Shown here one piece after another: positions 1 to 64,000 of a stretch of 64,000 nt of DNA. Position 1 is the first letter of the stretch. Each line of letters begins with the position of its first letter. This DNA is from Nonomuraea cypriaca (GTDB lineage Bacteria; Actinomycetota; Actinomycetes; Streptosporangiales; Streptosporangiaceae): the NCBI RefSeq assembly GCF_015645445.1, contig NZ_JADOGI010000004.1, positions 60,693 through 124,692 on the forward strand, read 5' to 3'. The translations under genes were made by a program, and so were the position numbers. Under the pieces are notes generated by a model that worked only from the letters and a program-made list of their open reading frames with translations, made no database searches and had not been told where the DNA came from.

Positions 1-10
1 AAGACACGTC

Positions 11-673
11 ATGCGACTGACCGTGACCGCTTACCTGACCCTTGACGGCGTCATGCAGGCCCCGGGGCTGCCCGACGAGGATCGGCGTGGTGGCTTCGAG
101 CAGGGAGGCTGGCAGGCGCCGTACATCGATGAGGATCTCGGCAGGTTGGTCGGCGAGTGGTTCGGGGCGGCCGACGCCTTTCTGCTCGGGCGCCGGACGT
201 ACGAGATCTTCGCGGAGCATTGGCCGAAGGTCACCGACGAGCGTGACGTGGTCGCGGCGAGACTGAACGGCCGGCCCAAGTACGTCGTGTCCACGACCCT
301 CGGCCACCTCGACTGGGACGGCTCCACGCTGGTCAACGGCGACGTCGCCGACGCGGTGGCGGAGCTCAAGCGTCTCCCCGGCGATGAGCTGCAGGTTCAC
401 GGCAGCGGAGAGCTCGTCCGCACGCTCATGGCCCACGCCCTGGTCGACGAGTACCGCCTGTACATCTCTCCGGTCATCCTCGGCAGCGGCCGGCGCCTGT
501 TCCCGGAGGGCGTCATGCCGACCGCGCTCACGCTCGTCGACCGCAGGAGCACCGCGAGCGGCACCATGGTGGGCGTCTACCGGCCGGCCGGTCGCCCCCG
601 GTACGGAGCGGCCGGGCTCGAACAGGTCGACGGCGTGGTGCGGGACACGTTCAGCCGGCGGGCCGGTCTCTAG
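11..673 (+). CDS. RibD C-terminal/DHFR-like reductase
   Basis: A 220-residue protein of the bacterial bifunctional deaminase-reductase C-terminal family (YyaP/YwjB-like), which are NADPH-dependent reductases usually of unknown substrate. The N-terminus [19 protein letters not shown] is the typical first strand and turn. [16 protein letters not shown] (about residues 57-72), the strand near KYVVSTTL, and [20 protein letters not shown] (about 143-162) are family hallmarks. Length is normal. The ATG lies close to the window edge, so nothing can be said of its upstream control. It stands alone. Family assignment is firm; the substrate is unknown. Confidence 0.9.
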
Positions 674-897
674 GCCTCCACGGGCGCGGTCCCACCCCGT
701 ACAGGCGTGAAACTTTCATGCGGAAGGGGATCGTGTGTCAGTTCGGTTCACGGACGGCGCACGCACCTCGAAGGCTCTGCCGAGGCGCCGGCCACAACAG
801 AGCCGCTCGGCCGGTTGTGATGGCAGGGCTGGCACCCCGCGCGGTGGTGGTCCACGATGAGGGCCGGATCCACCCTCACACACGGAAGGTCGATGCC

Positions 898-1359
898 ATG
901 CGTTTACGTGCTTGGCCGGCGCTGGGCGTCGTGCTCGCCGCGGGTCTCCTGGCGGCTCAACCCGCGGTGGCGGCGGCTCAGGCGGCGGTGAAGTTCTACG
1001 CCGACTCCGGAGACCCGTGCGGCCGCGGGGTCACCGAAGGGACGCTGGACTGGAGAGAAGGACCCGTCATCAGGCCGATCGTCCAGGTCGAGGGCACGCT
1101 GGTCGACGACGCCGGGTTCTCGCCCTGCGCCAAGGACGAACTGCACTCGCGGGCGACGTTCAGCGCGTACAAGAGCGATCTCCTCGTCGACACGGAGACC
1201 GTCAAGGCGGACAACGGCACGGTCCCGCTCTCCTTCGGACTCTCCGACGCGAACGGGGTCACCGCCATGGATCGTGTGGTCGTGCGGGTGTGCAGATTCA
1301 GCAACACGCCGATCGGGATCAGTTATTGCGGAAAGGCGGCCGAGTACAAGATGCCCTGA
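898..1359 (+). CDS. Small secreted protein of unknown function
   Basis: A 153-residue protein. The reading frame is open from 718, but the ATG at 898 is preferred because it follows a GGAAGG ribosome-binding site and begins a clean Sec signal peptide (MRLRAWPALGVVLAAG, then a hydrophobic stretch to AVAAAQA). The mature part of about 125 residues has four cysteines (in DPCGRG, SPCAKD, VRVCRF and SYCGKA), suggesting two disulfides in an extracellular beta domain. I do not recognise the family. It is convergent with the MFS genes, and a large hairpin lies between them. The 224 nt upstream of it hold no other gene that I can support. Confidence 0.7.
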   Translation: MRLRAWPALGVVLAAGLLAAQPAVAAAQAAVKFYADSGDPCGRGVTEGTLDWREGPVIRPIVQVEGTLVDDAGFSPCAKDELHSRATFSAYKSDLLVDTETVKADNGTVPLSFGLSDANGVTAMDRVVVRVCRFSNTPIGISYCGKAAEYKMP

Positions 1360-1369
1360 GCCGCACCTC

Positions 1370-1433
1370 AGGTGATCGTCCGGTCCGCGAACCGTGGCAT
1401 TCGGGGAGTGCCACGTCGCGGGCCGGACCACCT
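1370..1433. terminator. Bidirectional hairpin between convergent genes
   Basis: A long imperfect inverted repeat. The outer arms 1378-1390 and 1416-1428 pair at 12 of 13 positions, with AGGTG/CACCT flanks adding 5 bp. An inner TGGCA/TGCCA stem (1395-1399 with 1409-1413) closes over a 9-nt loop. It lies between the secreted protein (+) and the MFS small subunit (-). There is no U-tract, as is common in actinomycetes. Confidence 0.65.
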
Positions 1434-1441
1434 GGTCGGGC

Positions 1442-1546
1442 TCAGAACAGCTGGGCGAGCCTCAACAGCAGCTCGTACACGCCGTACGCGAAGGGCAATC
1501 CCACCCAGGCCCACGTCAGCACCAACAGACCGGTACGCCGGTTCAT
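1442..1546 (-). CDS. 34-residue MFS small partner protein
   Basis: A very short gene whose ATG (1544-1546) overlaps the TGA of the upstream MFS carrier as ATGA. The protein starts MNRRTGLLVLTW and has a single hydrophobic segment (about residues 6-28) with a basic N-terminus, so it should be a one-pass membrane peptide. Small proteins in this position are found behind OFA-type MFS genes in many actinomycetes and are called MFS transporter small subunit; that link is from memory. The strict translational coupling suggests it assembles with or stabilises the carrier. It is easily missed by gene callers. Confidence 0.75.
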   Translation of the reverse strand: MNRRTGLLVLTWAWVGLPFAYGVYELLLRLAQLF

Positions 1547-2922
1547 CGGACCTCCTCCGCCACCGGCGACGGGCGCCGTTCGTGATATCTCTCGTGCACC
1601 GGCCGGATCAGCTCGTTGGCGAGGAAGCCCACCGCGAGCAGCCCGATCATGATGAACAGCGACGTCGTATAAAGCGCGGGCCCAGACTGGCCCGCGGCCT
1701 TCTGCGCGTCGGCGATCGCGTTGACGATCAGCGGGCCCAGCACGCCGGCGGTGGACCAGGCGGTGAGCAGGCGGCCGTGGATCGCGCCGACCTCGTACGT
1801 GCCGAACAGGTCCTTCAGGTACGCGGGCACCGTCGCGAACCCGCCGCCGTAGAAGGACAGGATGCCCAGCGCGCACAGGATGAACAGCGGCTTGGAGTTG
1901 TCGCCCAGCAGCGCGATCGCGAGGTACAGCAGCGCTCCGGCGCCCAGGTAGACGCGGTACATGTTCTTGCGACCTATCACGTCCGAGGTGGACGACCAGA
2001 CGAAGCGGCCGGCCATGTTCGCCAGCGACAGCAGCGCGACGAAGCCCCCCGCCGCCCCCAGCGCGACCGGCGTCGCCGTGCCGGAGAAGAAGTCCTGGAT
2101 CATCGGCGAGGCCTTCTCCAGGATGCCGATGCCGGCGGTGACGTTGCAGCACAGCACGACCCACAGGAAGTAGAACTGCGGCGTGCGGATGGCGTTGCGC
2201 GCCGAGACGTCCGCCATGGTGATCAGTGGCCGGGCCGCCACCTCCGCCGGTTTCCAGCCGGGTGGCGTCCAGCCTTCCGGCGGCACCCGTATGAGCAGCA
2301 CCCCCATGAACATGAAGACCGCGTAGACCACGCCGTGCACGAGGAAGGTCGTCGCGATGCCCGTCGTGTCCGTGCCGAAGGAGTCCAGCATCTGCGTCGA
2401 CCACGGCGAGGCGATGAGCGCCCCGCCGCCGAACCCCATGATCGCGATGCCGGTGGCCATGCCCGGCCGGTCAGGGAACCACTTGATCAGCGTGGACACC
2501 GGTGAGATGTAGCCGATGCCCAGCCCGATCCCGCCCACGAACCCGTAGCCCAGGACGACCAGCCAGTACTGTCCGGTGGCCACGCCGAGTGCGGACAGCA
2601 GGAAGCCGGAGGAGAAGCAGGTCATCGACCAGAACATCGCCCACCGAGGCCCGTTGCGCTCCACGAGGGTGCCGCCGAAGGCCGCCGACAGGCCGAGCAT
2701 GACGATGCCGAGCTGGAACGGCAGGGCGCTCTGGGTGCCCGACAGATGGAGCGAGGACTCGAGTGCGGGTTTGAAGACGCTCCACGCGTACGCCTGCCCG
2801 ATGGCCAGGTGCACGGACAACGCGGCCGGGGGCACCAGCCACCGGCTCCAGGTGGGCGCCGCCACGGTACGGGAGCGGCTGAGGAATCCTGCGGGACTCA
2901 CGAATCTCGTACTGTCTGCCAC
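1543..2922 (-). CDS. OFA family MFS transporter (oxalate/formate type)
   Basis: A 459-residue carrier with 12 predicted membrane spans, of the OFA group of the major facilitator superfamily, whose known members exchange oxalate, formate or other small carboxylates. Visible hallmarks are AIGQAYAWSVFKP in the first span, GPRWAMFWSMTCFSSGF after the family R-rich loop, GIGYISPVSTLIKWFPDRPG, and SSTSDVIGRKN in the second half. The GTG at 2922 has no Shine-Dalgarno sequence; a nearby downstream GTG (residue 8) is an alternative. The gene is coupled by ATGA to the small partner gene. Substrate unknown. A CATAC/GTATG dyad just upstream may bind a regulator not encoded here. Confidence 0.88.
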   Translation of the reverse strand: MADSTRFVSPAGFLSRSRTVAAPTWSRWLVPPAALSVHLAIGQAYAWSVFKPALESSLHLSGTQSALPFQLGIVMLGLSAAFGGTLVERNGPRWAMFWSMTCFSSGFLLSALGVATGQYWLVVLGYGFVGGIGLGIGYISPVSTLIKWFPDRPGMATGIAIMGFGGGALIASPWSTQMLDSFGTDTTGIATTFLVHGVVYAVFMFMGVLLIRVPPEGWTPPGWKPAEVAARPLITMADVSARNAIRTPQFYFLWVVLCCNVTAGIGILEKASPMIQDFFSGTATPVALGAAGGFVALLSLANMAGRFVWSSTSDVIGRKNMYRVYLGAGALLYLAIALLGDNSKPLFILCALGILSFYGGGFATVPAYLKDLFGTYEVGAIHGRLLTAWSTAGVLGPLIVNAIADAQKAAGQSGPALYTTSLFIMIGLLAVGFLANELIRPVHERYHERRPSPVAEEVR

Positions 2923-2937
2923 GTGTCACGGGTACCA

Positions 2938-2948
2938 CATACGGTATG
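2938..2948. promoter_or_regulatory. Candidate operator, CATAC-N-GTATG dyad
   Basis: A perfect 5-1-5 palindrome 16 bases upstream of the MFS start codon, in the expected promoter position. Its form resembles GntR/FCD operators. No cognate regulator gene is adjacent, so the binding protein is unknown. Confidence 0.4.
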
Positions 2949-3086
2949 CAGTATCTCGGATCCATACGCCGAGCGGTCTCATCTCGTCGGCGAACGGCTC
3001 TCGCCTGAGCGACCAGGGCCGGACCATGGGCTACGGCGATCGATGAACCCGGGTTTGATCCGCTGACGGTGAGCGCCGATGAGGTG

Positions 3087-3443
3087 TCAGGCTGCGCTGT
3101 TCATCGGCCTCTCGGTGACAGGCAGTCGCAAGGTCCGGTCGCCGAAGTCGACGACCAAGTCGAGGTGTGCGCCCAGTGCCTCGACATAACGAGCGATGAC
3201 CTCGATAGAGGCCACCTCGCCGTGTTCGATCTGCGAAACTCGGGCGACACTCACATCCATGATCGCCGCAATGTCTTTTTGTCCCAAGCCGCGCTCCTTT
3301 CGAGCTTCGGCCAGTTGATGGCCCCTCGCCTCGGCGAGCAGGCGTCGTGCTCCCGCCTCGATCTCTGCCGGGGCAACTCCAGCAGAGTGCAACTCCTGCT
3401 CTAGGTCTTCCCAGTCTCCTGGCGTCCTCTGCGGCATGTTCAC
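3087..3443 (-). CDS. XRE-family antitoxin (HigA-like)
   Basis: A 118-residue DNA-binding protein with one Cro/C1-type helix-turn-helix in its middle (about residues 50-80: KERGLGQKDIAAIMDVS followed by ARVSQIEHGEVAS). It would neutralise the upstream toxin and repress the operon. The GTG start at 3443 overlaps the toxin stop as GTGA; an ATG two codons later is an alternative. The C-terminal half (LGAHLDLVVDFGDRTLRL) is typical of antitoxins paired with Gp49-like toxins. Toxin-first gene order is the HigBA arrangement. Confidence 0.88.
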   Translation of the reverse strand: MNMPQRTPGDWEDLEQELHSAGVAPAEIEAGARRLLAEARGHQLAEARKERGLGQKDIAAIMDVSVARVSQIEHGEVASIEVIARYVEALGAHLDLVVDFGDRTLRLPVTERPMNSAA

Positions 3444-3802
3444 TCCTCGCTATCGCTGGTGTAGAAGGTGTAAAGCTGTTCAGCCAGCGGGATGTTCTCC
3501 TTGTACCACCGCTCCCAGTTGCCCGCCTTGTCACCCCCGAGTAGCAGCAACGCGGCTCTGGTGGGGTCGAACGCGAAAATCACCCTGATCTCCGAGCGGC
3601 CTCTCGATCCCGGACGCAACTCCTTCAGGTGGTGCAGTTTGCTCCCCGCGAGGCGGTCGACGAGCGGCCTGCCCAACGTCGGTCCCTCCGCACGCAGGGC
3701 CGCAACGGCCTGTGCGACCTGGATCGCGGACTCGAGATCCTCTTTGATCAACACACGGAACCAGGAGGCGTATTCGTCCGTGACCTTCACCATCCACGCC
3801 AA
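3440..3802 (-). CDS. RelE/HigB-like toxin (phage Gp49-like)
   Basis: A 120-residue protein of the phage-derived Gp49-like/HigB family, expected to be a translation-dependent mRNA endonuclease. Motifs include LGRPLVDRLAGSKLHHLKEL, then the basic core LRPGSRGRSEIRVIFAFDP and the end strand ALLLLGGDKAGNW before the terminal helix. A TTG start at 3802 is chosen because GGGAG lies at correct spacing; the ATG at 3793 has none. It is coupled to the antitoxin gene by a 4-bp overlap. About 200 nt upstream (3803-4007) hold its likely promoter and no other gene that I can see. Confidence 0.87.
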   Translation of the reverse strand: MAWMVKVTDEYASWFRVLIKEDLESAIQVAQAVAALRAEGPTLGRPLVDRLAGSKLHHLKELRPGSRGRSEIRVIFAFDPTRAALLLLGGDKAGNWERWYKENIPLAEQLYTFYTSDSEE

Positions 3803-4007
3803 GCGATTCTCCCAGATTCAAGGATAGCCTTAAGTTTCGGGCCATGCTACTTCCCCGGCGGGGACCACAGGGTGAAGTCGGTTGAATTCATGGAGTAGTC
3901 AAAGTGTGCTCACCCAACTCCGCCGTCTAGCGAGGCCTGGCCGAGCGTGGTCCGTGAGACTCCTTCCAACGCCAGACCTCGGGGCACTATGCTCTGGTGT
4001 CCTCCGT

Positions 4008-6920
4008 TCAGAGGCCAGGCCGGGTGACTCGCTTCTCCTTGTACGGCACCAGCCTGACCGGGCCGACGAGTCCGTACGGCTGCCGGGTCAGGCCGCCGTA
4101 GACCGCCGGGTCCGCGACCCTGAGGCGGTTGCCGAGGGGGGTGGCGACCTCGACCTCGATGGTGTTGGTCCCGCGCCGGAGGTGCGGGCCGAGGTCCAGG
4201 ACCGGGTGGAGCTGGTCCACCGGGTCGAGGTCGCGGCCGTTGACGCGTACTCGGCAGGTGTCCGTCACCTCGCCCAGCTCCAGGTACGCGCCCGAACCCG
4301 TCAGGTGCACCGTCGTCGTGTACGTGCCGACGCCCGACACGTCGGCCAGTTCGGGGATGTCCGGCCAGGGGGCGAGCCGGTCCAGCCTCAGGTCGTGCGT
4401 GACCGGTGTGCCGGGCCGCCGATCCTCCACCCGTAGCCGCCATGAGGACAGCGGGACGGGGGCGGGCACCGAGTCGATGGCCGTGGTGACGGTCCGGCCG
4501 TCGGAGAGGGCGGTGGTGTAGGTGCCCGCACCGGTGGCGCGGATCAGCAGGGCGCCGTCGGCGAACCGTACGAGGTCGGCGGAGGTGGCTGTGGCGTGCG
4601 GCGGCCTGCCCGTACGGTCGCCGAAGAGGCCGGGGCGGCCGATGGCGACGATCCGGGCCTGACCCGGCCGCAACGCCACCCGCAGCCGGATCCCGTCGGA
4701 CTCCTCCGTGTACACCGCGATCCGCTCGGCCCGGCCGGTCCACGGGTCCAGCAGGTACGGGACGCCGTCCCCTGACGTGCGCGCCAGCGTGACCTCGTGG
4801 TCGATGGGGGCCACGGGCGGCTTGACGTTCTCGCCGTGGCGGCCGTTGCACAGGTAGTAGTAGTCGACGTCACCGTCCACGCGCCGCATGGTGAGCAGGG
4901 TGGAGGCGGTGGCGTACCGGACGTCGGGGCGCACGCCGAGGGCGGCCAGTGCGGTGGGGACGTCTGCCTGGGCGGCGACCATCCGTACCGTGGGCTCGGC
5001 CAGCAGGTCGGCCACGATCGCCCGGAGCCGGTCGCTCTCGCCGACGCCGGGCACCGAGGCCGTCCGCCACGCGCCGAGCAGCACGATGGGCAGGCCGGCC
5101 CGCGCGTACGACAGCAGCCGCTCGGCCACCGCCACGGTCATCGTGCATTCGGAGGAGTAGAAGCGGTCGCCCTCCACGAACAGCGCCTTGTACGCCGGCC
5201 CCGCCAGGCGGCCGTCCGCGACCGTGGCGGACGGCAGGTCGAGCAGGGGGCCGCTGACGAACTGGTGGGTCCAGCCGGTGGGGACGCCGCTCGCGGTGAA
5301 CCAGGAGGCGCCGATGCCGGTCTTGGTGTACCCGGTCTGCCGCAACACGGCCACGTCCACCCGTGGCCGACCTTGCCGCACAACCGCATGAATTCTCGCG
5401 AAATATCCGGAAATATCGGTGATGTGGTCCCAGGTGGGCTGGCGTGGCCCCCACGACTCCGAATAGCCCGCCGTGCCGTTGTACGGGGTGAAGGCGGCGA
5501 AGCCGGGCCAGGCGGCGCCGGGGGCGGTGGCGTACGAGAAGCCGTGCAGGACCGTCTGGTTGAGCCCAGCCGCGTACGCGCCGCCCATGGTGGTCAGCAG
5601 CTTCTTCCAGGTCGTGGTGTACGCCCCGCCCTGGTACGCCCCCGCCTCGCTGGACAGCAACGCGTGCCCCGCCAGGTCCCGGCCCCCGGCCAGGCAGCGG
5701 TAGTCGTCGAGGTTCTTGAACCCGAGCGACTCGCCCTCGGGCACGTCGAGGATGGCCGCGGCGGCGATCGCGTCGGTCTGCAGGCCGTACGGCTGCGCGC
5801 GTAACCGCAGGCCGAGCGAGTGCGCCCAGTCACGCAGCGTGGTGAAGTGGTGCTCGTTGAACAGCTCCGAGACCGTGTCCCAATAGTCCTTGCGGGCGTG
5901 CCTGGTCAGGACGGCCTCGTAGGTGAAGACCGGGTCCTCCTCCGACAGCAGGATCACCGGCAGGAAGGGCGCGAGGTCGTACCCTCGCCGCCGCCCGAAC
6001 TCCTCCACCATCCCGGGCGTCCACTGCAGCGCGTCGGTCTCGATCTCGATGGAGTCCTCGAACAACGCGCCGCCCGAGCGCCGCAGCAGCTTGCGGACGG
6101 CGGGGGTGAGCAGCCCGGACTCCCAGTAGTCGATCACCGCCTGGGTGCCCGCGCGGCTGAAGTGGTCGACGACGTACGCCTCGGGCGCGGTGTGCGGGCC
6201 GGACTCCGGGCGCTGGCCGGAGCCGCGTTCCCAGTAGGCGATCAGCACCCACTCGCCGCTGGCGGGCGCGGTCCACGTGATGGTCCCGCCGGTCACCAGG
6301 CTGGTCAGGTCGCGTACGGAGGCGGGGTCGAGGCCGGTCTCGTCGCCGGTGGAGTGGGCGGGCTCGATCCTGGCCGCCTGGACCAGCAGCAACGTGGGCG
6401 TGGACGCCGAGGAGATGGCGGGCGGCGGCACCGGGCCGGAGAAGGTGGCGCCGGGGGTGACCGTGGCCGAGCCGTGGGCCAGCTCCTTGGCCGCCGCCGG
6501 GTTGTCGGGGTTGATCGTGGGGAGCGCCGCCGGCCAGGAGGGGCCGATGGTGAGGTCGATCGAGAGCCCGCGCCTGGCGGCCTGGTCGAGGGCCGCCTCG
6601 ACGCCGGCGTTCCAGGCGGGCGTGCCCCAGCCGTGCCCGGCCGGGTCCAGCACGGACTTGTCGCGGATGCTGTGGTGCACGGCGGCGATCTCCGCGCCGC
6701 CGAACCCGGCGGCGGCGAGCTGGTCGACCTCGCGCCTGATCTCGGCGGGATCGACGTGGCCGTCCGGCCACCACCAGCGCACCATCGGCCCGGCCGATCG
6801 GGCCGGCCGCGCGAACCAGGAAGCGGACGGGCCGGCGGCGAAGGCGGGCAGGCCGGTGAGGGCGAGCGCGGTCGTCGCGGTGCCCAGGTAGAGGAAGCCT
6901 CGGCGGGTCGGATCGTTCAC
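4008..6920 (-). CDS. Secreted GH106-type alpha-L-rhamnosidase
   Basis: A 970-residue exported glycosidase. The N-terminus carries a Tat signal (TRRGFLYLG, then a hydrophobic run to AFAAG). The mature protein opens with GPMVRWWWPDGHVDP, the signature of GH106 and related rhamnosidases, followed by a TIM-barrel region with IDLTIGPSWPAALPT and the likely acidic active-site stretch LFEDSIEIETDALQWTPGM. The last 150 residues form a galactose-binding beta-sandwich (TYTTTVHLTG, then TCRVRVNGRDLD). Start: GTG at 6920 with GGAG 8 nt upstream. GH106 enzymes remove terminal L-rhamnose from pectic rhamnogalacturonans and other glycans. It follows the beta-helix operon but is separated from it by repeats and a hairpin, so it may have its own promoter. 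Confidence 0.85.
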   Translation of the reverse strand: MNDPTRRGFLYLGTATTALALTGLPAFAAGPSASWFARPARSAGPMVRWWWPDGHVDPAEIRREVDQLAAAGFGGAEIAAVHHSIRDKSVLDPAGHGWGTPAWNAGVEAALDQAARRGLSIDLTIGPSWPAALPTINPDNPAAAKELAHGSATVTPGATFSGPVPPPAISSASTPTLLLVQAARIEPAHSTGDETGLDPASVRDLTSLVTGGTITWTAPASGEWVLIAYWERGSGQRPESGPHTAPEAYVVDHFSRAGTQAVIDYWESGLLTPAVRKLLRRSGGALFEDSIEIETDALQWTPGMVEEFGRRRGYDLAPFLPVILLSEEDPVFTYEAVLTRHARKDYWDTVSELFNEHHFTTLRDWAHSLGLRLRAQPYGLQTDAIAAAAILDVPEGESLGFKNLDDYRCLAGGRDLAGHALLSSEAGAYQGGAYTTTWKKLLTTMGGAYAAGLNQTVLHGFSYATAPGAAWPGFAAFTPYNGTAGYSESWGPRQPTWDHITDISGYFARIHAVVRQGRPRVDVAVLRQTGYTKTGIGASWFTASGVPTGWTHQFVSGPLLDLPSATVADGRLAGPAYKALFVEGDRFYSSECTMTVAVAERLLSYARAGLPIVLLGAWRTASVPGVGESDRLRAIVADLLAEPTVRMVAAQADVPTALAALGVRPDVRYATASTLLTMRRVDGDVDYYYLCNGRHGENVKPPVAPIDHEVTLARTSGDGVPYLLDPWTGRAERIAVYTEESDGIRLRVALRPGQARIVAIGRPGLFGDRTGRPPHATATSADLVRFADGALLIRATGAGTYTTALSDGRTVTTAIDSVPAPVPLSSWRLRVEDRRPGTPVTHDLRLDRLAPWPDIPELADVSGVGTYTTTVHLTGSGAYLELGEVTDTCRVRVNGRDLDPVDQLHPVLDLGPHLRRGTNTIEVEVATPLGNRLRVADPAVYGGLTRQPYGLVGPVRLVPYKEKRVTRPGL

Positions 6921-6967
6921 GGGGGTGCTCCAGAGGCCGTGCCCCGGACGCGGGCCGCCCGGGCGCG

Positions 6968-7139
6968 ATGCGGATGGGACGCGCTCCTGAGCGGAGGGCC
7001 CCGCCCGGGGAGAAAGGCGGATGCGGATGGGACGCGCTCCCGAGCGGAGGGCCCCGCCCGGGGAGAAAGGCGGATGCGGATGGGACGCGCTCCCGAGCGG
7101 AGGGCCCCGCCCGGGAAGGAAGGCGGATACGGATGGGAC
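6968..7139. repeat. 53-bp tandem repeat, 3 full copies plus a partial
   Basis: Units at 6968-7020, 7021-7073 and 7074-7126 are nearly identical. A fourth runs 14 bp or so before diverging near 7140. The unit begins ATGCGGATGGGACGCGCTCC and has a GC-rich core (GGGCCCCGCCCGGGG) able to form a hairpin. It fills the gap between the beta-helix gene 3' end and the GH106 gene 5' end. Exact register and low divergence mean recent expansion. Confidence 0.95.
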
Positions 7140-7179
7140 GCGCCCGCGGGAGAGGGGTTGGACCCTCGCCCGCGGGCGC
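7140..7179 (-). terminator. Hairpin terminator after the beta-helix gene
   Basis: A perfect 11-bp inverted repeat (7140-7150 with 7169-7179) is extended inward by GAGGG/CCCTC around a 6-nt loop, three bases past the TAG at 7183-7185. It has no U-run. It probably ends transcription of the three-gene unit from 11569 down to 7183. Confidence 0.75.
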
Positions 7180-7182
7180 GGG

Positions 7183-8982
7183 CTAACTCGGGATCGGGTA
7201 CGGGAAGGCGCCCGTCACGCCGATCTTGTCGTACTCCATCTTCGAGGCGTCGAAGCCGTCAGCCCAGTTGGCGTTCGTGACCTCGTTGCACTGGTAGCTC
7301 TGGTACTTGTCGTCGGTGACCTCGCCGACCTCGATGTTGTCGAAGGCGAAGCCGCAGCCGCCGGCGTCCATGTGGACCCCTCGGGTGCCGCTGTCGGGCA
7401 TCGACGCGTCGGGGATGACGTCTCCGACGACGACCTGGGAGACGGTGTTGCTGATCGGATGCGGCTCGGCGTTGTCGACGCCGTAGGTGTAGAAGGCGCC
7501 CATGTCGCCGCTGTCCAGGCCCGCCTCCTCGATCCGGAGATACTTGAACACGTTGCCATGCGCGTACCCCTCGCCGTCCTTGACCTCGGGACGGACCTCC
7601 AGGCTGATGCCGTAGCGGGCGCTGTGCCTGACGACGGTGTGGCTGATCTCGTTGTTGCCGGTGTTCATCAGCTCGACCCCGGCCGCGTCGCCGGGGACGA
7701 GCTCACCGATGTGGTCGATGTAGTTGTTCGTGAAGGTGTGATGCCCGGTGAGGTCGCCCTCGCCGGGGTAGCCGCCCTCGACCTTGATGCCGTCGGCGCC
7801 GACGTTCTCCAGCAGGCTGTCGGACACCCTGACCCGCTCGTTGGCGAACAGCAGGTAGACGGCGGTGAAGCCGGTGTCCGAGATGCGCAGCCTGGTCAGG
7901 TCGATGTCGCGGGTGTTGGTCAGCGTCACCGCGCCGAACCGGTTGCGCGGCATCTCGATCTGCCGGTCGTACTCGGGGTACTTGTGCGGGTCGCCGGCGT
8001 CGCCGGCGCTGATCCAGCCGTTGCGGTACCAGCTCACGAAGTCGCTGTACTGCAGCGCCAGTCCGTCGAAGGAGAGATTACGCACCCGCTGCCCGGGGCT
8101 GCTGCCCGCGAGCGACAGGATCGTCTTGACCGTCGGGGCCATGACCTTGTCGATCGAGCCCTTCGGCCAGTAGTAGACCTCGCTCTTGTCGAAGTCGAAG
8201 AAGTACTCACCGGGCTGGTCGAGGAAGTCCAGCGAGTTCTGCAGGAAGTAGCGCGAGCCGCCGCGGCTGTTGACCATGGCGTACCGCGTCCAGTGTTCGA
8301 GGGTGATCTGGTTGTCGTCCCACGACGGGTTCTGGATCGGGACGGTGTCGGTGAACCAGCTCCACGAGCCGCCCGACCAGACGACCACCTGGGCGTTGTC
8401 GAGGTTCCAGCTCTTGTCCCAGTCGCCGGGGTTGGAGTAGAGCCACTGGTACACCGCCTCCTTCTCCGGCTCCTTGAGCACGGAGGTGAGGTACGGCGCC
8501 CACACGTCGTCGGCCCTGCGATTGGGGAAGCGGGCGGTGGTGGCGCGCTTTCCGTCCTCGAACAGCGTGTAGAAGTTCCGGTCGACCTTGGTCTTGTAGA
8601 TGTCGCCCTTGTACTTCTCCCAGCCGGTCACCGGCTTGGCGCCGAGCAGGCGCGCCTTGCCGGGTCCGTCCGCGCTGCGGTAGGTGATCTTGTGGCCGTT
8701 CTGGCCGGAGTCGGCGTCGGTGAACTCGATGGTCTTGTCGACCACGTAGTCGCCGGCCTTGACGTTGACCACGATGTCGCAGTTCTGGTGCCGCTTCTTG
8801 GCCCGGAGCTGGTCGCGGGCGTGCTCGATGGTCTTCCACGGCCGCCGCGCGTTGCCGGGGCCGCTGTCCGCGCCGTCCGTGGCGACGTAGAACTCGACGG
8901 GCTCGCACGGCGCGGCCGCGCCGGCGGTGGGGGCGACGAGGAGCGCCGCGAGCGTGATCAACGCCGTGCCGAGGACCTTCAC
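7183..8982 (-). CDS. Secreted beta-helix protein, GH141-like (copy 2)
   Basis: A 599-residue exported protein: Sec signal (MKVLGTALITLAALL to AGAAA), then the pattern FYVATDGADSGPGNARRPWK, a strand-rich domain, GDYVVDKTIEF, and ITYRSADGPGKARLLGAKPV with TGW following. This opening is characteristic of right-handed parallel beta-helix proteins in and around GH141, which includes an RG-II alpha-L-fucosidase. Beta-helix rungs span about residues 280-520. The GTG start overlaps the upstream paralogue's stop as GTGA. It is about two-thirds or more identical to that paralogue, with near-identical blocks at both ends. Function by family: fucosidase or other pectin-acting enzyme. The exact specificity is inference. 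Confidence 0.8.
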   Translation of the reverse strand: MKVLGTALITLAALLVAPTAGAAAPCEPVEFYVATDGADSGPGNARRPWKTIEHARDQLRAKKRHQNCDIVVNVKAGDYVVDKTIEFTDADSGQNGHKITYRSADGPGKARLLGAKPVTGWEKYKGDIYKTKVDRNFYTLFEDGKRATTARFPNRRADDVWAPYLTSVLKEPEKEAVYQWLYSNPGDWDKSWNLDNAQVVVWSGGSWSWFTDTVPIQNPSWDDNQITLEHWTRYAMVNSRGGSRYFLQNSLDFLDQPGEYFFDFDKSEVYYWPKGSIDKVMAPTVKTILSLAGSSPGQRVRNLSFDGLALQYSDFVSWYRNGWISAGDAGDPHKYPEYDRQIEMPRNRFGAVTLTNTRDIDLTRLRISDTGFTAVYLLFANERVRVSDSLLENVGADGIKVEGGYPGEGDLTGHHTFTNNYIDHIGELVPGDAAGVELMNTGNNEISHTVVRHSARYGISLEVRPEVKDGEGYAHGNVFKYLRIEEAGLDSGDMGAFYTYGVDNAEPHPISNTVSQVVVGDVIPDASMPDSGTRGVHMDAGGCGFAFDNIEVGEVTDDKYQSYQCNEVTNANWADGFDASKMEYDKIGVTGAFPYPIPS

Positions 8983-10805
8983 CGCGTCACCTGCGCTTCC
9001 GGCAGCGGGTACGGGAACGCGCCCGTCACGCCGATCTTGTCGTACTCCATCTTCGAGGCGTCGAAGCCGTCAGCCCAGTTGGCGTTCGTGACCTCGTTGC
9101 ACTGGTAGCTCTGGTACTTGTCGTCGCTGACCTCGCCGACCTCGATGTTGTCGAAGGTGAAGCCGCAGCCGCCGGCGTCCATGTGGACGCCCCGCGTGCC
9201 GCTGTCCGGCATCGCCCCGGCGGGGTCGTTGATGACGTCCCCGATCACCATCTGGGAGACGTGGTTGTCCACGTCGTGCGGCTCGGTGTTGTTGACCCCG
9301 TAGGTGTAGAAGGCGCCCATGTCGCCGCTGTCCAGGCCGGCCTCGTCGATGCGGATGTAGGAGAACCGGTTGTTGCGGGCGTAGTTGTCCTCGTCCGCGA
9401 TCTCGGGACGCACTTCGAGGCTGATGCCGTAGCGGGCGCTGTGCTTCACCGCGATGTGGCTGATCTCGTTGTTGCCCGTGCTCATCAGCTCGATGCCGGA
9501 CGCGTCGCCGGGTACGAGCTCGCCGACGTGGTAGATGTAGTTATTCGTGATCGTGTGATGTCCGGAAATATCCCCCTCGCCCGGGTATCCGCCCTCGACC
9601 TTGATGCCGTCGGCGCCGATGTTCTCCAGCAGGCTGTCGGCCACCTTGACCCGCTCGTTCGCGAACAGCAGGTAGATGCCCATGTACCCGCTGTCCGACA
9701 GGCGCAGCCCGGTCAGGTCGATGTCCCGCGAGTTCGTCACCGTGACCATGCCGAACCGGTTGCGCGGCATCTCGATCTGCCGGTCGTACACGGGATACTC
9801 GTGCTCGTAGCCCGAGTCGCCCTCGCTGATCCACCCGGCGCGGTACCAATCGACGAAGTCGCTGTACTGCAGCGCCAGCCCGTCGAAGGCGAGGTTCTGG
9901 ACGCGCTTCTCGGGGCTCGTGCCCTTGAGCGAGAGGATCGTCTTCACGGTCGGGGCCACGACCTTGTCGATCGAGCCCTTCGGCCAGTAGTAGACCTCGC
10001 TGTTGGCGAAGTCGAAGTAGTACTCACCGGGCTGGTCGAGGAAGCGCAGCGTGTTCTGCAGGAAGTAACGCGAGCCGCTGCGGCTGTTGACGAACGAGTA
10101 GCGGGCCCAGTGGTCGAGGGTGAAGAAGTTCTTGCGGAAGTCGGCGCCGCCCAGCGGCACGGTGTCGGTGAACCAGCTCCACGAGCCGCCCGACCAGACC
10201 ACGACCTGGGCGTTCTCGTCGAAGTCGGCGTCCCATTCGACGGGCACGTCCTCAGGCTTGAAGTAGAGCCACTGGTGCACCGCCTCCTTCTCCGGCTCGC
10301 CGAGCACCGAGAACAGGTAGGGCGACCACAGGTCGTCGCTGGTCCGGTTCGGGTAGCGGGCGGTGGTGGCGCGCTTTCCGTCCTCGAACAGCGTGTAGAA
10401 GCTCCGGTCGACCTTGGTCTTGTAGATGTCGTCCTTGTACTTCTGCCAGCCGGTGAGCGGCTTGGCGCCGAGCAGGCGGGCCTTGCCCGGCCCGTCCGCA
10501 CTGCGGTAGGTGATCTTGTGGCCGTTCTGGCCGGAGTCGGCGTCGGTGAACTCGATGGTCTTGTCGACCACGTAGTCGCCGGCCTTGACGTTGACCACGA
10601 TGTCGCAGTTCTGGTGCCGCTTCTTGGCCCGGAGCTGGTCGCGGGCCTGCTCGATGGACTTCCACGGGCTACGGGAGCTGCCGTCGCCGCTGTCGCTGCC
10701 TGAGGGGGAGACGTAGTAGTCGCAGCCGCGTCCGGCCACCGCCGGGGCCGGGTTCGTTAATCCGCCGATGAGTAAGACGATCGCGCCGACAGACCTGAGG
10801 ATCAC
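8979..10805 (-). CDS. Secreted beta-helix protein, GH141-like (copy 1)
   Basis: A 608-residue paralogue of the next gene. The frame runs open far upstream, but the real start is the GTG at 10805, which overlaps the RraA-like gene's TGA (GTGA), has AAAGGAG correctly placed and begins a signal peptide (ILRSVGAIVLLIGGLTNPAP). The mature part starts CDYYVSPSGSDSGDGSS and follows the same domain plan: an N-terminal sandwich with GDYVVDKTIEF, then the beta-helix with GADGIKVEGGYPGEGD and a conserved C-terminus GVTGAFPYPLPEAQ. Two copies in tandem suggest different linkages or chain positions in one substrate. Confidence 0.8.
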   Translation of the reverse strand: MILRSVGAIVLLIGGLTNPAPAVAGRGCDYYVSPSGSDSGDGSSRSPWKSIEQARDQLRAKKRHQNCDIVVNVKAGDYVVDKTIEFTDADSGQNGHKITYRSADGPGKARLLGAKPLTGWQKYKDDIYKTKVDRSFYTLFEDGKRATTARYPNRTSDDLWSPYLFSVLGEPEKEAVHQWLYFKPEDVPVEWDADFDENAQVVVWSGGSWSWFTDTVPLGGADFRKNFFTLDHWARYSFVNSRSGSRYFLQNTLRFLDQPGEYYFDFANSEVYYWPKGSIDKVVAPTVKTILSLKGTSPEKRVQNLAFDGLALQYSDFVDWYRAGWISEGDSGYEHEYPVYDRQIEMPRNRFGMVTVTNSRDIDLTGLRLSDSGYMGIYLLFANERVKVADSLLENIGADGIKVEGGYPGEGDISGHHTITNNYIYHVGELVPGDASGIELMSTGNNEISHIAVKHSARYGISLEVRPEIADEDNYARNNRFSYIRIDEAGLDSGDMGAFYTYGVNNTEPHDVDNHVSQMVIGDVINDPAGAMPDSGTRGVHMDAGGCGFTFDNIEVGEVSDDKYQSYQCNEVTNANWADGFDASKMEYDKIGVTGAFPYPLPEAQVTR

Positions 10806-11569
10806 TGGCTCTCCTTTACATCCCGCCACCGCTCGTACTCGGCGCGGGTCTCGGGGGTGAGTGGGTAATAGTCGGAAAGCGCCCCGCCCTCCTCGATGCG
10901 GGCGCGGCTGTAGCGCTCCCACTGCTCGTGGTCGGCGGCGGCGTCCAGCACGGACTGGGCGCGCCTGCGCGGCACGATCACGGCGCCGTCGTCGTCCGCC
11001 ACGGCCAGGTCGCCGGGCAGCGCGAGCGTCCCGCCGACGGCCACCGGCACGTCGTACGCCCACGGGAACAGCTCGGCCTGCGAGGCGTAGTGCGGGGTCG
11101 CGCCCGTGCACCAGATCGGCAACCCGACGCCGCTCACCCTGGGCAGGTCCCTGATCCGGCCGTCCACGACGATGCCCGCGCCGCCCCTGCGCTTGAAGTA
11201 GCGGACCAGCATGTCGCCGAAGCAGCCGGTGTAGGCGCTGCCGTACGCCTGCACGACCAGCACGTCGCCCGGCTCGATCGCCTCCAGGACGGCCCACAGC
11301 GCGGTGTGCCGCTCGACGTACTCCTGGCCGAGTCCGGACGCGATGTCCTCGCGCTGCGGCATGAACTGCAGCGTGCGGACCCGGCCGGCGATCTTCTGTC
11401 CAGGCGCGATGGGACGAGGTCCCTCGACGAAGGTCCGCCTGATGCCCTGCCCGTGCAGCTTGGCGCAGGCGGTGGCCGAGCTGACCCGCGACAGCCCCGC
11501 CACGAGGACGGGATCGGGTTCGGCGGGCAGCGGCCCGCGAACGGGAAGATCCCAGATGGCGTCGTCCAT
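10802..11569 (-). CDS. RraA-like/HMG-aldolase family protein
   Basis: A 255-residue protein of the RraA/dimethylmenaquinone methyltransferase-like fold, which includes 4-hydroxy-4-methyl-2-oxoglutarate and other oxo-acid aldolases. Diagnostic motifs are ATACAKLHGQGIRRT, the central GDVLVVQAYGSAYTGCFGDM and AGIVVDGRIRDLP with its R-D pair, then GDLAVADDDGAVIVP. The ATG at 11569 has GAGGAG upstream and lies 8 nt after the preceding gene. In sugar-acid operons such proteins often act as aldolases or hydrolyases on a keto-acid; here the substrate is unknown. It heads the beta-helix pair with GTGA coupling, so all three are made together. Confidence 0.85.
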   Translation of the reverse strand: MDDAIWDLPVRGPLPAEPDPVLVAGLSRVSSATACAKLHGQGIRRTFVEGPRPIAPGQKIAGRVRTLQFMPQREDIASGLGQEYVERHTALWAVLEAIEPGDVLVVQAYGSAYTGCFGDMLVRYFKRRGGAGIVVDGRIRDLPRVSGVGLPIWCTGATPHYASQAELFPWAYDVPVAVGGTLALPGDLAVADDDGAVIVPRRRAQSVLDAAADHEQWERYSRARIEEGGALSDYYPLTPETRAEYERWRDVKESQ

Positions 11570-11577
11570 GAAACTCC

Positions 11578-13482
11578 TCAGTAGTGCTGGTGTGACGGCG
11601 TGCGGACGCGCGCGGTCGTGTGCAGGTCGAGCCGGATGCGGTGGCCGGGCGGCAACTCGACGAGCAGCCGCGGCCCGTCCACCGTCACCTCCTGCTCGGT
11701 CTCGGTGGCCGGGGGAGAGGTGTAGGCACGGGGGTCGCCGGGATAGCCGGCGTCGGCCCTGGTGACCACCGCGCGGTCGATGCGGTGCTCGCCGAACGCG
11801 CCGGCCTGCACGACGACCCTGCGGGGGCGGGTGAGGCCGAGGTTCACCAGCTCGACGCGGGTGCCGTCGGGGCGTACCGAGTCGACCAGCGCGGCCACGT
11901 CCGGGGGCAGTCCTGGGCGGTGACGGTCGGCGTCGAAGTACGCCAGCCTGGCCGGCAGCAGGCCGCCGTTGTAGAGCACCTGCGGGGTGCCGGTGGCGAG
12001 CTGGAGCAGCGCCTCGGTGAGCACCGGGTTGAGCCGCTGCCAGTGGTGCACGTGGATGGTGGCCAGGTCCGCGGTGTCGGCGTCGATGAGCGCCATCCGC
12101 CGCTGCACCTGGCTGAGCGCGGTGGCCAGCATCGCCTCGGGGAAGCCGGGGTTGGCGCCGCGCAGGAACTCCAGCCAGGGCGCCTCGTGCCCGGCCTCCT
12201 CCTTGTTGCGGAACGGCCGCACCGACGTCCAGTCGTAGCCGGAGGCGGCGCGCAGCCGGTCGAGCCGCTCGGCGTCCCCATGGGCGAGGCTCGCGTGCCA
12301 GAGCCAGACCGGCAGGCCGAGCTGCGGCGGCTGGAAGTCGAACCAGCCCTGGTCGTCGTGCCGGTTGGGCACCAGCATGGTCGGCTTGCCCGCCTCGTCG
12401 CCCAGCTCGGCCAGCCAGCGGTCGCTGATGCTCATGTCCGTCTCGGTGACGCCGGCCTGGATCGCACGGTCGTACACGGTCTCCAGTGGGTCGCGGCCGA
12501 TGGCGAGCGCGGCCTCGTCGCCGGTCAGCAGGTGGGCGTTCACCGCGGCGATCGCGGCGGCGGCGCCGACGCTGTAAAGGCCGTGCGGCCACTGCCAGCC
12601 GTAGTTGCCGCCATACCAGCGGCCGCCGTGCAGCTCGCCGACCTCGCCTGACGGGCCCACGTTGTCGGGCAGGATCCCGTCGTTGGCCTCGGCCCTGCGC
12701 TGCCAGGCGCCGATGTAACGCAGCGCCCAGTCGCGGTAGCGGTCGTCGCCGTCGTACAGCCAGGCGTTGACGGCGAGGCTGGTCGCGGCCAGGTTGACGG
12801 CCACGTCCCCGCGGCCGATGCGCTCGCTCATCGCCGCGCCCATGCGGGCCGCGTTGCACGGGTCGGCCAGGTCCGCCCACTCGGCGATGCCCGGCAGGTC
12901 ACGCAGCGGCAGGCCGAACGGCCGCATGCTGACCAGGTCCGTGTGGTAGGAGGCCCACTCCCACTGCAGGCCGTAGCGGGGGCCGCCGGCGCCGTTGTGC
13001 GGGGCGCGGATGATGTCGTGCTCCGCGTCGTAGTTGGCCGAGCCGGGCAGGTAGAGATCGGCGAAGCGGCGGGCGCGCTCGCGGAAGCGCTCGTCGCGGG
13101 GGTCGGCGGCGCAGATGCCGTAGAACAGCAGCATCGACTCGCCCTGGTGGAACCAGTCGTAGCCGCGCTCGAACTCCTCCACCAGATAGCCCAGCTCGGT
13201 GAGCTGCGCGGTCACGCCCTCCCAGTGGTGCTTGGCCGCGTCCAGCAGGTCGTCGGCGCCGCCGAGCTGGTAGAGCGCCGGCCAGTTGAAGAACGCCTCG
13301 TAGAAGTCGTCGGCGCCGTCCCGGTCGGCGGCGGGGCCGTGGTAGATGAGCCGCCCGTCGGGCCCGCAGTAGCGGGCGGCGAACGCCCGCCAGGCCTCGT
13401 CCAGGGCGTCGAACAGCCTGCGCTCGAGCACCGCCCAGGCCGGCGGCACGCCGAGCGGGACGGTCGCAGTGATTTCCCGCAT
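11578..13482 (-). CDS. Unrecognised 634-residue protein, likely alpha/alpha barrel
   Basis: No signal peptide, so probably cytoplasmic. The frame is open to 13761, but the ATG at 13482 has GGGAGAGG upstream and the residues before it come from a repeat tract. It is rich in helical segments with aromatic and acidic clusters (GYDWFHQGESMLLFYG; GGRWYGGNYGWQWPHGLYSV; NKEEAGHEAPWLEFL) that resemble the (alpha/alpha)6 barrels of glycosidases and polysaccharide lyases. The last 120 residues look like a beta-sandwich (VELVNLGLTRPRRVVVQ and after). It lies between a sugar ABC importer and the RraA/GH141-like genes in one run, so it probably acts on an imported oligosaccharide. I cannot name its family. 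Confidence 0.75.
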   Translation of the reverse strand: MREITATVPLGVPPAWAVLERRLFDALDEAWRAFAARYCGPDGRLIYHGPAADRDGADDFYEAFFNWPALYQLGGADDLLDAAKHHWEGVTAQLTELGYLVEEFERGYDWFHQGESMLLFYGICAADPRDERFRERARRFADLYLPGSANYDAEHDIIRAPHNGAGGPRYGLQWEWASYHTDLVSMRPFGLPLRDLPGIAEWADLADPCNAARMGAAMSERIGRGDVAVNLAATSLAVNAWLYDGDDRYRDWALRYIGAWQRRAEANDGILPDNVGPSGEVGELHGGRWYGGNYGWQWPHGLYSVGAAAAIAAVNAHLLTGDEAALAIGRDPLETVYDRAIQAGVTETDMSISDRWLAELGDEAGKPTMLVPNRHDDQGWFDFQPPQLGLPVWLWHASLAHGDAERLDRLRAASGYDWTSVRPFRNKEEAGHEAPWLEFLRGANPGFPEAMLATALSQVQRRMALIDADTADLATIHVHHWQRLNPVLTEALLQLATGTPQVLYNGGLLPARLAYFDADRHRPGLPPDVAALVDSVRPDGTRVELVNLGLTRPRRVVVQAGAFGEHRIDRAVVTRADAGYPGDPRAYTSPPATETEQEVTVDGPRLLVELPPGHRIRLDLHTTARVRTPSHQHY

Positions 13483-13497
13483 CTTCTGCCTCTCCCT

Positions 13498-13558
13498 GCT
13501 ATCCCTCGGTGGGCTATCCCTCGGTGGGCTATCCCTCGGTTGGGCTATCCCTTGGTGG
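13498..13558. repeat. 15-bp repeat x4 carrying the permease stop codon
   Basis: Units at 13498-13512, 13513-13527, 13528-13543 (one extra base) and 13544-13558. On the minus strand the unit is CCACCGAGGGATAGC. The copy at 13544-13558 is the permease's own last codons (T-K-G-stop), so three further copies of its end lie downstream. Confidence 0.95.
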
Positions 13559-14351
13559 CTCCGGCCGTGAGGCCGCTGATGATGTGCCGTTGCATGAAGA
13601 CGAAGAAGACCAGCAGCGGGGCGATGGCCAGCAGCAGCGTCGGGAAGACCACCGTGTAGTCGGTGGAGTACTGGCTGACCGCCGCGTAGACGCCGGTGGT
13701 CACCGTGTAGAGTCCGCTGCCCGGGCCCAGGATGATCTGCGGGTTCACGAAGTCGTTCCACACCGAGAAGGTGTTCAGGATGACCATCGTGGCGACCGCG
13801 GGCCGCATCAGCGGGAAGACGATCCGCCAGAACGTACGCAGCCGCCCCGCCCCGTCCACCGCCGCCGCCTGGTCGAGGACGGCCGGGATGGTGGCGATGT
13901 ACGCGGCGTACAGGAAGATCGAGAACGGGAGGGTGAGTGTGGTCTCGAACAGGACGAACCCGCGGATGGTGCCCATCAGGCCGAGGGTCTTGAGCACGTA
14001 CACGACGGGGATGACCAGCACCTGGCCCGGGATGAACGTGCCGGCCAGGAAGAACAGCATGAGGACACGGAACCTGCGCTTGGGGCTGCGCGCGATCACG
14101 TACGCGGCCGGGGCGGCCAGCACCACCGACAGCACGTTGACCGCCACCACGAACAGCAGCGTGATCGCGTATCCCTTGAACACGTTGAACTGCGCGTTCG
14201 TCAGCGCCCTGGCCAGCGGCTTCAGCGTCAGCCCGCCCAGCCCGAACGGGTTGGCCAGGATGTCCTGCTGACCCTTGAACGCGTTGACGGCCAGCACGTA
14301 GAGCGGGACGAGCATGAAGGCGACGGTCGCCCAGAGGAACGTCTTTCTCAC
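13545..14351 (-). CDS. Sugar ABC transporter permease (MalG type)
   Basis: A 268-residue inner-membrane component of a carbohydrate importer of the CUT1 type. Six spans are visible, with the EAA loop near residues 180-200 (AAAVDGAGRLRTFWRIVFPL) that docks to the ATPase. The GTG at 14351 overlaps the preceding permease stop (GTGA). No ATPase gene is in the cluster; as in other actinomycetes it may share a general ATPase such as MsiK encoded elsewhere. The C-terminal codons are the source of the 15-bp repeats. Confidence 0.92.
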   Translation of the reverse strand: MRKTFLWATVAFMLVPLYVLAVNAFKGQQDILANPFGLGGLTLKPLARALTNAQFNVFKGYAITLLFVVAVNVLSVVLAAPAAYVIARSPKRRFRVLMLFFLAGTFIPGQVLVIPVVYVLKTLGLMGTIRGFVLFETTLTLPFSIFLYAAYIATIPAVLDQAAAVDGAGRLRTFWRIVFPLMRPAVATMVILNTFSVWNDFVNPQIILGPGSGLYTVTTGVYAAVSQYSTDYTVVFPTLLLAIAPLLVFFVFMQRHIISGLTAGATKG

Positions 14352-15289
14352 TGGTGCACCGCCAGCTCCCCGCGCCTGCGCAGTTTCGTCACCACGAACG
14401 CCAGCGCCGCCGTCACCAGCATGAGGATCACCGACTGGGCCGAGCCGAAGCCGAGGCGGGCGTCGTGGAAGGAGTTCCACAGGATGAGGTAGGCGACGGT
14501 CTGCGTCTGCCCGGCCGGTCCGCCCGCCGTCAGCGACACCACCAGGTCGTACGTCTTGAGCAACGTCACCAGCGACAACACGATGTTCACCGTCACTGAC
14601 GGGCCCAGCGCGGGCAGCGTCACGTTCCTGAACACCTGCCACCGGGTCGCCCCGTCGATCCGCGCCGCCTCGATCAGCGAGTGCGGCACCGCCTGCAGCC
14701 CGGCCAGGTAGAGCACCACGTTGACGCCGAACCCGGCCCACACGAGCACCGCGATCATGGTGACCGTGGCCCAGGTCGGATCGGACAGGAACGGCAGCAC
14801 CTCCCCGCCCCACGTGGTCACCAGGTTGTTGACCGCGCCGGTGGTGCCGAGGATGGCCGACCACAGGAAACCGACAACAAGGGCGCTGAGCACGTGCGGA
14901 TAGAACAGCACGATCCGGAAGAACGCGTTGGCCTTCGAGGCGCCGTTCACCAGGAGGGCGAAGCCGAGGCCGAGCAGGTTCAGCCCGGCGGTGCCGGCCG
15001 CCGCCACCAGCAGCGTGACGAGGGAGGCGCGGCGCAGCTCGGGGTCGTCAAGGAGGTCGGCGTAGTTGGCGGCGCCGACGAAGGCCGGGTCGGCGCTGAA
15101 GCCGTCCCAGTCGGTCAGGCTCAGGTAGAGCGCCAGGCCGACCGGGACGATCAGCATCACGACGTAGAGGATGGTGGCGGGGGCGACCATGATCGTGGTG
15201 GCCAGGCCGTCGAGTCTCCTCCTGGCCGGGCCGTCGAATCTCCCCCCGGCCTGGGTGGTGACGAGGGGTGCTTCCCGGGTGAGGGTCAT
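14348..15289 (-). CDS. Sugar ABC transporter permease (MalF type)
   Basis: A 313-residue partner permease with an extended N-terminus and six spans beginning TTIMVAPATILYVVMLIVPV. The EAA loop reads EAARIDGATRWQVFRNVTLP. The ATG at 15289 overlaps the binding-protein stop (ATGA), giving the standard order binding protein, MalF-like, MalG-like. Its role is import of an oligosaccharide released by the nearby glycosidases; the sugar cannot be read from the sequence. Confidence 0.92.
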   Translation of the reverse strand: MTLTREAPLVTTQAGGRFDGPARRRLDGLATTIMVAPATILYVVMLIVPVGLALYLSLTDWDGFSADPAFVGAANYADLLDDPELRRASLVTLLVAAAGTAGLNLLGLGFALLVNGASKANAFFRIVLFYPHVLSALVVGFLWSAILGTTGAVNNLVTTWGGEVLPFLSDPTWATVTMIAVLVWAGFGVNVVLYLAGLQAVPHSLIEAARIDGATRWQVFRNVTLPALGPSVTVNIVLSLVTLLKTYDLVVSLTAGGPAGQTQTVAYLILWNSFHDARLGFGSAQSVILMLVTAALAFVVTKLRRRGELAVHQ

Positions 15290-16566
15290 GATCGTCCGGC
15301 CAGCCAGCGGTCCACGCCCTCGGCCACTTCCTTGGGCGACTTGCCCACGTACAGGCCCTGGACCTCGGTGTTCCACGCGGCGTTGAAGCCCTTGGGCAGG
15401 GTCGCGTCGCCGTACCCCTCGCCCTGCGGGACCCCGGACGGCGCGCCGTCGAGGATCTCCTGCACCTGCTTCTCCAGCGGCGTGAACTCGCGCTCCACGC
15501 CGGTGCGGAAGTTGCCGTCCTGCTTGAGCTGGCTCTCGACCGCCGCCGGGTCGGTGACGAGCCACTGGACCAGCTTGAGCGCCGCGTCCTTGTTGGGGGT
15601 GGACTTGAGGATCATGTACGGCGCCGCGAGCGTCTCACCCTGCGGGCCCGGATACTGCTGGCCCTCCTCGACCGGGGCGGGGAAGACGCCCACCTCGAAG
15701 TCCTTGTCGGCCTTGGCCTCTGAGGCGGTGAACCAGCTCCCCATGACGTACATGGCCGACTTGCCGGTCAGGAAGGCGGTCTCGGCGTCGGCGTTCTTCA
15801 TGCCCAGGGCGTTCTTGTCGATGTACCCCTTGCCGATCCAGGAGTGGTAGCGCTCCAGGTAGGGCAGCAGCGACTCGCCGGCCTTGATCGTGCCCGCCTT
15901 GACGTCCTGCTGCCAGGTGGGATGCGTCTGGGCGCGGGACGGGTTGGACAGCTGGAGGAGCTGCAGGCCGGTGAGGAAGTCGCCGCCCGTCTGCAACGGC
16001 AGGTAGCCGGCCGACTTGAGCTTGCCCATGGCCGTCTCGAGCTCGTCGAACGTCTTCGGCGGCTGCTCGATCCCGGCCTTGCCGAACGCGGACTTGTTGT
16101 AGAAGACCAGCGACTGCGCCTGCACGCCGACGCCGGCCGTGTAGATCTTGCCGCCCAGCTTGGCCTGCTCGGCCAGCGGCGTGTCCCTGGCCCAGGCCTG
16201 GTCGCTCAGGTCGAGCAGCTGCTCGGCCAGCGTCTCGTCGGCCATCAGCGTCTCGACCACGTCGGGCGCGTTGCCGGCGGCGAGCTGCTGGGGCAGCGTG
16301 TCCGCCACGCCCTTGCCGGTCGGGGCCTCGATCTTGACGTCGATGCCGGGGTTGGCCTGCTCGAACGGCTTGACCAGCCCGTCCCAGTAGACCTGGGTGA
16401 GGTTCGGGCTGATGTTGACCAGCATCCTGACCGTGATCTGGCCGCCCTCGCTCTGCTGCGCTGAGGACTCACCGGCGAAGCCGCCCCCGCCGCAGCCGGT
16501 GAGCACGAGCAGGCAACCGAGGGCTGACAGGGCGAGGGATGTGTGGGGGGTGTGGGGGGAACGCAT
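15286..16566 (-). CDS. Sugar ABC transporter binding lipoprotein
   Basis: A 426-residue extracellular solute-binding protein (family 1). The signal peptide ends in the lipobox LVLTGC (Cys near residue 24), so it is membrane anchored. Typical features are ITVRMLVNISPNLTQVYWDG, then FEQANPGIDVKIE, LLDLSDQAWARD, and a C-terminal helix (PKEVAEGVDRWLA). ATG at 16566 with GGAGG upstream. It is first gene of the importer and is divergent from the chimeric GntR regulator, whose protein probably controls this promoter. Confidence 0.92.
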   Translation of the reverse strand: MRSPHTPHTSLALSALGCLLVLTGCGGGGFAGESSAQQSEGGQITVRMLVNISPNLTQVYWDGLVKPFEQANPGIDVKIEAPTGKGVADTLPQQLAAGNAPDVVETLMADETLAEQLLDLSDQAWARDTPLAEQAKLGGKIYTAGVGVQAQSLVFYNKSAFGKAGIEQPPKTFDELETAMGKLKSAGYLPLQTGGDFLTGLQLLQLSNPSRAQTHPTWQQDVKAGTIKAGESLLPYLERYHSWIGKGYIDKNALGMKNADAETAFLTGKSAMYVMGSWFTASEAKADKDFEVGVFPAPVEEGQQYPGPQGETLAAPYMILKSTPNKDAALKLVQWLVTDPAAVESQLKQDGNFRTGVEREFTPLEKQVQEILDGAPSGVPQGEGYGDATLPKGFNAAWNTEVQGLYVGKSPKEVAEGVDRWLAGRS

Positions 16567-16715
16567 CGCACCTCCAAGGGGGCGAGATCTGCGACGCCTT
16601 TTAATGGGTCGTTACTCGATTAGCGATTATTTAATACGTTGGTAACAGGGGTCGGTCAAGGGGTTATGTGGTGCTACAAATCCGTTTCCAGCGGGTGGCT
16701 GAGTCATAAATGCAT

Positions 16716-16730
16716 TAGAGTAGCCGCGTG
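16716..16730 (+). promoter_or_regulatory. -10 box for a leaderless GTG start
   Basis: TAGAGT (16716-16721) ends 6 nt before the GTG at 16728, and there is no Shine-Dalgarno sequence. This is the usual arrangement of a leaderless actinomycete mRNA. An AATGCATT palindrome just upstream (about 16708-16715) abuts the box and could be an autoregulatory site. The rest of the 160-nt divergent gap is AT-rich for this genome and holds no gene. Confidence 0.45.
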
Positions 16731-17957
16731 TCTGGACGAGATGATGACAAGCGGCTGGTGTTGAGTGCGGAGGAGCGCTCCGCGCTGCGGGCGTGGGCGG
16801 AGGCGCCGGGCGGCGCGCTGGCCCTGCGCAGCCGCATCGTGCTGGCCTGCGCCGATGAGCCGTCCCGCAAGGAGATCGCGGCGGGGCTGGCGGTGAGCGC
16901 GGCGACCGTGGCCAAGTGGCGGGCCAGGTTCGTGGAGCGGGGGCTGGACGGGCTGGCGGACGCGCCGCGTCCCGGCCGCCCGCGCAGCGCGGAGCGGCAG
17001 GAGGCCGAGCGGGTGATCGCGGCCGCCGTCGGAGGAGCGGCGGTGCCGTCCACCCGCACGGTGGCCGCGCAGCTCGGACTGTCGCAGTCCACGGTGGCGC
17101 GGATCTGGCAGGAGCAGCAGATCGCGCCGTCCGCCTCCCGGCTGTTGCCCAGGGAGCTGCTGTCGGACCGGGTCTACGCGCTGCTGCGCGGCTGGGTCGT
17201 CTCCGGTGAGCTGGTGGCGGGGCAGCGGCTCGTGGAAGCCGAGATCGCCAGAAGGGTCGGCACCAGTCAGGCCCCGGCCAGGGAGGCGATCAAGCGGTTG
17301 GCGCACGAGGGCCTGGTCATCTCCTATCCGAACCGAGGTAGTTACGTCGCGGAGATCTCGGACGAGCAGGCCCGGGAGGTTCGCGACATCAGGGTGTTGC
17401 TGGAGGAGTATGCCGCACGCGGCGCCGCCGTCCGCATCCAGGCGGAGACGCTGCGGCAGCTCTCGGCCGACGTCCTGGCCATGCGGCAGGCCGCCCGCGA
17501 CGGTGACATCGGGGCGTTCAGGGACGCCGACCTGGCATTCCACCGGCGGGTGTGCGCCGCCTGCGGCAACTCCTTCCTCCTGCGGTTGTGGCGGACCATC
17601 GAGTCCAACCTGTGGAGCCTGCACGTGGTGGGCAACCCGCTGTACGACGGCGACTGGACGGCGATGGCCGGTCACCACGACGACCTGGTGGCCGCGCTGG
17701 CCTCGGGAGACCCGGACGAGGCGGCCCGCCTGTTCGCGGCCCACGCCCGCGGCGAGGCCTCCCGCACCCGCCCGGCCCACACCCGCGGCGAGGACTCCTG
17801 CACCGATCCGGCCCACACCCACGGGGAGGACTCCAGCCCCCGCCCCGGGGCCGCGGTCCCGGAGGCCGTGGCCCCGGAGGAGGGCGCGGAGGAGGGCGCG
17901 GAGGAGGGCGCGGAGGAGGGCGCGGAGGAGGGCGCCGAGGTCAGCCCTGGGGTGTGA
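16728..17957 (+). CDS. Chimeric regulator: IS630-type HTH + GntR/FCD
   Basis: A 409-residue protein with two unrelated DNA-binding parts. Residues 10-140 match the bipartite helix-turn-helix of IS630/Tc1-like transposases ([16 protein letters not shown], then [44 protein letters not shown]). From about residue 145 comes a complete GntR winged helix ([19 protein letters not shown] to [12 protein letters not shown]) and an FCD ligand domain with metal-type residues in DLAFHRRVC and HHDDLVAAL. The tail is low complexity: two PAHTxGEDS motifs and five EEGA repeats (about 384-403). It is divergent from the sugar importer and probably represses it in response to a sugar acid. Its end overlaps the convergent GH95 gene by 17 bp. 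Confidence 0.85.
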
Positions 17958-20349
17958 GGTCGTACACCGCGCCTCGGCGGGTCTCCAGGACGACCACGCC
18001 CGCCTCCGGCCGCTCGGCCTCGACCGGACGCCCGCGCTCCGTGACCGACACCGGCCCGGCGGTGCGCAGGGTGAGCCGGCGCCCCAGGCCGGACTGGACC
18101 CGGCCGCGCCGCAGCGCGCCGCCGCCCCACTCCAGGTCCACCTCGAACCCGCCGCGCGCCCGCAGCCCGCGGAACGACCCGGCGGGCCACGCGGCGGGCA
18201 GGGCGGGCAGCAGGTGGAGCTGGTCGCCGTGGCTCTGCAGCAGCATCTCGGTGATCCCGGAGACCCCGCCGAAGTTCCCGTCGATCTGGAACGGCGGATG
18301 CAGGTCGAACATGTTGGGCGCGGTCCGCGCGGGCACCAGCAGGTTGCTCAGCCGCTTGTACGCCTCCGCCGCGTCCAGCAGCCGAGCCCAGAAGTTGATC
18401 TTCCAGGCCAGCGACCACCCGGCCCCCGCCTCCCCACGCAGCTCCAGCGTCCGCCGGGCGGCCTGGGCCAGGTCGGGGGAGAGCCTGGGATCGATCTGGT
18501 GACCGGGGAACAGGCCCCACAGGTGCGAGATGTGCCGGCTGCGCGACAGCGCGGCGTCACCCCGGTAGTCCTCCTGCCACTCCTGGATCTGCCCCAGGTG
18601 GCCCACCTGGTTGGGCACCAGCCGCGACCGCGCCTGCCTGACCCGCTCCCGCATCCCGGCGTCCCCGCCGACCACCTCGGACGCCTCGGCGAAGGCGCCG
18701 AACAGGTCGCGCAGGATCTGCATGTCCATGGTGGGTCCCGCGCAGATGCTGACGTTCTCGCCGCCGTCCTCGTGGTGCCCGACCTCGGGGGAGTGCGAGG
18801 GGTTCGTCACCAGGTAGCCGGTCCTGGGGTCGGTCTGCATCGTGTCCATGAAGAACCGCACCGAGCCCTCGATCAGCGGGAAGTGCTCGCGTAGCCGCCG
18901 CTCGTCGCCCGTGTACAGGTAGTGCTCCCACAACGTCAGGCACAGCCAGGCCCCGCCGGTCGGCCACACGCCGTAGAAGGCGAAGTCGACGGGCGCCGTC
19001 CCGCGCCAGCCGTCGGTGTTGTGGTGGGCCACCCAGCCGTCCGCGCCGTACTGGGTCCTGGCCGTCTTGGCGCCGGTCTCCGCCAGGTCCTCGATGAGGT
19101 CGAACAGCGGGTCCATGCACTCGATGAGGTTGCCCGGCGCGGCCGGCCAGTAGTTCATCTCGCAGTTGATGTTGATGGTGTACTTCGACTCCCACGAGGG
19201 CGTGAGCGAGTCGTTCCAGATGCCCTGCAGGTTGGCGGCGTGGCCGGGGGCACGGGAGCAGGAGATCAGCAGGTAACGGCCGTACTGGAAATAGAGCGCG
19301 GCCAGGTGCGGGTCGGTGTCGAGCTGCTGGCGCGCGATCCGCTCGTCGGTGGGCAGCGCGGCCGCCTCCGACGTGCCGAGGTCGATCTCCACCCGCCCGA
19401 AGAGCCGCGTGTAGTCCTGTACGTGCCTGCGCAGCAGCACCTGGTACGGCTGCCCGCCCGCCCGTACGAGATGCCGCCCCGCCACCTCTTCCTGATCGCC
19501 GCCGACGTCCTGGTAGCTGCGGTAGCTGGAGCCCATGGAGATCAGCAGGGTGACCTCGTCCGCGCCCTCGACGACCAGCGTGCCGCCGTCGGTGCCCACC
19601 GTGCCGCCCTTGGCCTCGGCCCTGGCCACCGCGCGGAAGCGGACCTCGCCCTTGAGGCCCTGCGTGTCGCCGCTGACCCCGTCGAGCGCGATCTCGGCCC
19701 GGCCGGTCGCCGCCGAGGTGGAGGTCTGCGGGCTGCTGAACGCCGCGCGGAACGTCACCGCGCCCGGCTTGTCGGCCGTGTGCCGGACGACGATGACCTG
19801 GTCGGGGTTGCTGGCGAAGACCTCGCGCGTGTGGCGGACGCCGTCGCGGACGTACGTCACGGTGGTGACGGCCCTGCTCAGATCGAGCTCGCGACGGTAG
19901 CCGGTGTACTCGGCCGGACCGGGGAAGGTCAGCGTGAGGTCACCGAGCACCTGGTACGGCGCCTGCTCACTCGGTCGGCCGAGGAACTTCTGGTCCGCCA
20001 GGTTCTGGGCGGCCTGCCACTTGTCCTCCCAGACCAGCCGCCTGATCTCGGGGAGCGCGGCCAGGGCCTCGGGGCTGTCGTAGGTGTGCGGCCCGCCGGC
20101 CCAGACGCTGTCCTCGTTGAGCTGGAGCCGCTCGGTCTCCACGCCGCCGAAGACCATGGCCCCGAGCCGCCCGCAGCCGACCGGCAGCGCCTCCAGCCAT
20201 TCCGCGGCCGGCCGGGTGTACCAGAGGGTGAGGTCCCGCGTGGCCGCGTGCGCGGCCCCGGCGGTGACGCCGCCCACGAGCAGGGATCCGGCCGCGGCCC
20301 CTAAACCGGTCGCGAGCACGCCTCGTCGGGTGTAGCCGTCTTTCGTCAC
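17941..20349 (-). CDS. Secreted GH95 alpha-L-fucosidase
   Basis: An 802-residue exported glycosidase. Start: the GTG at 20349, five bases after GGAG; the frame extends ten codons further without a ribosome-binding site. The Tat signal [16 protein letters not shown] runs to [10 protein letters not shown]95 hallmarks: [39 protein letters not shown] with [45 protein letters not shown], and [14 protein letters not shown] near the end. GH95 enzymes remove alpha-linked L-fucose (some L-galactose) from xyloglucan, RG-II and glycoproteins. It is divergent from the fuconolactonase-type gene, supporting a fucose role. A convergent 17-bp overlap with the regulator is unusual but small. Confidence 0.92.
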
Positions 20350-20457
20350 CTTTACTCCTGTTCGTCCACATGAATGCAAGACATGTGAGGTCTGCTAGGT
20401 TTTCGGTCTGCGAACGATCTCCTGGCCCTGGCCGCCGTCCCGATCCCCGGAGCTCGC

Positions 20458-21294
20458 ATGACCACCAGAATCGATGCCCATCACCACGTCTGGGACCTCG
20501 GCATCCGGCACCACGACTGGCTCGACCCGGACAAGATGGCGCCCGTCCGCCGCACGTTCACCCTCGACGACCTCGCCGGGCCCGCCGCGGCGGCCGGGGT
20601 GAGCCGCACGGTGCTCGTGCAGGTGCTGTCCGACCCGGCGGAGACGGCGGAGTTCCTGGAGCTGGCCGCCGGGTCCGAGCTCGTGGCCGGCGTCGTGGGC
20701 TGGATCGACCTCACCGCGCCCGACGCCGCCGACGTGCTGGCCGCCATGCCCGGCGGGCTGGTCGCCGTACGGCACGGCGTGCAGTCCGAGCCCGACCCCG
20801 GCTGGCTCACCCGCCCGGACGTACGCCGCGGGCTCGCCGCGGTGGCCGCCGCCGGCCTGAGCTACGACCTGCTCACGTTGCCGCACCAACTGCCCGCGGC
20901 CATCGACACGGCGGCCGCGCTGCCCGAGCTGACCTTCGTGCTCGACCACCTGTCCAAGCCGCCGATCGCCGCGGGCGAGCTGGAGCCGTGGCGCGGCCGG
21001 ATCAGGCGGCTCGCCGCGCTCCCGAACGTCTACTGCAAGCTGTCCGGAATGGTCACCGAGGCCGACTGGGCGTCCTGGCAGGTGGCCGACCTGCGGCCGT
21101 ACGCCGAGATCGTCCTGGAGGCGTTCGGGCCCGAGCGGGTGATGTTCGGCTCCGACTGGCCCGTGTGCCTGCTCGCGGCGAGCTACGAGCGGGTCGCCGG
21201 GGCCGCGGACGAGCTGTGCGCGGGCCTGTCGGAGAGCGAGCGCGCCGACGTCTTCGCCGGCACGGCCCGCCGGGCCTACCGCCTGCCCGGCTGA
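20458..21294 (+). CDS. Amidohydrolase, sugar lactonase (fuconolactonase type)
   Basis: A 278-residue TIM-barrel metal hydrolase of the amidohydrolase-2/COG3618 group, whose characterised members open L-fucono- or L-rhamnono-lactones. The metal and active-site motifs are IDAHHHVWDL at the start, the strand FVLDHLSKPP, CKLSGMVTEADW, and MFGSDWPVCLLAASY. The ATG at 20458 follows GGAGC. Placed between a fucosidase and an aldose-dehydrogenase-like SDR, it most likely hydrolyses the lactone made from the released deoxysugar. It ends 8 nt from the convergent DUF4432 gene. Confidence 0.88.
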   Translation: MTTRIDAHHHVWDLGIRHHDWLDPDKMAPVRRTFTLDDLAGPAAAAGVSRTVLVQVLSDPAETAEFLELAAGSELVAGVVGWIDLTAPDAADVLAAMPGGLVAVRHGVQSEPDPGWLTRPDVRRGLAAVAAAGLSYDLLTLPHQLPAAIDTAAALPELTFVLDHLSKPPIAAGELEPWRGRIRRLAALPNVYCKLSGMVTEADWASWQVADLRPYAEIVLEAFGPERVMFGSDWPVCLLAASYERVAGAADELCAGLSESERADVFAGTARRAYRLPG

Positions 21295-21302
21295 GCGCCG
21301 CA

Positions 21303-22339
<1,037 letters not shown>

Positions 22340-22343
<4 letters not shown>

Positions 22344-23056
22344 GCCATCACCCACCCTCCGTTGACTTCGATGGTCTGGCCCGTGACGAACGACGCGTCC
22401 TGGCCGGCCAGGAACGACACCACGGCCGCCAGTTCCTCCGGCCGGCCCCGCCGCTGGAGCGCCTGCCGGTCCAGGACCAGCCGCTCGTACGCCTCGGGAT
22501 CCGGATGGATCTCCTCGGCCGCCGTGGGGAACGCGCCGGGCGAGACGCAGTTGACCCGGATCTCCCTCGGCCCGAGCTCGCGCGCCAGCGCCCTGGTGAG
22601 CGCCGCCGCCGCGCCCTTGGTCGCCACGTACGCGGCCAGGTCGGACCAGCCGCCGTGCATGGTGATCGAGGCGATGTTCACGATCGCGCCGCCGATCGCG
22701 CCGTTGCCTGGCTCGCTCATCTGCCTGGCCGCGTGCTGGGCCGCCAGCCAGTAGGCGCGCTGGTTGACGGCGTGCACGTCGTCGTACTCGGCCAGCGGCA
22801 CCTCCAGGAACGGCCTGGCGGGGTAGACGGCCGCGTTGTTCACGAGGACGCCGACCGGACCCAGCCGCGCGGCCGTCTCCGCGAACGCGGCCTCGATGGC
22901 CGCCGGATCCCGCAGGTCGGTCTTCAGGTTGAGCGCGCCTTCGAGCGCGCCGGCGTCGCGGTCGAGTGCCGCCACCTGGTGGCCGTCGGCCGTCAGGCGG
23001 CGCACGATCGCCCGGCCGAGCGCCCCGGCGGCCCCTGTGACGAGCGCCGTGGTCAC
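22340..23056 (-). CDS. SDR dehydrogenase (L-fucose/sugar dehydrogenase type)
   Basis: A 238-residue classical short-chain dehydrogenase. The NAD(P)-binding motif TGAAGALG is near residue 8, NNAAVYPA follows near residue 78, catalytic Ser lies in NIASITMHGG and the Tyr/Lys pair in AAYVATKGAAAALTRAL. GTG at 23056 is preferred because GGAGG sits 5 nt upstream; an ATG at 23068 is also in frame. It probably oxidises the free sugar to its lactone, which the amidohydrolase at 20458 would open. L-fucose is a reasonable guess from the fucosidase neighbour. Confidence 0.85.
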
Positions 23057-23068
23057 GGTTGCCTCCAT

Positions 23069-23129
23069 TCCTTGTGCGGGTCAGTCCTCGCATGCCAGTC
23101 CTTGTGCGGGGTCAGTCCTCGCATGTCAG
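23069..23129. repeat. 30/31-bp direct repeat spanning a stop codon
   Basis: Copies at 23069-23098 and 23099-23129 differ by one inserted base and one substitution. The second copy contains the last codons and TGA (23112-23114) of the CoA-transferase gene on the minus strand. The first repeats them downstream, directly before the SDR ribosome-binding site. Confidence 0.95.
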
Positions 23130-24302
23130 CACGCCCTTCGCCACCAACTCGGCCGTGCGTCCCGCCGGATAGCCCAGCTCGTCCATCAGCTCCCTCGTGT
23201 GCTCGCCCACCAGCGGCGCGCCCCTGCGTACCGAGGGTGGGGCGGCGCTGAGCCCGTAAGGGAAGCCGGGGGTGGTGACCGTGCCCTCGGTGGGGTGGTC
23301 GTAGGTGACGAACGAGCCGTTGTGCTTGACCTGCGGGTCGGCGACCAGGTCGGCGTACCCGTACACCGGGCCCGCCCACAGGTCGTGGCGGGCGCAGATC
23401 TCCAGCCACTCGGCGGTGGTGCGGCCGGGCAGCCGGGCGGCGACCAGGGCGGTGATCTCGTCGCGCCTGGTGTGGCCGTCGTCGTCGCCGTCCATGGCGG
23501 CCAGCTCCGGCAGGTCGAGCGCGACGGCCAGCGTGTCCAGCCTGGGCATGCCGAGCGCGAGGTAGCCGTCCTTGGTGGCGAAGACGCCGTACGGCGCCCT
23601 GATGTAGGTGTGGCCGTGCGGCTCGCGCCCGCGCCGCTGCGGCACCCCGCCGACCGTGAACACCGACAGCTCCTGCATCTGCACGGCGATGGCCGCGTCC
23701 AGCATGTTGACGCTCACCCGCTGGCCCTCGCCGGTGCGCTCCCGGTGCAGCAGCGCGGCCAGCGCGCCCTCGAACGCGCTGTAGGCGGTGATGGCGTCGA
23801 CGGCGTACGTGCCCGCCGGCGCCGGTGGGTCGCCGTCGCGGCCGGTGCTCAGCATGGCGCCGCTCATGGCCTGCAGCAGCAGGTCCTGGCCCGGTCTCGA
23901 CGTGTACGGGCCGGACTCGCCGTAGCCGGACATGGAGACGTACACGATGCCCGGGTTGACCGCGCTGATCGTGTCGTAGTCCATGCCGAGCCGCTCGGCG
24001 ACGCCCGGCCGGTAATTCTGCAGGAACACGTCGGCCGTCGCGGCCAGCCGGTGGACGACCTCGCGGCCCTCGTCCGACTTGAGGTTGACGGCCAGGCTGC
24101 GCTTGTTGCGGTTGAGCGACAGGAACGAGGCGTTGACCCGGTTGCCCGTCGCGCCGCCCGCCGGGGCGTGCCGCTGCCACTCGCCGGTCACCGGCTCCAC
24201 CTTGACCACGTCCGCGCCCAGGTCGCCGAGCCGCATGGCGGCCAGCGGGCCGGCCATGGCGATGGACAGGTCGACCACGCGGTAGCCGTCGAGAACGCCC
24301 AT
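23112..24302 (-). CDS. Family III CoA-transferase (CaiB/BaiF)
   Basis: A 396-residue CoA-transferase of the CaiB/BaiF (formyl-CoA transferase) family. N-terminal VVDLSIAMAGPLAAMRLGDLG and ADVVKVEPV, then NKRSLAVNLKSDEGR and FLQNYRPGVAERLG are hallmarks. The catalytic Asp is expected in YAVDAITAYSAF. The ATG at 24302 overlaps the upstream hydratase-family stop (ATGA), so the two act as a pair on an acyl-CoA. Carnitine-like (CaiB/CaiD) chemistry or activation of a hydroxy acid are both possible; the substrate is unknown, and its presence in a sugar island is odd. Confidence 0.9.
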   Translation of the reverse strand: MGVLDGYRVVDLSIAMAGPLAAMRLGDLGADVVKVEPVTGEWQRHAPAGGATGNRVNASFLSLNRNKRSLAVNLKSDEGREVVHRLAATADVFLQNYRPGVAERLGMDYDTISAVNPGIVYVSMSGYGESGPYTSRPGQDLLLQAMSGAMLSTGRDGDPPAPAGTYAVDAITAYSAFEGALAALLHRERTGEGQRVSVNMLDAAIAVQMQELSVFTVGGVPQRRGREPHGHTYIRAPYGVFATKDGYLALGMPRLDTLAVALDLPELAAMDGDDDGHTRRDEITALVAARLPGRTTAEWLEICARHDLWAGPVYGYADLVADPQVKHNGSFVTYDHPTEGTVTTPGFPYGLSAAPPSVRRGAPLVGEHTRELMDELGYPAGRTAELVAKGVLTCED

Positions 24303-25066
24303 CAGCGGCCCTCGAACACAGGTTCGCGGCGCTCGGCGAACGCGGCCCGGCCCTCGGCCGCGTCGGCGGTGGCGAAGCAGACGGTCTGGAGGTCGCGCTC
24401 GTACTGGATGGCCTGCTCAAGCGGCATCGAGTAGGCGGCCCTGAGATTGGCCTTGGCCGTCTGGGCGGCGATCGGCGGGCGGGCGGCGATCTTCCCGGCC
24501 AGCTCCCGTGCGGCCTTCATCAGCTCCTCCGGCGGCAGCACGTCGGTGACGAGCCCCCAGGCCGCGGCGCGGGCCGCGTCGACGGGGTCGCCGGTGAGCA
24601 GCATCGTCGCCGCGTTGCTCGGGCCCGCCGCGTGGGCCAGCAGCGCCGACTGGCCGCTGCCGCCGATCCAGCCCAGCTTGATCTCCGGTGCGGCGAACGT
24701 CGCCGTCTCGGCCGCCAGCCGGATGTCGCAGGCCAGGGCCAGCTCCAGACCGCCGCCGTAGGCGTAGCCGTTGACGGCCGCGATGATCGGCTTGCGCAGG
24801 GCGCGTACCGCGTCGCCGTAGTCGCCGCGGTTGCGGAACTCCCACGGGGTGGCGTACTCGTCCAGTTCGCTGATGTCGCTGCCGACGCAGAACGAGCGCT
24901 CGCCGGCGCCGGTCAGCACCGCCACCCGGATCCCTGGGTCGGCGTCCACCTTGTCGAGGCAGGCGCGCAGCGCGGCGGCCATGTCCGGGGTGATGGCGTT
25001 GAGCTTGGCGGGTCTGTTCAGGGTGACGACGGCCACGGGGCCGTCGACGTCGATGAGGACGTCCAA
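24302..25066 (-). CDS. Enoyl-CoA hydratase/isomerase family enzyme
   Basis: A 254-residue crotonase-fold protein. The oxyanion-hole segment SFCVGSDISELDEY and YAYGGGLELALACDIRLA are clear. The first catalytic Glu of hydratases is kept in APEIKLGWIGGSG. The second, normally in a MEMVLTG-like stretch, appears as Thr in AATMLLTG, so a plain hydratase reaction is doubtful; isomerase, decarboxylase or hydrolase activity is possible. TTG start at 25066 with AGGAG upstream. It is coupled to the CoA-transferase. Confidence 0.88.
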   Translation of the reverse strand: MDVLIDVDGPVAVVTLNRPAKLNAITPDMAAALRACLDKVDADPGIRVAVLTGAGERSFCVGSDISELDEYATPWEFRNRGDYGDAVRALRKPIIAAVNGYAYGGGLELALACDIRLAAETATFAAPEIKLGWIGGSGQSALLAHAAGPSNAATMLLTGDPVDAARAAAWGLVTDVLPPEELMKAARELAGKIAARPPIAAQTAKANLRAAYSMPLEQAIQYERDLQTVCFATADAAEGRAAFAERREPVFEGR

Positions 25067-25141
25067 GTGTTCGCTCCTGGGGTGGTCTCGTCTGGGGGTG
25101 GGCTCAGCGGCAGGTGCGTGCGTGCTGCTCTGGGCCCGGGC

Positions 25142-25858
25142 TCAGCAGCAGAGGCGTACGTGGTGCTCGGCGTCGGCGCGGGCGACCTCGACCACGCCGC
25201 GCATGGCCTCTTCGGCCTTGCGGTGGTGGCGGCGCCTGATCGCCTGGGCCACGCGCTCGTGGCCGGGCAGCGTCTCCTTGTTGTGCTCGACCGAGCGGGT
25301 GTGCACCTGGCGCACGGACCGCAGGGCGATGCTGATCATGTCGTAGATGTAGAGGAGCAGGTCGTTGTCCGCCGCGGCGAAGACGGCCTTGTGGAAGGCC
25401 AGGTCGGCCTCGATGAACGGCTCGGGGTCGTCGGCAGTGGCGTACAGCGCGGCCATGGCCTCGTCGACGCGCCGCACCGCCGCCGCGTCCGCCCGCTCGG
25501 CCGCGACCCTGGCCGCGCCGGGCTCCAGCGCGACGCGCAGGTCGGCCAGCACCCGGATGTCCCCGGGCCGCGGCTCCGGCTCGAACCGCCAGCTCAGGAC
25601 GTCGGCGTCGAGCAGGTTCCAGGACTCGCGGGGGCGCACCCGGGTGCCCGCGCTCCGCCTGGTCTCCAGCAGGCCCTTGCCGGCCAGCACCTTCACGCCT
25701 TCCCGTACGGCGGAGCGGCCCACACCCAGGTCGTTGACCAGTTGCTCCTCGATGGGGATGGACGTGCCGGGGGCCAGCGAGCCGCCGACGATGCGGGCGC
25801 CGAGGGCGCGCACGACGCGTACGTTCCTGGCCGCGTCCCTCTGAGGTTCGGTTGCCAC
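25142..25858 (-). CDS. GntR/FCD (FadR-type) regulator
   Basis: A 238-residue repressor. Winged helix in residues 10-75 (ALGARIVGGSLAPGTSIPIE, then LGVGRSAVREGVKVLAGKGL and ETRRSAGTRV), FCD domain with metal-type motifs DLAFHKAVFAA and HERVAQAIRRRHHRKAEEA. GTG start at 25858 without a clear ribosome-binding site. It is divergent from the racemase/RuBisCO-like/kinase genes, and two identical-type dyads lie in the 118-nt gap, so it very likely represses them and itself, with a sugar acid as inducer. It may also influence the hydratase/CoA-transferase genes downstream. Confidence 0.9.
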   Translation of the reverse strand: MATEPQRDAARNVRVVRALGARIVGGSLAPGTSIPIEEQLVNDLGVGRSAVREGVKVLAGKGLLETRRSAGTRVRPRESWNLLDADVLSWRFEPEPRPGDIRVLADLRVALEPGAARVAAERADAAAVRRVDEAMAALYATADDPEPFIEADLAFHKAVFAAADNDLLLYIYDMISIALRSVRQVHTRSVEHNKETLPGHERVAQAIRRRHHRKAEEAMRGVVEVARADAEHHVRLCC

Positions 25859-25900
25859 GAACCCGCACGCTACCCCCGGGGCAACCGATTTCCTAGAGCT

Positions 25901-25934
25901 TTCATCAGATGAAGCTGGAATTTCATCCGATGAA
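25901..25934. promoter_or_regulatory. Paired GntR operators in divergent promoter
   Basis: Two perfect 6-1-6 palindromes, TTCATC-A-GATGAA (25901-25913) and TTCATC-C-GATGAA (25922-25934), have centres 21 bp apart, exactly two helical turns. They lie between the GntR gene (-) and the racemase gene (+). Half-site and spacing are typical of FadR-type dimers binding cooperatively on one DNA face. Confidence 0.85.
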
Positions 25935-25976
25935 GTGACACGCTCTTAACATTCTTCACCCACGCTTGGAGATGCC

Positions 25977-26711
25977 GTGACGAAGAGACTGGGACTGATC
26001 CACACGTCCGCGACGCTGGTCGACGTGTTCGCCGAGCTGTGCGCGGAGCACCTGCCCGGCGTCGAGACGTTCAACATCGTCGACGACAGCCTGATCAAGG
26101 ACACCGTCGCCGCCGGCCGCCTCACGCCACGCACCGCGCGCCGGGTCGCCGGCCACATCGAGGCCGCCGAGGCCGCCGGGGCCGACCACATCCTGGTGAC
26201 CTGCTCCTCGATCGGCGCGGCCGTCGAGGCGGCCGAGCCGCTGACCGGCGTGCCGGTGACCCGGGTGGACCGGCCGATGGCAGACCGGGCCGTCGCCCTG
26301 GGCCGCCGGATCGGCGTGCTGGCCACCCTGTCCACCACCCTCGACCCCACCGCCGACCTGGTACGCCGGCGCGCCGCGGCGGCCGGCCAGGAGATCGAAC
26401 TGACGGCCAGGGTCTGCGAGGGCGCGTTCGAGGCCCTGATGGGCGGCGACGCGGCCACACACGACGTCCGGGTGACGGCGGCGCTCGGTGAGCTGGCCGG
26501 GCAGGTGGACGTGATCGTGCTGGCCCAGGCGTCGATGGCCCGCGTGGCCGGCACGGTCGAGGCCCCGGTGCCGATCCTGGCCAGCCCGCCGCTCGCCATG
26601 GAACACCTGGCGAAGGCCATCGAGCGCGAGAGTCCGTCGGACCCTGGCCCGAACGATCGCGAGAACCCGGTGGACCCTGGCGCGGTCGATCGTGGGCGGG
26701 CGGGTCGGTGA
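25977..26711 (+). CDS. Asp/Glu-racemase superfamily protein
   Basis: A 244-residue protein of the aspartate/glutamate/hydantoin racemase and arylmalonate decarboxylase superfamily. Start: GTG at 25977 with TTGGAGA upstream. The N-terminal LGLIHTSATLVDVF and the cysteine in HILVTCSSIGAA (about residue 75) match the first active-site loop. The second loop, where racemases place the other Cys, reads VIVLAQASMARVAG with no Cys, so two-base racemisation is unlikely. Decarboxylation or isomerisation of the sugar acid used by its neighbours is possible. The last 30 residues carry a repeat (ESPSDPGPNDRE/NPVDPG) outside the normal fold. First gene of the RuBisCO-like operon. Confidence 0.8.
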   Translation: MTKRLGLIHTSATLVDVFAELCAEHLPGVETFNIVDDSLIKDTVAAGRLTPRTARRVAGHIEAAEAAGADHILVTCSSIGAAVEAAEPLTGVPVTRVDRPMADRAVALGRRIGVLATLSTTLDPTADLVRRRAAAAGQEIELTARVCEGAFEALMGGDAATHDVRVTAALGELAGQVDVIVLAQASMARVAGTVEAPVPILASPPLAMEHLAKAIERESPSDPGPNDRENPVDPGAVDRGRAGR

Positions 26712-27973
26712 GCATGGCGGCGGCCGGCCGTGAGCTGACCGTGGCGACGTACCGGATCCTCACCCGGCTGCCGCTGGAGCGGGCGGTGAGCGCGATCGCG
26801 GGTGAGCAGAGCACCGGCACGTTCGTCAGCGTCGCGGGGGAGACGGACGAGTTGCGCGCCCGGCACGGCGCCGTGGTGCTGGAGCTGACGGAGCTGCCCG
26901 GCCAGGACGGCGAGGCGTTGCCCGGAGCGCGCGGCGACGGGCCGCTCACCGCCGGCCTGGTCAAGATCGGGTTCCCGCTGGAGAACACCGGGCCGTCGCT
27001 CACGAACCTGTTCCCCGTGGTCGCGGGCAACCTCTACGAGTTGCGTGAGCTGGCCGGGCTGAAGCTGGTCGACCTGGAGTTGCCGGCCGCGTTCGGGGAG
27101 GCGTACCTGCCGGCGCGGTTCGCCGTCGAGGGCACCCGGCGGCTGGTGGGACGGCCCGAGGGTGTGCTGATCGGCACCATCGTCAAGCCCAACATCGGGC
27201 TGCGCCCCGCCGACTACGTGGACCTGGTGCTGGAGCTGGGGCTGGCCGGCGTCGACTTCATCAAGGACGACGAGGTCAACGCCGACTGCCCGCCCGCGCC
27301 GCTGCCCCAGCGGGTGCGCGCGGTGACCGCCGCCCTCGACGAGGTGGAGCGGCGTACGGGACGGCGGCCCATGTACGCGTTCAACATCAGCGACGAACCC
27401 GACCGGATGCTGCGCAACCACGACCTGGTGGTGGCCGCCGGCGGCACGTGCGTGATGGTCAACCTGAACGTCGTCGGCTTCCCGGCCGTCGCCATGCTGC
27501 GCAGGCGCGCCAGGGTGCCGATCCACGCGCACGTCACCGGTCTCGGCGCGCTGGCCCGGCATCCGGGGCTGGGGATCGGGCACGTGGCGTACCAGAAGCT
27601 GGCCCGGCTGACCGGGATCGACCACCTGCACTGCGGTGGGTTCCACAGCAAGTTCTACGTCACGGACGACGAAGTGGCGCGTACGGTGGCCGCCGTGCGG
27701 GAGCCGCTGCTCGGGGGGTTCCCGTGCCTGCCCGTCCTGTCCTCCGCCCAGTGGGCCGGCACCGCACCCGCCACCCTGGAACGTACGGGCACCACCGACC
27801 TGCTGGTGCTGGCGGGCGGCGGCATCCTCGGCCACCCGGACGGGGTGGCGGCGGGGGTCGCGAGCATTCGGCAGGCATGGGCGGCGGCGGTGGCCGGCGT
27901 GCCGCTCCACGAGGTGAACTCACCGGAGCTGACCAGGGCACTGGAACACTTCGGCGGGATCGTGACACGGTGA
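26708..27973 (+). CDS. RuBisCO-like protein (form IV), apiose-pathway type
   Basis: A 421-residue RuBisCO large-subunit homologue, too divergent for CO2 fixation. Equivalents of plant K175 (K160 in GTIVKPNIGL), K201 (K186), D203 and E204 in GVDFIKDDEVNAD, and loop-6 K334 (K315 in HCGGFHSKFY) are kept at correct spacing. K177 is Asn. A carbamylated-lysine/Mg2+ site is therefore likely. RuBisCO-like proteins encoded with DUF1537 kinases include OiaX and OiaT, which decarboxylate or cleave 3-oxo-isoapionate 4-phosphate. This pairing is what is seen here, so I infer that role, unproven. GTG at 26708 overlaps the upstream stop; an ATG at 26714 is an alternative. It is followed by the kinase. Confidence 0.88.
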   Translation: MSMAAAGRELTVATYRILTRLPLERAVSAIAGEQSTGTFVSVAGETDELRARHGAVVLELTELPGQDGEALPGARGDGPLTAGLVKIGFPLENTGPSLTNLFPVVAGNLYELRELAGLKLVDLELPAAFGEAYLPARFAVEGTRRLVGRPEGVLIGTIVKPNIGLRPADYVDLVLELGLAGVDFIKDDEVNADCPPAPLPQRVRAVTAALDEVERRTGRRPMYAFNISDEPDRMLRNHDLVVAAGGTCVMVNLNVVGFPAVAMLRRRARVPIHAHVTGLGALARHPGLGIGHVAYQKLARLTGIDHLHCGGFHSKFYVTDDEVARTVAAVREPLLGGFPCLPVLSSAQWAGTAPATLERTGTTDLLVLAGGGILGHPDGVAAGVASIRQAWAAAVAGVPLHEVNSPELTRALEHFGGIVTR

Positions 27974-28018
27974 CCCGGCTCGGCGGTGCCGGTGACTGGG
28001 CGAGCGGGGCGGGTGCTC

Positions 28019-28089
28019 GTGACGCGGTTCGGCGGGGTGGGGTGCTTGTGAGGCTCGGTGGTGTGGTGGGGGTTCCGTGACGCGGTTCG
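28019..28089 (+). repeat. Duplicated kinase start region
   Basis: GTGACGCGGTTCG occurs exactly at 28019-28031 and again at the kinase start codon (28077-28089). A weaker third copy lies at the RuBisCO-like stop (around 27971). The 103-nt spacer between the two genes is built largely of these degenerate G-rich repeats and holds no gene. Confidence 0.75.
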
Positions 28090-29342
28090 CTTTCGTGGCT
28101 GACGACTTCACCGGGGCGACGGACGCGTTGTGGCAGTTCAGGCGGTTCGGGCTGAGCGGGTCACTGGTTACGGACGTGGCGTACCTGCATGATCGGGACG
28201 ACGTCATCGGCGTCGCCACCACCGCGCGTGCGTCGAGTGACCCGGCTGACGTGGTGCTGCCGGTGTTCGAGGCGCTGGCGGCGCTGGAGCCGCTGGTCAT
28301 CCAGTACAAGATCTGCTCGACGTTCGACTCGTCGCCGGAGTCGGGCAGCATCGGGGCGGTCATCGCGGACCTCCACCGTGCGGGTCTCGCTCACGGCCCG
28401 GTGCCGGTGCTCGCCGCACAGCCGGAGCTCGGACGCTACACCTGGTTCGCGAACCACTTCGTACGGGCAGGCGACGAGGTGCGCCGGCTCGACCGCCACC
28501 CACCGACGCGAGACCACCCCGTCACCCCGGCCACCGAGGCCGACCTCCGGGTACGGCTGACCGAGCAGGGCGCGGGCCGGACCGGATGGCTGCCGGCGGT
28601 CCCGTCGCGGGAGGCGTACCTGGCGAGGGGTGAGGACGCCGCCTTCGTGGCGGACGCGCTGACGGACGAGCACGTCCGGGCACTCGGCCACCTCCTCCTC
28701 GCCGACGCCGCGACCCGGCCTCCGCTCGTCTGCGTGGGCTCAGGCGGCCTCAGCTACGCGCTGGCCTCCGCGGACGCCGCTTCCCTGCCGCCGGATCCGG
28801 TGGGAGGAAGTCTTGGCCGGCCGCTGGAGGCGGTGGGAGGGAGTCTTGGGCGGCCGCTGGAGGCGGTCGCGCCGCTGCTGGTCGTGTCGGGGAGCCGGTC
28901 GCCGGTCACCGGCCGTCAGATCGACACGGCGGAGCGGGCGGGGTGGCGGGTTCTGGACGTTGGCGGGGGAGCCTCGGGGAGCGTCTTCGCCGAGGTCGAG
29001 GAGAGCCTGCGTTCGGGTTGTCACACGATCGTGCAGTCGACGCGGGGACCCGCCCTCGACCGGGACGGCATCGGAGAGTCGCTCGGCCGGGTCGCCTCGG
29101 CGGCGGTGCGGGCCGGGCTCGTCCGGAGGCTGGTGATCGCGGGTGGCGACACCTCGGGACAGGTCGTGGCCGCGCTCGGGGCGCGTTCGCTGGACGTCAT
29201 CGCCTTGCCGGCGGCCGGCGGCCCCGTGTGCGTGCTGTCGTCCGACGACCCGGCCTGCGACGGGCTCGAGGTGGCGTTGAAGGGCGGCCAGGTCGGCGCC
29301 CCCGACTACTTCCTACGCGCCGCCTCCGCGACCACGGCCTGA
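28077..29342 (+). CDS. DUF1537 four-carbon acid sugar kinase (OiaK-like)
   Basis: A 421-residue ATP-dependent sugar-acid kinase. The N-terminal FVADDFTGATDALWQF and QYKICSTFDSSPESGSIG are family hallmarks of the substrate domain. The C-terminal nucleotide domain has VSGSRSPVTGRQI, then RRLVIAGGDTSGQVVAALG and a closing GGPVC strand. It would phosphorylate a keto-sugar acid; next to a RuBisCO-like gene the best match is 3-oxo-isoapionate kinase (OiaK). GTG start at 28077. Between the domains, residues 242-263 are an exact-frame 11-residue duplication (GGSLGRPLEAV twice) from a 33-bp DNA repeat at 28800-28865. Its stop codon is itself in a repeat. Confidence 0.9.
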   Translation: MTRFAFVADDFTGATDALWQFRRFGLSGSLVTDVAYLHDRDDVIGVATTARASSDPADVVLPVFEALAALEPLVIQYKICSTFDSSPESGSIGAVIADLHRAGLAHGPVPVLAAQPELGRYTWFANHFVRAGDEVRRLDRHPPTRDHPVTPATEADLRVRLTEQGAGRTGWLPAVPSREAYLARGEDAAFVADALTDEHVRALGHLLLADAATRPPLVCVGSGGLSYALASADAASLPPDPVGGSLGRPLEAVGGSLGRPLEAVAPLLVVSGSRSPVTGRQIDTAERAGWRVLDVGGGASGSVFAEVEESLRSGCHTIVQSTRGPALDRDGIGESLGRVASAAVRAGLVRRLVIAGGDTSGQVVAALGARSLDVIALPAAGGPVCVLSSDDPACDGLEVALKGGQVGAPDYFLRAASATTA

Positions 29343-29393
29343 ATCCCGCGACCCGGCCTGAATCCCGCGACCCCGGCCTGGAACCCCGTGACC
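29335..29393. repeat. 19/20-bp repeat x3 carrying the kinase stop codon
   Basis: The unit CGGCCTGAATCCCGCGACC starts at 29335, repeats at 29354 and appears diverged a third time. The TGA in the first unit is the kinase stop (29340-29342); the second unit carries an identical TGA. Confidence 0.9.
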
Positions 29394-29849
29394 ACCCCGC
29401 GACCAAGACCACGCCGGGTGCGGCCGACCTGCCACGCACGCGCCGGAGCAGCGTCCCCCGCTGGGTGGGCGGCGACGGTGGATCACGGGTAAGGCCACTT
29501 TCCGCTCATGTGGCGGGCATCTTATCAATGATGGGGATCACTTTGCCCGGCCGTCAATTTTTGTCCGGATTCTGTGACACAGCCCTTCGGTCGATCACCT
29601 CAAACCCACGCGGAACGGGCATATTTCGGCAGGTCAGACGCTTGGTTGGAAGGCTTCCGTCTATCTTGGCGTCCCAATTGTGAGTGACCTTACCGTTATC
29701 CTGAACCGTTTCTGACTGTTACATTTTTACATATATTCTGCGCCTTGATCGCCATCTCTACGCCAATGTGATTTCAACATGTGGGATGGAGTTGCGGGGG
29801 CGCCTCTCCAGCCCGAGGCCATGCCCCTGGTCAGTTCGAACGGAGAGTA
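29394..29849 (+). promoter_or_regulatory. Intergenic region with peptide-ABC promoter
   Basis: About 500 nt separate the kinase and the ABC operon. The first part is repeat-derived GC-rich sequence. From about 29510 it is markedly AT-rich. TATATT at 29732-29737 is a good -10 box with a weak -35 (TTCTGA, 29710-29715), giving a leader near 110 nt. I see no gene, riboswitch or perfect operator dyad here. Confidence 0.5.
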
Positions 29850-30827
29850 ATGGGCAAGTACCTGCTCCGCAGGTTGGCAATAAATGTGATCTTGGTCGCC
29901 TTGGCCGCAAGCCTGGCGTACATGCTCGCTGCCACCACGATGAACCCGCGAGGCGCGTACGAAGGACGCCAGCCCCCGGTCGCCGAGTCCGTCATCGACG
30001 CCACGCTCGACTCGTACAACATGAACGACAAGACCCCCGTGCTCCAGCGCTACGCGACCTGGGCCAAGGGAGTCGTCACCGGGGACTTCGGCAAGACCTG
30101 GAAGGGCGGGTCGGTCAACAGCGAGATGGGTCGGCGCATCTTCGTGAGCCTCCGGCTGATGCTGATCGGCACGATCCTGGGCTTCGCCCTTGGGGTGGCG
30201 CTGGGCGCGCTCTCCGCGGTGAAGCAGTACAAGATCACTGACCGGTTAATAGGCGTCGGCTCGTTCGTGATCATGGCGATCCCCGTGCTCGTGCTGGCCA
30301 CCCTGCTCGCCATCGCGACCTACAACGCGAACCGCGGGCTGGGCTTCACGTTGATCGAGTACACCGGTGAGTACGACCCACGGCTGTCGGGCTGGGACCA
30401 GTTCGTCAACCGGCTGAACCACCTGATCCTGCCGACCATCTCGCTCAGCCTCGGATTGATCGCCTTCTACAGCCGCATCCAGCGCAACATGATGCTCGAC
30501 GTGCTCGGCCAGGACTTCGTCCGCACGGCGATGGCCAAGGGGCTGCGGCGCAGGACGGCACTGATCAAGCACGCCCTGCGGACCGCGCTGATCCCGGCCG
30601 CCACCTACTTCGCCTTCGCGTTCGGGACGATGTTCACCGGAGCCACCTTCACCGAGAAGATCTTCTCCTGGCACGGCATGGGCGCCTGGTTGATCGACTC
30701 GATCAACCAGAACGACGTCAACTCCGTCGCCGCGGTGACCTTCTTCGCCGCCGTCTGTGTCCTGACCGCCGCCTTCCTGTCCGACGTGCTGGTGGCGGCC
30801 CTCGATCCCCGGGTGCGGGTGAGCTGA
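29850..30827 (+). CDS. Peptide/oligosaccharide ABC permease (DppB type)
   Basis: A 325-residue inner-membrane protein. The ATG at 29850 has GGAGAG upstream; the 23 codons open before it are not supported. N-terminal GKYLLRRLAINVILVALAAS is the usual first span, followed by a long periplasmic loop and five spans. The coupling motif is GQDFVRTAMAKGLRRRTALI and is followed by HALRTALIPAATYFAF, diagnostic of the DppB/OppB group. First gene of a four-gene operon with tight overlaps. The substrate may be peptides or plant oligosaccharides; family-5 importers in actinomycetes carry both. Confidence 0.92.
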   Translation: MGKYLLRRLAINVILVALAASLAYMLAATTMNPRGAYEGRQPPVAESVIDATLDSYNMNDKTPVLQRYATWAKGVVTGDFGKTWKGGSVNSEMGRRIFVSLRLMLIGTILGFALGVALGALSAVKQYKITDRLIGVGSFVIMAIPVLVLATLLAIATYNANRGLGFTLIEYTGEYDPRLSGWDQFVNRLNHLILPTISLSLGLIAFYSRIQRNMMLDVLGQDFVRTAMAKGLRRRTALIKHALRTALIPAATYFAFAFGTMFTGATFTEKIFSWHGMGAWLIDSINQNDVNSVAAVTFFAAVCVLTAAFLSDVLVAALDPRVRVS

Positions 30828-30828
30828 C

Positions 30829-31668
30829 ATGCGATCGAAAGTCGTCCTCAGGCGCCTGCTGCGCAACAAGCAGGCCCGCTACGGCAGCGTCGCCCTGATC
30901 CTGCTGGTGGCCCTGGCCTACATCGGCCCCTACTTCGGCCCGTACGAGTGGACCGACAAGGACTTCCTGGCCTTCCTGTCGCCGCCCGGCGGCGACCACT
31001 GGTGGGGAACCGGCAGGATCGGCCAGGACATGTACGCGGTCACGCTGCACGGCATGCAGAAGTCGATCATCGTCGGCCTGCTGGTGGCCCTCATCTCCAC
31101 CGGCCTCGCCGCCATCGTGGGCGCCTTCGCCGGATATTTCGGTGGATGGGCGGACAAGGCGTTGATGTGGGGCGTGGACCTGCTGCTGGTCCTCCCCAGC
31201 TTCCTGATCATCGCCATCATCTCGCCGCGGCTGCGCGACGGTTCCTGGCTGTGGTTCGTGGCGCTGCTCGCCGCGTTCTCCTGGATGATCACCTCCAGGG
31301 TGGTCCGCAGCATGACGCTCTCACTCCGCGAGCGGGAGTACGTCCTGGCCGCCGTCTACATGGGCATCCCGCGCTGGAAGATCATCTTCCGGCACATCGT
31401 GCCCAACCTGTCCTCCCTGCTGATCATCGACGCGACGCTCAACGTCAGCGGCGCGGTCATCGGCGAGGCGGCGCTGTCCTTCTTCGGCTTCGGCATCCAG
31501 CCGCCCGACGTCTCGCTCGGCACGCTGATCGCGGATGGCTCGGGCAACGCCACCGGCTATCCGTGGCTGTTCGCCTTCCCGGCCGGCCTGCTGGTGGCGC
31601 TGGTGCTCAGCGTGAACCTCATCGGCGACGGCCTGCGCGATGCACTCGACCCGGGGAGCAACTCGTGA
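30829..31668 (+). CDS. Peptide/oligosaccharide ABC permease (DppC type)
   Basis: A 279-residue second permease starting one base after the previous stop. It has the DppC-type N-terminal anchor (VALILLVALAYIGPYFGPYE), HWWGTGRIGQDMYAV, and the coupling region REREYVLAAVYMGIPRWKII with HIVPNLSSLLII following. The extra-membrane FFGFGIQPPDVSLGTLI near the end is conserved in this family. It forms the channel with the DppB-type protein. Confidence 0.92.
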   Translation: MRSKVVLRRLLRNKQARYGSVALILLVALAYIGPYFGPYEWTDKDFLAFLSPPGGDHWWGTGRIGQDMYAVTLHGMQKSIIVGLLVALISTGLAAIVGAFAGYFGGWADKALMWGVDLLLVLPSFLIIAIISPRLRDGSWLWFVALLAAFSWMITSRVVRSMTLSLREREYVLAAVYMGIPRWKIIFRHIVPNLSSLLIIDATLNVSGAVIGEAALSFFGFGIQPPDVSLGTLIADGSGNATGYPWLFAFPAGLLVALVLSVNLIGDGLRDALDPGSNS

Positions 31669-33734
31669 GCATCTTGGAGGTCAAGGACCTCACCGTCACC
31701 TTCTCCGGCGACATCCAGGCGGTGCGCGGGGTGTCGTACGAGGTCGAGCGCGGCGAGGTGCTCGGCATCGTGGGCGAGTCCGGCTCGGGCAAGTCCGTCA
31801 CCTCGCTGGCGGTCATGGGCCTGCTGCCGCCGAACGCCGTGGTCAGCGGCTCGGTCCTGCTGCACGGCCGCGAGTTGCTCGGCATGAAGGAGGACGAGCA
31901 GGTCAAGGTGCGCGGCAAGACGATCAGCATGATCTTCCAGGATCCGCTGTCGGCGTTCACGCCCGTCTACACCATCGGCGACCAGATCGCCGAGGCCGTC
32001 CGCATACACCAGAAGATCGGCAAGGACAAGGCCGCGAAGCGGGCCGTCGAGCTGCTCGATCTGGTCGGCATCCCGCACCCGGACGTGCGCGCCAAGGCGT
32101 TCCCGCACGAGTTCTCCGGCGGCATGCGGCAGCGCGCGATGATCGCCATGGCCATCGCCAACGATCCCGACCTGCTGATCTGCGACGAGCCGACCACCGC
32201 GCTCGACGTGACCATCCAGGCGCAGGTGCTGGAGGTGCTCAAGACCGCGCAGCGGGAGACTGGCGCCGGCATCGTGATGATCACCCATGACCTGGGCGTC
32301 ATCGCCGGCATGGCCGACCGGGTGCTCGTCATGTACGCGGGCCGGCCGGTCGAGCAGGGCTCGGTGGACGACATCTACTACCGGCCGCGGATGCCGTACA
32401 CGATGGGGCTGCTCGCCTCGATCCCCAGGGTCGACGGCGAGGAGGGGCCGCTGGTGCCCATCGAGGGCAACCCGCCGTCGCCGTCGGCGCTGCCGCCCGG
32501 GTGCCCGTTCGCGCCGCGCTGCCCGATGAAGGTGGACATGTGCGACGACGAGGAGCCGCCGCTGACGCCGTTCGGCGGTAACCGGCACGTGGCCTGCATC
32601 CGCTCGCACGAGATCGAGCACAAGGGCCTGACCGGTGCGGATGTGTTCCCCGTGCCGGTGATCCCGCCAAGCGAGGTCGTCCGCGTGCCGCGCGCCGAGC
32701 GGGCCACGGTGCTGGAGCTCGAGGACATGATCAGGCACTACCCGCTGATGAAGGGCGCGATCTTCAAGCGCCGCGTCGGCACCGTGTACGCGGTCGACGG
32801 CATCAGCCTCGACATCGCGGAGGGCGAGACGCTGGCCCTGGTCGGCGAGTCGGGCTGCGGAAAGACCACCACGCTGCAGCAGATCATGCAGCTCCAGCCG
32901 CCGCAGGGCGGCCGCGTGGTGGTGCTCGGCAAGGACAGCGCGAAGCTGGACAAGGCGGCGCGCAGGTCTCTCCGCGGCGACCTGCAGATCGTCTTCCAGG
33001 ACCCGATGGCCGCGCTCGACCCGCGCATGCCGGTTTCCGACATCATCGCCGAGCCGCTGCGCGCCCACGGCGAGAAGGACGTGGCCGGCAAGGTGAAGGA
33101 GCTGCTCCGGCTGGTCGGGTTGTCGCCCGAGCACGCCGAGCGCTACCCGCAGCAGTTCTCCGGCGGCCAGCGCCAGCGCATCGGCATCGCTCGCGCGCTC
33201 GCGCTGGAGCCCAAGGTACTCGTGCTGGACGAGCCGGTGTCGGCGCTCGACGTCTCCATCCAGGCCGGTGTGATCAACCTGCTGGAGGAGCTGAAGAACA
33301 GGCTGGGGCTGTCGTACCTGTTCGTGGCGCACGACCTGGCCGTGGTCAGACACCTGGCCGACCGGGTGGCCGTCATGTATCTCGGCAGGATCGCCGAGAT
33401 CGGGACGGTGGAGAACGTCTACGAGCGGCCGGCACACCCCTACACGCAGGCGCTGCTGTCGGCGATCCCGCTGCCCGATCCGGAGCTGGAGCGCACCAGG
33501 AAGCGCATCCTGCTCGAAGGCGACCTGCCCAGCCCGGCGGACCCCCCGTCGGGATGCAGGTTCCGCACTCGCTGCCCCAAGTTCGCCCGGCTCGGTGAGG
33601 CGGAGCGGCGGCGGTGTGTGGATGAGGAGCCCTCGGTTGACCGGCTCGCGAGCACCGTGGACCACGGCGCGGCCTGCCACTACGCGGAGGAAGTCGAGGT
33701 CATCACGGCCTCGGACAATCAGGAGGAAGAGTGA
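31665..33734 (+). CDS. Fused DppD-DppF ABC ATPase
   Basis: A 689-residue protein holding two complete ABC ATPase domains. The first has Walker A GESGSGKS, signature FSGGMRQRA and Walker B LLICDEPTTALD, ending in an oligopeptide-type extension with cysteines (PPGCPFAPRCPMK). The second has Walker A GESGCGKT, signature FSGGQRQRI and LVLDEPVSALD, ending in PSGCRFRTRCPK. Usually these are separate DppD and DppF genes; here one chain serves both permeases. The GTG at 31665 overlaps the permease stop. The paired Cys motifs may bind an iron-sulfur cluster, as in other DppD/OppD proteins. Confidence 0.93.
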   Translation: MSILEVKDLTVTFSGDIQAVRGVSYEVERGEVLGIVGESGSGKSVTSLAVMGLLPPNAVVSGSVLLHGRELLGMKEDEQVKVRGKTISMIFQDPLSAFTPVYTIGDQIAEAVRIHQKIGKDKAAKRAVELLDLVGIPHPDVRAKAFPHEFSGGMRQRAMIAMAIANDPDLLICDEPTTALDVTIQAQVLEVLKTAQRETGAGIVMITHDLGVIAGMADRVLVMYAGRPVEQGSVDDIYYRPRMPYTMGLLASIPRVDGEEGPLVPIEGNPPSPSALPPGCPFAPRCPMKVDMCDDEEPPLTPFGGNRHVACIRSHEIEHKGLTGADVFPVPVIPPSEVVRVPRAERATVLELEDMIRHYPLMKGAIFKRRVGTVYAVDGISLDIAEGETLALVGESGCGKTTTLQQIMQLQPPQGGRVVVLGKDSAKLDKAARRSLRGDLQIVFQDPMAALDPRMPVSDIIAEPLRAHGEKDVAGKVKELLRLVGLSPEHAERYPQQFSGGQRQRIGIARALALEPKVLVLDEPVSALDVSIQAGVINLLEELKNRLGLSYLFVAHDLAVVRHLADRVAVMYLGRIAEIGTVENVYERPAHPYTQALLSAIPLPDPELERTRKRILLEGDLPSPADPPSGCRFRTRCPKFARLGEAERRRCVDEEPSVDRLASTVDHGAACHYAEEVEVITASDNQEEE

Positions 33735-35443
33735 ACGTTCGTTACCGTGCTGCCGCTGGGCTCGCGGGCCTGGCGATGGCCGTCTCGGCTTGCGCCGGTG
33801 GCGGCGGCGAGACCACGCAGTCCGACCCCCAGCAGTCGCAGCAGGCGCAGCAGCAGATGGCGGAGACTCCGTCCATCAGCATCAACCCCGTCGCGTACGA
33901 GCAGGTCAAGGACGGCGGGACGCTCACCCTCGCGATCGGCCAGTGGCCGACCCAGTGGAATGGCAATCACGTCGACGGCAACCAGGCCGACACGGCGACG
34001 ATGCTCGACCCGATCATGCCGCAGCTCATGATGGCCGACGAGAACGCCGAGTTCACGCCGAACGCGGACTACCTGACCGACGTGAAGAGCGACATGTCGT
34101 CGGGCAAGCAGGTCGTCACCTACACGATCAACGACAAGGCCCAGTGGTCGGACGGCACGCCGATGACGTGGAAGGACCTCGAGACGACGTGGAAGGCCCA
34201 GAACGGCGAGAACGACAAGTTCAAGGCCTCCTCCACTGACGGCTGGGACAAGATCGAGTCGGTCGAGAAGGGCGACTCGGACAAGGTCGCCGTCATCACC
34301 TTCGACAAGCCGTACTCCGAGTGGCAGGGCCTGTTCAACCGGGGCACCTCGCACCTCTTCCCGGCCGAGCACATGGCGACGCCCGAGGCGTACGAGAACG
34401 ACTACCTGCAGAAGATCCCGGCCACCGCGGGGCCCTTCAAGGTCGAGAAGATCGACGAGGGCACCAAGACGCTCACCCTCGTGCGTGACGAGAACTGGTG
34501 GGGCCAGAAGGCCAAGCTCGACAAGCTCATCTTCCGTGCGATCGACTCGCCCACCGCGGAGGTGAACGCCTTCGCCAACGGCGAGCTCGACGCCGCCTAC
34601 ATCGAGTCCGGCAGCCCGGCCGACCTGAAGCGGGCCAAGGAGGTTCCGAACGCCGAGATCCGCAAGGCGCTCAGCCCGAACTGGCGGCACATCACGGTCA
34701 ACAACCAGAGCGAGTTCCTGAAGGACAAGTCGGTCCGGCAGGCAGTGCAGTACGCGATCAACCGTGACGTGATCACCCAGTCCGACCTGAAGGACATGGA
34801 GTGGCCGCTGCAGACGCTCGGCAACCACGTCTTCATGAACAACCACAAGGCCTACGTCGACAACTCCGGTGACCTCGGCAAGTACAACCTGGAGAAGTCC
34901 AAGCAACTGCTCGAGGCGGCCGGCTGGAAGCAGGACGGCGAGTACCGCAAGAAGGACGGCAAGGAGTTCGCGCTCGAGTTCGTCATCCCCACGGGCACGC
35001 CCGTCGCGCAGACGGAAGGCGAGCTCACCCAGGCCATGCTCAAGGAGGCCGGGATCAAGCTCACGATCCGCCCGGTTCCCCTCGACAAGTTCTTCAACGA
35101 CTTCATCATCAAGGGTGACTTCGACCTGGTGCCGTTCTCCTGGATCGGCACGCCGCTGCCGCTCGGCAGCATGCCGCAGATCTACAAGACCGGCTCGGAG
35201 AGCAACTTCCCGAACGCCAGCGACCCGGCCGTCGACGCGGCCATCCAGGCGGCGGTGGACGAGACCGACCCGGCTAAGGCCATCGAGCTGGCCAACGCCG
35301 CGGACAAGCTGGTCTGGGACATGGTGCACACCATTCCGCTGTACCAGCGCCCCGACATCTGGGCGGTCAAGAAGACGGTCGCCAACTTCGGCGCCCGTGG
35401 TTACGCGTACTACGACTGGACGGCGATCGGCTTCACCGCCTGA
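33731..35443 (+). CDS. Family-5 solute-binding lipoprotein (DppA type)
   Basis: A 570-residue binding protein. The signal peptide ends MAVSACAGGGGE, with the lipid-modified Cys near residue 18. The DppA/OppA fold is shown by GGTLTLAIGQWPTQWNG, AQWSDGTPMTWKDLE, PYSEWQGLFNRG, VRQAVQYAINRDVI and a long C-terminal lobe. GTG start overlaps the ATPase stop. It is unusual in coming last in the operon. A strong terminator follows. The ligand is unknown. Confidence 0.92.
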   Translation: MNVRYRAAAGLAGLAMAVSACAGGGGETTQSDPQQSQQAQQQMAETPSISINPVAYEQVKDGGTLTLAIGQWPTQWNGNHVDGNQADTATMLDPIMPQLMMADENAEFTPNADYLTDVKSDMSSGKQVVTYTINDKAQWSDGTPMTWKDLETTWKAQNGENDKFKASSTDGWDKIESVEKGDSDKVAVITFDKPYSEWQGLFNRGTSHLFPAEHMATPEAYENDYLQKIPATAGPFKVEKIDEGTKTLTLVRDENWWGQKAKLDKLIFRAIDSPTAEVNAFANGELDAAYIESGSPADLKRAKEVPNAEIRKALSPNWRHITVNNQSEFLKDKSVRQAVQYAINRDVITQSDLKDMEWPLQTLGNHVFMNNHKAYVDNSGDLGKYNLEKSKQLLEAAGWKQDGEYRKKDGKEFALEFVIPTGTPVAQTEGELTQAMLKEAGIKLTIRPVPLDKFFNDFIIKGDFDLVPFSWIGTPLPLGSMPQIYKTGSESNFPNASDPAVDAAIQAAVDETDPAKAIELANAADKLVWDMVHTIPLYQRPDIWAVKKTVANFGARGYAYYDWTAIGFTA

Positions 35444-35460
35444 TCTCCGAACCCCAGCGA

Positions 35461-35492
35461 CCCCCGGCCGGCGAGCCCCGGCCGGGGGTTTT
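35461..35492 (+). terminator. Rho-independent terminator of the ABC operon
   Basis: A perfect 11-bp stem (35461-35471 with 35478-35488) with a 6-nt loop is followed by TTTT. It starts 18 nt after the binding-protein stop and is the clearest intrinsic terminator in the window. Confidence 0.92.
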
Positions 35493-35566
35493 CCTTCCCG
35501 AATAGGCTTGCCTGTACGCCCGGGTCGGCTTTGAATGATCTCCTACGCGTGATCTAGGAGGACCCG

Positions 35567-37603
35567 ATGCGTGGCTTACGGGCGTTCGCCGTCGTTCTGA
35601 CTCTTGTTCTCACGACTTTCGTGGCGGCGGAGCCGTCCATCCCGGCGGTCGCCGGACCTACCGACCCCGAGCCGGCCTCGCTGGTCACCCTGACCGTGCC
35701 GGACCGGGCCGCGATGGACCGGCTGGTGGCCTCCGGCGCCGACCTCACCGAGCGGGTACGCCCGCAGCCGGACGGCAGCATCCAGGTCGACGCCGTCGTC
35801 ACCCCGAGCCAGCTCGCCTCGATGGGATCGCTCGGCGCGACCCTGGCGACCGGCACGCCGGCCCCGGCCCAAAGCAGGAAGAAGCCGCCGGCCACGCGGG
35901 ACCAGATCGTGGTCGAGCGCGCGGTCTGGTTCGAGTCGCGCGACGGATACTTCCTGTCGGTCGAGGCGTCCAGCAACGCCGGGGAGGCCGCCACGCTCAG
36001 CGTGACGTGGAAGGGCAAGCGCGGCGCGACCGGGCAGGCGGAGATGGTCGCGTACGTCGACGCGGGCGCGTACCTGGGCCACCAGCTCAGCACGCCGGTG
36101 CCGGTCGACAGCGAGCCGCAGTGGGTCACCATCACCTCGGCCGGCGGTGGCAAGGCCGAGGCGCGGGTCAAGGAATGGCCGGACGGCGAGCGGCCGGACC
36201 GCACCGGACGCGGCTACCAGAAGGACTTCATCACCCAGTACATGCCTCCGGCGCAGCTCAACGAGCGGATCAAGGCGCTGCACCGGCGCTACCCCAAGCT
36301 CACCGACATCATCGAGTTGCCGAACCTCACCAACGGCTACCGCCGCAACGCCCAGGCCCTGATCGGCACCCCGCCGGCCGCCGCCGTCGTGGTCACCTCC
36401 AACGCCTACGGCTCCGAGGGCGGCAACGACCTGGCCGTCGAGCTGGTCGACCCGGGCGCGTCCGGCAGCGCGCTGCGGGTGACGGTGGACGGCAAGCTCG
36501 TCACCGTCAGCCTGGCCACCGACGGCTCCGGCGCCGTCACCAGCACCGCCGCCCAGGTCGCCGCCGCCGTCAACGCGACGCAGGGCATCGCCGTCAAGGC
36601 CACGACCTACCGGACGGACGCCGGCGCCGGCGTCATGGCGCCCGCGCCGCTCATCCAGCTGAGCGACTTCCTCAACGCGCCCGCCGACGTCCCCCGCGCG
36701 CCCGCCCAGGTGCTGGCCCTGCGCATCGGCAAGCACCGCGACGGCTCGCGCACCGGCGTGCTGGCCTACGCCCAGGAACACGCCAGGGAGTGGGTGACGC
36801 CGCTGGTCACCATCGAGGCGGCCGAGCGGCTGCTGCGCAACCAGGACCGCGACAGCGCCACAGGCAAGCTGCTGGAGCGCACCGACATCTTCATCGTCCC
36901 GACGGTCAACCCCGACGGCGCGAACTACAGCTTCTACGACTTCAACTCCCAGCGTAAGAACATGACCAACCACTGCCCGGCGCAGCAGTCCGACCCGGCG
37001 CTGCGCAACCAGTGGGGCGTGGACGTCAACCGCAACTACGCCGTGGGCTCGTACTCCGACGGCTACGTCGGCGGTTCCGGCAACTGCCAGAGCGGCACGT
37101 ACTCAGGACCCGCCGAGCACTCCGAGCCCGAGAGCCGCAACGTCATCTGGCTGGCGCAGACGTTCCGCAACATCAAGTTCGCCATGAACGTGCACAGCTA
37201 CGGCGGCTACTTCATGTGGCCTCCCGGCGCCTACAAGGCCGAGGGCCGGGAGGCGCTGCCCAGGCCGACGGCCGACCAGGAGGCGTACTTCCTGCGCGCG
37301 GCCCGCACCATCGAGGAGGCCATCGCCGCCGAGCGGGGCACGGTCACCTGGCCGCAGCAGACCGGTCCTGTGACGGACGTGCTCTACTCGGCGGCGGGCA
37401 ACTCCGCCGACGAGCTCTGGTACGACTTCGGCATCTACGGCTGGGACTTCGAGGTCGGCGGCGACCTGTGGAATCCCGAGACCCGCAGGTGGGAAGGCGT
37501 GGGCTTCCAGCCGCCGTTCGCCGAGGGGCACGGGGAGGCGATGGAGTACGCCGCAGGCCTGATCTCGCTGATCAGCGTGGCGGCCGACTACCGCGAACGC
37601 TGA
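35567..37603 (+). CDS. Secreted M14 zinc carboxypeptidase
   Basis: A 678-residue exported metallopeptidase with a Sec signal (MRGLRAFAVVLTLVLTT to VAG). About 200 residues of pro- or accessory sequence precede the M14 domain (YMPPAQLNERIKALHRRYPK). Zinc ligands are H405 and E408 in QEHAREWVTP and H543 in NVHSYGG; the substrate Arg lies in VDVNRNYAV and the catalytic Glu is E629 in WDFEVGG. A beta insert (about 280-360) splits the family's usual first strands from the HxxE motif. ATG with AGGAGGA upstream. It would trim peptides outside the cell, perhaps for the peptide importer just upstream. Confidence 0.92.
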   Translation: MRGLRAFAVVLTLVLTTFVAAEPSIPAVAGPTDPEPASLVTLTVPDRAAMDRLVASGADLTERVRPQPDGSIQVDAVVTPSQLASMGSLGATLATGTPAPAQSRKKPPATRDQIVVERAVWFESRDGYFLSVEASSNAGEAATLSVTWKGKRGATGQAEMVAYVDAGAYLGHQLSTPVPVDSEPQWVTITSAGGGKAEARVKEWPDGERPDRTGRGYQKDFITQYMPPAQLNERIKALHRRYPKLTDIIELPNLTNGYRRNAQALIGTPPAAAVVVTSNAYGSEGGNDLAVELVDPGASGSALRVTVDGKLVTVSLATDGSGAVTSTAAQVAAAVNATQGIAVKATTYRTDAGAGVMAPAPLIQLSDFLNAPADVPRAPAQVLALRIGKHRDGSRTGVLAYAQEHAREWVTPLVTIEAAERLLRNQDRDSATGKLLERTDIFIVPTVNPDGANYSFYDFNSQRKNMTNHCPAQQSDPALRNQWGVDVNRNYAVGSYSDGYVGGSGNCQSGTYSGPAEHSEPESRNVIWLAQTFRNIKFAMNVHSYGGYFMWPPGAYKAEGREALPRPTADQEAYFLRAARTIEEAIAAERGTVTWPQQTGPVTDVLYSAAGNSADELWYDFGIYGWDFEVGGDLWNPETRRWEGVGFQPPFAEGHGEAMEYAAGLISLISVAADYRER

Positions 37604-37622
37604 TCCCGCAGCGGCCGGCCGC

Positions 37623-37763
37623 CCCTCAACGGCGGCCGGCCGCTCAGTCCTCAACCACGGCCGGTCGCTCAGTCTCAACGGCGGCCGGCCGGTCAGTCCT
37701 CAACCACGGCCGGTCGCTCAGCCTCAACGGCGGCCGGTCGCTCAGTCTCAACGGCGGCCGGCC
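37623..37763. repeat. 24/25-bp tandem repeat x6 across an NmrA stop codon
   Basis: Six units of the form CTCAACGGCGGCCGGCCGCT (then CAGT), alternating with a CTCAACCACGGCCGGTCGCT variant, fill the gap between the peptidase and the NmrA-like gene. The last unit runs into that gene and contains its TGA (37748-37750, minus strand) and final codons. The alternation suggests that a two-unit block was amplified. Confidence 0.93.
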
Positions 37764-38599
37764 GTGAATTCGCGCAGCGTCACCGGCGGGCGGCCGCCGA
37801 TCCGCTCGATGCTCTCGGTCACCCCGTAGAGCGGGTGGTGGCCGGAGCCGATGAAGCGGAAGATCGCCCACAGGTGCGACAGGTGCTCGACCGCGACCGG
37901 GTCGCCGTAGAGGTCGAGCGCCCGCGCCTCCCACTCCTCGGGAGGCAGGTCGGCGTAGTCCACCCCGAACGCGTCCGCCGCCTCGCCCGCACCGGCCATC
38001 TGACCGGTCAGCAGGCACACCGGGTCGGCGGGACCCGGATCGAGCAGGAGGCCGGACGCCACCCTGGCCACGTCGGAGGAGGCCACCAGCGGGATCAGCG
38101 TGTCCGGCGAGCCGAGCGGGAGCGCCAGCCGGCCGCCCGCCCCCTGGACGGCGACGGCCAGGTTCTCGAAGAAGACCGCGGCGCGCAGGTGCACCGCACC
38201 CACCCCGGCCCAGTCGAACACCTGCTCCGACACCCAGTGCCGGCGCATGCGCGGGGTCCCGGCCTCGGGGGAGGCGTCGAGCTGCGACACCTCGACGACG
38301 CGCTCAACGCCCTCCTCCCTGGCCGCCGCCGCGAACGCGCCCGTGGCGTCGAGCAGCCCGGCCGTCACCGGGTAGGTGAAGTACGCCCGCCGGACGCCGC
38401 GCATGGCAGGCCGTACGGAGGAGATCTCCCGCAGGTCGCCGACCACCACCTCGGCGCCGCGCTTGCGCAGCTCCGCGGCCCGCTCGTCGTCGGAGCGGAC
38501 GAACGCCCGCACCGCCGCGCCGCGCTCCAGCAGCAGGTCCACGACCTGCCGTCCGGTCCCTCCCTGCGGCCCACCGGCCGCGCCCGTGACGAGGATCAT
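37748..38599 (-). CDS. NmrA-like NAD(P)-binding protein
   Basis: A 283-residue atypical SDR. The nucleotide motif is ILVTGAAGGPQGGTGRQV with an insertion in the glycine loop, followed by VVGDLREISSVRPAMRGV and RRAYFTYPV. This is the NmrA/quinone-oxidoreductase-2 group, either redox sensors or reductases. The ATG at 38599 overlaps the preceding gene's stop (ATGA). The pair is divergent from a TetR regulator and probably answers a toxic or aromatic compound. Confidence 0.88.
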   Translation of the reverse strand: MILVTGAAGGPQGGTGRQVVDLLLERGAAVRAFVRSDDERAAELRKRGAEVVVGDLREISSVRPAMRGVRRAYFTYPVTAGLLDATGAFAAAAREEGVERVVEVSQLDASPEAGTPRMRRHWVSEQVFDWAGVGAVHLRAAVFFENLAVAVQGAGGRLALPLGSPDTLIPLVASSDVARVASGLLLDPGPADPVCLLTGQMAGAGEAADAFGVDYADLPPEEWEARALDLYGDPVAVEHLSHLWAIFRFIGSGHHPLYGVTESIERIGGRPPVTLREFTAGRR

Positions 38600-39633
38600 G
38601 ATTCCGCCCTTCCAGGGAGAGTGAGAGTGAACAGGCCGAGCCGCTCCAGCTCACGCAGGAACGGCGCGGCGGGGAACGCCTCGGCCGGGCCGAAGACGCC
38701 AGGACGGCCGGGACCCCGGCCGTCGGCCAGCCGTACGGCCGCCTCCACGGAGGCCATCGCGCTGAGCAGCCACAGGTCCCGCCCGCTGATCTGCCCGGCC
38801 GCGCCGCCGTCCTGGGTGATGACCTGCACGGCGACGGTGAACTCCGAGCCCGCCCTGGTCCCGGCGTCGGCGTGCTCGCTGCTGAACACCTGCTCCTCCT
38901 CGAACGTGTGCGCCGTGAGCTGCGCCTCCACCCGCCGCGTCGGCACGTGCCTGGGCACGGTGACGACCTCGGAGAACGGCACGGGAGCGATCATGGTGCG
39001 GGGCCCGAGCGGCGGCGGGAACGGGTAGACCGCGTTGCGCGGCTCGACGTAGCCGACGTGCTGGGCGCCGTCGGTGTACGTGATCCGCCGCGTGTCGGCG
39101 AACAGCAACTCGGCCGTCCTCTTGGCAGCCGTGGTCAGCCGCCAGCCCGACACCGCGTACGCGCTGGTCACCCGCTCGATCCCGGTCAGGCCGTCGGCCA
39201 CGGCCCCGGCGAGCAGGTCGCCCATGCCGCCGTAGAAGCTCATCGCGGTGACCATGGTGACGCCCGCCCGCCTGGCCGGCTCCGGCATGGTGTCGAACAT
39301 CCACTTGGTGTGGTGTTGCTCCAGCGCGTGGTCGACGTAGTGGCAGCCGCCCTCGGCCGCCGCCCTGGCGACGGGCTCGCCGGTGTCCGCGAACGGCCCG
39401 GCGCAGTGGATCAGCACGCCCGCCTGCCCGGCGAGGTCGCGCAGCGCGGCGGGGTCGTCCAGCGGGGCCTGGTGCGCCCTGGTGTTCCCGCCCAGCTCGT
39501 CGGCCAGGGCCTTGAGCGCCCCGCCGTCCCGCCCGGCCACGATCACCTCCCGGCCGCCGGCTCGTAACTCGGCCGCGACCAGGCGCCCGGTGTGCCCGGT
39601 GGCGCCGTAGACGGCGATGTGCGGTGATGACAC
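38596..39633 (-). CDS. Saccharopine dehydrogenase-like NAD-binding protein
   Basis: A 345-residue Rossmann protein with IAVYGATGHTGRLVAAEL at the N-terminus and GVLIHCAGPFADTGEPVARA near residue 80, typical of the trans-acting enoyl reductase/saccharopine dehydrogenase-like group. GTG at 39633 with GGAGG upstream. First gene of a two-gene unit under a TetR dyad. No substrate can be read from the sequence. Confidence 0.88.
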   Translation of the reverse strand: MSSPHIAVYGATGHTGRLVAAELRAGGREVIVAGRDGGALKALADELGGNTRAHQAPLDDPAALRDLAGQAGVLIHCAGPFADTGEPVARAAAEGGCHYVDHALEQHHTKWMFDTMPEPARRAGVTMVTAMSFYGGMGDLLAGAVADGLTGIERVTSAYAVSGWRLTTAAKRTAELLFADTRRITYTDGAQHVGYVEPRNAVYPFPPPLGPRTMIAPVPFSEVVTVPRHVPTRRVEAQLTAHTFEEEQVFSSEHADAGTRAGSEFTVAVQVITQDGGAAGQISGRDLWLLSAMASVEAAVRLADGRGPGRPGVFGPAEAFPAAPFLRELERLGLFTLTLPGRAES

Positions 39634-39650
39634 GACCCACCTCCATGATT

Positions 39651-39698
39651 CATACTGCGGGTACGTAACTGGTATCGAAGTTACGTACCGCGAGTATG
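39651..39698. promoter_or_regulatory. 48-bp TetR operator dyad
   Basis: A perfect 11-bp inverted repeat (GGTACGTAACT, 39660-39670, with 39679-39689) is continued, after three unpaired positions, by CATACT/AGTATG on the same axis. It can also be read as two overlapping TTACGTAC-type sites. It fills the divergent promoter between the saccharopine-dehydrogenase-like gene and tetR and covers both start regions. Confidence 0.88.
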
Positions 39699-39716
39699 TA
39701 AGTCAATGGGAGCACG

Positions 39717-40301
39717 ATGATTCGCCGTACCCAGGCAGAGCGGTCGGACGAGACGACGGCGCGGCTGGTGCGTGCCGCGCGGGACCTGTTCGGCGGCGAC
39801 GGCTACGCGGCCACGTCGATCGACGCCGTCGCCGCCGCGGCCGGGATGACCAAGGGGGCCGCGTACCACCAGTTCGGCGGCAAGGTGGAGCTGTTCCGCG
39901 CGGCGTTCGCCGGCGAGCTGGCCGACGTCGTCGCCAAGCTGGAGCGGGTCGCCGCCGAGGAGGACGATCCGTTGGCGGCGCTGAGCCGCGGCAGCCGCAC
40001 GTTCCTGGAGCACTGTCTCGACCCCGGGTTCCGGCAGATCGTGCTGCTGGACGCGCCGTCGGTGCTGGGCTGGGAGGAGGCCCGCGAGATGGAGTACGAC
40101 CACCTGCTGCGGATCCTGCTGGCCGGTCTGAGCGTGGCCGCGGAGGGGGAGGGGGAAGGGTCGTTGCCCGCCCGCGCGCAGCTCATGTTCGGCGCGTTGT
40201 GCGAGGGCGGCATGCTGCTGGCCCGCTCCGCCGACCCGGCGGCCGACCTGCCGCTGTTCGCCGCGGAGGCCGGCCGCTTCCTGGCAGCTCTGCGGCTCTG
40301 A
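39717..40301 (+). CDS. TetR-family repressor
   Basis: A 194-residue regulator. HTH in residues 10-55: TTARLVRAARDLFGGDGYA, then TSIDAVAAAAGMTKGAAYHQF, followed by GGKVELFRAAF. The ligand domain is unremarkable. ATG with GGGAG upstream. The large dyad immediately upstream makes autorepression and repression of the divergent two-gene unit very likely. Confidence 0.92.
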   Translation: MIRRTQAERSDETTARLVRAARDLFGGDGYAATSIDAVAAAAGMTKGAAYHQFGGKVELFRAAFAGELADVVAKLERVAAEEDDPLAALSRGSRTFLEHCLDPGFRQIVLLDAPSVLGWEEAREMEYDHLLRILLAGLSVAAEGEGEGSLPARAQLMFGALCEGGMLLARSADPAADLPLFAAEAGRFLAALRL

Positions 40302-40601
40302 TCAGCCGTGCGATTCGGTCACCGAGCCCCTGAGAGTGGTCTGGCAGGACCAGCCGTTCGGGCCGTCGAAGCGGACGGAGTCGAAGAAGTCGCGGAACGG
40401 GGTGTAGAAGTTGCCCTTGCCGCGCGGGCCGGTCACCGCGGAGCAGCCGCCGTACGCGGCTTCCGAGAAGAGGTGGATCCACGAGTCGGTGCGGTTCCAG
40501 TCGGACTTGGCCCGGTCGGCCATGCCCAGGGCCGCGAGATCGGGGGTGTCGGCGTTGATCGCCGCCGCCACGTCCGAGACGGATGAGGAACAGCGCCTCA
40601 C
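40302..40601 (-). CDS. Hypothetical 99-residue protein, possibly truncated
   Basis: An open frame starting GTG 16 nt after the beta-helix gene stop, with no clear ribosome-binding site or signal peptide. It contains GKGNFYTPFRDFFDSVRFDG and a Cys pair (GGCSAV, WSCQTT) that look like the end of a small secreted domain. It has normal codon bias and no better frame opposes it. It may be the end of a gene that lost its signal sequence. Function unknown. Confidence 0.45.
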   Translation of the reverse strand: MRRCSSSVSDVAAAINADTPDLAALGMADRAKSDWNRTDSWIHLFSEAAYGGCSAVTGPRGKGNFYTPFRDFFDSVRFDGPNGWSCQTTLRGSVTESHG

Positions 40602-40617
40602 GCCGGACGCGGTCCGG

Positions 40618-41892
40618 TCAGCAGATGGTTTGGCGACTGTTGACCAGGGTGTTGTTGCGGAAGGTGGTGTTGATCCCGCACGGGTTCTCCGTGATGGCGG
40701 AGTCGGTCACCCGGAGGTTCTGGACGATGATGTCCGAAGAATTGGGGAACTCCGAGCGGGCGGCCAGCCTGATGTCGCCGGGCCCCTGGACACTGCCGCT
40801 CTGGGCGGCGATGTTCACGTTGTAGCAGTTCTCGATCAGGATCGCGTTGTTGCCGGTCTGCGCGATGTCCACCCGGTCGATCACGGCCCCGCCGCTCTCC
40901 GACACGCAGAAGACGCCGCGCCCGCCGCCGCGCGCGATGACCTGCCCGACGCGGATGTTGGCCGGGTACGAGTTGCCGATCCGCCCGTTCCTGTTGGCCA
41001 TGCGGAAGGCCGCGTACCCGGTGCCGGCGCCGGCGTTCTGGGCGTCGACCGTGCCGACGGTGGCGTTGACGGTGTCGTTCAGCAGCAGGCCCGAGTGGCC
41101 GACGTTTCTGGCCACGACGGTGCCGACGGTGAGGCCGTCCACGCCGTACGTCTCCACGCCGTGGGTGCTGGTGCCGGAGACGTAGACGTTGTCGATGCGT
41201 ACGTTGCGCGTGCGTACGCTCCGGTCGCCGTGGTTGTCGATCCTGACGCCCAGGCCGCGGGAAACCCGCAGGTCGATCTGGCCGAGGGTGACGTTGACGC
41301 CGTTGCGGACGAAGATGCCGTACAGCGGGGCGCCGGTGACGTTCAGGTGCTGGACCTCGACGTCCGTGACGCCCCTGGCGTACACGACGGCCTGGTCGCC
41401 CGAGCCGGAGCCGGTCACGTTGACGGTGCCACAGACGTCCAGCACCGTGTAGCTCGGCAGGGAGAGCCGTGAGCCGGCGCTCATCGAGCCCGAGCCGCGC
41501 ACGACGACGCGCTGCTTGGCGGTGCGCCCGGCGGAGAGGCTGTTCACGGCGGCCTGCATGGCCGACAGCATGCTGGTGCCGGTGTAGACGGTCCTGCCGC
41601 CGTTGCGCGCGGTCCAGGTGCTGCCGCTCAGCGTCGCCTCCGCGTTGAACGAGCCGTCCCCGCAGGCCAGTGCGTTCGCGGAACGGGCCTCCGACGCCCG
41701 ATCCAGCGCGCTCGTGGCGCTGGTCTTCGACGCCTGATCCAGCGCGCCGGCGGCATCGGTCTTCGACGCGCGATCCAGCGCCGCGGCTCCGGCCGGGGCG
41801 GACATGGCCGTGGCCACGAGGGCGATCGTCGTCACGCCGGCCGCGAGACCGATCCGGCGCCTGCTGACGGGCGTACTGCCGCTGCTTCGCAT
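40618..41892 (-). CDS. Secreted right-handed beta-helix protein
   Basis: A 424-residue exported protein. The ATG at 41892 has AGGAG six bases upstream, and SRRRIGLAAGVTTIALVATA is a Tat-like signal. Residues 38-73 are three 12-residue repeats (ALDRASKTDAAG type) forming a linker. The rest is a beta-helix of short rungs (VTGAPLYGIFVRNGVNVTLG, HGVETYGVDGLTVGTVV, GNNAILIENCYNVNI) with Asn and Gly turns. It resembles pectate-lyase-like or polysaccharide-binding helices, but I see no confirmed catalytic set. Divergent from the ABC exporter. Confidence 0.82.
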   Translation of the reverse strand: MRSSGSTPVSRRRIGLAAGVTTIALVATAMSAPAGAAALDRASKTDAAGALDQASKTSATSALDRASEARSANALACGDGSFNAEATLSGSTWTARNGGRTVYTGTSMLSAMQAAVNSLSAGRTAKQRVVVRGSGSMSAGSRLSLPSYTVLDVCGTVNVTGSGSGDQAVVYARGVTDVEVQHLNVTGAPLYGIFVRNGVNVTLGQIDLRVSRGLGVRIDNHGDRSVRTRNVRIDNVYVSGTSTHGVETYGVDGLTVGTVVARNVGHSGLLLNDTVNATVGTVDAQNAGAGTGYAAFRMANRNGRIGNSYPANIRVGQVIARGGGRGVFCVSESGGAVIDRVDIAQTGNNAILIENCYNVNIAAQSGSVQGPGDIRLAARSEFPNSSDIIVQNLRVTDSAITENPCGINTTFRNNTLVNSRQTIC

Positions 41893-42128
41893 GCTGCGCT
41901 CCTGCGGTGGGGTATGGGCGCCGCCGCTGAATCGATTCACTCATCGCCAAACGTCTCTGCCTGCGAGAATGCGCGAGCAAATCCGATCCAAGGGTGGCTG
42001 ATTCGTGGGGAGTATTGCAACGTTCAAATCGGCCGTCAACAAGGCGTGAAACTTACATGTGACAGGGGTTGTCGAGAGAATCCGCGCAGGACGCGGAAAC
42101 TGTCGGTGGTCGCGTGCACACTCGCGGT

Positions 42129-43991
42129 ATGCCCGACGCACCCCTGGAGCTCGGCGAGCTCTCCTTCTCCGACTGGTACGCCCACACCGACAAGATGGCC
42201 GAGGTCGGCTTCCTGACCATCGCCAGACGCCTGCCGTCGCTCGTGGGCCAGGCGATGCGCATGGCCTGGGGGGCCAGCCCGCGCGACACCCTGGCCACGA
42301 TCGCGCTCAACCTGCTCGGCGGGGTGTTCACCGCGTTCGGGCTGCTGGCCACGACCGGCGTGCTCACCGCGCTCTTCAGCGAGGGGCCGACCCCCGAGCG
42401 GGTGGTGGCCGCGCTGCCCAGCCTCGCCCTGGTCGCAGGGGCGGCGGTGGTGCGCACGATGACGCAGGCCGGCGCGGGCTGGGCCCAGTCGCGGCTCACC
42501 CCCCAGATCGCGCGGCTGACCGAGGAGCGGCTCTACGGCCTGACCAGCCGGGTGCAGCTCGTCTCCTACGACGACCCCGAGTTCCACGACGCTTTGGAAC
42601 GTGCCGGGGCGCGCGGCGTGGCCACGGCGGACTCGGTGGTGTCCTCGGCCATCAACGTCGTCACGGCCACCGTCGGCCTCGCCGCCGCGGCCGGCGTGCT
42701 CGGCGTCCTGCACCCGGTGCTGCTCCCGCTGCTCCTGCTGGCGGTGCTGCCCGACGCGTGGGCCGCGGTGCGCAGCGCCCGCATGCGCTACTCCACGATG
42801 TACTCCCTCGTCCCCGCCCGCCGCCGCAAGTGGATCATCGCCGACCTGCTGGCCCAGCGCGAGTCCGCGGCCGAGGTCCGCTCGTTCACGATGCGCGGCT
42901 TCCTGCTGCGGATGTACGACGCGGTGGCCACGGCCGAGCAGGAGGTCATGCTCCGGCTGGCCAAGCGGCAGATGCTCACCAGAGTGGCCGGCGAGGCGAT
43001 GGGCGGCCTCGGCACGGCCATGGTCTACGTGGCCCTCGGTCTCCTGCTGGCCCTCGCCGCGATCCCGCTCGCCGTGGCGGGCACCGCCGTGCTGGTGATC
43101 AGATCGGGCCAGACCTCCCTGAGCAATCTCATGTACGCCACCAACCGCCTCTACGAGGAGGGCCTCTACTTCACCGACTTCCTGGAGTTCTGCGCCGACG
43201 CCGAGCGCCGCCTGGTCGGCCCGCGCCAGGCCGCCGTGCCCGAGGGGTTCACGCGCATCGTCGCCGAGGAGGTGACCTTCACCTACCCGGGCGCGGAGGA
43301 GCCGGCGCTGCGCGACGTGTCCGTGGTGATCGAGCGCGGCGAGGTGATCGCGTTCGTCGGCGAGAACGGCTCGGGAAAGACCACCCTCGCCAAGATCCTC
43401 TCGGGCCTGTACGAACCGGACGGCGGCGCCGTCCGCTGGGACGACACGGACGTGAAGGAGATGGACCCGGATGCCCTGCGGCTGCGTACGGCGGTCATCG
43501 CCCAGGACCACACCCGCTGGCCGCTGACCGCCCGCTACAACATCACCATGGGCACCGACAAGGGCGAGCCCGCCCTGCACGCGGCGGCGGCGGTGGCGGG
43601 CGCGGACGAGGTGGTCGCCGAGTTGCCGCACGGCTACCGCACCCTGCTCGACCGCCGTTTCAAGGACGGCCAGGAGCTGTCCGGCGGCCAGTGGCAGCGC
43701 ATCGCCGTGGCCCGGGGCTTCCACCGCGCCGCCGACCTGCTCATCTGCGACGAGCCGACCGCCGCGCTCGACGCCCGCGCCGAGCACGCCCTCTTCGAGC
43801 GCGTCCGCGATCACTCGGAGGGGCGGACGGTGCTGCTGATCACCCACCGGCTGGCGAGCGTGCGTTACGCCGACCGGATCTACGTGCTCGACCACGGCAA
43901 GGTGGCCGAGCAGGGCGATCATGACACACTGATGTCACTCAACGGGCTCTACGCCGACCTCTACACCCTCCAGGCGAGCGCCTACCGATGA
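42129..43991 (+). CDS. ABC exporter half-transporter (fused TMD-ATPase)
   Basis: A 620-residue protein: membrane domain with about six spans (residues 40-330) then an ATPase domain. Walker A GENGSGKTT, signature LSGGQWQRIAVARG, Walker B LLICDEPTAALD and the switch His in LLITHRLASVRYA are intact. Start: the ATG at 42129 begins the conserved part; it has no ribosome-binding site and may be leaderless. Related actinomycete exporters move lipids, peptides or drugs; the substrate is not evident. The 236-nt divergent region upstream shows no gene. Confidence 0.9.
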   Translation: MPDAPLELGELSFSDWYAHTDKMAEVGFLTIARRLPSLVGQAMRMAWGASPRDTLATIALNLLGGVFTAFGLLATTGVLTALFSEGPTPERVVAALPSLALVAGAAVVRTMTQAGAGWAQSRLTPQIARLTEERLYGLTSRVQLVSYDDPEFHDALERAGARGVATADSVVSSAINVVTATVGLAAAAGVLGVLHPVLLPLLLLAVLPDAWAAVRSARMRYSTMYSLVPARRRKWIIADLLAQRESAAEVRSFTMRGFLLRMYDAVATAEQEVMLRLAKRQMLTRVAGEAMGGLGTAMVYVALGLLLALAAIPLAVAGTAVLVIRSGQTSLSNLMYATNRLYEEGLYFTDFLEFCADAERRLVGPRQAAVPEGFTRIVAEEVTFTYPGAEEPALRDVSVVIERGEVIAFVGENGSGKTTLAKILSGLYEPDGGAVRWDDTDVKEMDPDALRLRTAVIAQDHTRWPLTARYNITMGTDKGEPALHAAAAVAGADEVVAELPHGYRTLLDRRFKDGQELSGGQWQRIAVARGFHRAADLLICDEPTAALDARAEHALFERVRDHSEGRTVLLITHRLASVRYADRIYVLDHGKVAEQGDHDTLMSLNGLYADLYTLQASAYR

Positions 43992-44095
43992 CCGCATCAC
44001 GAAGATGGACGAAAGTGTCGGGTCCGTAGACCTTCGGCGCTTGCCTGTGGCTTCGTCCGCGCGGTGTGCTGGATGAAGATCCGGGAGGAGACCGT

Positions 44096-44569
44096 ATGCA
44101 GGCAGAGGAGAAGTCCGGCGAGGACCGGCCGGACTTCATCGACATGATCGGTGAGCAGCTTGCTTACTGGACATTCGGCCCGGACCCGCATATGTCCGGT
44201 GCGCCCGGCTCCAGCTACACGCCGGTCAGGCTGGTGGTCTGGACGCTCGTGGCGATCGCCGTCTCCGCCGGGGTGTCGGCGGTCAGGCTGGCCCTGTCAG
44301 AGAAGCCGCCGCAGGTTGGGGTGGCGATGGTGCTGATCCCGCTGCTGCTGCCGCTGATCGGCGCCCTGGCGCACAAGCCGCCCCGGCACGTCCTCGCGCT
44401 CGGGTGCGGCCTGGCGGCGGGCGTGGGCACGGCCCTGGCGCTGGGGATCGACGGCCCGTACTGGACGGCGTTCGCGGCGGTCTGCGCCGGGTTCCTGGTG
44501 TGTTCGGTGGTCTTCGCCGCCGTCACCGCCGGGTTACTCACCCGGCTCGTCACAGGAACCCGGCGCTGA
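44096..44569 (+). CDS. Small integral membrane protein
   Basis: A 157-residue protein. ATG at 44096 with GGAGGAG upstream. An acidic cytoplasmic N-terminus of about 45 residues is followed by four hydrophobic segments (RLVVWTLVAIAVSAGVSA; VGVAMVLIPLLLPLIGALA; VLALGCGLAAGVGTALALG; AAVCAGFLVCSVVFAAVTAG). No motif ties it to a known family. It may serve the exporter upstream. One base separates it from the convergent permease gene. Confidence 0.75.
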   Translation: MQAEEKSGEDRPDFIDMIGEQLAYWTFGPDPHMSGAPGSSYTPVRLVVWTLVAIAVSAGVSAVRLALSEKPPQVGVAMVLIPLLLPLIGALAHKPPRHVLALGCGLAAGVGTALALGIDGPYWTAFAAVCAGFLVCSVVFAAVTAGLLTRLVTGTRR

Positions 44570-44570
44570 C

Positions 44571-45464
44571 TCACTTGCCGAAACCGGCGGTCAGACCGGC
44601 CAGGAGCTGGCGGCGGCCCACGACGTACAGCACCAGGATGGGCACCGTGGTGAGCACCACGGAGGCGAGCACCGCGGGCACGTTCACGGTGTACTGACCC
44701 TGGAAGTTCGCCAGGGCCAGCGGCAGCGTCTGCCGCTCGGGGCTCTGGGTGAGGACCAGTGGCAGCAGAAACCCGTTCCAGATCTGCAGCGCGTTGTAGA
44801 CGGTCACCGTCACCACGGCCGGCCTGGTCAGGGGAAGCGCCAGCTTCCACAGCGTTCCCCACTCGGTGGCGCCGTCCAGCCGCATCGACTCGAACAGCTC
44901 CTTGGGCACGTCCCGGATGAAGTTCGACAGGATCAGCACCGACAGCGGGATCGCGAACGCGATCGACGGAAGGATCATGCCCAGCAGCGAGTCGTACAGG
45001 TTCAGCCTGATGATGATCAGGTAGACCGGGATGATCGTGGCCTGCAGCGGGATGGCCAGCCCCATGAGGAACATCGAGTTCGTCCAGCGCAGGAACCGCC
45101 CGTCACCGCCCCGGACGATCGCGTACGCCGCCATGAACGCTATCGCCACCGCGGGCACCACGGCGCCGACGGTGACGATGAGGCTGTTGAAGAAGTACCG
45201 CACGAAGTCCGACTCGATGACCAGCTGGTAGTTGGCCAGCGTCGGCTCGGACGGCGGCGCGAGCGGGTTCTCCAGGTAGTAGTTGCTCTGCGCCTTGAAG
45301 CTGGTGATGACGATCCAGTAGATCGGCACCATCACGATCAGCAGCCAGATCCAGCCCGCGGTGCCGGCCACCCAGTTGCGGCGCTTCCCGTTGACCGACT
45401 TCTTGCGGTGCCTGTGGTCTCCCAGGCTCATCTGCTCCGGCCCCTTCGTCAGGGTCGTCGCCAT
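44571..45464 (-). CDS. Sugar ABC permease (MalG type), GH3 cluster
   Basis: A 297-residue CUT1-type permease. The ATG at 45464 lies just after the previous stop (TGACATG). Six spans; EAA loop SMRLDGATEWGTLWKLALPL; C-terminus QLLAGLTAGFGK is typical. Works with the permease and binding protein upstream to import a beta-linked disaccharide or xylo-/gluco-oligosaccharide for the divergent GH3 enzyme. No ATPase is encoded nearby. Confidence 0.92.
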   Translation of the reverse strand: MATTLTKGPEQMSLGDHRHRKKSVNGKRRNWVAGTAGWIWLLIVMVPIYWIVITSFKAQSNYYLENPLAPPSEPTLANYQLVIESDFVRYFFNSLIVTVGAVVPAVAIAFMAAYAIVRGGDGRFLRWTNSMFLMGLAIPLQATIIPVYLIIIRLNLYDSLLGMILPSIAFAIPLSVLILSNFIRDVPKELFESMRLDGATEWGTLWKLALPLTRPAVVTVTVYNALQIWNGFLLPLVLTQSPERQTLPLALANFQGQYTVNVPAVLASVVLTTVPILVLYVVGRRQLLAGLTAGFGK

Positions 45465-45465
45465 G

Positions 45466-46401
45466 TCAGGCCCCTTCCAGCTGGCTGGTACTCGAGCTGC
45501 CGCCGCCGATTCTGCGCAGCAACAGCGCCAGGGCCAGGCCCACGAGGACGAGGATGACGGCGATCGCACTGGCCGGACCCATCAGGTTGGCCTGGAATCC
45601 CCTCTTGTACATGTCGACGGCGAGCGCCCGGGTGGCGTCCCCGGGACCGCCCGCGGTCAGCACCCAGATCAGGTCGAAGAACGTCAGCGACCCGACCACC
45701 ATGAGCGTCGAGGACGTGATGATCGTGTACTTGAGCTGCGGCAGGGTGATGCTGAAGAACTTGCGGACCCGGCCGGCTCCGTCCAGCTCCGCGGCCTCGT
45801 ACATCGACCGGGGGATCTGGCGTACGCCGCCCTGGTAGATCAGCGAGTGGAACGGGATGAACTGCCACGACACCACGAAGATCACCACGCTGAAGGCGAG
45901 GACGGGATCGCCGAGCCAGTCCTGCACCAGCAGGGGGATCCCCAGCCCGGCGCCGAGCCCGAAGTTCGGGTCGAGCAACGCCTTGTACGTGATCGCGATG
46001 GCCGCCGAGCTGAGCAGCAGCGGGACGAAGTACATCACCGCCAGAACGGCGCGGTAACGCTGCGAGTTGGCCAGGAACACCCCGAGCAGGATGCTCGCCG
46101 GCGTCTGCACCGCCCACGACAGGGCCATCACGAGGAATGTGACCCAGAGCGCGTGCGGCAGCTGCGGGTCGCTGAGCACGGCCGACCAACTGTCCAGGCC
46201 CGTCACGCTGATGTCGCCGAGCCCGTCCCACGAGGTGAAGCTGAGCAGGAAGACCCCGACGAGCGGGACCAGGCCGAAGGCGGCGAAGAACAGCAGTGCG
46301 GGTACGGCCAGCCAGGCGAGGCCGCCACTCCGGCCACCGGGCGCGCCGTGGGCGCCCGGCGGCCGGTTGCCGCGCCTGGAGGGAGCTGCGTACGCGCTCA
46401 C
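45466..46401 (-). CDS. Sugar ABC permease (MalF type), GH3 cluster
   Basis: A 311-residue permease whose GTG (46401) overlaps the binding-protein stop. The EAA loop is EAAELDGAGRVRKFFSITLP. A longer frame is open upstream but belongs to the binding-protein region in another frame. Standard order: binding protein, MalF-like, MalG-like. Confidence 0.92.
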   Translation of the reverse strand: MSAYAAPSRRGNRPPGAHGAPGGRSGGLAWLAVPALLFFAAFGLVPLVGVFLLSFTSWDGLGDISVTGLDSWSAVLSDPQLPHALWVTFLVMALSWAVQTPASILLGVFLANSQRYRAVLAVMYFVPLLLSSAAIAITYKALLDPNFGLGAGLGIPLLVQDWLGDPVLAFSVVIFVVSWQFIPFHSLIYQGGVRQIPRSMYEAAELDGAGRVRKFFSITLPQLKYTIITSSTLMVVGSLTFFDLIWVLTAGGPGDATRALAVDMYKRGFQANLMGPASAIAVILVLVGLALALLLRRIGGGSSSTSQLEGA

Positions 46402-47738
46402 TTGCCGATGACCGCGTTCATGTTCGTCGCGAACTCCTGCGGCGAGATCGACAGCTGGAACAGCTTCGCGATGTTGTCCAGCAGTGTCTCGGCGGCGGTC
46501 GGGCTGAGGGCCTGGTCCCACGACTGGGCGAACGTCTTGGCGTTGACGGCGATGCCGTAGGCGAAGTTCAGGAAGTCGGCGTCCTTGGAGGAGGCGAACT
46601 CCTTGTCGGAGCCCTTGATGATCGGCACCGCGCCGGTCGTGACCCACTCCTTCGCCGACGCGTCGCTGATCAACTCGGTGGCGAAGAACTTCTTGGCGAT
46701 CTCCTTCTCCTCGGGGGTCGCCTTGGAGGAGATCGACATGTACTGGCCAGGGTTGCCGACGGTGTTGCTGGGGTCGCCCGTGCCGCCCTCGACCGGCGGG
46801 AAGTTCATGTAGCCGAGGTTGCCACCGGAGACGAAGTCGCCGCCGTCGGTGGACATGCCGCCGTACGTCCAGCCGCCGTGCAGCATCATCGCGGCCTTGC
46901 CGGTGTAGAGCAGCGCCTGGTCGGCGTTGGAGTCGGCGGTGATCGAGGAGAAGCCCTTGATGAACCCGTCGGCCTTGACCAGCTCCTGCACCTTGCCGAG
47001 AGCGTCGATGGCGATCGGGTTGTTCCAGGCGTCCTTCTCCCCGTCGAACACGGCCTGGAACACCTCGGGGCCGCCCATGCGGTCGAAGACGAACTCCAGC
47101 CACATCATGTTGGTCCAGCGCGACTGACCGCCGAGCGAGAACGGCGCGATGCCCTGGGCGTTGAACTTGGGCACCAGGGCCATGATCTCGCCCCAGCTCT
47201 CGGGCGGCTTGGCACCGATCTTGTCGAAGGCCCGCTTGTCGTAGTAGAGGACGATCGGCTGCATCGTCTCGCAGGGCATCGCGTAGATCTTGCCGTCGAT
47301 GGTGGCCGCGCCGAAGGAGGAGGGGAACAGCTTGTCCTTGACGGCGGCGTTCTGGTCGAACCACGACGTCAGGTCGTCGACCTGGCCCGCCTGCACGTAG
47401 CTGCGCAGGCCGCCGCCGCCCCAGCCCCAGATGAGGGTGGGCGCCTGGCCGGCCCCGATCGCCGTCTTGATCTTCGTCTTGAAGGCGTCGTTCTGGAAGG
47501 TCGTTCCCGTGATCTTGCCGTCGGGGTTGGCCGCGTTGAACCGGTCAATGGTGCTCTTGCGCACGCCCTCCTGTGGCTGGCCCGACAGGTACCAATAGGT
47601 GGCGCCGCCGCCACCACCGCTACTCGTGGCGCCGGGTCTGGTCGGCCCCGAAGTGCCGCAGGCGGCGAGCGCTGCTCCGATGGGCAGGCCCATCGAGAGG
47701 GCGAGGAAATTGCGGCGAGAGGTGTTCCTGGACTCCAC
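46398..47738 (-). CDS. Sugar-binding protein, Tat lipoprotein
   Basis: A 446-residue family-1 binding protein. GTG at 47738 is chosen for its GGAGA site and because it starts the signal directly: NTSRRNFLALSMGLPIG then AALAACGT, a twin-arginine lipoprotein signal. The mature part has TYWYLSGQPQEGVRKSTIDR, DGKIYAMPCETMQPIVLYYD, MMLHGGWTYGG and FPPVEGGTGDPS. Open frame further upstream is unsupported. A LacI-type dyad about 116 nt upstream probably controls it together with the GH3 gene. Confidence 0.9.
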   Translation of the reverse strand: MESRNTSRRNFLALSMGLPIGAALAACGTSGPTRPGATSSGGGGGATYWYLSGQPQEGVRKSTIDRFNAANPDGKITGTTFQNDAFKTKIKTAIGAGQAPTLIWGWGGGGLRSYVQAGQVDDLTSWFDQNAAVKDKLFPSSFGAATIDGKIYAMPCETMQPIVLYYDKRAFDKIGAKPPESWGEIMALVPKFNAQGIAPFSLGGQSRWTNMMWLEFVFDRMGGPEVFQAVFDGEKDAWNNPIAIDALGKVQELVKADGFIKGFSSITADSNADQALLYTGKAAMMLHGGWTYGGMSTDGGDFVSGGNLGYMNFPPVEGGTGDPSNTVGNPGQYMSISSKATPEEKEIAKKFFATELISDASAKEWVTTGAVPIIKGSDKEFASSKDADFLNFAYGIAVNAKTFAQSWDQALSPTAAETLLDNIAKLFQLSISPQEFATNMNAVIGK

Positions 47739-47853
47739 GGTGTTCTCCGTACTCGAATTGCCGGGGGGCTGACCGCGGCTCGCGATCGTCGGATGCGGTG
47801 GCGGGCGGCCGTGGGCCGAGGCCGTTCGCGTCCACTCCTCCTTAGAGTGAGTT

Positions 47854-47872
47854 TGTCGAAACATTTGCGACA
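47854..47872. promoter_or_regulatory. LacI-type operator, importer side
   Basis: An imperfect 19-bp dyad (TGTCG...CGACA arms; 7 of 9 pairs match) lies upstream of the binding-protein gene. Its TCGAAA core matches half of the perfect palindrome in front of the GH3 gene, suggesting the same regulator. Confidence 0.6.
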
Positions 47873-48035
47873 TGCCGCGTGGCACGCCAATCTAGGTTTC
47901 GGCTAATGCCATGTCAAGACTGCTTAAATCGTGACCTGCCGGTTTTGGGCGTGGGTGTGTGTAAAGTACTCTGTCGCGGCGTTCAGCAGGTCATCTGGTG
48001 TCGAGGAGGTCTCGCTCGCAGGTCGCTCAACGACG

Positions 48036-48049
48036 TCGAAATATTTCGA
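48036..48049. promoter_or_regulatory. LacI-type operator, GH3 side
   Basis: A perfect 14-bp palindrome, TCGAAATATTTCGA, 24 nt before the GH3 ATG. The whole 335-nt divergent region (47739-48073) is otherwise free of genes and carries AT-rich promoter-like stretches. Confidence 0.78.
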
Positions 48050-48073
48050 AACTTCCGCTAAGGAGAGCAGCAG

Positions 48074-50470
48074 ATGACCGCTCTAGATCGGACGCCGGCG
48101 GTGGACGGGGTCTTCCACCCGTGGCAGGACCCCGCGCTCCCCGTGGCCGAACGGGTCGACGCCCTCCTTGAGGAGCTGACCCTGGAGGAGAAGGTCGCGC
48201 AGCTCGGCAGCCGGTGGTTCGGCAACGACATGGAGCACGACGGCGACGCCGACCCCGACGCCGAGACGCTGAACGTCGCGCCGATGCAGGACGTGTTCGC
48301 GGCGTCCGGCACCGTCCCCTTCGAGGAGTCGATCCGGCACGGGCTCGGCCACCTGACCCGCGTGCACGGCAGCGCCCCGCTGACCCCGGCCGAGGGCGCC
48401 GCCGAGGTGATCAGGTTGCAGCGCGCGGTGATCGAGCGGTCCAGGCTGGGCATCCCGGCGATCGTGCACGAGGAGTGCCTCACCGGGTTCACGGCGTACG
48501 GGGCGACCGTCTATCCCGCGGCCATCGCCTGGGGCGCCACGTTCGATCCCGGGCTCGTGGAGCGGATGGCCTCGGCGATCGGGCACGACATGCGTGCCGT
48601 GGGCGTCCACCAGGGCCTGTCGCCGGTGCTCGACGTCGTACGCGACTATCGGTGGGGGCGGGTCGAGGAGACGCTGGGCGAGGACCCGTACCTCGTCTCC
48701 ATGCTCGGCGCCGCCTACGTCCGTGGGCTGGAGGGCGCGGGGGTCATCGCCACGCTCAAGCACTTCGCCGGCTACTCCGCCTCCCGCGCGGCTCGCAACC
48801 ACGGCCCGGTCCCGATGGGCCGCCGTGAGCTGATGGACATGATCTTCCCGCCGTTCGAGACGGCCATCGCCTTGGGCGGCGCCCGTTCGGTGATGAACTC
48901 CTATGCCGACGTGGACGGCGTCCCCGCCGGCGCCGACTCCTGGTTGCTGACCGAGGTGCTGCGCGAGGAGTGGGGCTTCACCGGGACCGTCGTCTCGGAC
49001 TACTGGGCCGTGCCGTTCCTCGCCACGATGCATCAGACCGCCGCCGACACCGAGGAGGCCGGTGTCCAGGCGCTCACGGCGGGGATCGACGTCGAGCTGC
49101 CCGACCGGCTCGGCTTCGGGCAGCACCTGGTCGAGCGGGTGCGCGCAGGCGAGCTGCCCGAGTCGCTGATCGACCGGGCCGCCCGCCGCCTGCTCACCCA
49201 GAAGGTGGAGCTCGGGCTGCTCGACCACGACTGGACGCCGGAGAAGTCGGTGTCCGGGGCTCCCGCCGTCGACCTGGACTCGCCGGCCAACCGGGCCCTG
49301 GCCCGCGAGCTGGCCGAGAAGTCCGTCGTCCTGCTCGACGCCGGCACGGCGCTGCCGCTGCTGGGCGAGGGCCGGACGGCGCCTGGGCGCGTGGCCGTGG
49401 TCGGACCGTGCGCCGACGATCCGCGTACGTTCATGGGCTGCTACGCGTTCCCCAACCACGTCCTGCCCCGCCACCCCGGGCTCGGCCTGGGCATCGAGGC
49501 GCCCAGTCTGCTCGACGCGCTGCGGGCGGAGCTGCCGGACGCCGAGATCGTCCACGAACGGGGCTGCGAGGTGCAGGGCGGCGACCGCTCGGGCTTCGCG
49601 GCCGCGGCCGCCGCCGCCCGCGAGGCGGACCTGTGCGTGGCCGTCGTCGGCGACCTCGCGGGCCTGTTCGGGCACGGGACGTCCGGCGAGGGCTGTGACG
49701 CCGACGACCTGCGGCTGCCCGGCCTGCAGGCCGATCTGCTGGCCGAGCTCGCCGCGTCTGGCACCCCCGTCGTCGTGGTGGTCGTCTCCGGACGTCCGTA
49801 CGCGCTGGGCGACGCGCACGCCTCGGCCGCCGCGCTCGTCCAGGCGTTCATGCCCGGTGAAGAGGGCGGCGCGGCGATCGCCGGCGTGCTCTCCGGCCGG
49901 GTCCAGCCGAGCGGCAAGCTGCCCGTGCAGATCCCGCGCGGCACCGGCGGTCAGCCGGGTACCTACCTCCAGCCGCCGCTGGGCGCCAACAGCGCGGGCA
50001 TCAGCAACCTGGACCCGACCCCGCTGTTCCCCTTCGGGTACGGCACCTCCTACACCACGTTCGAGGTCGGGGACGTGCGGATCAGCGACGCCGAGGTGCC
50101 GACCGACGGAGAGTTCACCGTGTCCGCCCGGGTGCGCAACACCGGCGGCCGGGCGGGTGAGGAGGTCGTCCAGCTCTACCTGCACGACGTGGTGGCCCAG
50201 GTCACCCGGCCGGTGCGGCAGCTCACCGGGTTCGCCAGGGTGCGGCTCGAGCCGGGCGCGGACGCGGAGGTGCGCTTCCACGTACACGCGGACCGGACCG
50301 CCTTCACCGGCCGTGACCTGTGCAGGGTCGTCGAGCCTGGCGACGTCGAGGTGTTCGTCGGCACGTCCGCCGCCGACCTGCGGGGAAGTGGCCGCGTACG
50401 GCTGACCGGGCCGTCGCGGGTCGTCGGCCGCGGACGGCGGCTCGTCACACCCGTCGACGTGGAGGGCTGA
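48074..50470 (+). CDS. GH3 beta-glycosidase (glucosidase/xylosidase)
   Basis: A 798-residue family 3 glycoside hydrolase with no signal peptide, so intracellular. N-terminal TIM barrel with VRDYRWGRVEETLGEDPYL, ATLKHFAGYSASRAARNHGP, and nucleophile D309 in GTVVSDYWAV. A middle alpha/beta sandwich (VAVVGDLAGLFGHGTSGEGC) and a C-terminal fibronectin-III-like domain (VRNTGGRAGEEVVQLYLHD) follow. Complete. ATG with AAGGAGA upstream. It would cleave beta-linked sugars brought in by the divergent importer. The lacI gene follows after 1 nt. Confidence 0.93.
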   Translation: MTALDRTPAVDGVFHPWQDPALPVAERVDALLEELTLEEKVAQLGSRWFGNDMEHDGDADPDAETLNVAPMQDVFAASGTVPFEESIRHGLGHLTRVHGSAPLTPAEGAAEVIRLQRAVIERSRLGIPAIVHEECLTGFTAYGATVYPAAIAWGATFDPGLVERMASAIGHDMRAVGVHQGLSPVLDVVRDYRWGRVEETLGEDPYLVSMLGAAYVRGLEGAGVIATLKHFAGYSASRAARNHGPVPMGRRELMDMIFPPFETAIALGGARSVMNSYADVDGVPAGADSWLLTEVLREEWGFTGTVVSDYWAVPFLATMHQTAADTEEAGVQALTAGIDVELPDRLGFGQHLVERVRAGELPESLIDRAARRLLTQKVELGLLDHDWTPEKSVSGAPAVDLDSPANRALARELAEKSVVLLDAGTALPLLGEGRTAPGRVAVVGPCADDPRTFMGCYAFPNHVLPRHPGLGLGIEAPSLLDALRAELPDAEIVHERGCEVQGGDRSGFAAAAAAAREADLCVAVVGDLAGLFGHGTSGEGCDADDLRLPGLQADLLAELAASGTPVVVVVVSGRPYALGDAHASAAALVQAFMPGEEGGAAIAGVLSGRVQPSGKLPVQIPRGTGGQPGTYLQPPLGANSAGISNLDPTPLFPFGYGTSYTTFEVGDVRISDAEVPTDGEFTVSARVRNTGGRAGEEVVQLYLHDVVAQVTRPVRQLTGFARVRLEPGADAEVRFHVHADRTAFTGRDLCRVVEPGDVEVFVGTSAADLRGSGRVRLTGPSRVVGRGRRLVTPVDVEG

Positions 50471-50471
50471 G

Positions 50472-51488
50472 ATGCCGCCGAGTCCCAGGCGCGCCACGCT
50501 GGCCACGGTCGCGGCCTCGGCCGGCGTGTCCGTCGCGACCGTGTCCAAGGTGCTCAACGGCCGCAGTGACGTCGCACCGGCGACCCGTTCGCTGGTGCAG
50601 TCGCTGCTGCGGCAGCACGACTACGTGGCGCCGTCGCCGCGCCGGGGCGAGCCGGCCGCACTCGGCACGGTGGAGTTGCAGTTCGACACCGACATCAACG
50701 CCTACTCCACGGAGATCATCCAGGGGACGGTGATGGCCGGGGCGGAGCTGGGCGTCGGTGTGGTCGTCAGCATCAGGGGATCTGACGAACGCACCGCCGC
50801 CTGGGCCCGCAACCTCGTCGCCGCCGGTCGGCGGGCGCTGATCGCCGTGACCAGTGAGCTGTCCACCGGGCAGCTCACCGAACTGTCGCGCGCTCAGCTC
50901 CCGCTGGTCGTGATCGACCCGCTGAACCTGCCGCGCGCCCGCGTGACCAGCATCGGGTCGACGAACTTCGCCGGCGGCTTCACCGCCACCCAGCACCTGC
51001 TGTCACTCGGCCACCGCCGCATCGCCTACATCGGCGGCCCCGCGAGCGCGGCCTGCAACCAGGCGCGGCTGCACGGTTACCGGGCCGCCATGGAGGCAGA
51101 CGGAACGCCCGTGCTGCCGGGCTACGTGCAGACGGGCCACTTCCGCTACCAGGACGGCCTCACCGGGGCGGTGGCCGTGCTGGACCTGCCCCACGCGCCG
51201 ACGGCGATCTTCGCGGGCAGCGACGAGACCGCGTTCGGCGTCATGGAGGCGGCCAGGGCGCGGGGCCTGCGCATTCCCGAGGACCTGAGCATCGTCGGGT
51301 TCGACGACACCCAGATCGCCCAGATGGCCTCGCCGCCGCTGACCACCGTGCGGCAGCCGCTGCGGGAGATGGGCAGCGTCGCACTCCGCACGGCGCTGCG
51401 CGTGGCGGCCGGCGAGCCCATCGACTCCCACCACGTCGAACTCGCCACGGAACTGATCGTCCGCGGCTCGACCGCCCCCGCCGCCTGA
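50472..51488 (+). CDS. LacI-family repressor of the GH3/importer unit
   Basis: A 338-residue regulator. HTH and hinge are at residues 8-60 (TLATVAASAGVSVATVSKVL, NGRSDVAP), followed by a periplasmic-binding-protein-like sugar domain with AIFAGSDETAFGVMEAA and LSIVGFDDTQIAQM. It starts one base after the GH3 stop. It probably binds the TCGAAATATTTCGA palindrome and the related site and is released by an imported sugar. Confidence 0.92.
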   Translation: MPPSPRRATLATVAASAGVSVATVSKVLNGRSDVAPATRSLVQSLLRQHDYVAPSPRRGEPAALGTVELQFDTDINAYSTEIIQGTVMAGAELGVGVVVSIRGSDERTAAWARNLVAAGRRALIAVTSELSTGQLTELSRAQLPLVVIDPLNLPRARVTSIGSTNFAGGFTATQHLLSLGHRRIAYIGGPASAACNQARLHGYRAAMEADGTPVLPGYVQTGHFRYQDGLTGAVAVLDLPHAPTAIFAGSDETAFGVMEAARARGLRIPEDLSIVGFDDTQIAQMASPPLTTVRQPLREMGSVALRTALRVAAGEPIDSHHVELATELIVRGSTAPAA

Positions 51489-51869
51489 GCCGACCGCTCC
51501 AGCGGGGGTTCACGGCGGCAGCGCTCCAGCACCCGGTGCCAGAAGCGTGCGATCCGGCAACGGCGAGGCCGTCGGCCCGCTCCCGGCGGGTGTCACCTGC
51601 TGTTTCGCCACAGGATCAGGATCCACCGGGTACAGCTGCGCGGCTGAGCTCTTTCACCCTCGCCGGAAGGACCCGGCCGGGGTGGCATTCCCTGATTCCC
51701 GCGCCTCGGCGCGACGGCGGGCAGGGGACCAGACCGGGGACCCTCTGGAGAGCGTTATCAAGCGCGTAATCAGATGTCGTGCATATTTCGGGACAATAAT
51801 TCTCGCTTTTGATGATTGTCAACGGAAGTGGTGGCCACTTTCGAAGTATGTCGGCAGTAGGGTGGTGCC
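51489..51869 (+). promoter_or_regulatory. Intergenic region upstream of ROK regulator
   Basis: 381 nt with no supported gene. The right half is AT-rich and promoter-like. It contains GACAAT...ATTGTC arms (51792-51797 and 51815-51820) and a perfect 6-3-6 dyad AAGTGG-TGG-CCACTT (51826-51840) close to the ROK start, suggesting autoregulation. Confidence 0.5.
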
Positions 51870-53045
51870 ATGTCAAGTGGATCGAACGGCCACGCCCCGG
51901 GGGCGGGAGCGCTGCTGGGCATCCTCAGGTCCGGGCGGCCCCGGACCCGCGGGGAGCTGGCCGAGCTGACCGGGCTGTCCAGGTCCACGGTGTCGCAGCG
52001 GCTCGACGGGCTGATCGAGCACCGATGGGTGGTGGCCGGCGAGGACTCGGTGTCCTCGGGGGGCCGCCCGGCCACGGTGTTCGCGTTCAACGGCGGCGCG
52101 CGGCTCGTGCTCGCCGCCGACCTCGGCGCCACCCGAGCCCGCCTCGCCGTCATCGACCTCGGCATGAGCGTGCTCGCGGAACGCACCGCCGAGCTGTCCA
52201 TCGACCAGGGGCCCGAGCAGACGCTCGGCTGGGTCGCGGGGGCCTTCCAGGACCTGCTGAGCGCGGCGGGCCGCGACCTGTCCCAGGTATGCGGGGTGGG
52301 CATCGGCCTGCCTGGACCGGTCGAGCACGCCTCGGGACGGCCCGCGAACCCGCCGATCATGCCGGGCTGGGACGGCTTCGCCGTGCCCGACTGGCTCGGC
52401 GCGCGCCTCGGGGCGCCGGTCCTGGTCGACAACGACGTGAACGTCATGGCGCTCGGCGAGCACTGGGCCGCGCGGCCCGAGGTCGACCACCTGATCTTCA
52501 TCAAGATGGGCACGGGCATCGGCTGCGGCATCATCTCCGGCCGCAGGCTGCACCGGGGCGCGCAGGGAGCCGCGGGAGACGTCGGCCACGTACGGGTGCC
52601 GGCGTCGGAGGCGCCCTGCAGGTGCGGCAACGTCGGCTGCCTGGAGGCGGTCGCCGGCGGCGGGTCGATGGCGGCGGCCCTGCGCGCGTCCGGGATCGAG
52701 GCCGAGGGCAGCAGGGACGTGGTGGCGCTGATGCGCGCGGGCGACCTCAGGGCCACCCGGCTCGTCAGGCAGGCGGGACGCGAGGTCGGCACGGTGATGG
52801 CGTCGATCGTGAACTTCTTCAACCCGTCGGTCATCGTGATCGGCGGGGACGTCGCGGAGGCCGGCGAGCAGGTGCTCGCGGGCGTGCGGGAGACCATCTA
52901 CAGCAGGTCGCTGCCGCTGGCCACCCAGCATCTCGGCATCCGGGTCAGTCAGCTGGGCGACCGCGCCGGTGTCATGGGGGCCGCCGTCATGGTGGTCGAG
53001 CACGTGCTCGCACCGGACACCATCGACCGGATCATCACGAAGTGA
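51870..53045 (+). CDS. ROK-family transcriptional regulator
   Basis: A 391-residue protein: winged HTH (residues 15-65, TRGELAELTGLSRSTVSQRL) joined to a ROK domain with the ATP/sugar motif LAADLGATRARLAVIDL and the zinc site CRCGNVGCLE (Cys250, 252, 257). GTGIGCGIISGRRLHRGA is also typical. With both halves intact it is an NagC/Mlc/XylR-like regulator responding to a sugar. ATG at 51870. It precedes a TIM-barrel gene by 135 nt and probably controls it. Confidence 0.92.
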   Translation: MSSGSNGHAPGAGALLGILRSGRPRTRGELAELTGLSRSTVSQRLDGLIEHRWVVAGEDSVSSGGRPATVFAFNGGARLVLAADLGATRARLAVIDLGMSVLAERTAELSIDQGPEQTLGWVAGAFQDLLSAAGRDLSQVCGVGIGLPGPVEHASGRPANPPIMPGWDGFAVPDWLGARLGAPVLVDNDVNVMALGEHWAARPEVDHLIFIKMGTGIGCGIISGRRLHRGAQGAAGDVGHVRVPASEAPCRCGNVGCLEAVAGGGSMAAALRASGIEAEGSRDVVALMRAGDLRATRLVRQAGREVGTVMASIVNFFNPSVIVIGGDVAEAGEQVLAGVRETIYSRSLPLATQHLGIRVSQLGDRAGVMGAAVMVVEHVLAPDTIDRIITK

Positions 53046-53180
53046 GCACCATTGACCCGGTGACGGCGGCGTAGTAACAATGTGATCGTCTCGGGCTTCG
53101 CGGCAGTGGCATGCGCGTGGGGGCCGGGATTCCGCAGTGACGTGGTCGGCGCACGCGTCCCTCAAGGAAGGGAACCGCGC

Positions 53181-54281
53181 GTGAGTCATCCGCATGCACA
53201 CGAAGAGGCGCTCGGCCGCCGGCTCGGACTCAACCGCCGCCAACTGCTCGCGGCCACCACCGGCATCGCCGCCGCGGCCGCGTTCGCCTCGCCCGCGCGG
53301 GCCGCCTCGCGGGGGACTCTCATCCCGCGCGGCAGACGCGGCATCATCCTTTACACCGTGCGCGACGCGATCTCGCGCGACCCGCTGTCCACGAACGTCC
53401 CGTCGGGTTTCCGCCGGGTGCTCGAAGCGCTCGCGGACATCGGATACAAGCAGGTGGAGTTCGCCGGATACGGCCAGCACGCCAACGCGGAGGGCGGGGC
53501 CGACCTGGAGACCGTCGAGGGCGCCAGACTGCTGCGCCGCTGGCTGGACGACAACGGGCTGCAGGCCGAGGGCAACCACGGCTTCATCCCCGGCTCGTGG
53601 CCGCTGTCGACGGCCGACCTCGACCGGTTCAAGCGGGTGGTGGAGATCGCCGGCATCCTCGGCCTCGGCCACGTCGGCACCGGCAACGACCCCACCGGGA
53701 GCGCGTACAAGGCCGACTGGGACGTGGCGGCGGAGAAGTGGAACCAGCTCGGCGAGATCGCCCGCGCGGCGGGGATCAAGCTGTACACCCACAACCACGA
53801 CGCCGCGTACGCCTTCCTGCTCGACAGCGGCCCGCTGGACGCGCAGGGCCGGCCGACCCGCTCGTCCGGCATCCGGAAGCTGGAGTACTTCTTCGGCATC
53901 AGCGACCCGGCTCTGGTCCACTTCGAGATGGACATCTTCTGGGCGTACGTCGCCCAGTTCAAGCACAAGACGTACACCGCGCCGGACGGCTCGGTGCAGA
54001 CCGACGTCTTCGACCCGCTGGCCACCGTGCAGGCCAGGGCCAAGCGGTTCCCGCTGTTCCACGCCAAGGACGGCACGTCCAACCCGGCCACCGGCAACGG
54101 CTACGACATGGTGCCGTTCGGCACAGGTGACATCGACTACCAGCGGTTCTTCGCCGAGCTGCGCTCCAGGGGCTTCCACAACCCCATGTACGAGCAGGAC
54201 AACGCGCCCGGAGCCGACCCGGCGCAGTCACTCGAGTACGCCGGGCTGAGCTACCGGAACATGGCCGCCCTACGCGGCTAG
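53181..54281 (+). CDS. Secreted xylose-isomerase-like TIM barrel
   Basis: A 366-residue exported protein of the sugar phosphate isomerase/epimerase family. GTG at 53181 has GGAAGGG upstream and gives a Tat signal (LNRRQLLAATTGIAAAAAF to SPARAA). Barrel motifs: IGYKQVEFAGYGQHANAEGG, NHGFIPG, LYTHNHDAAYAF, VHFEMDIFWAY, FPLFHAKDGT, with His, Glu and Asp expected to bind a divalent metal. Related secreted proteins are called sugar phosphate isomerases, but outside the cell the substrate would be a free sugar or glycoside. Confidence 0.88.
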   Translation: MSHPHAHEEALGRRLGLNRRQLLAATTGIAAAAAFASPARAASRGTLIPRGRRGIILYTVRDAISRDPLSTNVPSGFRRVLEALADIGYKQVEFAGYGQHANAEGGADLETVEGARLLRRWLDDNGLQAEGNHGFIPGSWPLSTADLDRFKRVVEIAGILGLGHVGTGNDPTGSAYKADWDVAAEKWNQLGEIARAAGIKLYTHNHDAAYAFLLDSGPLDAQGRPTRSSGIRKLEYFFGISDPALVHFEMDIFWAYVAQFKHKTYTAPDGSVQTDVFDPLATVQARAKRFPLFHAKDGTSNPATGNGYDMVPFGTGDIDYQRFFAELRSRGFHNPMYEQDNAPGADPAQSLEYAGLSYRNMAALRG

Positions 54282-54304
54282 CACGAGGCGGGCCCTCCTC
54301 GGCG

Positions 54305-55276
54305 TCAGGCGCCGCCGCCGAGGAGGCCGGCCTCGCTGAGCCAGTCGGAGGCGACCTTGCCGGGCTCCTCGCCGTCGACGTCCACCTTGGCGTTGAGCTT
54401 CTGCATGGTGGCGTCGTCCAGCTTGGCGATCAACGGCTCGAGCACCTTCTGCAGCGCCGGGTACTTCTGGTAGGTCTCATCCCGTACGGTCACCGCGGCG
54501 TTGTAGATCGGGAAGAACTTCTTGTCGTCCTCCAGGACCGTGAGGCCGAGTGCGGCGATCCGCCCGTCGGTGGTGAACACCTCGCCGAAGTTGCACGTCT
54601 GACCCTTGTCGGTCTCGGTGTAGACGACTCCGGTGTCGAGCAGCGAGATCTTGTCCTTCGGGATGTTCAGGTCGTACGCCTTGGACAGGCCAGGCAGGCC
54701 GTCGTCGCGGGTCGAGAACTCGGTCTCGATGCAGATGGAGACCTCCTCGGGCTTGGTCTTGGCCAGCTCGACCACGTCGGACACCGTCTTGACGCCCAGC
54801 TCCGTCGCCTTCTCCGAGCGGATCGCGAGGGCGTACGTGTTGTTCAGCGGGGTCGGACCGATCCAGCGGATCTTGTTCTTCGCCAGGTCGGCCTCCGAGG
54901 TGGCCTTGAACTGCTCGGCCGAGTCCTGGATCGGGGAGGCGTTCTTCAGGTGCTCGATCCAGCCGGTGCCGGAGTACTCCCAGTACAGGTCGATCTCCTT
55001 GGACAGCAGCGCCTTGCGGTTGACCACGGTGCCGCCCAGGTTGATCTTGGGCGTGATCTCCGCACCGTGGGCGGTGAGCAGGTGCACGGCGATCTCCCCG
55101 AGCATGATGTTCTCGGTGAAGTCCTTGGAGCCGACGACGAACTTCGCTCCGGCGAGCTCGTTACCCGCGCTGCCCGCCTCGACGGCGTCGCCGGCGCCGC
55201 ACGCGCCCACCGCCGACACGGTCAGCGCCGTTGCGGCGATCATGGTGAGCGTCCGGCGGAGTGTACGGGAAAGCAT
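54305..55276 (-). CDS. Glycine betaine/choline-type binding lipoprotein
   Basis: A 323-residue OpuAC-type substrate-binding protein. The signal ends SAVGACGAGD (lipid Cys near 26). KFVVGSKDFTENIMLGEIAV and DLYWEYSGTGWIEHL are hallmarks of quaternary-amine binders, although related proteins bind other small molecules. ATG at 55276 with AGAGGTG upstream. Last gene of a four-gene importer operon; 56 nt separate it from the permease. Confidence 0.92.
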   Translation of the reverse strand: MLSRTLRRTLTMIAATALTVSAVGACGAGDAVEAGSAGNELAGAKFVVGSKDFTENIMLGEIAVHLLTAHGAEITPKINLGGTVVNRKALLSKEIDLYWEYSGTGWIEHLKNASPIQDSAEQFKATSEADLAKNKIRWIGPTPLNNTYALAIRSEKATELGVKTVSDVVELAKTKPEEVSICIETEFSTRDDGLPGLSKAYDLNIPKDKISLLDTGVVYTETDKGQTCNFGEVFTTDGRIAALGLTVLEDDKKFFPIYNAAVTVRDETYQKYPALQKVLEPLIAKLDDATMQKLNAKVDVDGEEPGKVASDWLSEAGLLGGGA

Positions 55277-55332
55277 GCAAAGACACCTCTTGCTATGTTG
55301 ACGGGCTCGGGGATGGGGGACAGGTCACGCGG

Positions 55333-56089
55333 TCACATGCCGCGGGGCTTGAGCAGGGTCTCGGCGAGCCCGCCCAGCCAGTCGATGAGGAAGGCGACGC
55401 ACGCGGTGAGCACGGCGCCGACGATGGTCACGGGCATGCGGTTCAGCTTGAGCCCGTTGATGATCAGCTCGCCGAATCCGCCGGCGGCGACGAACGCGCC
55501 CAGTGTGGCCACGCCCACGGTCAGTACGAGAGCGGTGCGCAGCCCGGCCAGGATCGCCGGCACGGCCAGCTTGAGCTCCACCCGGCGCAGGATCTGCCCC
55601 TTGGTCATGCCCATGCCGCGGGCGGCCTCGACGAGGGCGGGGTCGATCTGCTGCACGCCGACCATGGTGTTGCGCAGCACCGGGAGCACCGCGTAGGCGA
55701 CCAGGCCGACCAGAGCGGTCTGGAAGCCCACGCCCATGAGGAACGTGCACAGCACCAGCAGCCCGATAGAGGGGATGGCCTGGCCGAGGTTGCCCGCGGT
55801 CAGGATGATCGGGGTGACGAACCGGTTGCGGGCCCGCGAGGCGACGATGCCCAGCGGGATCGCGATGGCCACGACCAGGGCGGTCGCCACGACGGTCATC
55901 TGGACGTGCTCGATGGCCTTGGCGATGATCACCGCCTGGTTGAGGCTGCGCTGCTCGATCGAGTCGAGCTCCAGCGTGCCGACCCAGGCGTACAGGGCGA
56001 GCAGCGCCACGAGGATGGCGGCGGGGGTGAAGAGGTGGCGCAGGCCCGAGCGGCGCCGGGGGGCGCGGACCGGGCGGGCCGTGATCGTC

Positions 56090-56100
<11 letters not shown>
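55333..56100 (-). CDS. Glycine betaine-type ABC permease (first)
   Basis: A 255-residue membrane protein with five or six spans; the coupling loop is EAARGMGMTKGQILRRVELK and AIPLGIVASRARNRFV precedes it. It overlaps the ATPase gene end by 11 nt. It pairs with the second permease to form a heterodimeric channel, as in OpuB/OpuC systems. Confidence 0.93.
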
Positions 56101-57092
<992 letters not shown>

Positions 57093-57106
<14 letters not shown>

Positions 57107-57746
57107 GAAGCCCCCTCGGGGTGGTCAGATGTCGTACGGCGGCGAAGAACAGGTCGAACAGCACCGCGATGACCACGATGCCGAGAGTCCCCGCGAGCGT
57201 GGCGTTGAGCGAGTTGACCGAGCCCAGCCTGGAAAGCCCCTCGAAGATCTGGGAGCCGAGCCCCGGCCCGTCGACGTAGGCGGCGATGGCCGCGATGCCG
57301 ATCAGCATCTGGGCCGAGACGCGCACTCCGGTCAGGATCAGCGGCCAGGCCAGCGGCAACTGCACCTGCAGCAGCACGCGGACGCGGCTCAGGCCCATCC
57401 CGCGGGCCGCCTCAACGGTCGCGGCGTCCACGCCGCGCAGCCCGGTTACCGTGTTCCTGATGATCGGCAGGAACGCGTACGCGGTCAGCGCGACCAGCGT
57501 CGAACCCCAGCCCAGCCCGGTGATCGGGATGAGCAGGGTCAGCAGGGCCAGGGAGGGGACCGTCAGGATGCCGGCGGACAGAGCCAGCGAGAAACCACGC
57601 GCCTTAGGCGTTTCGTACGTGAGCAGCCCGACGCCGATCCCGATGGCCGTGGCGATGCCGATCGCGATCGCCACAGCCAGGGAGTGTTCGGCGGCGGCCA
57701 GCGAGAGGGTGTCCCAGCGGGAGACCACGTACTCGCTGAACGTCAT
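57093..57746 (-). CDS. Glycine betaine-type ABC permease (second)
   Basis: A 217-residue permease, first in the operon. ATG at 57746 (MTFSEYVVSRWDTLSL) is chosen because it gives the usual family N-terminus; its ribosome-binding site is weak, and the longer open frame upstream crosses the promoter. Coupling loop: EAARGMGLSRVRVLLQVQLP. Divergent from the IclR gene with candidate operators between. Confidence 0.9.
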
Positions 57747-57797
57747 AGAGGAACCGCCTTCGCTTACGCTTGCATTGGTTCGTAAACGTACGTAATT

Positions 57798-57848
57798 GTT
57801 GCGGTCATTGCAAAATCTGTTGCGGCCACTGCAACTAGAGTGCAATGC
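57798..57848. promoter_or_regulatory. 21-bp direct repeats, IclR operator candidate
   Basis: GTTGCGGTCATTGCAA at 57798 and GTTGCGGCCACTGCAA at 57819 repeat at exactly 21 bp, each a TTGC-N7-GCAA dyad. A third partial GTGCAATG begins at 57840. They lie in the 123-nt divergent gap and next to a TATGAT -10 box (57855-57860) for the iclR gene. Confidence 0.75.
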
Positions 57849-57869
57849 TTTCGTTATGATCGGATGGGG

Positions 57870-58661
57870 ATGACTGAGAAGCCATCTGTGTCCTCCGCCG
57901 GGCTGCGCCGGGACCTGGAGATCCTTGAAATACTCGCAGGTCACGGCAACGATCAGGACGCCGAGGGGTTCGGCGTCACCTGGATCGCGCAGCGGCTCGG
58001 GAGGGAGAAGAGTCAGGTCTCCAGAGCGTTACGCGCGCTGGAGAACGAGGGCATGGTCGAGCGCGACCCGTTGACCCGCCGCTACCACCTGGGCTGGCGC
58101 GTGTTCGCGCTCGCCGCGCGGACCCAGCAGTCGCGGCTCGTACAGGTGGCCGGCCGGTTCCTGCGCGGCCTGGTCACCACATTGGACGAGGACGCGTACC
58201 TCTGCGTGCTGCGCGGCGACCAGGCCCTGACACTGGTGACGATTCCCTCGTCGCGGGCCTACCACCGCATCTGGGAGGGCGTGTCGATTCCGGTGATCAT
58301 GTCCGCCGCCGGCCGTTCACTGCTCGCCGACTGGGAGCAGGACCAAGTCATGGAGCTCCTGCGGGCCAGGCTGCCGTCCGGTCTGGACAGCGCGATCAGC
58401 AGTGAGGAGAGGTGGCTGTCCGACCTGAACCACGTCCGCTCCCACGGGTACGTGGTGACCGAGGTCGAGCTGGAGGACAGCCCGGTCGCGGTGTCGGCGC
58501 CGATACGCGACCATCGCGGGCTGATCGCGGCGGCCGTCAGCGTGAATTGCACGCGCGTGGCCGAGCCGGCCCGGCTGCACGAGATGGGCCGGCTCGTCGC
58601 CGGGGTGGTTCGCGAGATCTCCTACGCGCTGGGCCATCAGGGCGCGAAGCTGCTCGTGTGA
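57870..58661 (+). CDS. IclR-family regulator
   Basis: A 263-residue regulator: winged HTH in residues 12-75 ([35 protein letters not shown]), then an IclR effector domain ([49 protein letters not shown]). The ATG at 57870 is chosen; ATG 57864 and GTG 57840 are in frame. The good -10 box ends ten bases before it, so the message may be leaderless or nearly so. It probably controls the divergent betaine-type importer. Confidence 0.88.
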
Positions 58662-58773
58662 TCCGCCGGCGTTACCAGGCCGGTGCGCTCGGGTAGTGGA
58701 CGGCGGGCGGAGGGAGAGGGCGCCGCGCCCTCGGCGCCTCCCCGTGGCCCACGACTCGGCGAAGGTGACGGGG

Positions 58774-60195
58774 ATGGAACTGGTCGAGGAGACGCCATAC
58801 CGGTGGCGGATCGAGCCCGAGGGGGCCATGCGGGTGCCCGGCGTGGTCTTCGCCACCCGGGAGCTGCTGCCCGACCCGGCGGCCGACCAGGCGCTGGGGC
58901 AGGTGGCGGCGGTGGCCACGCTGCCCGGGATCGTCGAGGCGTCGTACGCCATGCCCGACATGCACTGGGGGTACGGGTTCCCGATCGGCGGCGTGGCGGC
59001 CACGGACGTCGAGGACGGCGGGGTCGTCTCGCCGGGCGGCGTGGGGTTCGACATCTCCTGCGGCGTCCGGCTGCTGCTCGCCGACCTGCACGTCGACCGG
59101 CTCCGGCCGCGCCTGGCCGCCTTGATGGACGCGCTCGACGTGTCCGTCCCGCGCGGCATGAGCAAGGGCGCGGTGTGGCGGCTGGGCAGCGAGGCCGAGC
59201 TGGAGGAGGTCCTGGCGGGCGGCGCCAGGTACGCAGTGGAGCGGGGCCACGGCGAGCCCGGCGACCTTGAGCACTGCGAGGACCGCGGGGCGGTCGCCGA
59301 CGCCGACCCGGCCGCGATCGGATCCCGTGCCCGTGAACGCGGCCTGCGGCAGGTCGGCAGCCTGGGCTCCGGCAACCACTTCCTGGAGGTGGAGGCGGTG
59401 GCCGAGGTCTACGACGAGGAGATCGCGCGGGCGTACGGGCTGTGGCCGGGGCGCGTGTGCGTGCTGATCCACACCGGGTCCCGCGGGCTCGGCCACCAGG
59501 TCTGCACCGACTCCGTGCACACCATGCAGGCGGCGATGACCAGGTACGGCATCAGCGTCCCCGACCGGCAACTGGCCTGCGCGCCGGTCGACTCGCACGA
59601 GGGCCGGACGTACCTGGCGGCGATGGCGGCCGCCGCCAACTACGGACGGGCCAACAGGCAACTGCTCGGCCAGGCCGCCCGCCACGCCTTCGACCGGGTC
59701 ATCGGCGACGGCGGGCTGAGCCTGCTGTACGACGTGTCGCACAACCTCGCCAAGCTGGAGACCCACCAGGTCGGCGACCGGGCCAGGCGCCTGTGCGTGC
59801 ACCGCAAGGGCGCCACCCTCGCCCTGCCGCCCGGTCATCCTGACCTGCCGCCCGACCTACGTGCCTTCGGGCAGCCGGTGCTGGTGCCCGGCTCCATGGG
59901 GGTGGGCTCGTACGTGCTGGCCGGGGTGCCCGGCGCCCCTGCGTTCGCCTCGGCCTGCCACGGAGCGGGCCGCCGGCTGAGCCGCCACCAGGCGGTCAAG
60001 ACCATCACGGCCGCCCGGTTGCGGGCCGACCTGGAGCACGAGGGGATCGCCGTCCGCGGCGCGTCGGCCCGGGGGCTGACCGAGGAGACGCCCGGGGCGT
60101 ACAAGGACCTGGACGCGGTGGTCGCGGCGTGCGCCCGGGCCGGCCTGGCCCGTACGGTGGCCAAGCTCACCCCGATCGGCGTCGTCAAGGGCTGA
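58774..60195 (+). CDS. rtcB: RtcB RNA-splicing ligase
   Basis: A 473-residue GTP- and Mn2+-dependent ligase joining 2',3'-cyclic phosphate (or 3'-phosphate) and 5'-OH RNA ends. Metal and active-site residues: [26 protein letters not shown] with Cys96, [25 protein letters not shown], and the guanylylated His (about residue 396) in [25 protein letters not shown] and a C-terminal Lys-Gly are also conserved. ATG at 58774 chosen over open upstream frame, with GAAGG upstream. Convergent with archease, its known activator, which supports RNA repair as the role of this pair. Confidence 0.93.
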
Positions 60196-60244
60196 ACAGA
60201 CCTGTAGTCGCCGGGCCAGACATCGCGCCCAGACGTCGCGCTTC

Positions 60245-60348
60245 GGCGTCGTGCTCGGGCGTCGTGCTCGGGCGTCGTGCTCGGGCGTCGTGCTCGGGCG
60301 TCGTGCTCGGGCGTCGTGCTCGGGCGTCGTGCTCAGGCGTCGTGCTCA
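60245..60348. repeat. 13-bp tandem repeat x8 downstream of archease
   Basis: Eight head-to-tail copies of GGCGTCGTGCTCG (two end in A), with diverged copies on both sides to about 60220 and 60380. On the minus strand the unit is GACGCCTGAGCAC or GACGCCCGAGCAC, two or three changes from the archease end GACGTCTGAGTAC, which includes its TGA. No spacers, so not CRISPR. Confidence 0.95.
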
Positions 60349-60367
60349 GGCGTCGGCCATGTCGTAC

Positions 60368-60772
60368 TCAGACGTCGACCACGACGTGGGCCTGCCACAC
60401 CTTGCCGGCCTGTCCGAACCGCAACTCGTGTACGGCGATCGCCTTTGGCATCGCGCCGACCTGCTCGACCGTCTCGACGGGCACCATGCGCAGCCGTACC
60501 TCGGCCCGTTCGCCGACCGAGGCGTCCACCGCCACGCGGTCATGCACCTCGACCTGGTACAACACCTCCTGCAGCACCGCGGCGAGCATGGCCTCGTCGC
60601 TCTCCCCGGTCACCGAGACGGGAACGGTCTCGCCGGGCGGGACGTGCGAGATGTCGGCGAAGCTCTCCACCAGCGCCCGCACCGCCTCGGCCAGGCACTC
60701 CTCCCGGGTGTCCGCCCATGCCTCCAGCGCGATGTCAGCGGTGTGCGCCACCGCCCGATGGCCTCTGCTCAT
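60368..60772 (-). CDS. Archease (RtcB activator)
   Basis: A 134-residue archease-family protein. Hallmarks: GHRAVAHTADIALEAWADTR at the N-terminus, then EECLAEAVRALVESFADIS, LAAVLQEVLYQVEVHDRVAV, and the C-terminal KAIAVHELRFGQ with acidic metal residues. Archease speeds RtcB turnover and broadens its nucleotide use. ATG at 60772, 7 nt after GGAG; a GTG one codon earlier is possible. It reads toward rtcB, which is less usual than a tandem operon. The IS lies directly upstream of its start and could affect its promoter. Confidence 0.9.
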   Translation of the reverse strand: MSRGHRAVAHTADIALEAWADTREECLAEAVRALVESFADISHVPPGETVPVSVTGESDEAMLAAVLQEVLYQVEVHDRVAVDASVGERAEVRLRMVPVETVEQVGAMPKAIAVHELRFGQAGKVWQAHVVVDV

Positions 60773-60775
60773 CAC

Positions 60776-62407
60776 CTCACTCCACCAGCGCCGTGTACGC
60801 GGGGGAAGCCCGGAGCCGTCAAGAAACCGTTCCTAATCAGTGATCAGGAGTGGGTCTTGGACCCGCGTCCCGGCACTGCGCGCATCCCGAACGGTTTTGG
60901 ATGCACTGGTCTCCCGCGTTCCTCGTGTGGTCCCCGTTCGGGTACGTGCATCGTGTGCACGCTCCGTGACGGGTGGGCGGGTTTCCTCACGTCCTTGGTT
61001 ACCTGGCTCGGCCTGGACGGTCCGATGCCCCACACGATCGCTCTGGTCATGTGGGGGCGGTGCCGTCCGTCGCCGGATCGGGTGCCCGAGGGCGCGTCGC
61101 CCGATCGCGATACCGGCGGCATCGTGACGGGACATTTCGCGGCGCGGGGCGACCAGCGGCTTTTGCCAGTGCCGGGCTCCCCACTGAGAGGTGTAGGCGG
61201 GATCGACCGCAACGATTGACTGTCCTGCCTCGGCGGCCATCGAGATCAGCCGGGCTTTGAGCTTGCGGGTGGGCATGCCGGAGATCAACTGGCGGAACCG
61301 CTTCTTGCGGCCGTGTTTCTCGCGGGTCTTCTCGGCGGTGAAGTCGAGGTCTTCAATCGCGATGGCAGCGACGCCGCAGCTCGTGGCCCAGTGCAGGAGG
61401 CGGGTGATGGCGTGCCGGATCTGCGCGTCACGGTGATCGGCCGGCCCGGACAGGTCGTAGGAGAAGCGATGCGGCTCACCGACCGGGTTGGTGGTGGAAC
61501 TGCACACGGGCGGTGAACACGTACCGGCCGTTGCGGGCGTTGGCCAGGTGAGTGAGCGGAGCGGGAAGCTTGATCGAGACTTCACCGTCCGGCGTGACGC
61601 GGATCGTCTCATTGCCGAACCTCTTCCCGGACTCCCCGTCAGCAGCGAGGAACCAGCGCTCGGTCTCCCAGCGCTGGCGCCATTGCTCGGCGGTGAGCTG
61701 GGCAGCTTCGAGATGGTGACGGCGGCGAGCCAGCTTCTTGCCGCCCCGCACGACGCGGACGCGACCGGCTTCGCGGTCGGCCTGCTTAGCAGCCAGGCGA
61801 TCTTCCAGTAGGTGCAGGCGCCGGGTCTTGGCGAACCACTCCTGCCGGGTGCGGTACCCGCCCGGGACACGCTTCGTGCCCTTCTCGCCGACCGGCAGCG
61901 ACAGCCGGTGCTCGATGGTCTTAATGCCCGTTTGCAGTCCTTGGATGTGGGCGAGCTGGGCACGACGCGACAGCGCCCACTGGTCGTGGGTGGCCTTGGT
62001 GATGCTGCCTGCCCAGCGTGAGGAGGACTCCCCGGTCAGGTCTCGCTTGCGCCGCGCCCACGTGTCCGTGGAGTGCTCCAGCCCCTCGGCACACCGCTGT
62101 TTGAGATCCTTCGAGGCGAGCGAGCCAAGATGCGCACCCACCAGCCGCAACACCTTGTCGTCCTCCGGCGTGAGGCCCTTGAGGCGGGTGCGGATGGCGA
62201 CACCGGACGGACTGAGGGCGACGAACGGCGGATCGAACACCAACTTGCCGTAATCCCCCAGGACCCGGCCTGTACCGAGCGCGCCAGACAAGAACCGACA
62301 ACCGCCGCAACACCAGGACGAGGACGACCCATTCAGGCGGCAGACAAATCACCCGGCCAAGGAGAGAAACGCCGATGAGCACTGATAGATCCTCGAGTAG
62401 TTATCAG
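60776..62407 (-). mobile_element. Degenerate IS200/IS605-type (TnpB) element
   Basis: Holds only the broken tnpB-like gene; no tnpA. A CTGATA/TATCAG inverted repeat (62382-62387 with 62402-62407) may be the left-end hairpin, at the point where a carbohydrate-binding gene stub resumes. The right end lies between the tnpB stop (60833) and the archease start. Limits are approximate. Confidence 0.65.
60833..62291 (-). pseudogene. TnpB-like nuclease gene, frameshifted and internally deleted
   Basis: The 5' part (61476-62291, TTG start, 271 residues) has the family N-terminus DYGKLVFDPPFVALSPSG and a basic helical middle. The 3' part (from about 61490 down to 60833) is in the +1 frame: GEPHRFSYDLSG, AIAIEDLDFTAEKTREKHGR with the RuvC Glu, VAVDPAYTSQWGARHWQKP and SRHDAAGIAIGRRALGHP with the last Asp. 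The join lies near 61485. From memory, intact relatives have about 60-100 residues here, including the first RuvC Asp (a VDLN-type motif), and I find none, so this looks like deletion plus frameshift. It should be inactive as a nuclease. Confidence 0.82.
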
Positions 62408-62508
62408 GCCTCTCACGGGTCACGCTCGACCCGAGCAGGATTCGCGCCGTGTGGCTGTTCCTCAACAGCGGCGGCGAGGTTTTCATCGACAACATCCGCG
62501 CCGAGTAG
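62404..62508 (+). pseudogene. 3' stub of a carbohydrate-binding/glycosidase gene
   Basis: A frame too short for automatic calling reads SGLSRVTLDPSRIRAVWLFL, then NSGGEVFIDNIRAE and a TAG at 62506-62508. This is the characteristic final strand pair of a beta-sandwich carbohydrate-binding module found at the end of secreted glycosidases. It begins right at the IS boundary. The 5' part of the gene is not on the far side of the IS, so insertion was accompanied by deletion or rearrangement. A remnant of another polysaccharide enzyme. Confidence 0.7.
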
Positions 62509-62572
62509 CCCCATGCCCCGCACTATGCCCGGGGCGCCGCATCTCCAGCGGCGCTCTGGCAGGGTGAGGGGC

Positions 62573-63112
62573 ATGGCGTTCGGGGTTCGCCAGTTCGAGC
62601 TGGCCTTGATGCACCGGATGCGCGACCTCAACCCGGGGCGGGTGGAGGACGCGCTCCACGACATGGGCGCGTCCCGGGCGGAGCTGCGGGCCGCGCACAC
62701 CCAGTGGACTCAGATGGCCCACTCCACCCGGGCCCCGAAGGGGATGGCCGCCCTGCGGATGGCGCTCGGGCCGCCGCCGTACCGGGGCGCGGCGCCGTTC
62801 GGGAGCCTGACCTGCGATGTGGCCCGATGGGTGTTGCCGTCGTGGCCTGACCTGGAGTTCGAGGTCCTGCTCGGCCCCGGCGGCGAGGTGTGGAACCAGT
62901 GGTTCGTCCGCCCTGGCGGCGATACGGCGCTGACCTTCGCGGACCTGGTCCCATGGGGGTGCGTCGTGGCCGACATCGGCGCGAGCTTCCCTGGAGCCTC
63001 CCAGACCGAGGGCCTCGCCCCGCACCACTGGGCGATCGACTTCCCCCACAACGGCACGCACTACCGCGCCCGCTTCGTATACGGCCTCTACCAACGCCTC
63101 GACCGGCCCTGA
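62573..63112 (+). CDS. Conserved hypothetical protein, 179 residues
   Basis: The ATG at 62573 follows a GGTGAGG site; the open frame before it crosses the pseudogene and IS end and is not coding. The protein (MAFGVRQFELALMHRMRDLN, later GEVWNQWFVRPGGDTALTF and HHWAIDFPHNGTHYRARFVY) has the composition of a soluble cytosolic protein, without signal or membrane spans. I do not recognise a family. The next fragment follows without a gap. Confidence 0.7.
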   Translation: MAFGVRQFELALMHRMRDLNPGRVEDALHDMGASRAELRAAHTQWTQMAHSTRAPKGMAALRMALGPPPYRGAAPFGSLTCDVARWVLPSWPDLEFEVLLGPGGEVWNQWFVRPGGDTALTFADLVPWGCVVADIGASFPGASQTEGLAPHHWAIDFPHNGTHYRARFVYGLYQRLDRP

Positions 63113-63123
63113 CCCCGACGCTC

Positions 63124-63414
63124 ACCTCGGGCCACCTCGACCCGGCCGAGCTGGTCGCGCGCCTGGAGGGCTACGAGCGGGCGGGCGTCGAGGCCCTGCC
63201 CGCGGACCTGCAGCAGGCGCTGTTACGCCTCCCGCGCGAGGTGGCTCCGGACGTGGCAGGCCGCGCCGGGGTCCTGGCCTTCGCGATCGACGCCGCCCGG
63301 TGGGCGGGTGCGCGCGGCACGATCCCGGCGGTCGCCGCGATCGCCGCCCGCACGGGGTCGAGCGGTTTCGTACGAACCGCCCGCCTCCTCCACGAACAGC
63401 TCCAACAGGCCTGA
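63124..63414 (+). pseudogene. Fragment of a helical-repeat (DUF7824-like) protein
   Basis: A frame with good coding bias reads HLDPAELVARLEGYERAGVE and PADLQQALLRLPREVAPDVA, then helical repeats to HEQLQQA and TGA. It looks like an internal segment of the large helical-repeat proteins of the DUF7824/DUF6493 type. There is no plausible start near its beginning (the frame's first GTG is at 62890, inside the previous gene), so I treat it as a truncated remnant. The family link is a recollection. Confidence 0.4.
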
Positions 63415-63458
63415 CCCGGCTCCCCGACGGAGCGGCTCCAAGGAACTGACCCGGCTCC
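63411..63458. repeat. 13-bp repeat carrying the fragment's stop codon
   Basis: CTGACCCGGCTCC occurs exactly at 63411-63423, where its TGA ends the helical-repeat fragment, and again at 63446-63458. Confidence 0.85.
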
Positions 63459-63498
63459 AACGGGGCTGAGCAGTCACGCCGGCGGCGGCCCGAGCCGG

Positions 63499-64000
63499 TC
63501 AGGCGCGGCGGGTCGGGACGCCGGCGAAGAGCAGGTGCTCGTGGCCGGGGCGGCAGACGAGCTGGAGGCCGACCGGCAGGCCGTCCACCGTCCCGGCGGG
63601 CACGGTCAGCGCGGGAAGGTCGAGGACGTTCCACGGGCTGGTCAGCGCGAGCAGGGCGGCGCGCACGGCGACTGGCGCGCCGGCCAGCTCGCTCTCGCGC
63701 TGGCCGACGAGCGGGGCGGTGAGCGGCACGGTCGGCAGCGCGAGCACGTCATGGCGGTCGAACAACGCGGCGGCGACCTCGGCGAGCCGGGTCCTGGCGG
63801 CCATGGCGCGGACGTACTTCCAGCCGGGCACGTCGGCGGCGACGCGCAGGCGTTCGAGCACCTCGGGGTCGAACAGCTCGGGCGCCTCGGCCAGCCGGGT
63901 GATGTGCACGGCCGCCGTCTCACAGCTCTGGATCGCCGCGTACGTCTCCCGCAGCTCGTCCGCGAACCCCTCCGGCGCCCGCAGCTCCTCCACCGGCCCC
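63499..64000 (-). CDS. Amidase-signature family enzyme (3' part)
   Basis: The C-terminal 167 residues of an amidase-signature protein; the start lies beyond the window. Recognisable parts: FDRHDVLALPTVPLTAPLVG, the loop SPWNVLDLPALTVPAGTVDG, then GLPVGLQLVCRPGHEHLLF, which is the usual closing block. The Ser-Ser-Lys catalytic region would be upstream of what is visible. The substrate (an amide, urea derivative or allophanate) cannot be told. Confidence 0.85.
   Translation of the reverse strand, partial: GPVEELRAPEGFADELRETYAAIQSCETAAVHITRLAEAPELFDPEVLERLRVAADVPGWKYVRAMAARTRLAEVAAALFDRHDVLALPTVPLTAPLVGQRESELAGAPVAVRAALLALTSPWNVLDLPALTVPAGTVDGLPVGLQLVCRPGHEHLLFAGVPTRRA

Follow-up and report, generated by a model that had tools for sequence, protein, structure and literature searches.

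Slippage is the usual explanation for bacterial minisatellites (VNTRs), and in Mycobacterium the units known as MIRU overlap stop and start codons. The relevant parts of PMC2734929 describe VNTRs as head-to-tail units of 10-100 bp with variable copy number, and MIRU as actinobacterial units, some of them in tandem, at gene junctions; both descriptions resemble the Nonomuraea arrays reported here. However, MIRU constitute one scattered sequence family (PMC2734929), whereas the Nonomuraea units are unrelated to each other, and VNTRs have been studied mostly as typing markers or regulators, whereas the question here is location on stop codons. In marine Beggiatoaceae, the passages on TAACTGA in PMC4679880 report intergenic direct repeats, 13 sets of which overlap the stop of the upstream ORF and for which a translational role was proposed. 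They differ in being a single fixed 7-bp unit, mostly located just 5' of start codons (PMC4679880).

An earlier note on this DNA knew of no described system with arrays at gene ends. For Borg elements, however, tandem repeats with the first unit within or partly within gene ends are on record (PMC9879509). Borg repeats are also many, recent and independently formed, and in-gene units are divisible by three while the others mostly are not (PMC9879509). Nevertheless, the archaeal Borg repeats are perfect and A-enriched, whereas the Nonomuraea arrays are GC-rich, imperfect, chromosomal and bacterial, and the text on Borg repeats contains no test of stop-codon bias (PMC9879509). In the open-access literature, covered mostly at the level of listings, no work was found that describes bacterial tandem repeats as biased towards stop codons.

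Data and methods

The window is the whole 64,000-nucleotide stretch of Nonomuraea cypriaca DNA analysed here. Arrays in it were detected with Tandem Repeats Finder. The own-genome sample comprised 1.25 Mb of the window's genome (genus Nonomuraea), and expected numbers came from random array placement preserving proteins, in 300 simulations. Rates were expressed per seed, seeds being short direct repeats able to seed slippage; the frequency gradient uses six-base seeds and covers Nonomuraea with the window excluded. Gaps longer than 400 bp were excluded from rate tables because missed genes may hide there, and pooled counts omit G002 because it is the sister of G022. We used 76 of 80 loci: 31 are from Nonomuraea, 22 from other actinobacteria, whose names place most of them in Streptosporangiaceae, and 23 from Bacillales. 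The four excluded are L123, which belongs to the species of G022, and L176, L191 and L194.

Tandem arrays in the window

The window contains 15 arrays with a score of at least 60, which is above chance, as 20 dinucleotide shuffles yielded 0-2 apiece. The earlier note had listed six arrays anchored on native stop codons, and sites 1-5 are genuine tandem arrays (Table 1). At site 6, by contrast, no tandem array was detected at a score of at least 20, and the gene caller predicted no gene for the helical-repeat fragment said to lie there. The native stop is inside the array at sites 1-3 and, for the NmrA-like gene, at site 4, but the main array of site 5 misses it, and the archease stop is covered only by a weak second array. 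The list was also selective, omitting two stop-free non-coding arrays (last rows of Table 1). The one over a predicted start is a counter-example to stop anchoring.

Table 1. Tandem arrays and claimed array sites in the window, with neighbouring stop codons
Feature	Position	Strand	Unit and copies	Genes	Stop codon
Site 1 array	13498-13558	-	15/16 bp x4	3' end of ABC permease gene (13545-14351, -)	TAG 13545-13547, within array
Site 2 array	23065-23129	-	31 bp x2.1	CoA-transferase family III; array extends to predicted start of next (SDR) gene	TGA 23112-23114, covered
Site 3 array	29326-29395	+	19/20 bp x3.5	DUF1537-type kinase (SBD_N/NBD_C)	TGA 29340-29342, covered
Site 4 array	37624-37764	.	24 bp x5.6	M14 peptidase (+) and NmrA-like (-) genes, convergent, array in between	NmrA-like TGA 37748-37750 (-), within array; M14 37601-37603 (+), outside, array onset 21 bp past it
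Site 5 main array	60234-60355	.	13 bp x9.4	RtcB (+) and archease (-) genes, convergent, array in between	Archease stop outside, array 12 bp past it
Site 5 edge array	60339-60381	-	Degenerate 22 bp x2	Archease	TGA 60368-60370, covered
Site 6 as claimed	63411-63458	+	No array; one 12-bp word occurring twice, 35 bp apart
Array omitted from earlier list	6962-7143	.	53 bp x3.4	Intergenic, 41 bp from a predicted start	Stop-free; 39 bp from a stop
Array omitted from earlier list	28004-28089	+	29 bp x3.0	Over predicted start of DUF1537 kinase

Stop bias across the genome and genus

The genome-wide scan proposed in the earlier note bore out position as the common factor. Of 51 non-CDS arrays in the own-genome sample, 25 contain a stop, against 6.7 expected and a simulation maximum of 14. 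The excess is weaker in relatives (42 stop arrays against about 18 expected), and the positional bias is real, genome-wide and present in several Nonomuraea species. Convergent gaps of any length contain 27 arrays, 17 with a stop (6.4 expected). In the own genome, 66 of the 72 units within CDS have a length divisible by three, whereas the 51 non-CDS units are unbiased (15/17/19 by remainder).

Stop arrays consist of head-to-tail units of about 10-100 bp, as in minisatellites. Their units are longer than those of other intergenic arrays (29 vs 19 bp, p 0.001), with no difference in age as judged from match (p 0.23) or copies (p 0.11). With a median match of 88% and a GC of 0.717 in the 80 nt after array-bearing stops, they are neither perfect nor A-enriched, as Borg units are. 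That the units share no sequence was confirmed: only one of 24 stop arrays (period of at least 18) matched elsewhere in the 1.25-Mb sample, over 24 bp, giving no support to a mobile unit or one interspersed sequence family. The positions of array edges show a peak at -20..-11 relative to the stop end. This peak is weaker yet visible once homologous arrays are collapsed, and the overlap into the gene is compatible with a uniform distribution over the unit (KS p 0.57, 45 arrays); fixed anchoring at that distance was rejected on both grounds.

Genus-wide, array frequency tracks a gradient of tolerance. Out-of-frame duplications in CDS are rarest (15/37683 seeds, 0.4 per 1000), followed by those in frame (191/62808, 3 per 1000) and by start-covering ones (7/1339, 5 per 1000), a count less sure than the stop-covering one because start positions are predictions. 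Rates rise to 10 per 1000 on the 5' side (17/1680), 22 in the 3' flank (31/1441) and 25 over stops (40/1584); the classes "both" and "far" gave 5/809 and 6/682. Stops are thus not clearly above plain 3' flank across the genus (ratio 1.17, p 0.29; 1.37, p 0.10 with 8-mer seeds). The excess is larger when uncorrected for seeds, at 43 arrays in 39.9 kb over stops vs 33 in 51.3 kb of 3' flank. The 3' flanks are seed-richer, with 19.6 7-mer pairs per kb in convergent and 13.7 in co-directional gaps vs 9.4-10.6 on 5' sides. In the own genome, window excluded, stops do exceed the 3' flank (15/539 vs 6/594 seeds, 2.76-fold, p 0.024). The gaps between Nonomuraea genes are very short, with collapsed medians of 34 bp (co-directional) and 50 bp (convergent), so that much of the presumably permissive 3' territory lies within one unit of a stop and many arrays would look stop-anchored.

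Junction repeats and related genomes

Among exact two-copy duplications, a junction repeat of at least 4 bp was found in 25/52 in CDS, 7/11 over stops and 16/39 in intergenic DNA, with 3% expected by chance. The rates are alike, and the three classes therefore bear the same signature; stop duplications carry the short direct repeat at the junction that is typical of VNTRs. A junction repeat is absent from 15 of the 52 CDS duplications, for which non-homologous end joining is a possible source. This source was considered, with one Ku match in the genome, and slippage was preferred because junction repeats of at least 4 bp are common.

The copy-number comparison between sister species, also suggested earlier, revealed 4-5 stop-including tandem differences between G022 and G002 (96% identity), so that copy number varies between close relatives as in VNTRs, here between species. 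In these sister comparisons, which rest on fixed differences, 5/7 young non-CDS events (unit of at least 9) include a stop, as do 5/6 in the large sister pair under a laxer match.

Among orthologous genes, arrays cover the M14 stop in 3/41 distinct ends, the window's own array beginning 21 bp beyond, and the archease stop in 1/21, with another array from +1 and the window's main array from +13; these counts disregard matches below 45% (archease) or 65% (M14) identity and further occurrences of an identical end. The stop is array-covered in 2/21 CoA-transferase and 2/12 DUF1537 ends. The site 2 unit is absent from all 20 CoA-transferase orthologues examined. In one of them, L286, a 14-bp duplication of independent origin covers that stop. 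It spans an overlapping stop and start, and on a reading of the sequence both frames appear usable. In G030 and G046 the M14 peptidase and NmrA-like genes abut, array-free. Orthologous stops thus acquired different arrays independently.

Origin of the arrays

The data establish a reading-frame filter, a short-repeat signature, a frequency gradient and independent gains at the same stops. We consider it probable that short tandem duplications cluster at gene 3' ends since slips are tolerated there and selected away elsewhere. The copying machinery would misalign on a short direct repeat, often of 4-10 bp, duplicating the intervening 10-70 bp, and additional slips would increase the copy count. 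Within a gene, such a duplication would persist almost only when its unit is a multiple of three. A duplication across a stop, whatever its length, would be expected to be neutral and to leave the protein intact, because the first copy retains the last codons and the stop, while later copies are untranslated. Where the start of the next gene overlaps, the downstream gene could read from the last copy. Ordinary harmless slips, rather than a special array-making system at stops, are the likely source. Several observations run against tolerance as the explanation: the 2.76-fold stop excess in the own genome, the stops in 5/7 young non-CDS events and in 17/27 convergent-gap arrays, and the edge peak at -20..-11.

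The earlier note had also proposed selection for back-up stops or for termination, and neither found support. Copies of a stop might catch readthrough, which would be of use because chance stops are rare in a 70% GC genome, and in the other two frames the first stop is indeed nearer when an array is present (medians 18.5 and 23 vs 57 and 50 codons). The next in-frame stop, however, lies at 40 vs 43 codons, periods show no frame preference (14/18/14 by remainder), and stop triplets are retained in 54/80 later copies (0.68) compared with 0.61 for other triplets; this largely refuted reading is highly unlikely. Selection for termination through repeated hairpins or skewed RNA is very unlikely. 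Some units are part-palindromic, such as GGCCGGCC in site 4, but for the 80 nt that follow the stop the minimum free energy is -30.3 where an array is present (46) and -31.1 where none is (270; p 0.95), so these regions lack the extra hairpin stability over other 3' flanks that would be expected of intrinsic terminators, and GC skew is no different (p 0.49). The window's genome is available as a draft of 587 contigs, so arrays might stem from misassembly, and the single-contig genomes G002 (4 vs 2.4) and G012 (3 vs 2.4) show small excesses. We regard this as extremely unlikely, given a stop excess of 6 vs 1.5 (simulation maximum 5) in single-contig G022, 11 vs 4.8 (maximum 12) in an N. gerenzanensis record filed as complete, and a weak excess (3 vs 1.5) in G030.

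A process acting at 3' ends, also put forward earlier, fared less uniformly. Termination of transcription, release of the ribosome, or convergent transcription colliding with replication might raise duplication or array growth in Nonomuraea, which we hold to be unlikely, if less so than the readings above. It is unneeded genus-wide for the contrast between stops and 3' flank, where the per-seed excess is not clear, yet the own-genome excess of about 2.8-fold persists and 5/7 young events include the stop. Arrays at 3' ends are also about three-fold more frequent per seed in Nonomuraea (71/3025) than in the other high-GC actinobacteria sampled (11/1504; p 4e-5), a control that spans just 1.2 Mb and of which two Streptomyces megaplasmids make up two thirds; the other array classes do not differ significantly between the same samples. 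A pure tolerance filter alone would not predict this excess. It lies mostly in long arrays and rises with score: arrays scoring at least 100 occur at 71/2618 Nonomuraea gene 3' ends vs 7/997, homologous arrays not being collapsed, whereas those scoring at least 40 are equally common (189/2618 vs 69/997, p 0.83). One reading, itself unlikely, is that a 3'-end process tied to termination or ribosome release in Nonomuraea grows short stop-spanning duplications into long arrays. Against such a process, the junction-repeat signature is alike in CDS, intergenic and stop arrays, and array genes resemble others in codon score (p 0.20) and length (p 0.77), with no support for a bias in either. Comparing 63 array ends (homology not collapsed) with 2621 others, we found no shared 6-mer significant after correction for all 4096 words. 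Among 135 words tested, four pass narrowly, GAGGTC (9/63 vs 65/2621, p 4e-5) and the overlapping ATGGCT, GCATGG and CATGGC, a weak signal.

Significance

In compact genomes, stop codons offer a natural view of raw duplication, because a duplication spanning a stop is visible at any length, and the comparison of in-gene, start, 5' and 3' classes provides a measured scale of tolerance. A genus-specific process at gene 3' ends is possible, and the three-fold excess in Nonomuraea is a concrete, testable lead. If that process is real, gene ends would be the fastest-changing DNA of Nonomuraea, a steady supply of new C-terminal tails and of gene spacing.

Repeat arrays in the window

The window (GC content of 70%) belongs to an 11.5 Mb draft genome in 587 contigs, and among named loci those nearest to its M14 gene come from Nonomuraea species. 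Fifteen arrays with a Tandem Repeats Finder score of at least 60 were retrieved, compared with 0–2 in each of 20 shuffles, so these arrays are not due to chance. Pfam identities at the sites were ABC permease, CoA-transferase III, SBD_N/NBD_C (DUF1537) kinase, M14 peptidase, NmrA-like/NAD-binding, RtcB and archease. The earlier note had described stop-anchored repeats at six genes. Arrays were found at five, whose native stop codons lie where it had placed them, but not at the sixth (a helical-repeat fragment), where Tandem Repeats Finder detected no array even at a score of 20. The array at the NmrA-like gene contains the stop of that gene but not that of the M14 peptidase gene. At archease, the strong 13-bp array lies beyond the stop at a distance of 12 bp, and the array spanning the stop is a second, weak one. 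The units were correctly described as unrelated rather than one mobile repeat, since a match elsewhere in the 1.25-Mb sample of the genome was found for only one of 24 stop arrays (24 bp). Judging from its sequence, the repeat appears to have given the NmrA-like protein of this genome a new C-terminal tail.

Features of the window by position
Position	Feature	Observation
17725-17940	Three adjoining arrays (units of 36, 15 and 12 bp, each divisible by three)	At the C-terminal end of predicted gene 16758-17957
22340-24302	SDR and CoA-transferase genes	~1 kb apart in the 20 relatives (L276-L295) where both were matched
37748-37765	Final NmrA-like codons, within the array	C-terminal tail unlike those of compared genomes G030 and G046 (by eye)

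Stop codons across the genome and genus

The sample comprised the window and sixty tiles from long contigs (1,246,033 bp in all, ~11% of the genome), the tiles being chosen by the contig positions of ABC-transporter matches, independently of repeat content. Genes were called with a purpose-built codon-usage caller, which, after retraining, recovered 43 of 48 annotated stops and no extra ones in 50 kb of E. coli. Of 123 arrays (score of at least 60), 72 lay within genes, 66 of these with units divisible by three, and 51 did not. A whole stop codon was present in 25 of the 51. Random placement of units at any position not inside a gene, after each array in the genome had been reduced to a single copy, predicted 6.7 (sd 2.3), and the highest count in 300 runs was 14. 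This genome-wide enrichment favours the earlier observation; start codons were covered nine times, with 7.2 expected in the same simulation. The other Nonomuraea sets pooled gave 42 against 18.4, a count that includes the sister genomes G002 and G022 with homologous arrays uncollapsed.

Stop codons within arrays, observed and expected
Set	Observed/expected	Remark
G022	6/1.5	
G002	4/2.4	
31 named Nonomuraea loci	15/5.8	
N. gerenzanensis	11/4.8	
G030	3/1.5	
G012	3/2.4	
Other actinobacterial loci	4/1.8	within simulated range
Bacillales	3/2.3	within simulated range
Streptomyces BHT-5-2	2/0.6	within simulated range
Streptomyces NBC_01340	3/1.0	within simulated range

The 11.85-Mb N. gerenzanensis record NZ_LT559118.1 (L238-L245) is, judging by its size, the chromosome, although it carries the name 'plasmid I' in the plasmid collection; it has 10 annotated features. 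Two 22-kb stretches of one Nonomuraea typhae assembly (L143, Scaffold21; L144, Scaffold7) are identical across 22,005 aligned bases, so that either a large segment was duplicated recently or one sequence was assembled twice.

MIRUs overlap stop or start codons. MIRUs differ from the present arrays in forming one family (PMC2734929), and the TAACTGA repeats of Beggiatoaceae, 13 sets of which overlap upstream stops, differ in being one unit, mostly near starts (PMC4679880). Tandem repeats of Borg elements are independently formed; their units within ORFs are divisible by three, and some of the repeats begin in the end of an ORF (PMC9879509).

Arrays at orthologous stops

Different units were found at the same stops in different species. 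Among 41 distinct ends at the M14 stop, three others carried arrays over the stop, with differing units (N. zeae L118, N. terrae L128 and N. pusilla L131); the M14 and NmrA-like genes abut in G030 and G046, with ~150 bp of array there in the window's genome. The CoA-transferase stop lacked an array in 19 of 21 ends, the window's genome having a 31 bp x2 array and G027 (L286) an independent 14-bp duplication. DUF1537 stops had arrays in two of 12, with different units, and the 21 archease ends included one array over the stop, one starting at +1 and the window genome's main array at +13. Arrays therefore arise repeatedly and independently from local sequence.

On our reading of the G027 duplication, the first copy would hold the end of the upstream gene, and the last copy could serve as the start of the downstream one. 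The ~1-kb SDR/CoA-transferase spacer of the relatives has apparently been lost from the window's genome, which has an array there instead; in those relatives another reading frame overlaps the CoA-transferase stop. A stretch like CAATTTATGTCCGGATTCTGTGACA, perhaps a promoter or operator of a neighbouring gene, recurs just after the DUF1537 kinase stop in several species (L315, L318, L331, L334 and partly L333).

Probable slippage and tolerance, and alternatives

Among exact two-copy duplications, junction repeats of 4 bp or more occurred in 25/52 cases in genes, 7/11 over stops and 16/39 between genes (3% by chance), pointing to one slippage-like signature common to all three. Rates were calculated as arrays per 1000 potential seeds (exact 6-mers recurring 10-74 bp away) in Nonomuraea without the window, and their order is the one expected from selection acting on coding and regulatory sequences.

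Array rates per 1000 seeds
Class	Rate	Arrays/seeds
Genes, out of frame	0.40	15/37683
Genes, in frame	3.0	191/62808
Over starts	5.2	7/1339
Over both	6.2	5/809
Far	8.8	6/682
5' side	10.1	17/1680
3' flank	21.5	31/1441
Over stops	25.3	40/1584

In ~277 kb aligned between G022 and G002, in-frame tandem duplications were common within genes (15 events with units of at least 9); with units of at least 6, 47 of 48 in-gene events were multiples of three.

The selection for back-up stops or termination suggested earlier found no support in 46 stop arrays, nor did terminator hairpins or skewed 3' sequence (GC skew). No 6-mer motif passed correction for all words; four passed narrowly when corrected for the 135 words tested.

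A genus-specific process at Nonomuraea gene 3' ends, which would raise the duplication rate or array growth, is a possible alternative. Several results do not fit tolerance of slips at 3' ends. In the window's own genome, window excluded, stops exceed the 3' flank 2.76-fold (p 0.024); a stop lies in 17 of the 27 arrays from convergent gaps, whatever the gap length (6.4 expected), and in five of seven young non-coding tandem events in sister comparisons. The per-seed rate at gene 3' ends is about three-fold higher in Nonomuraea (71/3025) than in three other actinobacterial sets (11/1504; 1.2 Mb, p 4e-5), a control drawn for two thirds from two Streptomyces megaplasmids; no other class differed significantly between these sets. 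Counted by gene 3' ends, the difference is in long arrays (score of at least 100: 71/2618 ends in Nonomuraea versus 7/997, p 9e-5; at least 40: 189/2618 versus 69/997, p 0.83). Arrays may therefore be born equally often but grow more in Nonomuraea. The 5' ends lean the same way, non-significantly at scores of at least 80 and 100 (p 0.07).

Genus-wide, stops showed no clear excess over plain 3' flank per 6-mer seed (ratio 1.17, p 0.29) or with 8-mer seeds, window included (1.37, p 0.10); without seed correction the counts were 43 per 39.9 kb and 33 per 51.3 kb. Seeds are denser in 3' flanks, much permissive DNA lies within one unit of a stop because gaps are short, and the reach of arrays into genes is compatible with a uniform distribution over the unit. 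We regard the genus-specific process as a minority reading and rather unlikely. The pattern of arrays at stop codons is true and quantifiable, and is probably best explained by ordinary slippage together with selection.
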